Translations under genes and position numbers: made by a program
The notes under the pieces: generated by a model
What the model saw: the letters and a program-made list of their open reading frames with translations, nothing else
Databases searched by the model: none
Told to the model about the DNA's origin: nothing
Shown here: piece after piece, positions 1 to 64,000 of the stretch
How positions within the stretch are numbered: the first letter of the stretch is position 1
How the letters are laid out: each line of letters begins with the position of its first letter
Assembly (NCBI GenBank): GCA_950295325.1
Contig: OX485808.1
Location: 5,334,501-5,398,500 of the forward strand
Source: Polytrichum commune
Taxonomy: Eukaryota > Streptophyta > Polytrichopsida > Polytrichales > Polytrichaceae
Direction: 5' to 3'
Length of the DNA: 64,000 bases

Positions 1-1
1 T

Positions 2-2002
2 CCTATACTGGTGGCACATCTTCACGTGTTGTTCCCTCATGTTTTCAGCGATGTGTTTGTCCGTGTATTTCAACATGGACTGGGTCCAGTGAAAGTGACA
101 AGTCCTCTCTCGATCGTCCATGCGATCCTCCTTCTTGCCGTTCCCGTATACGACCCGGACGGCATTCCAGTTTGCCTGCGCACTATCCGCCATGAATCCT
201 TTGAAGTAAGGCCTTTCGACGCCATGTCTCTCCATCACTGCGTTGAGGTTTTTCCAGAACACCATCTGCGCATCAATATCCTCGGATTGCATGTCGCAAC
301 ATGCGATGGTCATCACACGGCAATAAGTCGAGTCGTAAACATGACAAGCCATGGTGGTCCACTGCCTCACCCGTTTGACGTGGTCGAACATTATCCAAGC
401 ATTCTCGAGGTCCCCCTTGGGCTGCATTCGCTTCACCAAGTCCACCCCACTTCCAGGCCCCACCTCCGACATCTTGAACACGAAGACCTTGTCAAGCTCT
501 GCACCTTGACCGGGAAACATGTTCTTTTGCACAAAAGCCCAGTTGCTGAGACCCCGCAAATTGGTAATGCTATCCATCACACCATACCTCCTCAAGTATC
601 TAAAGGTGACGACCTTATTCCGGATGTTGGGCGAGGCCATGTCCTTGCATCGGTCAAGCACCAGAACGAGTTCCTCAAAAGTAAGCGTCTTTGGCGGATC
701 GTCCTCGGACCTCAACAAGTAGTTGCCAACAAGCATCTTACTTGCTTCCAACACAATTGCACTCTTCGTGGCATGTGGAGTCTTCTCGATCTGATCTTTG
801 ATGAGGCTACTAATTTTGACCTTCGTATCTCTATAGTCGCCAACTTTAACAGGATGCTCATGGGTTCCAAGGTGGATGCAAACACGGGTGTTGTTACGCT
901 TGCCCGATACATAATAGATCTTAGCTCTACAAGTGGCAAGACAAGCGGGAGGTTCCTTACACACCTTGCAAACCAGAGTCGAATCTTTGGGAGGACCCTG
1001 GCCAACAACAAATGCTTGCAAGGTACATCCGTCAAACTCTGTCTCGTTCACTTCGAAGATGCGATGCTCACGGGTCAGGTAGGCGCACTCCTTATTCTCA
1101 CACCGCAGGTGACCGACACAACTTGAGAACCGAAAAGAGAGACCCATATCATTAGTCATGTTGGTCGTGATGGTTTTGGTCCAGACATGACCATCGTATC
1201 GTTTATCCATGCCCTGCATAGATTTTGCTTGCGTCTGTGAGGCTGAAGTACCAGCAAGAGGCAACTCAAACATGACATCACCGTTAAATATTGCAGGCAA
1301 GTACTCAACTCTCTCATGTCTAATGGAATTGTAGTCATGCTTCTTTAGGAGATTCTTCTTCCCTGGCCTAGTAGCCAACTTTTTCAAACAGTCTACGATA
1401 CTGACGCACACACATGAAGAAGGCGGTTGCAATGGAAGACACTTATCTGAAACAACTACAGGAGACTTCGACTGACCAGAATGGTTGGGTGGACTAGGAA
1501 CGAAAGGCGTGGATCTGTGAGGACTGTCATCGTCGTCTGATGAAAGGGTGATGACTGAATTAAAAGTGCCCGGTTCAACCTTAACTTTTGCAAGAAGAGG
1601 AGTCTTTGGTCCTGGCTCTACCTTGACCTTTACATCAGTAGGAAGAGGGGTATGCATAGTGCACGTAGATGAACGGCTAGGGGTAAGAATTTCCGTAGAT
1701 GCTGCCATCTGGGAATCTGTCAATCCATAGACCCTATACCTGCCGGGAGCAAGTCTCCACATCTTGCAGTCATTCTCATCACGAATTGATAACTGGCCAA
1801 TTGTGTGAGTTAGTTCAGACGTGAGGTCATCGAAAACCTCCTCCTCAATACTAATAGTGTCTTCTAGAAAAGTGAATCTAAGACTCAAACGCTGACTAGA
1901 TACTGAAGCATGTCCGTTCTCATCCACGCGAAAGGTAAGAGGAATGCCCATGCCATGGGCGAGGAGCACAGCCAACGCAGCGGTTGAGACTGAATCCGCC
2001 AT
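2..2002 (-). CDS. Mutator-like (MULE) transposase, partial, runs off the left edge
   Basis: I translated the minus strand from the ATG at 2002 to base 2 and found 667 uninterrupted codons. The N-terminal 220 residues are acidic and serine/proline rich and contain two tandem VKVEPG motifs (sumoylation-type psi-K-x-E). Around residue 300 there is a Cys-rich segment (GHLRCENKECAY, then VCKVCKEPPACLATCR) followed by IHLGTHEHPV, the C/H pattern of GCM/FAR1-type DNA-binding domains. After that comes the MULE catalytic region: MACHVYDSTYCRV with downstream QSED, then FKGFMADSAQANWNAV (second catalytic Asp), then RTCHFHWTQSM (the C-x-H motif). The C-terminus is outside the window. It would act in the nucleus as a cut-and-paste transposase. 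The absence of stops in 2 kb suggests recent activity or selection. The gene is intronless in the part seen. Family assignment is from motif order; an exact subfamily is not claimed. Confidence 0.8.
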   Translation of the reverse strand, partial: MADSVSTAALAVLLAHGMGIPLTFRVDENGHASVSSQRLSLRFTFLEDTISIEEEVFDDLTSELTHTIGQLSIRDENDCKMWRLAPGRYRVYGLTDSQMAASTEILTPSRSSTCTMHTPLPTDVKVKVEPGPKTPLLAKVKVEPGTFNSVITLSSDDDDSPHRSTPFVPSPPNHSGQSKSPVVVSDKCLPLQPPSSCVCVSIVDCLKKLATRPGKKNLLKKHDYNSIRHERVEYLPAIFNGDVMFELPLAGTSASQTQAKSMQGMDKRYDGHVWTKTITTNMTNDMGLSFRFSSCVGHLRCENKECAYLTREHRIFEVNETEFDGCTLQAFVVGQGPPKDSTLVCKVCKEPPACLATCRAKIYYVSGKRNNTRVCIHLGTHEHPVKVGDYRDTKVKISSLIKDQIEKTPHATKSAIVLEASKMLVGNYLLRSEDDPPKTLTFEELVLVLDRCKDMASPNIRNKVVTFRYLRRYGVMDSITNLRGLSNWAFVQKNMFPGQGAELDKVFVFKMSEVGPGSGVDLVKRMQPKGDLENAWIMFDHVKRVRQWTTMACHVYDSTYCRVMTIACCDMQSEDIDAQMVFWKNLNAVMERHGVERPYFKGFMADSAQANWNAVRVVYGNGKKEDRMDDRERTCHFHWTQSMLKYTDKHIAENMREQHVKMCHQYR

Positions 2003-2699
2003 GGCGAGTAGAGACTGAGACCAACTCAACTGGATTGATATTGCTATGTAGAAAGGCAATCAAGAGAGGCGCGTGCCAATGCATTTATTGAATTGATAAT
2101 GGCCTACTCTAGAGCATCACCAGCTGATGAGAATGGAATTCGATAATTTGGAGGCTTGTAGGATAATTGGCTTGTGAGGCCAAATCCACCACCCTTAAGC
2201 GTCCTAGTCCGGGTGATGACTTTGAGAATCATATTTATCTATTACAACATTGAACCATGTGCAAGGTAATTTTCATGTTCAAATGAACATGTATTGTCTC
2301 ACTCATTGTGCTTTATTAATGTCGGCCTCTTGGCTTGTGCTAGAGTTGGCTTTCTCAAGAGTCCAACCCTCGGCTTTAGCCGCACATGCCCTTACGGACA
2401 TTTCCCTCACTCTTTTGATCTTCACCCCATTTATCGTGCCATTGCAAGAGTCCTTCACATTCTCCATTAATAATGCAAGTGAGTTATTTTGACCGGGAGG
2501 TTCAAGTGTTGAAAAACACTTTATTCAACGGCTAAACACACTCATACAAACCCACACGTAGCACAAACTAGCCTAATGGGTCTAACTACTTAGCCACCCC
2601 TAAAATGGTCTAATGTAATCTAGTTTTTTATGTGCTAACACCCACTAATTGGGCGTAGCCTTGCTAACCCCTAGATGGTCTAAAAGGATTTGTTGCTAA
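2003..2699. other. 5' flank of the Mutator-like gene, no gene seen
   Basis: This stretch should hold the promoter of the leftward transposase. The motif GAGCATCACCAGCTGATGAG near 2112 resembles plant DNA-transposon termini but I found no matching inverted partner. The short frames here have no recognisable domain. Confidence 0.3.
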
Positions 2700-2995
2700 A
2701 CTCCTTGGCTGCATATGCCACAGTCTCGGATGGTCTCCCTCCAGCAGCCTAGCTGCATACCCACAGTCGGATGGTTTCAACTCCAGCAGCCTAGCTGCAT
2801 ACCCACAGTCTCGGTGGTCTCACCTCCAGCAGCCTAGCTGCATACACACAGTCGGATGGTCTCACCTCCAACAGCCTAGCCGCATACACACAGTCGGATG
2901 GTCTCACCTCCAGAAGCCTAGCTGCATACCCATAGTCGGATGGTCTCACCTCCAACAGCCTAGCTGCATACCCACAGTCGGATGGTCTACAATAC
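2700..2995. repeat. 42-bp tandem repeat, about 7 copies
   Basis: The string AGCTGCATAC (one copy AGCCGCATAC) recurs at 2751, 2793, 2836, 2878, 2920 and 2962, which gives a 42-43-bp period. The unit reads roughly CCTAGCTGCATACCCACAGT followed by CGGATGGTCTCACCTCCAGCAG. Copies differ by a few substitutions and one or two 2-bp indels. The degenerate first copy starts near 2707. It has no coding capacity. Confidence 0.85.
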
Positions 2996-4637
2996 CCGAA
3001 TGGGTATCACAACTATTAGTTGCATCTTAATGCAACCCCTCCCATTCCCTAATCACATGTTTTCTAAGTTTGTCTTCTTCTTTCCTTTTCCTTGCTCCTA
3101 AATAATGAACTACCTAACACACTAATTTCACTAACTACTAACTAATCAACACGTGCAATATTAAACTCTAAGAGCTCCCTCACTTGGGAGGCATTGTGAG
3201 GGGGAGCTTAACTAACTAACTTCACTAAAACTAATGTCACACACACGTGGCTCAAGCTCTTAAGAGCTTGCTCCCTTGAGAGCGCTTGATGGAGAGAGAT
3301 GAAAATGAGAGAAAAACACCTTAAGTAGCAAAGAGGGAGAGAGGGAGAGAGGGAGAGAGGGAGAGAGAGGTGAGGATAGGGTGAGAGGATTAACACCTCC
3401 AATCACAATCCTTTAACCCTCTCCTCCAAAGTAGGGACTAATCCCCATCCACCAAGCTTCCTTCTTCCTAAACTACCAAGGTGGATCCAAAAATGGGCAT
3501 TTAACCCGCGGAGCTCACCTTGTTTCACCTTACCCCCTACTCACAAAATCAAGGCATACTCTTATTGAATTCAACCTTGAAATAATCACACAACACATTC
3601 TAAAGCCTAAACTTAAATCCAAACCACACTTCACTCTTTTTATGTCTTGTGAATAATCATAACACATCAAAGTCAACTAAAATTGGTTTCGAAGAGTTAA
3701 TCACCACATGTGGGCACCATTTTGGGCTCACATGGCTGTTTGCTAAAATTATTATAGGAGCTGTAAAATTGATGGGCAAGGGTGATGGAAGATATGTCAG
3801 CGCATAAATAGCTGTGTGAAATGTCTGGCAACCGAATTTAGGCACAACCGACGTCATTTATTGGATCAATTAAATATCTATCCAATTTAGAATAAGAGTT
3901 TTAGAGGTAAGTCGATTGCCCTCGGCCGCAATTTGAAGGATGAAAATAACAATTATGCAATATTCTAAGTAAATCATTGAAGGGGTATATTAAATTGGAA
4001 TGTAGTGGAGATTTAGACAATGTGTAAAACACCATAAAAGTCCTCTCAGATTGCAGAAAAATGAGCTGAGTTTGTGAATGAGGTAGTATCTCAGATGCAT
4101 GCCGTGTATCCATTGGACGGTGTGACACCTTCGATCGTAAAGCAAAGGAGAAGGAGAAAACCCCTATTCTCTAGTTCAAAGCAGATTAGGCGTGCTAGGA
4201 TGAAAAATGCAGAGACTAATAGAATGCGGTTTGCAAACTTGGACGGTACCGTCAAGTCGTTAACGAGCCAATTTGCCAAGCTTCCAGTCGAGATTGTACA
4301 AAATCAAGTTGTCAAACAAGAGGTTACTTTACTTTCCCACTCAATGTGTGAGACCGAGCTCCAACTATCGATGGACTTCAGTATTGTCGAAGAGAGTCAA
4401 ATATTTGATTGCCCAATCGTTAATTAATGTTGTTTTTTATATTATAAATTTCCAATTAGGTTAGGTTGGAGCCATATGTATTGCTAGCCAAACCAATCAA
4501 CTAAAGTCCATCCATTGCTGTCCCAGGAAGTCGGCAGAAAAAAGGAGCTGCTCACAACGACAACAACCAAGCAATTCAAATTGAGCCAGGGTATGTTGTT
4601 TGAACCTAAGGTGTAAGATTTTGTTATTGATATTTTT
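2996..4637. other. Intergenic DNA with a GA-rich microsatellite; one unsupported small ORF
   Basis: A (GAGGGAGA)n tract lies at about 3331-3373. The rest is AT-rich with no recognised domain. A 117-codon plus-strand frame at 4074-4427 is basic (KQRRRRKP) but has no known motif, no good start context that I can defend and no splice support, so I do not call it a gene. Confidence 0.35.
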
Positions 4638-5575
4638 TTAGGAAGTGTTTGCGAAGTGAGGCCACCGAGTCTGAGTCATGTTCAGAGTTTGTGAAGGGTA
4701 TTGGATGGTGGTGGTCGAGTCCAACCACCACCTCTGGATTTTTTTTGAAGTGTTTGCGAAGTAAGGCCACAAAGTTGGAATCAATTTCACGGTCCGTAAA
4801 GGATGTGGATGGTGGCGGTCAAGTCCGACAACCACCTTTGGATTTTTTTTTATAGTGTTTGCAAAGTGAGGCACCAAATTGAAATCAATTTCACGGTTCG
4901 TAAAAGGTGTGGATGGTGGTGCTTGGGTTCGACCACCATCTCTGGATTTTTTTTTAAGTGTTTGCGAAGTAAGACCACCAAATCGGAGTCAAGTTCAAGG
5001 TTCGTAAAGGGTGAGGATGGTGGTGGTCGGGTCCGACCACCACCTTTGGATCTTTTTTTTTAAGTGTTTGCGAAGTGAGGCCACCGAATCTGAGTTAATT
5101 TCACGGTTTGTAAAGGGTGCCGATAGTGGTGGTCGGGTCCGACCAACACCTCTAGATCATTATTTTTTTGAAGTGTTTGCAATGTGAGGCCACCAAGTGG
5201 GAGTCAATTTCACAGTTCGTAAAGGGTGTGATGGTGGTGGTCGGGTCCGACCACCACCTCTGGATCTTTTTTTTTTAAAGTATTTGCAATGTCAGGCCAC
5301 CATGTGGAGGTCAATTTCACGGTTCGTAAAAGGTGTGATGGTGGTATCGGATCCCACCACCACCTCTCGATTTTTTTTTTAAGTGTTTGCGAAGTAAGGC
5401 CACCGAGTCTAAGTCAATTTCACGGTTTGTAAGGGTATGAATAGTGGTGGTCGGGTCTGACCAACACCTCTGGATCATTATTTTTTTGAAGTGTTTGTAA
5501 TGTGAGGCCACCAAGTAAAAGCCAATTTCACGGTTCGTAAAAGGTGTGATGGTGGTGGTCGGGTCGGACCACCAC
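4638..5575. repeat. Palindrome array A, left block (about 106-bp units)
   Basis: Nine units start with a TGTTTGCGAAGTGAGGCCAC-type box at about 4645, 4751, 4856, 4959, 5065, 5174, 5281, 5383 and 5491, a spacing of 102-110 bp. Each unit then has CACGGTTCGTAAAGGGTG and a palindrome of the form GGTGGTCGGNNCCGACCACC, extending to 12-bp arms in the best copies, then CTCTGGAT and a T-run. The 2-bp palindrome centre is mostly GT. The short frames in the array are artefacts of the repeat. The array is interrupted at 5581 by a solo LTR and resumes at 6560. Confidence 0.9.
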
Positions 5576-5580
5576 CTTTG

Positions 5581-6554
5581 TGTCGCGCACCTCTCCATGA
5601 GGAGTGTCCGAAACACCATGGGCACAAGGGGGACCCCGGAGTGACACCCGGGACTTGTGGCGCCGTTGGTGAGAGGGCCCAAGTGATCCTAGTGTGAGTG
5701 AGGGCCCCGGGCATTGGGAATGCCTCCCACCCACGAAGACTAGGAGGCACAAGGGTAAGGCCATGAGTTATGCGTAGCTCATGGCGTGGTGATTCTAGAA
5801 AGCTCAAGAACACCTTAATCGGAGGTGTGAGCTAGGAGTTATGGCCATTTGAGTGGGGCGCTGTCCCGGGACAGCGCCCTGGTAGAGCAGTGCCTGGGAG
5901 TGATTCCCGGGACTGCCAAGGTTCAAACAGGCATAACTTCCTGAATACTTGCCCGAATGGGGCAAGTGAGGAGTCCATCGGCATCTACGTGAAGCGTACA
6001 TGAAGATGGAGTGGTTGGTTGTTATGATCAGACATCATACAAGGAAGTTATGATGGTCTGAAGCTGCTAGGGGGTTCTAGGCCCAGCAGCTAAAGGAAAA
6101 TGTCCACTTGGCCCCAACTCTTGGTAGAGAGACAAGAGGTTGGTTGACGGTGGGGTAGGGGCCCCGCGTGAAGTCCTAGAGGCTTATATGGGTGAGGTGG
6201 TGTGGCCTCACCCACCCAAGGCCGAACGGCAAGGCCTCCATGGGCATTGGCCCATTGTGAGGCCATAGTTGCCTAGTATGGTTCGGGTTGTTGTAGTGTT
6301 GCTCCGGCAATGCAATGATCAACATGGGATTGGACTTCCATTGATGGAAGTCCACATATAGGAATGGGTTCCCGATTAAGGGGTGATTCCCGAAAGCAAA
6401 GTAGGAGGGTTGGTTCCCTCCTATGAACTATAAGGTCCGGGGTGAGAGGAACTAACCATTAGCATGGCGGTATGCGAATGGTTAGCGCTCGTAACCTTTG
6501 CTAGGAAATGAAAATTGGCAAGATGGTCAAGGAGGGCTAGCAAAGGTTGCGACA
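5581..6554. mobile_element. Solo LTR (974 bp) inserted in palindrome array A
   Basis: The element begins TGTCGCGCACC and ends GGTTGCGACA, so it has TG...CA ends with a 6-bp terminal inverted repeat TGTCGC/GCGACA. It is flanked by a 5-bp direct duplication CTTTG (5576-5580 and 6555-6559). Removing it plus one CTTTG restores the array context ACCACCTTTGGATC. These are the hallmarks of an LTR retrotransposon reduced to one LTR by recombination. No gag or pol sequence is present. A segment of it (about 5870-6090) reappears in inverted orientation in the 320-bp units at 7366-8570. Ty1 versus Ty3 type cannot be told from the LTR alone. Confidence 0.88.
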
Positions 6555-6559
6555 CTTTG

Positions 6560-7325
6560 GATCCTTTCTTTTGAAGTGTTTGCGAAGTGAGGCCACCAAG
6601 TGGGAATCAATCTCACGGTTCGTAAAGGGTGTGATGGTGGTGGTCGGGTCCGACCACCACCTCTGGATCCTTTCTTTTGAAGTGTTTGCGAAGTGAGGCC
6701 ACCAAGTGGGAGTCAATCTCACGGTTCGTAAAGGGTGTGATGGTGGTGGTCGGATCCGACCACCACCTCTGGATCTTTTTTTTTGAAGTGTTTGCAAAGT
6801 GAGGCCACCAAGTCTAAATCAATTTCACGATTTGTAAAGGGTATGGTGGTGGTGGTCGGGTCCGACCATCACCTCTGGATTTTTTTTTTGAAGTGCTTGC
6901 AATGTGAGGCCATCATATGGAAATGAATTTCAAGGTTCGTAAAGGGTGTGGATGGTGGTGGTCGGGTCCGACCACCATCTCTGGATTATTTTTTGAAGTG
7001 TTTGTAAACTCAGGCCACCGAGTCGGAGTCAAGTTCACGGTTTGTAAAATGTGTGATGGTGGTGGTCGGGTACGACCACTACCTCTGGATTTTTTTTAAA
7101 ATGTTTGCGAAGTGAGGCACCAAGTCGAAGTCAAATTCACAGTTCATAAAGGGTGTGGATGGTGGTGGTCGGGTCCGACCACCACCTCTTGATTTTTATT
7201 TTTTTAAGTGTTTGCAATGTGAGGCCACCAACTAGGAATCAAATTCGCTGTTCGTAGAGGGTGTGGACATTAGTGGTCGGATCCGACCAGCACCTCTTGA
7301 TATTTTTTTTTGGAAGTCTTTGCGG
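6560..7325. repeat. Palindrome array A, middle block (about 106-bp units)
   Basis: Eight further units start near 6581, 6682, 6787, 6895, 6997, 7101, 7209 and 7318, with the same organisation as the left block. Palindrome centres include GT and AT (the AT copies give an internal GGATCC). The first two units are nearly identical and therefore recently duplicated. Confidence 0.88.
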
Positions 7326-8600
7326 TGTGAGGCCTCGGAGTATGACTATAAGGGAGGGTTTCTTAAGGGTGGTGAAAGGTGGTGAAAGGTGGTGGTCGGG
7401 TCCTACCACCACATCTGGTTGCAGAGCTAGAAGCCCCTAACAGCTTCAGACGTCCATAACTTTCAGGTTTGATGTTTGATGCTCACATATGACCATTCTA
7501 TCAGCATCTACGTTTCACGTAGATCAGGATGGATACCTCACTTGCCCCATTCAGGCAAGTATTGAGGAAGTTATCCTTGTTGAAAGCTTCGCAGTCCGGG
7601 AGAGGTGCGTCACAGACCTCCACCTTTGGATTCTCTTTTGTTTTGATGTTCTTGCGATGTGAGGCCTCTGAATATGAGTCTAGGGAGTGTTTCTAGAGGG
7701 TGGTGAAAGGTGGTGGTCGGGTCCGACCACCACATCCGGATGCAGAGCTAGAAGCCCCAGCAGCTTTAGACATCCATAACTTTCAGGTTTGATGTCTGAT
7801 GTGCACATATGAGCACTCTATCAGCATTTACGTTTCACGTAGATCAGGATGGATACCTCACTTGCCCCATTCAGGCAAGTATTGAGGAAGTTATCCTTGT
7901 TGAAAGCTTCGCAGTCCGGGAGAGGTGCGTCACAGACCTCCACCTTTGGATTCTCTTTTGTTTTGATGTTCTTGCGATGTGAGGCCTCTGAATATGAGTC
8001 TAGGGAGTGTTTCTAGAGGGTGGTGAAAGGTGGTGGTCGGGTCCGACCACCACATCCGGATGCAGAGCTAGAAGCCCCAGCAGCTTTAGACATCCATAAC
8101 TTTCAGGTTTGATGTCTGATGTGCACATATGAGCACTCTATCAGCATTTACGTTTCACGTAGATCAGGATGGATACCTCACTTGCCCCATTCAGGCAAGT
8201 ATTGAGGAAGTTATCCTTGTTGAAAGCTTCGCAGTCCGGGAGAGGTGCGTCACAGACCTCCACCTTTGGATTCTCTTTTGTTTTGATGTTCTTGCGATGT
8301 GAGGCCTCTGAATATGAGTCTAGGGAGTGTTTCTAGAGGATGGTGAAAAGAGGTGGTCGGGTCCGACCAACACATCCGGATGCAGAGCTAGAAGCCCCAG
8401 CAGCTTTAGACGTTCATAACTTTCAGGTTTGATGTCCGATGCTCACATATGACCACTTTATCGGCATGTACGTTTCACGTAGATTAGGATGGATACCTCA
8501 CTTGGCCCATTCAGGCAAGTATTGAGGATTTTATCCTTGTTGAAAATTTCGCAGTCCGGGAGAGGTGCGCGGCAGACTACCATCTTAAGATCAGTTTTTT
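7326..8600. repeat. 320-bp higher-order units ending array A
   Basis: The string ATTGAGGA(A/T)(G/T)TT occurs at 7561, 7881, 8201 and 8521, an exact 320-bp period; the second and third units are almost identical. Each unit has a GGTGGTCGGGTCCGACCACC-type palindrome, an inverted repeat ATCTACGT/ACGTAGAT and an inverted repeat ACTTGCC/GGCAAGT. About 200 bp of each unit (CTAGAAGCCCC through GCAGTCCGGGA) is similar to the reverse complement of the solo LTR at 5581-6554. The block is therefore a palindrome unit joined to an LTR-derived fragment and then amplified. Confidence 0.85.
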
Positions 8601-8778
8601 TTAATAAAATTTTGTAATATGAGGCCACCAAGTTTTAGTCTAATGGAGGGTTTCTAAAGGGTGTTGGAGAGGTTGAGTTTAGTGTTTGAGTTGCATTTGT
8701 TTGATTTCTGTTTTGAGGGGTGATGTTTGATTGTTACGTAGACTGGGGCCACATAGAGTTCCTTTTGTACAGATTGGT
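8601..8778 (+). promoter_or_regulatory. Leader region of the ParB-methyltransferase gene
   Basis: This interval lies between array A and the first ATG. CCTTTTGTACAG ending at 8771 is a good 3' splice site eight bases before the ATG at 8779, so a 5'-leader intron is likely and the upstream exon probably lies in or near the array. No TATA box is convincing. Inference from sequence only. Confidence 0.35.
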
Positions 8779-11700
8779 ATGATGTCGATTGTGAGTGGAG
8801 GTGTGGAGGTTGCAACTGGAGGGTCATCAACAAGCGTTTCGGGGAGTCTTTGCAGAGGAACCATGGACTTGGAGGTTACGCACGGGTCGCCTGATGTAGG
8901 CATTGCACCAAGGAAGGGAAAGGGAAGGGTACGGCGCATTCCTCAGTCTGAGTCCAGTGAGAGTGGAGATCGCGACGACGGTGATGAGTCGCAACCTTCG
9001 CTTGGGATGGATTCGGTAGGGGATCATAGTCACCATCTTTCTGCTAGTTCTAGTCAAGGCCAGAGTAGTGGTGATGGAGGCCATTTTGAGTCACCTATGG
9101 AGCGTGCTCGAAGGCAAGTTAAGGACCTGACGAAGGTTGGGAACAATATGCAAGCCACATTACTCCATGGCAATATGTATGAGGTAATCGAAAGTATGAG
9201 GCGGCAGCCCGTCTCAAAAGCAGTCCTTCGAATTCCATTGTGTAGGATGGTTCACATGCCCATGGTTAGACCTACACTTCGATGTGATGTTGTTAAGTTG
9301 ATGGGAGCGTTTCGGTATGGGTACAAGCCCCATTCAGGTGTTATTTATGTGTCTGTGAAGGATGACGAGGGTCATATCAGGGTTGTCACTCAAGAGGATG
9401 TACAACAATGGAGCCCTTGCTGGATTCAAGAAAATAATACATTCGAAAACTGCTTGAAATCAGATCCTGACCTCGTGAGCTTGAGTGGCTCAATGTTCTT
9501 TGTTTATGATGGTAACCATAGGCTCTTAGCTTGGAAGGAGGTGATTGAAACTCTTCATGCTGAAGATCAACATTGGGTTTCAAAGAATGGTAATCCCGAA
9601 TGCGTTGTACTTGATACCGCTGGAGGTCGTGGAGATATCCTCACTGCCATGCACGATATTAACAGGTACTTTATTATTGATCTCATATTGTTTTTTATCC
9701 TCTTATTTGGCGCTTCACAATTTATGCAATCTGACATGCCAATTGTGCAGATCCAATCAAACGGCACATGTGAAGACTAGCTTAGTTCATATTCTTCACC
9801 GTATTCGGAAATACGGATCGTATGACATTGAGTACTTCAAGCCCATGCTTACTCCGGAGCAAATCAAATCATGCCTCACGAAGTCAAAGAAGACGTGGTA
9901 CCCATTTACTAGAGATTTGATGGTCAACTTCATCTTCAGTGTAAGGATCTCAATTCCTTTTGGTTTCTCCCTTATCCGCAATCATTTGATTTGAGAGTTT
10001 AGTTTTGATTTTGTGCTTCATTCTTCAGGATGACATAGTCCAAGTGGGTAGTGAGGCTGGGCAGTTATACTTGGAAGAGGTGGATGAAAGCATGCATAGC
10101 GATTCAGGACTCCAGGAATATGTTGACAAGGCTATTGCTAAGAAGAAGGAGGAGCTATTTACCTACTTCAACAAAGCCCAATCAGTTGCTAATTCAGCCG
10201 TAGGGGAGGGCTTCATGGAAGAGGTGAGTGAATTTTACTTGGATTTTGATTTCGACTCAAGACCTTAGCTCTGCCTCTGCTGATGCATTACTTCCTTGGA
10301 CATACAGGTTATTGCGCATTATAGTGCACACGTTGCTGCCAAAGTTGAGATGTCACTAGAAAAACTGCAGATGGTGGCAATTGCAGCGGTTGAGCCCAAG
10401 TACAAAGTGTGTTGGCTCAAGTGGTGGAACAGTTCAGAAACTGTTCGAAAGGACCTCAGGTTTCCAAAATACCCTGCTGGTGAGGACACGCTCAAGAAAT
10501 GGATGGACCGTGCTGCTCTTTGGGCAGGGATAGAGGAGAGTGCCACTCAAGAGCTTGTTGGTTACATAGCACTAGTGGGTGGGGTTGATAAGTCCAAGGA
10601 TGTAGAGAGTCTTGAGGACTACATTGACACTTGGCGGATTTGCCTTTGGGACAAGGCATTTAACTCCTTCTTATCTGGTTCTGATGCACACAATAAATCC
10701 CTTGTGTTTGATAAAGTCAAGGATGGGGATCTTCTTGTGAAGCAGCTTTGCCTCAGGTATGAGTTAGTTATTTATTCATTTCATTACATTTTATTTTTTT
10801 CAATGCCGATGGTTGCTTGCGGTTTTGCTTTAGTGTGATGTTATGTGTGCCTTGCTCATTCATGATTTTTTACCAATCTCATCTAGTGTCTTTTGCTGAA
10901 TTTTGAAGGTATATGAAGCACGTTCTTTTTAAAGTTGGGGCAATTCGGAAGCTACCTCCTTGTGTGCAGGGGTGGTGCGATTCTTCTTCACCGACCTTCA
11001 TCTTCTCAAAGGCACAGAAGAAGAACTTTAGTAGAGAGCATCTCATTGAATGTTGTTGGTACATTGAATGTCCTAAGGGCTTTGTGCCTGACTCAGAGTC
11101 TGAGATCAAGAAATCCTTAACTGTCACACAGGATCTCCCTAATGATGATGATGCACAAGAAGTTGAAGAGATTGTTGTTCTTGAAGTTTCACCTACCTTG
11201 GATGGAGAGAAGTCTTATGGTAAGAAGAAGCTTGCTGCGAAGACTTCAACAACTGGAGTGTCCAAGAACAGTAGAGCAATTGTTGCTTCAGTGGTTGCCA
11301 CTGGATCTGCCACAGTTGAAGACACTCTGATGGGCGAAGCTGATAGTGAGCCCTTTCTACTCACTTAGAGCCATGTGAAGGTACCAACTCCTCCCTCTCT
11401 ATCTCAGCATCCTTCTTCTGAGAGCAGACCGCAAGTCCTTGTCATCAACGACTCCATTCTTAAGCAGCAGCAGTTCTTTCGTGAGGTGCGCAAGTTTGTT
11501 GTATCATGCTCTCTTTCTCGCTCATGGAGAATCCACGGCGTGCCTTCATTGCGTGGAGCAGCTGACTTGGTAATTGCAGACTTACCGGAAGGTCTGCCAG
11601 TTCCAACTGTCTCGGTGCCATCATCAATAGTACCCACTTGGAATGAGAAGAGTGAAGACTACTTGCAGGAGTTGTTTGATTTTGCAGATGAGATTCTACA

Positions 11701-12832
11701 CGATAATGGTGTCTTGTTACTTTTTTTTTCCATTTGATAATGGAGAGTTCCTTGAGGACATTGAGAGGTTTTATGATTATTTTGGCTTTGCTGTGTGTAA
11801 GGAGTGGATGGAGGTCAATTTCTTGCCCATTAGCTCGGCAAGGATTCCCAATACCACCACGAACAGATTCAATATCCTTCTTCTCAAGCGGGTTTCGCGG
11901 CCCGAGGACTCCGTGTCTTGGACTTCTACATTTTCCATTCGTTATGTACCAGAGTTGGTGGCACATGGTGTGGACGTTGGCCTCAACAACACATTGATTA
12001 ATTTCTGCACCAATCCACTCATGGATGGTGCTCGACCGTGGAGAGGCCCAAGAGAGAAGGATGAGTACTTCTTTTCATGCCTCATTATGGCTCTAACCAC
12101 AGTCGGGGACTTGGTTATTGATGTTGCAGCTGCCACTGGTATGAATTTCACTTCATTGATGTCCTTGATCTGAATTCAAACTAATCACTTTGTGAATATG
12201 GTACTTATTACAAATTGTTGATTTCTTTGTAGGCAATTCTATTCGTGCTTGCAAGAGTACTGGCAGGCACGTACTGGGCCTGGAGAGTGACAAGAAGTTG
12301 TTTGGGGCTGTTCTTCAGCCTATGATGTCTATTGCTCCACCACCTCCACCTCCTCCACCTCCTCAAGCCCATGTGCCAATTGCAAAGAAACCAAAGAAGG
12401 TTGTTGCAGTGGAGCGGCGTCGTGTTGAGGACTCTGAGTAAGTACGTACCGCTTACTCTTTCTATTTCATTGGTCAATATTCATAGTTTTCTTAGAACCA
12501 TGATATCACTTGTGCCTAAACTCTTTAAAATGTTGCAATATTGTAGAGACTATCCTAGTCCAACTAAGAGTTGGAGACTCCCTTCGTATGCAGAAGAAAT
12601 TGCTAAGCTACAAGCCCTACAAGCATCTCCATCTCTCCAGTCAAATGCCTCTCCGAAGTATAACCCTCGTGTTTTGAAATTCTTAGATGTTGATGCAGAT
12701 GTTGATTTTGAGATTGGTTTGACTGACATTCAAGCCAGCCCTAGTGATTGTGTTGGTGGTTCTATTTCTCTATCCACCAGCTTTGTTGGTAACGGTTTGA
12801 TTTATGTGGATGATGAGGCTATTAGTGAATAG
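8779..12832 (+). pseudogene. ParB-like domain plus beta-class DNA amino-methyltransferase fusion, seven exons, one stop and one frameshift
   Basis: Exons: 8779-9665, 9751-9940, 10029-10223, 10308-10756, 10909-12138, 12233-12437, 12547-12832, all GT-AG. With one base removed the reading phases close to 1146 residues. Residues 1-110 are Ser/Asp-rich with a basic patch (RKGKGRVRR). A ParB/sulfiredoxin-fold signature, VYDGNHRLLAW, lies at about 242-252. Helical linkers follow. A permuted methyltransferase comes last: ADLVIADLPEG near 797 (motif IV position), DNGVLLLFF, then RPWRGPREK and GDLVIDVAAATG near 970 (SAM-binding motif I), GRHVLGLE, then a Pro-rich tract. Motif IV is not the usual (D/N/S)PP(Y/F/W), so activity is doubtful. 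Defects: in-frame TAG at 11366-11368 and a nine-T run at 11721-11729 where eight T keeps frame. These could be true decay or, for the T-run, an assembly error. Introns exclude bacterial contamination. Confidence 0.72.
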
Positions 12833-13930
12833 ACCTTAGTTTTGTTTTTCTCAACCAGTCAATCATATCTCCAATTTGGAGAGCCATTGTAATGGCTACT
12901 TTTATGTTTTCAAACTGTGTTAATCTCATTTTTACCACTGAATTACAACTATAATCAATCTTTGCCTATGGTGCATCCATACCCTAAACCCTCGCATGAA
13001 ACATGCATGAGTTATATGTTTTTGAGAGAAATTAGAAAAAGTTAGTATGGCTATAAAAATGAAAATAAGCTACAAAGAATTGAAGAGTAGAAGTCTTTGA
13101 GAAATCATAAGAGAGAAAAATGAAAATTAAGATAGATAGGGCATTGATGTTATCCAAAGAGTTAATCATTAGAAGAGATCATTGGCAAATAAACAACCCA
13201 AAAATGAGTTTTCTCAAAAGGAAAAATAAAAGAACAAAAATCAAGAATGTAAAAATAAAAATAAACAATGGAAAATGGATTAAAATTTAAAAAATTTAGA
13301 AATGGCAAATGGAAAAAAAACAAGAAGAAAAAAAAATTGAAGGTAATAAGTCTTTAAGACTGAGAAGTGAGGAAAATTAAAATTAAAGATGGTAGGGCAT
13401 TGATGAACAGAAGGGATGATTCACAATTGAACAACCAAAAGAATTAGGATTCTATAAGGGATAAATTAAAAAGAATGTTAATAAAAAGAAATTGAACATA
13501 GAAGATAATAAGTCTTTGAGAAGTCTTTAATGTTAATAAAAAATAATTTAAGATTGATTGGGCATGGATGTTAACCATTTAGTGAATAAACAAAAGAGAT
13601 TAGTGACAAATGAACAATCACATAAATTTTGATTCTTAAAAGGAAAATGGATAAAAGATATTGAGATAGATAAGTGAAGGCCGATGCGCGGCTCTTGAAC
13701 TTTGACCTCATCATGACGCCAGCCCTAATTGATGCATGGAAATTGTGATGAACCCTACACCCTAAACCAAAGCGGTGGAAACATGTACAAAGACTATATT
13801 TTTAGATTGAAAATCCACAGTTATACATATCAAAAGTTTAAATTAGTAATAAAGTTGTCAAAAAATTCCACGGTTATAGGAGTTGATTCACCTTAAAATG
13901 GCATTCCAAATGTCTAATTTATGCTCTTCA
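12833..13930. other. AT-rich intergenic DNA downstream of the ParB-methyltransferase gene
   Basis: The first 120 bases probably contain the 3' UTR. The remainder is A-rich with degenerate internal repetition (for example GATAGGGCATTGATG near 13134, GGTAGGGCATTGATG near 13391 and GATTGGGCATGGATG near 13555), spaced about 165-257 bp. No coding frame is recognised. Confidence 0.4.
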
Positions 13931-13934
13931 ACCT

Positions 13935-14160
13935 CTACTTTTTGCTCTCCGCTCTCCGCTCTTTGCTCGCATACGACCTTTCCCCACCTCTCAACCTTTC
14001 TAAAACTCTCCACCTCTCAATCTTTCTAAAACTCAAGCTCTCAAGCTTTCTAAAACTCTAAACCTCTCAAGCTTTCTATAACTCTCAACCTCTCAACCTT
14101 TCTATAACTCTCAACCTCTCAACCTTTCCTACTCTCAAGCTTTCTTATTCTCAAGGTTCT
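13935..14160. repeat. CT-rich degenerate tandem repeat
   Basis: About ten copies of a 20-25-bp unit like CTCTCAACCTTTCTAAAACT run in series, with variants CTCAAGCTTTC and CTATAACT. It begins with GCTCTCCGCTCTCCGCTCT. It is followed by a short GC-rich island at about 14200-14400. Confidence 0.7.
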
Positions 14161-14800
14161 AACAACACAACAAAATAACATTCACAATGAGGCTCTAAAA
14201 TTGGCAAGGGCTTCGCCGCACCTAAGAGCTCCTCTCCTCCTCTGCTCCAAATGACAAATGAGGAGGAGAGAGAGGGGCGCGGGGAGGTAGCCGGCGCCGC
14301 TAGGGTTTCCAAGCGGCGGCCACGTGGCTAGTGGCCACTGGCGAGGGCTGGGATGGGGGAGGGGGATGGGGATGGGGATGAGGGGATACCATGGGGACAT
14401 GGAGGGATGAGGGTTCAGGAAAAATGAAATAGGAGATGGGAGGAGCTTAGTTTAGGGACATAAATTTAACTTTCCGTATCCCCTTAGTACCTCGACATAT
14501 GGATTCCTTGTAAACATATTTTAGAAAAGTATGTTCAGATAATTTGTATTTAACAATTCATGTCATTTAGTAGGTTTTCGATGAAGAATCCACCCCCAAG
14601 ATGCAAATGTCGTTTTCATGAACGAGACATCTTTAAAGTTCTTCAATGGTTCCTCAAATAAATATTACATATATAAATGACTCAATTTGAATTGTGGAGA
14701 GGGGCTATCTGATTCTCCACAAGAGGTGGATGAAAATTCAATTTTCAATACGATGTCATTAATTTAATGAGGTGTTAGCTTGAACCACCCTTAATATGAT
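14161..14800. other. GC-rich patch then AT-rich spacer, no gene seen
   Basis: 14230-14400 is GC-rich (GGCGCCGC, GCGGCGGCC, GATGGGGATGGGGATG) and contrasts sharply with its surroundings. It may be the remnant of an exon or promoter, but neither strand gives a recognised protein. 14400-14800 shows nothing. Confidence 0.3.
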
Positions 14801-14804
14801 ATTT

Positions 14805-15136
14805 AGTGTTAGATACTCTAAATACAAATGCATAGTACACTAAATATCAGTAACCCTATGAGAGTAACTACTATTCATTGTGAACTCAAACACTTAATTT
14901 CAACTATAATGGTAATATGTGGATGTCGCATGCACAAATTTTGTGTAAGGAAATTAATATGAAAAAAACAATTAACAATGATAAAAGCATAAAGGACATG
15001 GTAGTAGGAAATGTGGTGGTCCATTTAATATGTCCAACACTAATTATCAAAAAATTGAAATTTAGTATTGACCATGATAGTGTAACAACACTATATTATA
15101 CAATCAAACACTAAATATCATATTTAGTGTAGTGTA
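14805..15136. repeat. MITE-like dispersed repeat with ACACTAAATAT ends
   Basis: GATATTTAGTGTTAGA (14799-14815) and ACTAAATATCATATTTAGTGTAG (15109-15131) bracket about 330 bp and are related in inverted orientation. An internal part (about 15020-15085) is similar to the reverse complement of 23575-23640, and 14845-14875 resembles 60625-60645. A family of short non-autonomous elements is likely; target duplication was not resolved. Confidence 0.4.
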
Positions 15137-15320
15137 TTTTAGCCATGTGGTCGCATGTTTTGCTAGTAGTATCAATAATTGATAGTATGAGCTTCCCATA
15201 AATTAAGTTAGTGCGATATGGATTATTTAGGAGTCGATATTGTTTGTGTATATAATGCATTGAAGTAACGATCTAAACCCTAAGCCCACAAACCACATAG
15301 ACAACTTTCACAAACTCTAT

Positions 15321-15353
15321 ACCCTAACCCCAAACCCTAAACCCTAAACCCTA
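15321..15353. repeat. Interstitial telomere-type tract (CCCTAAA)n
   Basis: The tract reads ACCCTAACCCCAAACCCTAA and continues with two more CCCTAAA units, the Arabidopsis-type plant telomere repeat on the C-rich strand. It is too short to be a chromosome end. A related TTTAGGG run (two and a half units) is at 61571-61589. Confidence 0.75.
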
Positions 15354-16658
15354 CATATTTTTATCTTACCAACCTTTCTTATATATGGCCATGTTGTGGT
15401 CTATGCGCATCATGTCAAAATGATCTACCAATGTTGGTTCGATTGGAAATTGCTTTATTTGGGTCATAGCAACTATAATAATCTAGACTCATGCCAATAA
15501 TTGTCATTTTGATATAAAACATTGGTTTAGGGGGTGAAGAGTGAATTTTGAAATGCTAGCCCTTTCACCTTAATAGTTTTTAGTGCAATTTGATCACAAA
15601 ATACACACTTAGTCTTATTATAACATGAATGGTTTAAGACTTCAACTTAAATCAACAGTTTAAGCTATGGTCATGCACATACTTCTTGTTGCAAATAATA
15701 CAAATATATAATTGTAAGTGCATACTATTGTATGCACCATTCTAAATTAGTTATCCATTTCCACACCATGGTGGACCTAAAGTGAATTTTCAATAGGACG
15801 TCAAGTCATTTAATTAGGTGTCAACTTGAACTAACGATCGAATACTAGTGCATTAAACTTTAATTTTCACCAATGATGAATTGCAACAATGAGTCATATT
15901 AATATGGGCCGATGTTTGGTGAGCCTCCAGTTCCAAATGTCCTCAATCTACCTAGCACAAGTCACTATGGATTAAGCGATTTTTTATTGGTATTCATGCA
16001 CTTGGTGACCATATTACAAGCATTTTTTTTATGTGAATCATATGATACCTACAATTTTAAGGGATTCCACAATATGTTCTTAGTCACTCTTACCTCATTG
16101 TGTGTGTGAATATATATATCACTTAGACCTTCATCAATTCACTTGGACTTCACACCTTAGTCGCAAATAATTAATACTCAATGTTAACCCATCAACCCAT
16201 ATATATATAATATAATAACCCATATATAAAATATAGACATATAAATTATACATATAAATATAGACATATAGACATATAGACATATTTTCGTGCGACCTTG
16301 GTAACAACTAAGGTGTGTGACGGATTTATAAATTTACAGTATGTTGCGTGCACGCAAGACATGTTCCATACATAATGCTATTTATATATTGCGCATGGAT
16401 GGAATGACATATTGTTAGGTCAAAGTAGGCGGCGGGAATCCGCTTTTTAAATAGCATCCAAGGGATTTTGAACCATCGGGGGGAAGGTACTTAAAGCTCT
16501 TCCCCCCACATAAGAGCTCTTTTCTGCGGTACATCCAAGTGTGCGCTCCACAGACCTGACTGGAACGCGCTCAAACCATTTTCTTATGCGCCAACCCTAC
16601 ACCTCCTAGGTCCACTACAGACTGCACATACCCGTATATACCGCCGCAAATACCGGAT
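15354..16658. other. AT-rich spacer; possible left part of the first DUF7869 element
   Basis: 16200-16280 holds imperfect ATAGACATAT repeats. 16430-16650 becomes more GC-rich and contains GGGGGGAAGGTACTTAAAGCTCTTCCCCCC-type inverted sequence (16479-16509). The transition may mark the left portion of the element carrying the gene at 18110, but no terminal inverted repeat was identified. No coding frame is recognised. Confidence 0.3.
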
Positions 16659-17660
16659 GTTTACGAACGCACGTTCGTAAACGTGAGTTGGTAGCACATG
16701 TACAAGAGGTACATAGATATGATGTGAGTTGTTTACGAACGTGCGTTCGTAAGTTGATCACAACCGTACTCGACATTGAATTACTTATAGACAGAACTAG
16801 GCACGAAAATTGTGTCGATTATATACGAACGTACGTTCGTATATCTGCCTTCAAGACCCAAACGCACATGAATTCCCGTGTAACCGTTTTCTCCAACGGA
16901 ACATCTGATGATGGGATATTTACGAACGCACGTTCGTAAATATCACCTGGGATTATTTTTCAAGAATCCATAAACATTCCTTAATTTATACACTTCCGTG
17001 CATTGGCCACGTTAACAATATGGAAGTTAAATACGAATGCTCGTTCGTATTTCGCACTACCATTTGTGTCCACGGAGTATTATGTTTTCCAATTTTACGA
17101 ACGCACGTTCGTAAATACCACCTGTCCACCGTCCACGCATCCACCAACAGACCTATTGACGCAAGCATGTGTGGAGGACTACACCATGTTTAGGATAGAT
17201 ACGAACGCTCGTTCGTATTTTTCACTACCATTTATGTCCACGGAGAATTATGTTTTCCAATTTTACGAACGCATGTTCGTAAATACCACCTGTCCACCGT
17301 CCACGCATCCACCAACAGACATGTTGACGCAAGCATGTGTACAGGACTACACCGTGTTTATGATAGATACGAACGCTCGTTCGTATCTGTGCAATCATGA
17401 TTTTAATGATAGATGTCGATTGTCATTTTCCACTGGATATTGGATTTCATGTATCCCTGTAACGTGGCTATAGATATCTCTATTCGGACGTGTCCAATTA
17501 TTTTTGCCTAACACTGTCGCGGTTGTAACATACATATGATCGATGCTATGCATCCGCCCCTAAGTTTTGGTTGGAACTTACGAACGATCGTTCGTGTACA
17601 TAAGCACTCCATTTCGGCTGTAGCTAACGAACGATTGTTCGTAAACACTTGCCCATCAAA
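16659..17660. repeat. Palindrome array B: TTACGAACGNNCGTTCGTAA
   Basis: Eleven palindromes lie near 16659, 16731, 16820, 16919, 17030, 17093, 17199, 17263, 17367, 17578 and 17627; a twelfth core is at 17951. The core is TACGAACG-NN-CGTTCGTA with centres CA, TG, TA, CT and AT. The arms extend with covarying bases: GTTTACG/CGTAAAC, ATATTTACG/CGTAAATAT, AAATACG/CGTATTT, AGATACG/CGTATCT. From 17030 to 17390 two palindromes repeat with a period of 168-170 bp together with flanking sequence (CCACGGAGTATTATGTTTTC, CCACCTGTCCACCGTCCACG). The array precedes the gene at 18110. Confidence 0.92.
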
Positions 17661-18109
17661 TACACGCCCCTCAAATATGATGCTTACTGCATGTGAATAA
17701 AGTGGCAAGTATATTTTAGGTGCTCTTATAATATGTCCCATTTAGATTTTATTGTATATTGGGTTGATGTTTTCGTCCTCGCGTTCATGAATATATGTGT
17801 TTGTGTTGTCCCTTGGTGGTGGACAACCCTTCCAATGTTTTATTGGCGACTCCACCCAAAGCCCTTCACGGGTAATATATATTGGAATGGGGTTCCGTTG
17901 TGCAGGGACGTCTGAGTCCCGTCTAGGATTTGCATGTCATGGGGCTGTTGTCGAACGCACGTTCGTCTTCATATGTGAGGTCCCGCAACGGTGTGGCGAG
18001 TGTTGGTTGTGATTTTTCAGCCATATATGTAGGCATATCTCGTATCCGCTTTTGTATGCGTTGCGGTTGTTGTTGTGTTGGTCATTTATTGGTGGTTTGT
18101 TTAGGTTGG
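17661..18109 (+). promoter_or_regulatory. Leader of the first DUF7869-type gene
   Basis: This stretch contains the last array-B palindrome core (CGAACGCACGTTCG at 17951-17964) and ends with GGTTTGTTTAG, a 3' splice site just before the ATG at 18110. The second copy of the gene has the same arrangement (GTAGGCAG one base before its ATG), which supports a conserved leader intron. The frame is open upstream to 17930 but that part has no counterpart in the second copy, so I start the protein at 18110. Confidence 0.45.
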
Positions 18110-21100
18110 ATGGCGATGCACGTTGGATATAGTTCATTGGAGTTGTCCACAAAAGCTTCCTCTTCCGATGGTGACTGTGAACTATCTTCGCCATCGGCGG
18201 GTAGTCATAGCATGACAAATGCCATGGGTGGGTTTGTGGATGCATCCTCCCACGAATCATTTGAAGCGCACGAACAATCTATATGTTCCGGGGATGACAA
18301 TGATGACATTCTGTTATGTGCCGGTTTCGGTAGGGAGCAATGGGTGGGCCTTGATGTTGTTCTTTTCAACGATGTTGGTGTCCCGGTGGCAGATGGCATA
18401 TGTAGAAACTCCGATCCCCGTGATTGTGTGGATGCCAACCCCCTTGGTCCCGATGATGTGGGTGTGTGCATCTTGAATTCTTTGTTTCCGCTTGATGTCC
18501 CGGTGACATGGAGATTTTCCTTGCGTCGATGGCCTCTTTGTCGGGTTCTCCATGACGGAGTAAGCTTGTTGGACCATGAGCGCCGCCATAAGCAAACGCA
18601 ATTAGCTTTGTTGGTCAAAATACGTCCTCGCAAAGGCCTACGCAGATATGATTCTAACCGTGTACCTCGTGGAGATAAGGAACGTCGACGGGATCGCATA
18701 TTGGGAGACGAATCTATCCGTCTTGTGTCCGCCAAGGACTGTTGCCAGAGGAAATGTTGCCAATTTTTCCCGCAGGAGAAAATTAAGTCCGTACGTCAAG
18801 AGATGTGGGTTGCCAATTTCCGTATGAAATCGGCAAAGAAACTCGAGGTCCACAGAAATGTCCACATTGACACCCATGGGCATAAGGTGGTCACACTTGA
18901 GAATGTGGAAGTGTGTTGTACTGCGTGGTATACCATCCACGCCATGTCAAAGTCTGACTTTTATAGGTTTCAAAAATATTCATTGTTGGGTCGCCGCTCT
19001 CGATTTCATGGCAATTCGGGTACAAAAAAACCTAGGGAGGCTACACTCCAAGCCTCCGCGACACTCTCCACCATCATAGTCCCATTGGCCGATGCAATGC
19101 CCCACAAGACGAGGACATTGTCGTCAGGGGAGAAAGTTGTACAAATGGTGTTGCCCACGGGTACAAAATGGAAGAACATATTAACGGACATCAATGAAGT
19201 GGGTCGCATAGCGGGATGTGGGCCCATTTCTTTGTCCAAGTTGAGTGTGATTAAAAACCAACAGTTTGCCGAATACATTTTGAAGAGACCTGGGGACAAG
19301 TTCGCTAGGTGTACGACGTGTGAAAAATATAAAGGTCTTCGAGACGCCCACCCCATAGGCACCGAATCCCACACTAGACACCAAACAAAATATATTGAAC
19401 ATGTCAACAACCAAGAGGCTCACTGTCAAGATTACTACAAGAACCGTGCTCTATCCATAATGAGGCCTACAGAGGTTCTAACAATCATCCATGATAAAAT
19501 GGACCACGCCAAGACCGCATGCCCTTGTTATGCACGCAAAATAAAGGCCACGGATGGTCTCTTCAAGTTGCCTGTATCTGTCACAGGTTTGTATTGAATC
19601 ACAAATATGTATTCAAATTCTCTCAAATTTTACTGGGTGTGTTTGCCAAATGTCCAATTTCATACCTCCGTTTGGAGTTGTCGTTGTTATTGTTGTTGTT
19701 TAAGCATCGTTTGTTTTTTTCCACAGGGATGATTGCCCACGGCCATGGAGACGTAAAGTATGCCCATTATGGGTTGGATTTTTACCCTGGCGATGCTAAC
19801 CACACAGTGGGTTCATTTACAAAACTCTTGCGCGATCTGGAGAAGCCGCCGTTACATTCATCACGTGCACTTTTTGATGGTTGTGGAACGACACCCCTTT
19901 ACGAAACAGTGCTTGCGGGGAAGGAGGTTTGTATGTCGTCATTGCCAGAACCACCGGGAAAACCTATTTGTGCAAAACCATTGCCTCCAACTCTTCACGT
20001 TCAACTTGATAATTGCGCGAAAGACAACAAATGTTGATATGTATTTTGTTTTTGGTCATTGCTCGTGGCGAAAGGAATCTTCAAGGAGGTGTTTGTGTCA
20101 TTTTTTATAGTGGGACATACACACGACGACATTGATGCATCATTCGGATGGTGGAGCATGAAGTTGCATGAAGAAGATTTTCCAACCATACCTCTTCTTA
20201 TGAAATTATATATGGATTTGGACCATATGCCAGTAATTCCGCACATGATTGAGGAAGTACCAGATTTCAAGGCCTTCATCAAGTCATACATGTTGAAGGG
20301 AGGGGACCGTTTGGTGGGGCATACCAAAGCACAACAATTCCGATTCTATATAAGGGAGGATGGTCTCCCAGCCATGCAATTCAAGCTTTTGTGCACATCT
20401 CCTAATCGGGGCCCGGATGATGGTATACTTGTATGGCGTCAAAATAATGATGGCAAATGTTTGCTCCCAGATGGGGATCCAAAGCCTTGCAAACCCGACC
20501 CCATGAGGAATGGGCCGGAAATCATTAAAGGCATATCCGGATTCATTGAATATTGGAAAGAGTTGTGTGAGGAGGACATCACTAGACGTGTTAGAGATAC
20601 TCATGAACCTTTGATTGCGTATTGGGATCGCATTCGTTCCGCCCTAATGACACTTGGTGGTGACACCTGTACAACTTTAACACAAGGATTTTGGCCACAA
20701 AGTCGTTTGACGGTTGTCGAGTCCGACACCATGGTTTTTAGCAATGGAGACGTTTGTGAAGAGTTCGCAATGGACGAGCATTACGTTGGCCCTGCCCGCA
20801 ATCGACCGGCACCGTCGTTTCGTGTAGGTGTTGATTGCCATGAAAGTTATTTGGTCCTTGTACGAGCAGGGGATGAGGAACATCCCAAGCCAATTTGGTT
20901 GGTGAAAGCATTGTCTTCACCCAATTTTGTTCGAACTAGCCCCAACTTTCGTCAGATTGAGGTGGAATATTATCGTCAAAGTACTAAAGACCAGAACGTG
21001 CTACGCACTTATTTAGGTTGGGACACCAAAAAGAATTTTAAATGGACAGTGGACTTAGCGTACACACCGGTTTGGATAAACACGGATACTATACTTTGTG

Positions 21101-21246
21101 CTTGGAAGCTGCGCAAAGGGTCCAAAACAGAAACAATGACCATCCCCCAAAAACATATAGATTTTGCCAAAGACAACTTAGCACGTATTGCAGCGGCAGA
21201 AAATGACGCCGAGAATGGATATGAAGCGGAAGATGGAGATGTGTAA
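18110..21246 (+). pseudogene. DUF7869-type transposable-element gene, copy 1, with one premature stop
   Basis: Two exons, 18110-19586 and 19727-21246, join in phase (SVTG|MIAHG) to 998 residues if the TGA at 20035-20037 is read through. That stop lies just after DNCAKDNK, where copy 2 has SRYVF. A CGA-to-TGA change is one explanation. The N-terminal half has a Cys cluster (KDCCQRKCCQFF), EVCCTAWYTIH, and CTTCEKYKGLRDAH. The C-terminal exon has GHGDVKYAHYGLDFYP, QLDNCAKDN and VGHTHDDIDASFG, the conserved acidic motifs of the DUF7869 family, which looks like an RNase H-like (DDE) transposase; that fold is inference. Similarity to copy 2 at 55327 is strong by eye in the second exon. One further likely decay change is Arg to Trp after ASFG. 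It is otherwise open, so inactivation is recent. Confidence 0.82.
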
Positions 21247-23128
21247 ACATAACATAGGTGGGAGTTAATGGCGAAAAACATGGGCGATTAGTAGATTTGG
21301 TTTTTAATAGACTTAGTGGACTTGTCACACTCCATTGTGGTATACGTTTGGGATGTGCCATCCAAATTCATAAGAGCCTTACTTATGGGATGCGCACCCC
21401 AAACTCTATAATGACATAAACCTTTTGTTTTTTTTGGAGTGGATTGTTATTTTCCACATGGAGCTCACTTTTCATTTTAATTAAAATTCTCTATTTTTAG
21501 TAATAAGAATATCCTTTATGTACGAATTTTTAAATCGTCATGTTCTTGATGTTTCCAATATTCCGTATGCCCACAATATTGGCATCCCAAACTATGGGCA
21601 TATTTTATTTTGAGACTTTCAAAAGTCTCCAATTAACGAATATAGTGTTTTGTTTGTTTGATTGCAATGCCCCTGACAAAAATTTAGCCTACTACATTGG
21701 ACTTCATGAATGCAGTCATCCCACTAGCATAATAACAAAATAACTTTGTCCAAAGTAAATTACCCCAATTCTTAACATAAGTGGACGGTGTCAACACATA
21801 TACATCCCAAATAGTTTTTGACCCAAACTATTTTGCATACTTTCAAATCTTTCAGGAATATATCCTCCAATTGTAAAACAACAAATAAATACCAGATGGA
21901 TACCAACAACCATTTACAAGAAAACAAGAAGACACTATAAATCAAATGAATGAATTAGAATTTATCTATACCCAAGATGACGCTTTGATTAACTATTTTT
22001 GCAACTCATTCTCCTTTACATCACCAAATGGAAAACAAATACTCACAATAAATGTCCCTTAAATTCCATCACTTGAGTCATTTCACCTTGGAGATAATAT
22101 TGTGATTATAGTCACAATCATATGTCATTTCACTAGAGTCATGTCGGAATTTGACTGAAAATCACAATGCTAATTAATTTGCAAAATACAAAATTTCAAA
22201 AACTAAGTGAATCAAGTTGAAAATCAACAAAACAAATTTGTTTTGCAAATAGAACCACATGCACCCACCTCATGCAATAAATTTACACCATTAGCTGGAT
22301 TTGTCATAGCCAAGAGTTTCTCGAATCCATTTCTACGAATTGATATTATTGTTCTCTTGCTAGCATTAAGCATGGCATCCCATACCTCGGCAATCCTTGA
22401 TTGAGGAGAAGTTCCTCATTGTACTTACAAAATACCTCCTATGGCATCAAAACTATCTCATGATCTATAAACAACAAATAATGCATAAGTCTCAAAGTGA
22501 TATTTTAGAGGAACCCAAACACAACTGAAAGGAAGACAAATCACCATGCATCTTATATTGATATTGTGTGAAGATCTCTAATTTTTAGTGTACCAAGTAC
22601 CATTGACCCTCAAATAATTTCATAAATTATATTTTTAGTTGATGAACCTTATTTTTAAAAAATAAATAAATATTCCTTTTGAGGTGCACGAACCAGCTAT
22701 GGTGCTACGGTATCATGTTGACAAATGAATGTGGCCCGTCAGTTGATCAAATCCCAAGTATTGCAATTGTGAAGTTGGAGCTCAGTGAGGATGGCGTTCT
22801 TGTGTTGTCTAATTCTGAAGACGAGATTGTATTGCAATGAATTTCTCTAACACATCACCTTTCCTTTAAAAGAGTGCCACTCCTACACCTTCCAAAATGT
22901 CAAATAGATGTCACCTTCGACATGCACCAACATTAAGGGTGAATGTCACACTTGTCATCATTATATCTATGTCTATCCACTTGGCTTCCATGTGATCACA
23001 ACAAAATTTCAGGTGTGCGAGATGTTTAGAAAAATAACCAAAGTACACTTTGTACATGGGGTGGAAATACCTTTTCCGGCCTTGAGGCTCATTAGATCTA
23101 CCCAATGTCCGGGGAGAACCGGTATTTA
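21247..23128. other. AT-rich DNA after the first DUF7869 gene, no gene seen
   Basis: The 3' UTR and right end of the element should lie here, but no terminal repeat matching 16.4-16.7 kb was found by eye. Small frames (for example at 21540 and 22908) carry no recognisable domain. Confidence 0.3.
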
Positions 23129-24260
23129 GGGCCGGTTTACACTATGGACCATGAAGTCGGACCATGGAAGATGGCCTTTGTCAATGGTCCGACTTCCATG
23201 GTCTGACTTCATAAAAAAAATAGTTTTGAGAGCCTTGGGCCCCTCACTAGGTGTAAACCGAATGTGGACCAAGAAGAATGACCACACACCAAAAAGTGAA
23301 GGTGCTGATTTTTTTAAGACATGCCCAAAAAGGACAATTTTGGAAAAAAATTAAGTTTGATCATTCCTTGTCTTCTCTTGCAATGGGCTTCACTTGTCTT
23401 CACTTCTTGTTAAATAAGTCAAAGATGCGGCTTGCAAATCTTCTCACAACAATTTTTACAAAATAAAATAAAATGAACAATTTAATTTGTACATGCTCAA
23501 TGTAATTTGCATGTGACATGTACCTTGTGTTGTCACTACACTAAATAGGATATTTAGTATTTGATTATATTTAATGTTGTTACCACCCTCCCTTGCTCAA
23601 CACTAATTTTCAATTCTTTGATAATTAATGTTAGAAGATTTCCCATTGCACTTCTTTTGACTACCCTGATCTACAGTCTTTAAACCACTACAGATTTGTC
23701 TTTTTTGTTTTGCAACTGCATTTTGTAAACATTTTGGGGTGTGTAATATACCGTTGGAAATGTATTTTTAAGACCTTTCCAACGGTATATTACAAGCCCC
23801 AAAATTCCAAACATTACATTTGGTAGACCAAAAAAACAAATCTGCACTTGAATTCTTGAGTTCTAGATGTCCCACGTTGTTTGGTGAAACACGTGTGAGC
23901 CGGTTTAAGGGGTAGGGCAAGGTGCTAATATGTCTCATGGGATATGGTATAATTAAGGCATATAAAAGGTAGATTCATTAAAAATTTATTGAAATGGTAT
24001 TTCTCTGACATGGGCCCTTACCTTTTCCTACTAGACCACCTCTCTTGCCTCTCTTGCCTCTCTCACCGCAAAACCCGTTGGACCATGTCAGTGCATTTAT
24101 TCGGCCTTAAAAATTATATTTTGGGGACCTCGACCTTCATGGTCCCTCTGCCATTTTTTCCTTAGTGTGAACCGAAGTTGTTCCGGGAGAACTTCAACAA
24201 CCAATCAGCTGCCTTGCAAAGCCCTGGTCCAACTTCATGGTCCATAGTGTAAACCGGCCC
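23129..24260. mobile_element. Non-autonomous PIF/Harbinger-like element (1132 bp) with TTA duplication
   Basis: The left end GGGCCGGTTTACACTATGGA continues CCATGAAGTCGGACCATGG. The right end is its reverse complement with two or three mismatches over nearly 38 bases. TTA lies directly outside both ends (23126-23128 and 24261-24263), the 3-bp duplication typical of PIF/Harbinger elements. It has no transposase frame. It contains an internal long hairpin at 23690-23852 and a copy of the dispersed TTGTTACCACCCT repeat. Confidence 0.82.
23690..23852. repeat. Long inverted repeat (hairpin) inside the Harbinger-like element
   Basis: Bases 23731-23760 (ATTTTGGGGTGTGTAATATA...) pair with 23776-23805 at 28 of 30 positions across a 15-base loop. 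Weaker pairing continues outward (CAGATTTGTCTTTTTTG against CAAAAAAACAAATCTG). A transcript would form a stable foldback. It may be a small nested foldback element. Confidence 0.75.
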
Positions 24261-25151
24261 TTAGTGTAATGGTGGCGGGTTGGTTTTGTGAAAAGTGCGG
24301 TGGAATTGGGAAAGTGGAGGATATGAAACCAGTGTTTTTTTTTTTTAAATTTTTTTAAAACGGATTTCAACCGGCAACCATTTTGAAGAGGAGGATTTTT
24401 ACCCGGATGATTTGAGAAATAGGCAGATTTCATCCGATTTGATTCATCTAGGGCCAGATATCATTTGGTTCTAGGGTTTAGGTTATGTGTTCGTTGTAGG
24501 CTTGTAGCAATTTGGTGAATGGCGGACATGCGAAGCTTTTGCTTCATTATTGCATTTCAATATTGACGGCTAGTGTTGTTGCTTTAACAGTTGAAGAAAC
24601 CTGTGTAGAACTTTTTGAAAAAAATATATCCCACAATTTGTTCCCACCCCAAGCAAACGAGTGGAAGCAAATTTCACAACACTAACATAGTCATCACTAT
24701 TATGAACAAATAGTAAGTTCTTCACCTTAGTCAAATGATATTTTGAAAAAAGGATTGGTATTTATTTCACTAACAAGTGTTGACTTATGGATAAATGTCC
24801 AAAGTCATGTACAAGCGGGACAATTTTAGAAGATGGGGAATGAACATGGACTTGAGGTTTTTCCCTATCGTTGAGCATGTCGAAAGGAGTCCAATATCTT
24901 GTTGTTACCTGCCTCCCATGTACCCACTACATGCTTAAATCCAAATGCACAAATGTGGTTAGTTTTCTCTAAATAGATTGGGTGTCCCACTTCTGCTCAT
25001 AAGCCACCTTAGCTTTCATTTTGGTTTTGTCTTTTGCCAAAATGACCAGAACATGGCCTCTGATTTTGTGCACCCTTTTAGTGTCTCTATAAACCTTTGC
25101 AATTGTTGCAAAAATTTGTTCATGTTCCCCCGAAATGAAGGGAACCCCCTT
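24261..25151. other. Spacer, nothing recognised
   Basis: AT-rich DNA without long frames, repeats or promoter-like features that I can support. Confidence 0.4.
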
Positions 25152-25983
25152 TTAGTGACCTTCTGCACAGTGTGAAAATTGGGCACGGTATAATTTTAAG
25201 TCAAATAAATCACACAATTTCTTATTGCCATACATTTTCATAGCCAAAGGAAAAGACTTTGTGTTTTCCGTAAACCTCTTCCCACGGTCCGATTGGTTAA
25301 GATTAACTGCTACATCTTGAAGGAAGTTCCAAAGAGTGGGCCTCCCTCCAAAAACCCTTGATCGATGTGTGGCTATTATGTTTGTACAATTTTTTTGCAT
25401 GTTATGTGAATTTGCACATAATCTAGCTGATTCCTTTAATGTTGTTCTTGTTACTTCTAAATGCGCAACTTTGGCCTTTGCAGTTCGGTGAAGGAACCTT
25501 TCGTGTCGAAGCTTCTTCATGACATTTCTACTATGATTACTAAGTTCGTTAATACACAAAGAACCAATCCTCCTCCCCATATTGATGCCTTGGGTCCCCT
25601 CCTCTCTATTGCACGATCTTCATGTGTGACTCTTAATCTAAACTCATCCTCCCCAAGGATGCTATGGTAAGTGGCATACGTCATCCCAGGAAAGGTTTCT
25701 CTAGTCATATCAACTCTAGTACACGTGCGATGTCTAAAACCACCGTTTACATTTATGTCGACCCCTTCTACGGGAAACGCAACCCTGAGTTGGGCTTCCT
25801 CATACCAATTCCTAACAGCATGTGCGGCATGCAATATAGAATCAATACAATATTGTTTACCTCCTATGGAACACAAGGGACCTCTTAAGCCCCAACACAA
25901 AAATTGCATGACAAATGATTTATCCTATGAAGGACTTTCACCTGCCTGGCTTCTTTGGCCGGAATGTCTAAACCAACTATGAA
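25152..25983 (-). pseudogene. Frameshifted transposase-like remnant
   Basis: Two long minus-strand frames continue each other across a frameshift near 25530. The first (25909 to about 25530) reads LRGPL..., WYEEAQLRVAFPV, RRTCTRVDMTRE-like and GGGLVLCVLTNLVIIVEMS. The second (to 25152) reads KKLRHERFLHRTAKAKV, GRPTLWNFLQDVAVNLNQSD and RFTENTKSFPLAMKMYGNKK. The last segment resembles the helix-turn-helix-like region before the catalytic domain of P-element/THAP-type transposases, which is inference from memory. No catalytic domain follows and no intact start is evident. It is a truncated, decayed exon of an element gene of uncertain family. Confidence 0.45.
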
Positions 25984-28029
25984 ATATTTATGGTTTGAGA
26001 CCACGCTTTGGCCTGATGCGTGACTGAGCATTCTCTCTTCCTACTACAACTACATCCAACTACTTGTCTTTGCTAGTGGTCTCAACAATATCAAGAAGAA
26101 GAAGAAGAAGAAGTCCAATCTCCAAAGGAGGTTAGAGTGAATAGAGTGTATGTTTGTAAAGTATCCTTGGCCCTAAAGGACAATCACATTAGATGTGAAA
26201 CTACTTCACCCTTTGCAGAGAGTAGACACTACATTTAATACTGGTAGTCATTACTAGTAACCGGTAGCATGTAAGCATCATTAGTAGAAATCGTCCTAAG
26301 ACCATTTAGAGAGTATGGTATAGTGGAAATTCATTCTTTGGTGGGTTTTGGAGGTCAGTGATAGGTTGTCGATTCTCTAGTCTTCATTTATGGATTAGTA
26401 TAGAATGTGCATACTGTGTGACGAGTATGTTGATTTGTTTGAATGCACTCTTGATTTTCACAACATTGAGTTTAAGTTTTGTTTCCAAGCTTTTCATTGA
26501 TGGGATGTGTGTTGTGGCTCTTGCACCTACATCTAAGACCATAGGTGGGGCTATGTTCCAACTCTTGTTGTGATGTTGTTGTTGAGTGGTTGATATTTTG
26601 TAGTTTTCATATCGAGGGTTCTGCAACAAATTTATCAATGCAATATGTAAATTCTATGAATTGAATGGTGAGTTCTGGTGTAAGGAATTCAAGTGGGAAG
26701 TGGTTGTATGGGTGGCCTATGACGCACAATATTTCGCACAATATGTCGGGTTTAAACCTAGCATTACAATGGCATCTTTGGGCACCACATGTGCATGGCT
26801 GTAGTTATATTAATATTGTGTTCTTCTTCACGTAGTTCATTATAAGTTCATATGTTCATAAGTGTGTAATGTTTTGATATTTTATTTGATATAATAAGTT
26901 TACGTAGTTTCCAGACAACTTTGTTGTGCCTTTTTGTTATTAGCGCATGAATTTGTTGTTTCTTGCACATAAGTAGTGCATGTAATTATGTATATGCATC
27001 TAGTGAGTTACATATAGGGCATGTTATCGATGGATAGGCTTCTCTACCAAAAAAAAGTTACTTTTGGACATGACCCATATACTGTCTAGTTTGGAATTTG
27101 AGTAGACATGTTTTTTGATTATCCGTAATAGCGGGGTTTGTCCAAAACTCAACAACATTGACATTTCTGGTGGACGCAAGATGATTTTTTTAGATTCGCC
27201 TTCAAGTTTTCTTTGGTTGGCAGAGGTCCATATAGTCCACACAGTAGGTGCACTTCACCTTCACCAATAAACACTTAGCAAAATCCAATGATGCATCACC
27301 ATGAACAACAAACAGATGTCGAGGCGACTCAACATATGCATTTACGTGGTCTATTACCTCGATGCCCTTAACAATTAATCTCAGTCTTCAAGACCATCTC
27401 TAGCCTAGGGCAAGTGATTATTGAAGTCGAGACCTCTATTGTTACAAAATCTCTTTACGTGGGCAATGGTGCCAACATGGCTCTTCTTAAAATTTGAGAA
27501 TAGATTGTTCACGTTGTTTTTTTGGTGCATCCTAGACAACCCCCCTATCTCCTTAGGGCAATCGTGACATATTATCTTGATGATCCCTACATTATCTCAC
27601 CTCAAGACTTTAGTGACCATCGATGATCTTCCAAAGAATTTTTTTTAAGGCGACCTTAAGTTTGTCATGACCCTCAAGGTACATCTCCATAGCTAACTTT
27701 GGTATAAGAGTGGATTTCAAAAGATACTCTTGTGAGCCATGTTGCACTTCCTCGCCACTAACCCTAGTAGAGGACATGTGGTGGCTAGGGTGCGTGTGAG
27801 CCCAATTTCGTGTCCACATGTCAACTTAATCACAAAAATCGTTAAAACCATTGAATTGGTGTTTGCTTGAATTATCAGAAATATAAAAAGAGTGAAAGTC
27901 TAGAGTGGGATTTGAATTAAGCTAAGGGGTTAGGTAGGAGTTAGTTTTGCACAAGAAACTTAAAAGCATGGATGTGGGAATTGGTTAATTGATTAGGTGA
28001 GGCTTAGGGTTAAAGGGGGATGGCTATGG
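25984..28029. other. Spacer with an AAG microsatellite, no gene seen
   Basis: An AGA/AAG run lies at about 26095-26112. The remainder has only short frames without recognisable domains on either strand. Confidence 0.4.
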
Positions 28030-29400
28030 TTAGTGTTTATTTTAGGTAGGGGGGTTGGTTATGTTGGGCTGGCAGTTGAATTTGGTTGAAGATTGGGAAC
28101 GGGATCCTCGGATCCAGAGGGGAAGTGCTTGAGCGGCGGCCAAGAGCCATGCTCTCTCTCTCTCTGAAAAACAGAAGCTCTCGAAAGCGGTAGCAGGCGG
28201 GAGCCTTGCCCAAAGAATTGAAATGTTTTCTCCTGGGAATGCTAGCTGCCGAGATGGGGGAGGTGGCTAAGTACCAGGTGTGATGGCGAACAGTGGATGG
28301 GAGGAGGCAAGTCAAAAGTTGGTGTTAGAGCAGCACGGCTCTGCCGAGACCTGGAATGAGGAAGAGGCAGGGTAGCATGCGCAATGTTGTTAGCCCATGG
28401 TTGAAATCAGGTTGTAGGGCGTTGACTGGGAACTTACCGGAGTCAATGCCTGGGTTACAAGGGTATCTACAATCCCCAAGACCAGCAACTGGTGACGAAG
28501 GCAGCGGCGCTAACGGCCATGGCTGTGCCAAATTCAACTACGGGTGACGACTTCGGAGAGTGTCGATTCCTGGGGTCTCAGGTTCGTTCGTGAGTGGTTG
28601 GTTGTCATTATCCATTACAGAGCATCTAGAAGGGGATTACTGGGAGCGCAGGGTGGCTCTACTCCATCAGGGTAGCTACTTGCGGGAGGATGCATTGAGA
28701 GTCCGGTTAGTTCCAACTAGGCCGAATGAAGGAAGGGCAGTAGGCATTCGGAGCAGGAGGTGGAATTCGAGATGCAAGGTTGCTGCGGCCCTGACCTGAT
28801 GTGCTTGGGTGCGCAATTCAGAGGGTCTTCCCGTGATCTGTGATCAAGGCTAGCGGAGCGGCAGCTGCGCAGAGAGTGGCGCGAGGAAGGGGATTGAAAT
28901 GGGCAGAGGCTAGGCAGGGAATCAAAGGTGAATTCTGGGACACAAGTTGGATTCTCCATTCCCCTAAGACATCAACTGCTCACAAGACAATGTTTGGTGG
29001 AATCGCCACCGAGTAAGCAGTTGAAGCTAGGAGGGGAAGTCAGTCAAAGGTGTAACGGCCTGGGTTGGTAAGAACCTCAGTGTGTGAGGGGATTCTGAGC
29101 TACAACTCACTTCATCGACCGACTACAAGGATATTGTACCGAAACAGGGGCAGTAACGAAGGAAAAAGGACTGCCGAACAGGGCCTAAGGGCTTTACCTC
29201 TGTTCTCGGGTTTAGGATTGGACTGAGTTGTCGAAGATGTGGGACATGTACAAGGTGGAAGCTCCAGGGGACTCGGTGGAGGTAGGTAGGAGTTGGATTG
29301 ACAAGCAAGGCCGGTTGTAGCCTTGGCTTATTGGTCACTAGATCACGGATTGATTGAAGTTAGGTTTGTTAAGATTTGAGTAAGGTGTGGAGCAGGAATC
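28030..29400. other. GC-richer, low-AT segment of unknown origin
   Basis: This 1.4-kb stretch has a clearly different base composition from its flanks, with many short frames on both strands and a GA/CT run at 28152-28166. None of the frames has a motif I recognise. It could be a decayed retrotransposon internal region or an old gene fragment. I cannot support a function. Confidence 0.3.
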
Positions 29401-30780
29401 GGGAGGTGGCTTCGTAGGGCTTAAGTGAGTGATGAACCTCGGTGAGAGGCATCATTTAATTGAGTAGTTGATTTAGGACCTCTTGGGCAATACATGGACT
29501 TGATTGTATTGTGAGTTGTGTGCGTGTGAGGCTTGAGTATTTGTGAATGCTCATGGTCTAAGTTAATAAAAGGATGGTGTCAAGTGCACTATTCATTAAT
29601 GGAGAAAGCGAATGTGTAATGCTCATGGAGGACAACTAGTAGTATTGGTGAACATGGGATCTCTCACCTGGATTATGACGCACTGAAAGGTGGGGGTGAA
29701 CCTGGCTCACAGTGCGGTTCCAAAGGATTCGCATGATGTGGTTGCACATGGATGGAGTCATGGACATGAGTGTCGTTGGACACAACATGGGCGACAACCT
29801 TCTCCACGTGGCAACACTTTGGCGCCATGTGGTCTCACTATCGGCACATATAACATGTACATTGGAAGGGATTGTGTCCAAAGACTCGAGCCTCATCTAG
29901 ACCCGTACCCCTTCCTTAACATCAAAAAATGAAATGGTCAATCAAAGACATTTTTCTTTTCCAAACTTGACCTCAAAATAACATTACAATCACCCTCTTC
30001 AACATGGACATGACCAAAGAAAGTGGGGTTGAGAGTCTTCTTGCTCCAAAGTGTAGAGTTTTACCCTAAGCGACATCGCATTTGGCTCCAAACCCTAAAA
30101 TTGTATAAACCCAACCCCATTGTCCCAAACATCCAAACAAAACCACAAATATAAGAAGAATAGCACCGTAAACCCAAAACAACAAGCATGAACAAAGCAA
30201 CGGCTAGAGAAATCCCTTATCAAGTACATAAATTTGCTTGCAAACCATGGAATGACTTGATTAAGCTTCACAACCCTAATCCGCAAAGTTGTTTTATAGC
30301 CAAATCACGCTCCACAATAATGAACCCCCTAAACTCTCTCCAAAGAAATGCATGTATCACGAATGATGCAATTGCTCAAATTAGTGCACAATCTTCTCCA
30401 TTGAGGAATTGCTAGGCGGGTAGAGCACAACATGCATTGAAACATTCAAAAGCGTAAGTAGGGCGCAAAATTGTGGGCAACCACAACCTTAGATGCTCAA
30501 CTGAAAGTAGAGAGACCTACGCGTGCAAACAACATGCAAACCTTCTTGATGAGTTCATCTTTGAAACAAATGAGAAAACAACATATTTCCATCCAAATGG
30601 TCTATTTTCAAGATGAGGTAGGGAAACTCCCCAAATAGGTTCCTACCATCCATTTTTGAGTACCCTATGTGTAGTTCCACCAAAAACAATAATTCAATAC
30701 ATTACAAAGTATTGTATCATATTTATAATATTGTATGTGAATATAAATGATGCTATATTACCTTGAATGTTTTTAAAATA
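29401..30780. other. Spacer including the 3' UTR of the receptor kinase gene
   Basis: The segment adjoining 30780 is downstream of the receptor kinase stop codon and should contain its 3' UTR and polyadenylation site. No other gene, repeat or RNA is recognised. Confidence 0.4.
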
Positions 30781-41777
<10,997 letters not shown>

Positions 41778-43100
41778 CTGCACTGATCTCCAGCACACCC
41801 AACATCAGAAACACACAAATTCCTATCCCTGCTGCATTGAATCATGCCTAGTTAGAGTTAATGAAATGATTTAGAGTAAAACTGCCTTTTTAACGTCAAA
41901 TGATGTTGTTTTCTGATGAGTCTGTGTAGCAGGACAAAATTCTCACAGAAACTTCGCAAACTCCCAAACAACAAGTATTGTTTTGGGGAGCAAGTTGCGA
42001 CCAGGTGCACTTTACGGTAGAAATAGCATAACCCGTGAAAATAAGGTGATTCGTATTGAAGATGTGGTCTAACAATCATGAGAAAATTTTCCAAGATAGA
42101 CGAGAAGGATTCATGAAGAATGCAAGTTGTTTCATATTTTCCTGCCTTATACAAAAAATGCTATAATTTTTCAAAGTAGAAAGTTGTCCAACCCCCTACT
42201 CGTTCACTACATTCTCCCTACACTGAACACGGTAATCCGCATTTTCATACAAAACATCGTCTAAATCGGTTACCTCATGAGTACATTAACACTAGACTCC
42301 CATTGGCTACACTAAGTGTACACGCATTGAAGTTGCCGCCGAGCCATGATCGGTTTTAGAAGTGGTTCTTCACCATTATGACAATGGTCTAGTGCACGGC
42401 TAGAGAGTGGTTAACGGGTTATGGTGTTTCTACCTTATATGGACTACACAAGGTAGATAAGTCTTAAATGGTTCCTTTTCCAACTAGCCCACTTCTGCTA
42501 GAATATGAAACACGCGATTAATACAAGATGGTTCGCAAATGCAAGTAAAGGCCATGACCTCTTTCCTCATAACATTTGGAGCATGTATGAATATCTTATG
42601 CATGGTCAAAGTGAAGATTCTCATGCTCATTAAATAGCCGTGTGGGTCACCCCCAATTATGTTGACTATTGAGCTTAAAATGGTTATTGCAATTTGAGCA
42701 TGCAATCCATTCTTTTTTAAACACATGTCCTTTTGATATCCATTCTTGGAGCCACACCAAACTACATAATACTTAAATGTGAGTCTCCTAATAAGAAAAC
42801 TAATGGAATAAGGGATGTTACCTTAATGAGCGAGAGGATATTGAATGACGAGCTTCAATCTAGCAACTAGACATCCATTGATGACTCACCCGTTTTGGGA
42901 CACGATTGGATTGCTCATGGATGCAAACTATAGGTTATGGTTGAAATGTCCTCTGTGTGGATAATATACATGTCAAGATTGGTTTTGGGAGTGCCATCTA
43001 TTTAAATGAGCGTCAGGTTTTTGTCATGAGTGGACAGTAGTGGCCCATGTGCTTCACCTTTGCTCACAAGCACATGCCCAACAACTCCATCAACATTGGT
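41778..43100. other. Upstream region of the receptor kinase, no gene seen
   Basis: The missing first exon and promoter of the receptor kinase are expected here or further right. An in-frame extension past the splice site at 41777 does not give a signal peptide. Nothing else is recognised. Confidence 0.3.
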
Positions 43101-43252
43101 CATTACAGGAATCACGGTTCCTTACCACTAGTTTTGTTTCATTGAATGGTTATATAATACATAGCTAGAATAGACTTCCGGTTCATTTTCATATATTTCA
43201 AACCCGTGTAATGGAAGAGAACCAGTGGTAAGGAACTGCGATTCCTATAATG
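43101..43252. mobile_element. Short foldback/MITE-like element (152 bp)
   Basis: CATTACAGGAATCACGGTTC (continuing CTTACCACT) at 43101-43129 is matched by its reverse complement at 43224-43252 with about three mismatches in 29. No target duplication was resolved and the element has no coding capacity. Superfamily is left open. Confidence 0.65.
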
Positions 43253-46200
43253 GGCGTGATTGTTCAACATATCTCTGCAAATGTTCTTATGGCCCCAAGA
43301 CTCTCTTTAGATCTTGGTGATCAAGGTAGTTATAATGGGAACCAAGATATTTGAGAAAACCAAAAAGTATGGCACTAACATTGACTAAAAAAAACATGTC
43401 CAACATTCCAATCCAACTGATCTATTAGATTTCAGAAATTTTACAGTCATTTGCTGAAAAGTAGGCAATTGCGCTCCAAACATGCTTCTGGCATAACACA
43501 AAAACCATAGCAAACACCAGCTTCTCGAACAACCCCATTGTTGATTACTTAGCCGGATTTTGTGGGGAAGGCTTTGCTTGAACAATTTGTGGGCAAGAGT
43601 CATCTCCCAAGTTTCGAACTGCAAACCTCACAAGAATCCTGATTTATTAGACAACCTTCCTTGGATTGGCCTCAGCATGTGAAGCCTATCTTTTCATCAT
43701 GATATAATATGTGAATACAGGACAAGGTATCCTCAATAGAGTCATCCGTGAAGTCCCTCAACATAAGACAAAACCATGGAGCTCCTTCTTTTGAAAGAAA
43801 TTCTATCAAGAGCACATTAGCTCGTTGTGTCCACCCATCCTAGTAGAATGAGCTAGAAAGCTGGTATCTAATAGCCTAACACCAACCTTTGATTATCATA
43901 ATTGAAGAACTAAAAAAATTTTGTCAAGGGATTTTATCCATAAGCTGTGAAACTCACATTTTAGCCCTACTCAACGGGACTTTGATCCCAGGACTCTATA
44001 AATAACTCTGATATATAATGGATTTTCTGTCACTAGAAAAAGCATCATCGGGTCTCTAATGGGGTCTCTAGTTTCTCCAATGGCCATACAGCTGCCTGAC
44101 GTACCCTGAAGTCATGCATGTATGAATTCCAAGAGATGCTAGGATCAATCAAATTCAAAATAACAGTAGCCGGATCTCAAAATTGCAGCTAAAACTTCTT
44201 GACCACAAGCTCAAGAACAATTAATATACCTGAGGGCAACTCAGGGTAGCAAATGAAGCGAGCACCCCTAAAATGTAGCTGCAGGTTTGGCCTACTCCTC
44301 CATGCAATCTCTAAATAACATGCCTCCGCCTGCTGCCCAAACCAAGCAACCTCAAATTCTTGATCACATGCAGAAAATATGAAACAACCCAACGAACAAG
44401 ATGATCAGAACGGAAATTACCTGAAGAAATATTCTATTGAGTGATTCAACAGGCACAAGAGAAGATATGATCCAGTCCAGGTCATGAGTTGCCGGAAAAC
44501 AATGATTCTGCAAGAAAGTCACGAAGAAAGGAGACGAAATTAAATATCCAGAGAGGCCAAAGCTCCAGGTTAGCAGTACTGTAAGGATTGGATGTCAATT
44601 ACGTGGGAGGACAGTATTGCAAGCAACCTTGTCACCTCAAGAGGCGTCGACTTTAAAGCAGCAACACATGCACCTTAACTCATTTTCAGCCTCCACGCTT
44701 TGACTTCAGTAGCTCATCTAGCACAATATATGGACAGCAACAACCTCCCTATCTCATGAGGGAGCCTCGCAGCACAAGACCTCATAAGGGCTTGAGAATA
44801 ATTCAGATCATTCTAAGAGCGAGATTATCACCTCTTGCGTGAGTGTCGGAGACAATGCACCTCTTCACGCTGGGGGAGAGAGATTTGAAAATAATGTCAT
44901 CAGAAGGTTTTTGGAAAAGGCATGAGGGTACATATGATGACTCATGTTAAAGTGAGCCCTTCAATATCCTATCATGTATGAAAAGTTGGTGGAAATTAGA
45001 AACTTCCCAGGAAATTATGTGCACTCAAGCTAGTTATAGGTTACCGACAACAATTTGTCCATCTACCCTTTTCTTGGATAGTCTATCAAGGAACCTCACT
45101 TTCTCTACACCCAACTAAAAGGGATTTGACAATCGGCGCAAAATGACAACCACTTGGAAAGCATTATAGGGTCTATCAGAATGAGAAACCCTTGACATCC
45201 ACCACCGCCAATACTTATATTTGATGTTCTCAAGCATGCCTTTCTCGTTAAAGAGTGGACCTCTTTTCACCTTTAAACATGTAAAATAATCAAATTACTT
45301 TTATCCCATGAGTAGACTTTCTCAATCATGAATGGCAATTGTACTTGAAGCAACCACTAACCGACCCAAAGCAAAATCATTATGGGTTACCACATCTCAA
45401 ATCATAGACTTGGCATTTGAAAGTTGTCAGTGGTCACCTATCCCAATCCCTAGAGATATTAGCTAATGCCATTTGTTCTTTTACAATGAAGTTGGAAATG
45501 TGGCACAAAATTTTACAGTACTGGAGTGTTCCCTCTACAACTCCATTGGAAATAGATTTCCTTCCCTATTTCAGAACGCAACACTAGACAATCTCAAGTC
45601 TCTTTTTTTCAATCAAATACCGCATATATGAGCACAATGAGTCATGCAAGATTATAGCTTGAGATTCCAAATCATAGATTGTTGCTAAAAGTTAGTTTCA
45701 CATTTGCGAATCCAATAAAAAAATCTAACTCTTAAACCCAAGTTGGGAATCATGGCAGGCAGCAAAAACCAACCATTCAAGACATGCCAACCTTGACCAG
45801 ATGAAATCTTGTAACATATCAACAATTTTCAATATTTGTCAACCATGTTGAAAATCCCGTAATGTGAAAGAGAGTTTTTTTCCCCCTCGAGTCCGGTGAA
45901 TCTAAGTTCATCATCATTCCTGTGGCTTTGTGCTTCTAGGAACCCTTTATTTATTCTATAGTTTTGCAGACAGCTGAAATATCAACCAAGTCAAGTTCAT
46001 GGTCACCGGTCCCACATTGCAGCATGTCCACGCGTGCTACATTGAAAGTGGTAAGTACTCTGGATCATTGAAGGGACCTTGAAACTTCGACACATTTTTC
46101 AAATTTCAACTCATGCACTTGACACCCTCAGTTCCCATTACGTGGGGTGTTGTGTGGTTCGTTTTTCTAAGGCTTCTCGTACTTCCACTCATTGAATGTC

Positions 46201-47903
46201 GGTGGCCAAAGTTGTCATACATTAAGGTATGTGGGTGTTATTTATTTCGTTTTTCATGTTCTCCAACTTTTACCAATTACATTTACACAACAAAAACTCG
46301 TGTTGCATTAGCAAATCTACGATGAAACATGTGCAAAAACCATTTTGAAAATTGGACCTCTTCTTATTTAGTTATGATTATCGGAGGTGTATGGTTGTTG
46401 ATATCTTAACTAGATACATAGGTTCTCCCAATTGTGATCACTATTGAGTGTAAGAGTAATTAGTAATATTTGAAGATGTCCTCCACTCTCTTTCAAACAT
46501 GTGCCTTTATGAAGTTTGTTCTTTGATCTTCACCAAACCACATAGTACCAATCAAATATAGCCTAGGTTCGAAGAAGAAAGCGAGCCACTTCAAACCCAT
46601 CTACCTTAATAAATCTATGATGAAGGGAGTGCAAAACTCCTAAGTAATCATTGGGTACTAGGATTATCCTTTAACCTTTAACTACCCCGGGGTCCTTCCC
46701 ATGGAAACTACAAAATTTAAACCAACTCCAATCTTTACTTCTTTTCAACCTTGTACTACAATTTTTTTTTTGATGATGAACCTTTTGCACTTGTAGTCGC
46801 CCACATTTCCACATTTGTTTCCTCTTTCTTTGTCATATGTTTGTTTTGGGCATGTAGCCTTTTTTCTTGGAAACCTAGTTGAACATGTGTCCATCTTCCG
46901 TAGACTCCCACCACCACCACCCCACTACACATGACTACCAATTACCTTTACACAACAAAACTTGTGTTGTATTAGCAAATCTACAATGAAATATTAGCAA
47001 AAGAAAATCATATTGAAAATAGGACTTCCTTTTATGTAGAACTATCATTTTTGTGAAAGGATATGTTTGTTGATTTTCTAAAAAAAAACCCACCGTTTAC
47101 ACCTAATTATGTGGTTTCCTATGGTTTACCATTTGAAAATGGTACTATTGGTAAAACGTTATAGCAACACGTAAGTCCAAATGGTAAAGCAAATTAATAG
47201 GTTTAAATGGTTCACATAGATCCTCCTATTGAGTGTCAAGTGAATAACAAAATCATGATCATTTTTGTTTGTGAGCGGGAGACTATTCCAACCACGAATA
47301 AGTAGCTAAGAAAAAAAGAACACATGACTGCACATGTATGAAAATGGGTTATCATTTGCATGTCCTATGTTCGTCATGCTTAAGTTAGGGTGCCTAAAAT
47401 TACCATAACAATTCAAAGGTTGGTCTATAGCTTTTGATCGTCCCACCTATGTAGTTGTTTCCCTTGATTGTCTATGCATTAGTGCTATGCGGTGGTTCTC
47501 ATGTAGAGTCCCGACTCCCTTACCCTACAATGGCAAGTGGCACCTCCCTTCTTCTTTTTCTTTTTTCTTTGTTGCATAGGAAGGGCGGGGATTTTTCTAG
47601 CAACCGGAATTGTCTCCCAGTTATGGATAAAAACTGCCACTACTCCATGTATAGCCAAAAATTTCTAGGATATAAAACTTTTGGGCCTTGAGAAACCATT
47701 AAAGTATGTGTCATATCCATTAAAGTATGTGTCATATCCATAAAATTATGATCTTGATTAGCTTATGAAAAAAAAAGATCATGACTTGTTCCTCTTGTAC
47801 ATAATCAAGATCTTGACATAGCAAGCCCAATCAAGGTCTTGACACAACAAGCCCAATCAAAGGTTTTCAAATATCCTCACGCCACTTTCAAATTTGTAAC
47901 ATT
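43253..47903. other. Long spacer with one duplicated segment, no gene seen
   Basis: A segment beginning ACCAATTAC(A/C)(T/-)TTTACACAACAAAA at 46271 recurs at 46937 with the text AGCAAATCTAC(G/A)ATGAAA, a degenerate direct repeat about 665 bp apart. A 20-bp direct duplication (AAAGTATGTGTCATATCCAT) is at 47700-47740. The short frames here have no recognisable domain. Confidence 0.4.
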
Positions 47904-47999
47904 CACTACTACAAAAACATGGCTTATATGACTGGACATATGACTACTTTGAGTTTACAAAACACTCAAATTTTTTTTGACTTCCTAGTCGTTTCAGGT

Positions 48000-48480
48000 T
48001 AGTCTAATAAGGCATAGTCAAATGTTACGCAGTCTAAAAAACATGGTGTACATTAGACTATGGGCTGGGTATGCACATTAGACTATGCTTTTGAACTTTA
48101 CATTAGACTATAGTTAGTCAATAAAACATTGATACATTAGACTACATGTAGTCGCAAGTAACAAAGTACATTAGACTACATGTAGTCACAAGTAACAAAA
48201 TACATTAGACTACGGGTAGTCAAAACACATAGAGACATTATACTATGGGTAGTTAATAAAACATACATAAGTAGACTATGGATGGTCAAATAAACTACCG
48301 TGATGATTCATCTTGACAAACATTCTGAGACATAATAGACTACTCCTAGTCAATAAAACATAGTTTGTTGTGGCGTTGTTGACTACTTGGTGTATAGTGA
48401 TTGACTATATTATGGTAGGGTTTATTAGTCAATAAGAACATGACTTATATGGTTAATTGACTATTATTTGTGTACGATAT
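48000..48480. repeat. Subterminal motif array of the CACTA element
   Basis: ACATTAGACTA-type motifs recur about every 25-45 bp, paired with (T)AGTC in inverted orientation. The clearest copies are the palindromes GACTACATGTAGTC at 48140 and 48175. Matching GACTATG...AGTCAAT motifs recur at 53150-53400 near the right end. Such repeats are the binding sites of the small CACTA protein in maize En/Spm; that role here is by analogy. Confidence 0.7.
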
Positions 48481-49317
48481 ATGATGTTGGGCATAATTGA
48501 CTAGTCGTTTGTCTACTTGGAGTGCAAAGAACTTCAACATCACAACATCTTACAGTAAAAAAGGAACATATTGCACTGGGTTCTTTTGCAAATTGACTAA
48601 GAAAAGATGGCAAGTTGTGTCTTTTAAACCAATCAAACACATTCATAAGACTGAAATTAGTCTCCATTAGAGTCAATAAAACTTGCAACATGAGGCTAGA
48701 TAGACAAAAAAAGGTATGTGGACCTTTACTATATATGAAGTCATGACAGTCTACAATGAGTTCCCTAATCCACCAAGAAGAACCAGATCCTCTTTCTCCA
48801 CAAAATTGGTGCAAATTGAGAGTCCTTCATCCGTACTTGTGGAGGATTCCCCGCAAGATTTGGATATTGTAACTTCGCATCTTGCGCCTACACTTTGTTT
48901 ACCAAAACACTAAAACATCCCTCTGGAATTTCATCTCCGTTGTAGTTGTCACCTGGACAACCTGCAATTTGTCCTTGAGCAACTAAACTAAAATTCGGAT
49001 CCATTATATCCACACCTACACATCCCTTCCACTGCATACATCCACAAACAAATCACATGTTAGTTTCAAGTGAACATTCTCTTCTAATGTATTTGAGCAA
49101 TTGGTATTCAAACACTCGAAACAACCCAGCTGATTCTCTTTCTGCCTGTCTCTCAAACTAGAAGACAAACATCAATATGAATTAGCACGGCCAGGAATAC
49201 AAAGTATACAAAAGTATATGGGTTTATGTAGAGAGCCTCCCATTCTAAGAATCCTAGAGGAAAAATGGCACCTAACAAAAGAAAATCACATGTGGATCAC
49301 ATTTGGAATGATTTTTG

Positions 49318-49465
49318 CTCTTGCCTCAAACCCTTGCCTACTCTTGCTTCAAACCCTTGCCTGCTCTTGCTTCAAACCCTTGCCTGCTCTTGCTTCAAAC
49401 CCTTGCCTGCTCTTGCTTCAAACCCTTGCCTGCTCTTGCTTCAAACCCTTGCCTGCCTTGCCTGA
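49318..49465. repeat. 23-bp tandem repeat inside the CACTA element
   Basis: CAAACCCTTGCCTGCTCTTGC plus TT recurs at 49327, 49350, 49373, 49396, 49419 and 49442, exactly 23 bp apart. Related CAAACCCTTGTCT and ACCACTTAGAAACCTTGTCT repeats continue degenerately to about 49860. The period is not a multiple of three, so the open frames seen across it are not protein-coding. Confidence 0.85.
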
Positions 49466-50378
49466 TTGTATGTTCAACTCTTGTTTGAGATGATTTCTGG
49501 TTTGTCTTGTTGAAACCCACAATCTAAAACCCTTAGAACTACCACTTAGAAACCTTGTCTCAAACCCTTGCTCAAACCCTTGTCTCAAACCACTTCAGAT
49601 CTCAAACCCTTGTCTGAAACTCTCAAACTACCACTTAGAAACCTTGTCTCAAACCCTTGCTCAAACCCTTGTCTCAAACCCTTGCTTGCTTGAGATGATT
49701 TCTGATGATGTCTCAAACCCTTGTCTAAAACCCTTAGACTCAAACCCTTGCTTGCTTGAGATGATTTCTGAGATGATTTCTGCTATCTTGTTGAAATTCA
49801 AACCCTTGTCTGAAATCCTCAAACTACCACTTAGAAACCTTCAGTAGGAAACCCTCACTTACAAACTCTCACTAGGAAACCCACAATTGTCCACCCTTAC
49901 TGTTCCTCACTGCATTCTTGGATTCTTGCATTCCTCAATTCTTGCATCCGATTCTTGCATTCCTTGCTTCACTTGCTTCACTTGCAATACATCTTGCATT
50001 TTTTGCTTCACTTGCAATACATCCTTGCATTCCTTGTTCCACTTGTTTCACTGGCCTTTCCCACCTCCATAGAACCATGTTTCCGCCTTTTTTTTAAACG
50101 TTCAAATTCTAAATGCCCTATGTAGTCAATAAGTTACCTTTTGACTCACAATATGTGACATCCAGTCAATAAAAAAATATTTATAAGCACCTCTGTGACT
50201 TATGTAGTCAATTAAGCACCTATTGACTAACCTTAGTGTACATGGCAAAGACCTATGTATTGCAATATCCTACATGGTAAATAGTGTTTTAATTAATTTT
50301 GTGACATACTAATATGTATATTAGCATAATGTATCAATATAATTATTATGGTATTATCTAATAATTGTTACAGCAAAC

Positions 50379-52948
50379 ATGGTGGAAGGGGAACTTGATC
50401 CCAACACCATGGAGGCTGCCCTTTGTGCTAGAGAAGAACTACAAGCAAATCGTCTTAAGCTGCATGAATATCGTTGTCCATGCAACAAATGTCATGGTTC
50501 TCAAGTGCTAAACCGAACGACGATACGAGCACATCTCCGAAAGTTCAAGCGTGACGAATTCTTCACACAATCAATTCTGGTGAGTTTTTATTTATTCATG
50601 CAATGTTGATAGTTGGATCAATTTCATTATTTGCAACATAATGTAGATAACATGGACATCAAAGCTTGATGTTTTATATTTATGTATGGTGTAGGATAAA
50701 CAACGCCCACAAGTGAAAAAATCAATGAGCTTGGCATTAAAGGCTTTCCTGAGGGAAGGCTTTCCCAAGCAAGAAATGTCAGCTTCATTTGTGCCTAAGG
50801 CCATAACCCAATTGGTCAATTTTGACGTGGGGAAGAACTATGGCCAATGGCCTACTCTACCAATCCCACGGATGACCCCCTTCACATGGTGGAACCGTCA
50901 ATGGGAAATTAGAATATCCACATTTCCGTACATGGGTTGGGGTCTATTTACACTTCAAAATTTGGAAGCAGAAGAAGAACTGATTTCATTTACGGGGCCT
51001 TGTTACACCACCAACCAATACAAGAAGATGCAATGTTATTTTCCAAGAGTAAAATGCTATGCATTGAATGCGGAAAAAACATTTTACATTGATGGGGATG
51101 TGGAAAAAGACAATGTTGCAGGCTATATCAATAGCTCTATTGATAGGCGTGAGGAGATTGAGAATGTCATTTGGAAATATTATGATGTGGATCCTGGACC
51201 ATGGAACAAGAAAGAATGGGGATATGTAATGACTAGGTCAACTAGGCCTATCAAAGCAGGAGAATAACTATTTGCATACTATAAAGTAAATTTTTGAGAC
51301 TTTGAGGTTAGCAATGGACCAAATAACCATTTTTTACTATAAATTTCAAAACATTTTATTTTTGTCTTGGTTGACTTGAGAACTTTACACTTTATTATTT
51401 AATTTCAAAATTTGGCAGAGACCGGATCCCGAGTTGGCGCCATTGGGTTGTGATCCTTATTCATTGTCAAATTGTGAATATCCTCATACATTGGGTCGTC
51501 ATGGCAATCGAATTCAAGCACCTTGTACATGTTCATTCAATGAAAGCATAGATCCTGAAACTAAGTTGCATCGCATGTGTAATGAAGCATTTATCCGCTA
51601 TGACGAAGTCCATGGAAATAGCTCACGCGAAGATGACATCCCTGATGAGGTGGAAAATGATGAGGATGGGCATACATTGGACTCAGGAGATCCTGTGGTG
51701 GACCCCAATTTGGATGAATTACTTAAGTGGGCTAACATTCCTTTATATCCAGGGAGTAAAGTGAAGCTCTTATAGGCTGTGTTGCTTATTCTTAATACAT
51801 GCACAGTGCATGGTACTACGAATGGCCATGTAGATGAGTTATTAACTCTCCTTTCTGAGGATATATTGGAGCCGGGCAATTTGTTGCCGAAATCAAGATA
51901 TGAAGCCAAAAAATTTCTAAGAAACCTTGGATTGTCCTATGACTCTATACACGCTTGCGAAAATGGATGCATATTGTATCGTGGGGAGCACAAGTATCTT
52001 GACAAATGCTCAAAGTGCGATTGCAGCCGATATGTGAAAGGGTCGTCCACAGTCCCGCGAAAAGTACTTCGCCACTTCCCTTTGATCCCAAGACTTAAAC
52101 GAATGTACCGTTGCAAATCCATAGCTGGGTTTATGCAACATCATGCACATAATCGACCAAAAGATACAGGATCTCTTGAAACAAGTGCAGAAAATGAGAA
52201 TTTGGTGCGATCGGTAGCAGATTCCAAGGCTTGGAAACACATTGACAGTATGTGGCTGGATTTTGCTGTTGAGACCCGTAACATACGATTGGGTCTAGCT
52301 ACAGACGGGATGAACCCATTTGGTGATTTCAACTTGAAACATTCTACATGGCCAGTGGTACTTTTAAACTATAATCTACCTCCATGGCTTGTGACAAAAA
52401 GATTTTTCGTCATGTTGGCTCTCATCATTCCTGGGAAAGATGCGGTTAAGGATCATAACTTTGATGTTTATTTAGCACCTGTCATTGAAGAATTTCTCCA
52501 GCTATGGCAAGGAGTGTGGACATATGATGTTGCTGCAATTAATGGTAACCATCGCTTCTTGCTGCGAGCTGTTTTGATGTGGACCATACATGATTTCCCA
52601 GCCCTAGGTCTTGTTTCAGGGTGTGTAACCAAGGGTTACAAGGCTTGTCCAAATTGCGGGCCAAATACAATTGCAAGGTACTCGAAACCTATGCGGAAAA
52701 TGATCTATACCGGTCATAGACGCCTACTCGCTCGCCCACATCCTTACTGAAAAAAGAAAAGCTGGTTCAATGGCAAGATAGAAAAAAGGACAAAACCACG
52801 AGCACTCTTGACAGACGAGATTATAAAAAATGCTACAGAGCGGGATGAATGGATTGCTAAAGGGGGAAAACCTGGAGCCATAAATGACCCTGTACACTTA
52901 GAGGACAATTCAGATTACCTTGGAATTTCATCTTCAGATGAAGAATGA
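50379..52948 (+). pseudogene. CACTA transposase with an in-frame SET-domain exon, degenerate
   Basis: Exons 50379-50579, 50695-51285 and 51419-52948 join in phase 0. Exon 1 has the transposase-associated zinc-binding motif CPCNKCHG...RAHLRK. Exon 2 is a SET-like domain: MGWGLFTLQNL (SAM-binding GxG), YIDGD, AGYINSS (equivalent of the NHS motif) and RPIKAGE followed by LFAYY. Exon 3 has Transposase_21: LATDGMNPFGDFN, STWPVVLLNYNLPPWL, VWTYDVAAINGNHRF and ACPNC. Stops: TAA within AGE-LFAYY (51265), TAG at 51773-51775 and TGA at 52748-52750; each could come from a C-to-T change. The C-terminal part of a full CACTA transposase is missing. The SET exon has its own clean splice sites, so a chimeric SET-transposase mRNA was once made. 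Its original histone- or other protein-methyl-transfer role is inference. Confidence 0.78.
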
Positions 52949-53434
52949 ATTTCATACCGGCTTGTGTATCTCATACGTACAAAGTAGTTATTACAAGGTG
53001 CACATAGCCATGCTTCTAATTCAATTTGTATTTGATATGCCCAAACTTTATGTAGGATCATGTGCCATGCATGCATACAAATTATTGAGTAAAAAAAACA
53101 ACATATGCAATAGATAGGTTGCTTGCTACCAATAATGTATGAACCCTCAAGTTTTTAAGACTGTAGTTAGTCTAAATGTGTGATTGGGTCTTGAGTCAAA
53201 AAAACATATTCAATGCATAGTTTGCTCGCTCCCAATAATGTATGCCTCCTCTGACTTTGTGGACTATGTTTAGTCAATAAGTGCGATTGGATTGTTGAGT
53301 CAAAAAAACCAAGGGTGATTTGGGACTATGGTCAGTCACAAAAACCACCCTGACTATGAGGTCGGGCTGCCTCAGTTAAATAAACATGGATAGTCAATTG
53401 TGCCGAGACATTAAGCCATGTTTTTGTAGTAGTA

Positions 53435-53460
53435 ATTTTTCATATTCATGATATAAATAA

Positions 53461-53492
<32 letters not shown>

Positions 53493-55326
53493 CTTTAGAG
53501 ACCTAGAATATGTTTCTCTTCGCAAGAAAAATAATTCCTTGCAATTATTCCTCCTAAACAGATGTAAACTCTCTTAATTAAACAGTTATAGATGCCTCAA
53601 CCTTAGCGTAAGTCCTTAATGATAATTGACTTAGGTTGTACAAGTATTGTGGTCTTTTGTATGATGATACCAGGCCCACCAAACCTGAATACCGTAAGTA
53701 ATACAAGAATATCTTCTCGTTAGATGGGTTCTATCATATAATTAATGATACCATGGATTCACCTACATACCATACTTCTAACCTTCACTCTTTGTGTGTG
53801 CAAGTGGAACCTAACGTAAACCTAATGTAAGTAGGTGCTAAGATGACACAAACCAATACTTCAGCTAGGATTATATTAACAATTTCCGGTTACAGAAGGT
53901 CTTTTGAATAATTATTCGCCCAGGCGGTAGGATAGACCAATAGATGAGCTCCATGGACGAGTTTCTGTCGTGGAGAACAAGTAATCATGGATGAATGAAG
54001 GTGGGATGGGGGGGATGAATGAAGGGGCGAGGACATTGTTAGTTGAGGCTCGAGCTCTGTGTATTATATCAAGGCCATACCATTAATGATACCATGGATA
54101 CACTTGCATACCAAATTCTACTGTTGACTCTTGCATGTGCAAGTGGGGAAACCTAACATAGGTTAGCAAGGATAATTAACTTGGGTGCACAAAAATCTTG
54201 TGTCTCGTGATACTAGACCACTCATTGATTTGATTTTATTTTATTCAAGATGTTTTTCAAGACAAAATGCTTTATTATCATATGTGACTTTTGACTTAGA
54301 TTATTTGTGCCATTTTGGATGGATTAATCATACAAACCACAAGTTTGTATGAAACTTAAGGTCTTATATGGTCCCAAATGCATTTAGGGGCTAAGTTCTT
54401 TTCTACAACTAATCATACCATGCATTCACTTGTAGACCAATTCAATAGCATATGCAAGTGGAGAAACCTAAGGTTGAGGCATCCATAGTTGACCATGTCC
54501 ATTTAACTGCTCACTAGACTACCTACAATTCTATCTTAGATGAGATTTATCAAGGTTCATGCAAACGGAGTTAAGGTTTATGTGGTGGCAACTTTGTGTT
54601 CACTGAGAAACCAAAGTAGATGGCGGTATGAGTATGAATGTTATCAGCTACTTCCATTTGTAGCAATTTCTAGCAATTTCCATACTCATGATTTTATTTT
54701 TATTTTATTTTTAAAAAATCATTCTTCTTAGAAACTCAGAATATGATTCTCTTCGCAAGAAGAATAATTCCCCGCAATTACTCCTCCTAAACAAATAACA
54801 CTATATTCGTTAAATTGAGACTTTCTCTAGTCTCAAATTAATATATGGATCAAAGAACTTGAAGAGGCCCGAAACTATATTGTCAACAATCTCAATTATA
54901 TTATATGTTCTAATATCCCAAATCTATGATGTGCGGACATAAGCACATATGGTAGAGCACTTGACACCAACTTCATCAACAAAAACACATTGGGTAGAGC
55001 ACTCCAAACAAGTTTCACCCACAAAGCATATAAAATATTTTCTATTATTAGCATGCTCAATAGAATATAGACATTGCAACATACAAAGTGCCTGTAATAA
55101 ATGCATATTTTTTCATTCGACAATATAGTCCCAAACATAATAATAAGATGAACTTCATGTTTTTTTGAAATATAGTAAATGGATATTCATCCAACTCCAA
55201 ACAATATAGTATTCGTAAGTTCTACCCAAACTCTGCCCCAATTTTGAAGAGCACACATATAAGTAATTTATATTGCTATAATTACGTATTAAACTATAAT
55301 CATGCTAACACAATCCTACCAACTTC
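53435..55326. other. Spacer with an AT microsatellite and old direct repeats
   Basis: An (AT)n run lies at about 53460-53492. A segment with TCTCTTCGCAAGAAAAATAA and GCAATTATTCCTCCTAAACA at 53510-53565 recurs at 54735-54790. Text around GCAAGTGGAACCTAA (about 53800), GCAAGTGGGGAAACCTAA (54139) and GCAAGTGGAGAAACCTAA (54455) repeats degenerately. No gene is recognised. Confidence 0.45.
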
Positions 55327-58300
55327 TCATTCAACGTGGGTTGCTTCTTGTGCAATCCGAGCAAGGTTGTCTTTTGCAAAAGTTATGTACTTTTGAGGGA
55401 TGGACACTGATCCACTATGGTTTTTCCGTGGTTTCCATGCTATGAATATGGAATCTGTATCTACCCAAGATGGACCGTGCTCAGAATCCACCTTCCACCG
55501 AAAGTTAGGGTTTGTATCCCAGCCTGTATAATGCCGAATCACATCTTCATTCTTTGCTGTCGGTTGATAGTACTCCACTTGTATTTGTCGAAAATGAGGG
55601 CTGGAAGTTACAAAATTGGGTTTGGACAAAGCTCTTGCCACCCACACTGGCTTCGCATATGTCTCGTCTCCAGGACGCAAAATGAGCATATAACCTTCAT
55701 GACAATCCACTGCAATGCGGAAAGATGGTGGGGGACGACTACTAGCAGGCCCCACGTAATGGTCGTCCACATCAAACTCCTCTCGAACCTCTCCATTTCC
55801 CAAAAGACTAGGCTCCGAAGCTTGTACATCGACTCGTGTTTGTGGCCAAAATCCATGCCTCAAAGTATGAGGGCTATCTTGGTGGAGGTCTGCCAAGGCG
55901 GCACGAACACGTGTCCAATAATGTATCCAACTCCCATAACGATGCCAACATGATCCGCCAACATCCGCTATTTTCAAACTCTCCCAATATTGTATGAAGC
56001 CTGATATACCTTTCAAAATATCCTCTAAATTCTTCATGGCTATTGGCTTGCAAGGCCTAGGCTCCCCATCCGGTAACATGGTCTTTCCATCCGCATCCAC
56101 GCGCCACACAAGAAGACCCTCCGGCGGGCTCCAATCTTGTGTCGTGCACAACAACTTGTATTGCATGGCCGGGATACCATCGTCACGCATATAGAAGCGG
56201 AATTGTTGTGCCTTCGTATGCCCGATCAATCGGTGAGCTCCACTTCGAATATAAGGTTCTATAAATGCCTTGAAGTCTGGCACCTCCTCAATCATATGGG
56301 GGATGACAGGAACATTATCCAAATCCATGTACGACTTCATCAATAACGGGATTGTAGGAAAATCCTCCTCCCGCAACTTCATGCTCCACCGCCCAAAAGA
56401 TGCATCAATATCATCGTGCGTGTGGCCTACCAATAGGAAGGACACAAAAACCTCCTTGAAAATGCCTTTCCCAACCAACAACGACCAATATGCAAATACA
56501 TATCTACTTTTATTGTCTTTGGCACAATTGTCCAATTGGACACGCAAAGTGGGAGGCAACTTCTTGGCAATCACGGGTTCATTGGGTGGCTCTGGCAACG
56601 AATGGAAGCATACATCTTTTCCATCCAACACTACTTCATATAGAGGTGTTGAACCCGTGTTTTCAAATAACAATCCTGAAGAATAGGCTGGCGGTTTCTC
56701 TAAATCACGTAAAAGCCTTGCAAATGACCCTATCGTGTGGTTTGAATCTGCTGGATACAAATCAAGAGCATAATGAGCAAACTTGACATCACCGTGTCCA
56801 TGTGCAATCATTCCTGCAATGCCAACCCAACGTGATTAGATATAACTAAACCATTTTGAGTGAATCCATGTTCTCAAGTACATCACGGAATAAAAAAACC
56901 ACAACATTTAGGGTATGTCATGACATTGTTTCAAAGTTCACCTGTAACCGATACAGGCAATTTAAAAAACCCATCCGTGGCCTTGATTCGATTTGCAAAA
57001 CATGGGGAGGTTGTTTTGGCATGGTCCATTTTGTCATGGATGACCGTAAGAACCTCCAAGGGCCTAGAGATGGACAAAGCTCTATTTGTGTAGTAATCAT
57101 TACGGTGTGCCTCTTGCATGTTTACGTGCTTGAAATAGTTCAATTGATGCGCTGCATATGACTCGGTACCCATCGTGTGTGCATCCCGGAGGCGCTTCAA
57201 CTTCTCGCAATTATAGCACCTGGCAAATTTGTCCCCTCGTCTTTTTGTAATGTATTCGCTAAAGTTTTGTTTCTTGATTGCACTCAATTTTGACAATGAA
57301 ATCGGCTCCAACCCAATCTTCTCGCCAACTGCATTCACGTCCAACAATATGTCTTTCCATTTTGTGCCTGTGGGAAGAACTTTCTCCACAACCTTTTCAC
57401 CGGTTGTGAGTGTGCGTGTTTTGTGCGGCATTGCATCGGCAAAGGGGACAATGATGGTTGCTAGAGTGGCCGTTGTTTGCCTTGTTGTTTCCCTAGGCTT
57501 CTTTAAACCCACGTTACCATGGTGACGGGACCGGCGACCTTTTTTGGCATGAGCAACTTGTCTATAAAAGTCCGCTTTCGACACACCGTGAATGGTGTAC
57601 CATGCCTTACAACACACGTCTATGCTTTCAATGGTGATGACCTTGCGACCCGTCCCATTCACATGTATCGCCCTATGGACATCAAGTTTTCTTGTGGATC
57701 TTAGACGGAAATCACCAAGCCACATTTCTTCGCGGATGGCCTTCAATTTATCCCTTGGAAACAATTGGCAACAACAATGCACACAACAATCCTTTGTGGC
57801 AACTTCTCTAATGGACTCCTCCCCGAGCAACCTTTGACGTTTACAATCAGTTGCAGACGGAGCAGGACGTGCCAATGTATCGTACTTTCTTTGACCCTTG
57901 CGCGGCCGCATGTTTGATTGCACCTCCTTTTCGTTTTGCATGTGTCGTTGCTCATGTTCACGCAAGCTATCAATTGTGACATTCCTCAATGGCCACCTGC
58001 GGAGGGAGAACCTATGAGTGGGATCCACCTCGGAATGAACGACCGATTCCAATATGACAACCCCAACGTCCTCGGTGCCAAGCGGGTTTTCATCAATGCA
58101 ATCTTGCGGATGGGTGTTACGGCAAATCCCCTCCGCCACAACAACTCCACTATCGTTAAGAAGTATCACCTCCAAATTCACCCACGAAGCCCTTGAAAGT
58201 CCCGTACATTCAACAATGGGACACTGCGGTACGGAAGACGAAGGTAAATCCAAATGATCTTCATCCGCACTGTCAGCCATAGAAGCCTCCCCGACAATGT

Positions 58301-58379
58301 CTAGGTCATCATTAGATGCACATGGCCAAGTGGCCATGTCATCAGATGACCAATCCCCTATTTCACTAAACCCATCCAT
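55327..58379 (-). CDS. DUF7869-type transposable-element gene, copy 2, fully open (974 aa)
   Basis: Two exons (58379-56942 and 56813-55327) with a 128-bp GT-AG intron at the same position as in copy 1 (SVTG|MIAHG). The joined frame is 975 codons including the stop, with no defect. The start is chosen because GTAGGCAG, a 3' splice site, lies one base upstream of this ATG. Residues 1-60 are acidic. Cys clusters lie at about 198-204 (CCVHCCCQLF) and 255-257 (VCCKAW), then CYNCEKLKRLRDAH. The C-terminal exon has GHGDVKFAHYALDLYP, QLDNCAKDNKSR (Asp about 574) and VGHTHDDIDASFGRW (about 609-623), spaced acidic residues compatible with a DDE nuclease. It would act in the nucleus on element DNA. The fold and catalytic role are inferred. 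The upstream DNA is the 79-bp palindrome array at 58560. Confidence 0.82.
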
Positions 58380-58559
58380 TCTGCCTACACACATGAACAT
58401 TGAACATTGTCAAAAAACCACAAAAATTGTAGGTTCAAATCGAAGAACACAAAAACCATCTTATATAAACAAAATTGCAAATACTCAGTGCTCATACAAG
58501 TTCATATGACTACTATGCCATTGGGTTTGTAAAGGTTTCGGGTGGCCAGTGGACACACT

Positions 58560-60005
58560 GTCATCCAAATCCCATCCACACTTAGAGGCTGGGTTTGGGT
58601 CGAGCGACCCAAACCTTTTGGGAGGATGGGTTCAGGCTCAATACAGAGAGCACCCACATTTAGGGGGCTGGGTTTGGGTCGAGCGACCCAAACCTTTTGG
58701 CAGGATGGGTTTAGGGTCACGACAGGGAGCACCCATACTTAGGGGGCTGGATTTGGGTCAAGCGACCCAAACCTTTTGGCAGGATGGGTTTAGGGTCACG
58801 ACAGGGAGCACCCATACTTAGGGGGCAGGGTTTGGGTCGAGCGACCCAAACCTTTTGGCAAGATGGGTTTAGGGTCACGACAAGGAGCACCCATACTTAG
58901 GGGGCTGGGTTTGGGTCGAGCGACCCAAACCTTTTGGCAGGATGGGTTTAGGGTCACTACAGAGAGCACCCACACTTAGGGGGCTGGGTTTGGGTCGAGC
59001 GACCCAAACCTTTTGGTAGGATGGGTCTCGGGGGGGGGGGGGCACTGGCGAAAAACGTAGGAACTACGTGCGATAAAATATAGGGTCTTGTATAAAAATT
59101 TGGCGTAAAATTTGTAAAATTATTAGATGTAGTATAGGGTGTTCTGGGATTGTAAAACATGATTATATGTAATATAGCATTTGACAAAACATGATTAAAT
59201 TACCTAAGTGGTACATATAAAATAGCATGGAGAAAAAATGATAGTTTCAAAAATTAAATACTTTGCCACCAAAATATAAAACCGGCCCCACTTTAGACCT
59301 TTCAAAAATTGCATAAATGAAAAAAAATGCCGGCTAATTGCCTAAATACATTAGGAAATGGGGGCTATCAACCGATAAAATTTGCACTCTCTAGGCCCAC
59401 TCTCGGGTAAAAATTGAAAAATCTGAGCTACCTCCAGAAAGCTCGGCATTCAGCACGTGGCATTCAGCCATTTCCTCTACAGAACTCCCTGGACTCTGCT
59501 CCCGCCCTCTCTCACCCCCGCCTCCATCAACCCTAGTTGGCAGACCTCAACTTGGTGCAAGAGTGGCACTCTGCTTCTCTGAGGCCCTGGAACAATTGGA
59601 GGATTCGGCTTCCAAACAATCGAAAACAATCAAGCAATCACCACCGGAAGCCTGGACATATAAGTAATATAGGGTATCATAAAATCAACCATCCAAGAAT
59701 TTATAATTACCAATAGGGTGCAAATAATTACAACAATTTACCATTATTTCAAAAATTAGCATCCCTTATAATCCTTTCTCATAGGTAAATAGCCCCCATT
59801 TTAATAGGTCATTATCGCAGGTGTATGCAAAATATACAAGGGAGTGCCCCCCCCGAGGGATGGGTTCAGGCTCACAACAGTGAGCACCCACACTATAGGG
59901 CTGGGTTTGGGTCGATCGACCCAAACCTTGAGGCAGGATGGGTTCAGGCTCACAACAGAGAGCACCCACACTGTAAGGCTGGGTTTGGGTCGACCGACCC
60001 AAACA
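58560..60005. repeat. Palindrome array C: TTTGGGTCGNNCGACCCAAA in 79-bp units
   Basis: Palindromes begin at 58594, 58673, 58752, 58831, 58910 and 58989, exactly 79 bp apart, then at 59906 and 59984. The unit also contains AGGATGGGTT(C/T)AGG and GGGAGCACCCA. Centres are AG in the first six, AT and AC in the last two. An 831-bp hAT-like element at 59027-59857 splits the array; removing it and one 8-bp duplication leaves a 78-bp spacing. The array lies upstream of the leftward gene at 58379. Confidence 0.93.
59027..59857. mobile_element. hAT-like element with poly-G/poly-C ends (831 bp), inside array C
   Basis: The element starts CTCGGGGGGGGGGGGGCACT and ends GGAGTGCCCCCCCCGAG. An exact 8-bp duplication GGATGGGT flanks it (59019-59026 and 59858-59865). 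The site falls within the array unit, so the pre-insertion sequence is known and confirms the boundaries. No transposase frame is present. Internal ATATAGGGT motifs are shared with the 337-bp relative at 38761. Confidence 0.9.
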
Positions 60006-62129
60006 ATTCCGCAAAATCCGCCTATATATTCGGGTGATTATCTATTAATCTATATATAACCTATTTGGGACAACTGAACTCGTAGATGCTTGTTGTAATT
60101 AACTGCTCATGAATGGAAGCGTACACAAACCGTGTATTACAGCTCCAACTTAGAGAGCTTGCAGCAATCTCAGGATTGGGACATGAAAGAAAGAACCAGC
60201 ATTTGGGGGGGTTCGGCTCTTTATACTACCCGCCTCCGCTTTGGGCATCCTCTTTGGATGCCTTTCCCGCCTGGTCTCCTTTGGACGTTAATTCAAACCT
60301 TCTGACTCAATTTCCCGCTTCTTGTCAATAATAGACAATGTATATTTAGCTTGGCTCTTCGTTGCCCCAACCATCAAATGAATAATTCAACATATATTTA
60401 AAGTTGTTACCACCCTAACTTGGTCAACACTATTCTTCAACTCTTTCATAATTAGTTTTATACATGAATACACCACCACCTTCCCTATTGCCATCTTCTT
60501 TCTCCTTTTATCATTGTTGTATTTTTTTCTCACATCCTTACTAATACCAAATCCCTATATGTAACTTCCATATATCACCATAGTGGATATTTAGTGTTTG
60601 AGTTTACATTTAATGTTACTTACTCTCATAGGGTTAGTAATAGGAAGTGTATGCGTTCGTTTTAATTGTATCAAACACTAACTATCATATAACTAAAACG
60701 GATATAAAGATTTTGATACACTACATATGAACGCATACACTGAATACCAATAACCCTATGACAATATGTAAGATTATATCTATTAAGGGGTTTTACTCTA
60801 CTTGTAGTCAAACATTATGGTATATTTCAAACAATATATTGACAAAAGATGTGCCTGTATTATAAAACTTCATATACTAAAAGTCACTAAATATAATAGT
60901 TAATGCAATTATTTAGACTCTCACATGAGGACTTATATTTTGAAAACAAATAATTAATGTCATGACAAACTTGAATAATTTGGTCAACTTTCAATTTCCG
61001 CTAATTAAAAGAACATATGTTGTGTTGTAATGTGTGCACCCAATATTGCTTCATCCTCAAGGCTCCAAGTGTGACAATAACCTAGTACCTATGTGGAAGT
61101 CATTAATGGAACCATAAACCACAAATGACATTTGGCACGTTCAATCTTTCAAGGATGTTTGAACCTATCGTGAAGTCCCTTGAACTCTACCAATGTGTGT
61201 GAGCAAAACATGCAAAGTTCAAAAGATATGTCCTCATATTATTCACAACATGAAATCTACCTTAAATTAATATATAATATTTCACTATTCCAAATAACAT
61301 GTTAACATGAACAACATCCTATCCATTATAATCTAGTTCTTATGCTCTTCTTACCAGGTGACAAGGTTATAGGTTAATATTGTATCACCTACTTGTGAGC
61401 ACAATATCATTTATTTCCTTTAGTGCGTTCATTCGTGAAAAACCACACATCCATCTTTCACGTTTGTGAATTAGGATGTTGTGATGACAATATACATTTG
61501 TATTGGAAACTACAAGCACCAAGGCCCATGTCATTTGACCTATGCGCCATCCAGTTATGGTTTGTGTTGTTTAGGGTTTAGGGTTTAGGCATCATCAAAC
61601 ATCAAACTGAATGTTTAAATGACTTCATATGATATATGAACTCCATGGGGTTGCAATAGATACATTTGTAATCATTTGTTTCTCCCATGTACTTCAAATG
61701 TGAACTTCTAAGTACATATATTAATGTTCACTCTAATGCTACTTGTTAGGGTATCCATTATAGACTAGAGCATTGTCCTCTACCAACAACCATCATATAA
61801 ATTACAATACATAATCCTAAACTGTTAACCATGTGAATGGTTACCATATTTATATTATTGCACCGTGTAATTGCCTTTGTGGATTGCAATATAATTATGA
61901 CTTACTCCTCTTAGACTTTGTAACACTCTCATATGATTCCGTAAATTACATTATTCATACACCAAAACGATAATGGCTACATTCTACGATGTTATCAATT
62001 CCAACGGGTGATCATTCAATTGAACACCATTAAAATATGAGTTGGCGATGGTGTTAATTTTGTGGAATACCTTAGTCCACGTAGGTTTTTAAGTGGTATT
62101 GAATTGCCGCTAATGAATAGCTGGTTAGA
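60006..62129. other. AT-rich spacer with MITE-like and telomere-type repeats
   Basis: 60395-60460 (AAGTTGTTACCACCCTAACT...) is similar to 23575-23640. 60590-60780 contains GATATTTAGTGTTTGAG and an internal inverted pair (GGGTTAGTAATAGGAAGTGTATGCG against CGCATACACTGAATACCAATAACCC), the same dispersed family seen near 14805. TTTAGGGTTTAGGGTTTAGG is at 61570-61589. No gene is recognised. Confidence 0.45.
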
Positions 62130-63180
62130 AGGCCGGGGCCGGGCGGCCAAGAGAGGCGCCGGCCCTCCTATGTCCCGCACCTAGGGGCAAGGACAACCAG
62201 GAAGGCAATCTCCCTAGGGTGGCAGGTGTCAACACCACAAGCCTCGCGGGCAACCACCTTCACCAAGGAGGTGTCGACACTTGGCAGGGTGTTGGCCCAC
62301 GAGGCTTCTGAGCCGTTGATGTGCCTGGCGCAATCTAATGGCCCGGATTCGAGGGTTTAGGGTGACCCCTTCCGCTCTCTCCTTCTCTCCCCTCCTTTTT
62401 TTTTTTTTTTTTTTTTTTCTTCATCTCTTCCTCCGCGCCAAGCGCCGCTCTTGGAAACGCCGCCGCCACTTTCCATAGCACCGCGCCAAGCGCTTCCACT
62501 CCCACCTGTTTATTTTGTCTTGGACGCGCCGCTTCCCGCTTCTTTCTCTTCATTTCTCTCCTCCTCTCTGATGCTTATCCTCCTTGGCTTTGATTCTATT
62601 ATGTTTCTCACGCATTGAATGACTTCAGTTTGGTTTTGTTGTGTTGAAGTCCTTTCTTGTTGCAGAGTGCATGCAGTGAGTGACATCAGATTAGGGTGTG
62701 ATAGAGAGGTAGTCTCCTCCTCTTTTCTGATTCTATTTTGTTTCTCTCTTCTTGTTGTAGAATGCACGCATTGAGTGACTTTAGGCAGGTTTTGTTGTAT
62801 TGAACTCTTTTCTTGTTGTAGAGTGCATGCATTGAGTGACATCAGATTCGGGTGTGATAGAGAGGCAGAGTTCTTTCAAATTAGGCCTTAGCTTGCAAGA
62901 ATCAGGGTGTTTGTGAGAGGGTTTTAGTGTGCTTGTGAGAATCACAGTTCATCTCAGGTGTTTCTGAGTGTAGATTTTTAGTGATATCATAGAGATTCTG
63001 GGTTCTGGTTCTAAAAATCAGATTTGAGAGCAGCTTGAAAGACTGTGATCAACAAGGCATACAATTTCACTTGACCTAATTTGCTTCATTTATTTAGGGT
63101 CCTGTTTCATATACAATGTATAAGCATTGTATATCTTGTCTAAACATTAAACATGTTATGGAAATTCAACAGTTTTGGGA
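62130..63180 (+). promoter_or_regulatory. Probable promoter/leader region of the right-edge gene
   Basis: 62130-62560 is GC-rich (GGCCGGGGCCGGGCGGCC) and contains a 23-base T run at about 62396-62418 and CGCGCCAAGCGC repeats. 62581-62872 holds a degenerate duplication about 156 bp apart (GACTTCAGTTTGGTTTTGTT and GAGTGCATGCA(G/T)TGAGTGACATC). Composition and position before array C' suggest a promoter and leader, but no transcription start is visible. Confidence 0.3.
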
Positions 63181-63930
63181 GACGACCCAAACCACAATTT
63201 AAAATCTAATAAAACATTGAAAATTGGCTTGAAAATTAAGTTAAAGTTTGGGTCGTTCGACCCAAACTCTTGCCTCATCATGTTTGGGTTGATCGACCCA
63301 AACAGTGCAGGGAGACGAAATAAACCACAATTTAAAATCTAATAGAACATTGAAAACTATCTTGAAAATTAAGTAAATGTTTGGGTCGAGCGACCCAAAC
63401 ATTGCAGCGTCATGTTTGGGTCGTTCGACCCAAACTATTGCCTCATCATGTTTGGGTCGATCGACCCAAACAGTGCAGGGAGACGAAGTAAACCACAATT
63501 TAAAATCTAATAGAACACCTAAAATTATCTAGAAAATTAAGTAAATGTTTGGGTCGAGCGACCCAAACATTGCAGCCTCATGTTTGGGTCGTTTGACCCA
63601 AATAAAGCATATACCCTCAATCCTAAACCCAACTCAAATGATGCCCAAATTAAAATCCTCCAAACATAAGGACTGGGTCTGGCGTCCCCAAACAGAAATT
63701 TATATTTAATGTTGCCAGAAATTGAAATTGGTGGACTCATAGATATAAGCATATACTATACTAATACAACAATACTCTCTAACGAGGACCTATCAAGAAC
63801 ACGCGCAACATGGGTTCAAGGTTTGGGTCGATCGACCCAAACCTTGAATTCATGATGTCAAATATAATAAATTTCTCTCAATCCTCCAAATGTTAAATGC
63901 ACTTTGCAATACTTTGGGTCGATCGACCGA
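63181..63930. repeat. Palindrome array C': same palindrome, 168-bp higher-order period
   Basis: TTTGGGTCGNNCGACCCAAA-type palindromes start near 63247, 63283, 63379, 63414, 63451, 63547, 63582, 63821 and 63909, with a half site at 63183. Positions repeat every 167-168 bp with centres in the order TT, AT, AG. Between them is AATAAACCACAATTTAAAAT-type sequence. One copy (63815-63848) is a perfect 34-bp palindrome, because its flanks TTCAAG and CTTGAA also match. Outside the palindrome the units do not resemble array C. Confidence 0.9.
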
Positions 63931-63960
63931 AACTGACATTCTCGATTTCTTGAATTACAG

Positions 63961-64000
63961 ATGGCCCCTAAGAAAAGACCAGGTGAAAGGTGGTTCATGC
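63961..64000 (+). CDS. Start of an unknown gene, runs off the right edge
   Basis: GAATTACAG is a 3' splice site directly before an ATG at 63961, followed by 13 open codons reading MAPKKRPGERWFM, with a nuclear-localisation-like PKKRP. Too little is visible to name the product. The arrangement (palindrome array, leader intron acceptor, ATG) matches the DUF7869-type genes and the ParB-methyltransferase gene, which suggests another element-encoded nuclear protein. It is divergent from the DUF7869 gene at 58379 and shares its palindrome. Confidence 0.45.
   Translation, partial: MAPKKRPGERWFM

Follow-up and report, generated by a model that had tools for sequence, protein, structure and literature searches.

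To our knowledge, transposons with a sequence-specific reader of their own have been described in few cases. The VANDAL elements of Arabidopsis encode, as far as the cited accounts describe them, a transposase together with a second protein (VANC) for which anti-silencing has been shown. They contain short family-specific motifs in tandem-repeat arrays, which differ between families and lie both in front of the transposase gene and within the second-gene region (PMC5735166, PMC10398659). VANC6 motifs have also been described in AT9TSD1, an unrelated element (PMC5735166, PMC10398659). In CACTA elements, an element-encoded DNA-binding protein (TNPA/TNP1) and family-specific repeats have been proposed to co-evolve, the motifs being described as subterminal beside 13-bp CACTA ends and the TSD of the soybean element as 3 bp (PMC2613891). 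A comparable combination of two element genes and family-specific arrays was found in a 64,000-nucleotide stretch of Polytrichum commune (referred to as the window). The initial annotation of this stretch knew of no description of such a system; a close functional analogue can nevertheless be named in VANC/VANDAL of Arabidopsis (PMC5735166).

Scanning the window for palindrome sites, with up to 4 mismatches allowed, placed the sites of array A at 4710-8352 and those of array B at 16662-17626. Outside the arrays, the B palindrome was found at 17950 and as a stray at 34671 (3 mismatches each), and the C palindrome as a stray at 21347 (4 mismatches). Half-sites in either orientation numbered 23 (A), 17 (B) and 32 (C) in the window, against means of 0.15, 0.3 and 0.3 in 20 order-1 Markov shuffles. 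Because these numbers lie far above the shuffle means, and reversed-pattern controls gave 0, chance repeats were rejected and the annotated arrays A, B, C and C' proved real. The tandem repeats beneath them have units of 104-106, 320, 168, 78-79 and 36 bp. The 2-bp centre, annotated as variable, indeed varies in B and C, but in A it mostly reads GT (15 of the 17 sites counted).

Features of the window and its immediate continuation (window coordinates unless stated otherwise)
Feature	Position	Strand	Description
Element A	1-13985		second transposase-like type plus ParB-A gene; left end ~2.5 kb outside window (C6:5332005)
Transposase-like gene of A	2-2059	-	at least 65 scored genome matches; divergent to 8731 (+)
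Array A	4638-8569		19 sites of GGTGGTCGG-NN-CCGACCACC
ParB-A gene	8731-12829	+	extent estimated from open frames; ParB motif of DGNHR type; at least 118 genome matches
Array B	16659-17643		11 sites of TACGAACG-NN-CGTTCGTA
DUF7869 gene of B	17927-21246	+	long frames 17927-19597 and 20038-21246; PF25273 E 1.4e-21 in second frame
TIR of element B	21622-21649	-	AACACTATATTCGTTAATTGGAGACTTT
TSD AAAT of element C, left copy	54793-54796		right copy at L001:7452-7455
Element C	54797-64000 in window, on to ~71351 (L001:7451)		~16.55 kb; homology of copies stops at both TIRs
TIR of element C	54797-54824	+	28 bp, begins AACACTATATTCG
DUF7869 transposase-like gene of C	55327-58379	-	frames 56931-58409 and 55327-56835; PF25273 E 4.2e-42
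Array C	58592-60004		8 sites of TTTGGGTCG-NN-CGACCCAAA, at 58594-59984
Array C'	63245-63932		9 sites, same palindrome as array C, at 63247-63913
ParB-like gene of C, start	63937-64000 in window	+	frame L001:37-1449 = window 63937-65349

The initial annotation had counted four genes with four arrays. The arrays stood, but the notion of four separate elements was rejected, since arrays C and C', with their common palindrome, are parts of one transposon. In the three copies of this element C for which both ends were read, the TSDs are consistently 4 bp long (AAAT, ATTT and ATAA), and its TIRs and fixed-length TSD are those of a DNA transposon of the cut-and-paste type. Its palindromes are internal, at 3.8 and 2.7 kb from the element ends. 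Pfam assigns no function to DUF7869 (PF25273), which is clearly matched in element C; here it stands as the transposase-like gene in elements that have TIRs and a 4-bp TSD, which gives it a likely transposase role. With regard to the DDE/D RNase H fold of transposases, an alignment of DUF7869 proteins revealed conserved D-x-MD, DNC and GHTHEDxD-like motifs, and the AlphaFold model was poor (mean pLDDT 43). Scored matches to the DUF7869 gene of C across the genome were at least 85 in number, with 97-100% identity, out of 1867 candidates. In the open-access literature, judged by titles and the starts of abstracts, nothing was found that dealt with DUF7869, with ParB in transposons of mosses or with the genome studied here.

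Beyond the window, a later frame in element C's ParB-like gene (L001:5214-6062) matches the NIF phosphatase family (PF03031, E 1.8e-11). Eight more C-palindrome sites lie in the region of this gene at 65296-68674, three of which (67087, 68301 and 68370) fall within long open frames, and one repeat in the second-gene region of elements C/E follows a splice-donor-like GTGAGTAT. Flank identity reached 0.67-0.71 within array C and within the putative first-intron repeat of element C, and 0.28-0.34 between groups of C sites, which places the palindrome of this element in unrelated contexts.

In element B, no frame of at least 90 aa was found between 14156 and 16609, to the left of array B, so that this copy of a DUF7869 element is probably truncated. 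B and C share 43% identity in their ParB-like proteins and 63% in transposase ORF2. The homology between element A and its copy on C7 stops at L041:2005 and at window position 13985. In the window, its flanks would fit a 9-bp TSD (ACCTCTCAA), but they belong to a tandem repeat, and no TSD was seen for the C7 copy, leaving one possible TSD in two copies. The transposase-like gene of A matched no Pfam family at E <=0.1, and at E <=10 only DUF7339 (E 0.14), with no MULE match; the labels 'transposase' and 'Mutator-like' are tentative and follow sequence motifs and the TSD length. The later exons of the ParB-A gene may perhaps encode a degenerate methyltransferase, their joined frames matching N6_N4_Mtase at E 0.29 only. 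Array A does stand upstream of the ParB-A gene, as annotated, but the divergent transposase-like gene on its other side had been missed.

This layout, with palindromes between divergent transposase-like and ParB-like genes, was common to both transposase types. Counted as lower bounds among the matches listed, at least 47 of 85 DUF7869 copies have a ParB-like match no more than 15 kb away, in divergent orientation in every case and never on the same strand, and at least 27 of 65 A-type transposase matches have a ParB-A match within that distance, divergent in 27 of 27. The prediction that ParB-like genes lie past the arrays held at all five places: families D and F, two C-type places picked from palindrome-site lists alone, and family E. 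In this last family the 13 kb preceding the DUF7869 match contained no ParB-like frame, and extending the stretch revealed one at ~15 kb, with palindrome sites running through the region of the gene.

Exact copies of the palindromes in the genome numbered 9731 for C, 4086 for B (TTACGAACGNNCGTTCGTA) and 50, in 7 places, for A, while three further types yielded 1147, 644 and 155; the reversed pattern gave 0 for each. In total, ten palindrome types or array families came to light, every one of them associated with element families. A ParB-A gene copy lies no more than ~6 kb from each of the 7 A-palindrome places, 6 of which also have a listed match to the A-type transposase. The first 100 listed of the 9731 C sites form 7 clusters, each in or beside one of two transposon families. 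A random spread of palindromes away from these genes, which would have spoken against the initial annotation, was thus not seen among these sites. Arrays were moreover present at 17 of 20 sampled DUF7869 loci (3 of 20 being without) and, among the seven ParB-A relatives sampled, at 6, the other one consisting mostly of N, in line with the expectation that other gene copies carry them. The palindrome sequence also tracks transposase phylogeny, as had been proposed: on a tree of 17 sequences, four palindrome types required three changes, which is the minimum (0 of 200 shuffles). In a smaller DUF-domain tree, two C-type rows and two F-type rows did not form single clades. Because arrays recur, follow phylogeny and are not randomly scattered, the pattern of element-specific sites is well supported.

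For the ParB-like protein of element C (ParB-C), residues ~281-413 of the AlphaFold model match ParB/Noc structures with Z 9.7-10.6 (Noc 7ng0, Z 10.6, rmsd 2.2 over 96; ParB 7bnk, Z 10.5), and a Foldseek search gave E 4e-4. The best rows (Noc, ParB, PadC and KorB) range from Z 8.8 to 10.6, followed by sulfiredoxins (6.7-7.8), SspE (3.6) and bacterial ParB Spo0J 1vz0 (only 3.4), and rows from Z 2.9 down are other folds. The model has a low mean pLDDT of 44, with ten-residue blocks of 52 to 82 in residues 281-410, and its core is predicted to adopt the ParB/sulfiredoxin fold of the N domain. ParB-A was placed by motif only (DGNHR type, in an alignment of its relatives) and is linked to ParB-C by motif, hhalign giving a probability of 3.5% and E 0.012. 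The ParB part of both proteins had no ParB family match, Pfam/NCBIfam giving weak matches only, including DGQHR at E 0.55, and another member of the ParB-A alignment weakly matched RNF180_C (E 0.35). Searching the ParB-like frames against Pfam revealed no family above cut-off except NIF; searching PDB sequences with the alignment of ParB-A gave five weak matches, none of them ParB; and tblastn against phages gave no match in one run and a single 31%-identity match (E 0.7) in another. We take the motif of these proteins to be DGQHS/DGNHR rather than the bacterial CTPase motif, GERR being seemingly absent.

These data might in turn indicate, with a probability that we put at about one half, that the palindromes are cognate parS-like sites for an element-encoded ParB-fold protein that controls or de-silences its own element. 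By analogy with bacterial ParB at palindromic parS, a dimer of this protein would recognise both half-sites, and its loading sites would be the arrays that precede the transposase gene and its own gene, as well as the sites deeper inside its own gene. Once loaded, it could maintain transcription of the element, in the simplest case by protecting it against silencing, in functional analogy to VANC in VANDAL. When families split, site and reader would change together, so that each family controls mostly itself. Palindrome binding, dimerisation, spreading and de-silencing by the ParB-fold protein are all steps that we infer. Unlike in the initial annotation, the sites are here assigned to entire transposons, and the likely reader would be the ParB-like protein and not each adjacent gene. 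A more far-reaching version is possible but doubtful, namely that a full module of the ParB-parS kind resides in eukaryotic nuclear transposons, combines with at least two transposase types and has split into ~10 specificities within one genome. In it the protein would clamp on family palindromes, slide, mark the element as self and block silencing, and the attached NIF phosphatase would act on RNA polymerase II.

A reader that is not element-specific would be expected to recur across unrelated elements, and the C palindrome is indeed also present in a second element family (L033/L035), which has an A-type transposase. Site and reader are therefore not strictly one to one, and the proposal of element-specific sites with a co-evolving protein holds as a pattern, but not for this palindrome common to two families. 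A dimeric host transcription factor, whose sites the elements gather as strong promoters or enhancers, would account for such sharing. Nevertheless, the ten palindrome types are each tied to element families, and the two families with the C palindrome resemble each other in their array DNA (~72-79% over ~155-165 bp), so that transfer can explain the sharing; we consider a host reader rather unlikely. The transposase itself might also bind the palindromes, for end synapsis or for repression of its own promoter, as TNPA/TNP1 is described to do in CACTA subterminal repeats (PMC2613891), and both the correspondence between palindrome type and transposase clade and the position of arrays directly upstream of the transposase gene agree with this. 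However, the sites are internal and not subterminal, family E sites extend into the ParB-like gene region, and the TIRs of B and C are identical in 26 of 28 bases while their palindromes differ. This mismatch, and the recurrence of one layout with a second transposase-like type, make the transposase an unlikely reader, and it was disfavoured as such.

Action of the DNA or RNA structure itself (cruciform or hairpin), or of symmetric CG methylation, with no dedicated sequence reader, would suit the arrays, in which perfect palindromes reach 34 bp, and the CG present in most types. Structure alone, though, needs no single fixed sequence across unrelated contexts, and the CG annotated at the inner arm end, while present in the window, is not general: the family E palindrome (CCCACGGGTG) has none at that position and the family F palindrome (GGTGAGGCA) has none at all. 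Methylation as a general read-out, which the initial annotation had offered, was rejected because of family F, and this explanation as a whole is very improbable. Most improbable is that the palindromes are meaningless by-products passively amplified with their repeat units: most sites do lie within tandem repeats and the arms in array A are not significantly more conserved than the remainder of the unit (0.935 vs 0.887, p 0.11), but the palindrome of element C occurs in several unrelated units and as single sites, and ten array families carry different palindromes.

The ParB-fold reading gains interest from a single genome with thousands of sites, intact recent copies and ~10 palindrome types for which there are candidate readers, and from a candidate fold whose bacterial relatives read palindromes. 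It would allow direct testing of the way in which self-marking lets a transposon escape silencing, of how reader and site change jointly, and of whether the ParB fold kept its use as a DNA clamp in eukaryotes.

Compared with the described systems, the elements resemble VANDAL in having family-specific motif arrays in front of the transposase gene, with motifs that change between families, and in sites within the second-gene region of C and E, some of them in open frames. A motif that recurs in an unrelated element is a further likeness. They differ in that the VANC motifs, as described, are short and of single orientation while those found here are palindromes, and in the ParB-fold candidate reader, the NIF phosphatase frame and the DUF7869 or other transposase. 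From CACTA elements they are set apart by their internal sites, the AACACTATATTCG... TIR and the 4-bp TSD; although CACTA can be read from the third TIR base, the 4-bp duplications lie outside AACAC and the arrays are internal, so that membership of CACTA/EnSpm was rejected. To bacterial ParB-parS they are likened by the predicted core-domain fold and by palindromic sites of a size similar to those in the published description (PMC8367383), and to Noc and KorB by structure match only. Relative to that bacterial system as described, they are distinguished by residing in eukaryotic transposons, by their DGQHS/DGNHR motif and by arrays with family-specific palindromes.

The palindromes belong to transposons. 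As the initial annotation had described, their half-sites recur in the window (A 23, B 17 and C 32, versus shuffle means of 0.15–0.3 in 20 shuffles). Its four arrays at four genes are not four elements, however, with C and C′ both lying inside one element C. Homology between copies of C stops at an inverted repeat, AACACTATATTCGTTAAATTGAGACTTT, and the three copies with both ends read all carry 4-bp duplications (AAAT, ATTT and ATAA). The C frame of the transposase-like DUF7869 gene (PF25273) scored at 97–100% identity in at least 85 places (1867 candidates). Two copies of C lie 74 kb apart on contig C5; they have different TSDs (ATTT and ATAA) and, with one ~1-kb stretch excepted, are 99.8–99.95% identical across the three stretches compared, which points to recent transposition. 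Element A was delimited against a copy on contig C7. The flanks of its window copy allow a 9-bp duplication to be read, uncertain because the flank is a tandem repeat, and no duplication was found at the ends of the C7 copy. Element B, a DUF7869 element, is probably truncated, since no frame of ≥90 aa was found from element A to window position 16609.

Palindrome types and positions of features; L numbers are stretches taken from the same genome
Feature	Position	Sequence or match	Source or remark
Palindrome type B		TACGAACG	DUF7869 sample
Palindrome type D		TACGGACG	DUF7869 sample
Palindrome type C		TTGGGTCG	DUF7869 sample
Palindrome type E		CACGGGTG	DUF7869 sample
Palindrome type F		GGTGAGGCA	DUF7869 sample
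Element A limits	window 13985; 2.5 kb left of window		end of homology to C7 copy
Element B end	window 21649
Tandem repeats, several	window 49316-50045	many with AAACCCT	units 12-66 bp
tnp2 transposase fragment	window 51776-52750 (+)	PF02992, E 5.7e-64	adjoins element C
Element C limits	window 54797; L001:7451 (~window 71351)		end of copy homology
Element C copies on C5	C5:23306674 (+); C5:23380595 (-)
C sites inside long open frames	67087, 68301, 68370
NIF-type phosphatase, later frame of C	L001:5214-6062	PF03031, E 1.8e-11
NIF-type phosphatase, later frame of E	L044:1362-2183 (-)	PF03031, E 4.6e-11
Fragment resembling N part of family D ParB-like protein	L039:2011-2427 (-)		downstream of family E transposase gene

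In the genome (408 Mb, 64 contigs, the seven large ones, of 77.9, 70.3, 59.2, 59.1, 52.9, 44.7 and 42.1 Mb, suggesting n = 7; window at G000:C6:5334501-5398500), exact forward matches numbered 9731 for the C palindrome, 4086 for B, 1147 for TTTACGGACG, 644 for CCCACGGGTG, 155 for family F and 50 for A, each reversed pattern yielding 0. The 50 A palindromes fall in seven places, all with a match to ParB-A, the second gene of A elements, within ~6 kb, and six with a transposase match among those listed; a random spread without the genes thus does not hold for A. Individual inspection covered the first 100 listed of the 9731 C sites, and these form seven clusters, all on contig C1. At one cluster there are also DUF7869 and ParB-like matches among those listed, two lie within ~1.6 kb of listed L035-type genes, two (L045, L046) contain a ParB-like exon at 81–83% identity, as had been expected of them, and two (L047, L048) are DNA of the L033/L035 family.

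Within element C, the palindrome is the constant part and the flanks are unrelated, a constancy owed partly to the choice of sites, which were found via the palindrome. Among 25 sites (≤1 mismatch) in the two arrays, the first-intron repeat and later places, identity of the 22-bp flanks was 0.67–0.71 within array C and within the first-intron repeat, 0.39 within array C′, 0.28 among later sites and 0.28–0.34 between groups. A test free of this choice, on array A units, gave 0.935 for the arms versus 0.887 for the rest (p 0.11, not significant). The first repeat of the second gene in C follows a splice-donor-like GTGAGTAT, "intron" being our own label, and at least one E site also lies inside a long open frame.

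The palindromes differ between element families. We sampled 20 of 150 listed DUF7869 matches, picked for differing frame length, with 5 kb upstream, and the arrays expected at other gene copies were present at 17, that of L012 being recognised at up to 4 mismatches. No array was found in the 5 kb upstream at L009, L013 and L014; L009 aligns to L010 over the last 686 bp only. The suggested agreement between palindrome and transposase phylogeny was borne out in a tree of the 17 transposases with both parts present, where four types required the minimum of three changes and 0 of 200 shuffles did equally well, near copies making shuffles easy to beat. A DUF-domain tree of 22 rows needed six changes for six labels (minimum 5); there, neither the pair of C-type rows nor the F-type pair formed one clade, and L012 was labelled "none". 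Among seven stretches with ParB-A relatives (L034 mostly N), six contained arrays, which added four types (GGCACTGTCGG, GGGGTTCGG, GTGTCTCGG and AACCCTGTGCGT) and brought the total to ten, A included.

Beside their own palindrome, L033 and L035 contain another array, in which the C palindrome recurs every 32 bp. C sites recur in L047 and L048, the latter also with the family's own palindrome, and one of these two has a frame 44.5% identical to the A transposase-like frame. Because the array DNA of this family is ~72–79% similar to arrays in C copies, C-palindrome arrays have likely moved between element families; use of another element's reader is an alternative option.

The two genes of element C, DUF7869 (-) and the second gene (+), are divergent, with palindromes upstream of both. 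As lower bounds, from the best matches listed, a second-gene match lies within 15 kb in 47 of 85 DUF7869 copies (47 divergent, 0 same-strand), and a ParB-A match in 27 of 65 A transposase-like matches (all 27 divergent). A ParB-like frame lies on the far side of the array in family D (L037), as expected beforehand from C and B, and in family F (L038), by motif and weak similarity. For family E, none was found up to 13 kb upstream of the DUF7869 match; the next 10 kb held one of 482 aa (NGQHTLAAC), ~15 kb from that match and divergent to the transposase. Five E sites occupy the 0.8 kb ahead of this frame, and eight more (≤2 mismatches) lie in the region that follows. About 12 kb separates the two family E arrays (L036, L040), including a 7.8-kb part without a frame >105 aa in one copy, yet 99.2% identical between two copies.

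In element C, the second gene's product very likely has a ParB/sulfiredoxin fold at its core, given the Noc and ParB matches of its predicted structure. The AlphaFold model of the 471-aa frame of C (alignment of 7 sequences) had a mean pLDDT of 44, with blocks of 52–82 in residues 281–410. Foldseek placed Noc, ParB and KorB structures in all of its first 15 ranks (best E 4e-4; ≤0.001 for two of them), and VIA-align gave Z 10.6 for Noc 7ng0, 10.5 for ParB 7bnk, 6.7–7.8 for sulfiredoxins and only 3.4 for Spo0J 1vz0, other folds starting from 2.9. The A-type protein carries the motif IPLCRM...RP...DGNHR, and Pfam and PDB sequence searches did not support its ParB identity; hhalign aligned its DGNHR with the DGQHS of C in a weak match, so that A and C are linked by motif. 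The initial annotation's ParB-methyltransferase at A thus retains its ParB motif, the methyltransferase being hinted at only (N6_N4_Mtase, E 0.29). In C and E, the ParB-like frame is followed downstream by that of a NIF/FCP1-type phosphatase, which is possibly part of the same gene.

Several observations speak against reading of the palindromes by the transposase for end recognition: in C, the sites are 3.8 and 2.7 kb away from the element's ends; the TIRs of B and C are identical at 26 of 28 bases but their palindromes differ; and an array and divergent-gene layout is common to two transposase-like types. These observations speak for a control function, with the ParB-like protein, the one protein common to the elements examined, as candidate reader; it also differs more between B and C, at 43% identity, than transposase ORF2 does, at 63%. 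Bacterial ParB binds palindromic parS (PMC8367383). Based on the layout and on the VANC precedent, we propose that the ParB-like protein would bind the palindromes as a dimer and, when bound, may keep its own element family expressed.

Titles and abstract openings in the open-access literature yielded no description of such a system. Among systems known to work, VANC comes closest: this protein binds motif arrays in the non-coding DNA of the VANDAL family that encodes it and lifts silencing there (PMC5735166, PMC10398659). A transposon with its own reader and arrayed sites is of an already known kind; new, as far as seen, are a candidate reader with a ParB fold, sites that are palindromes, and their sharing by different transposase types.
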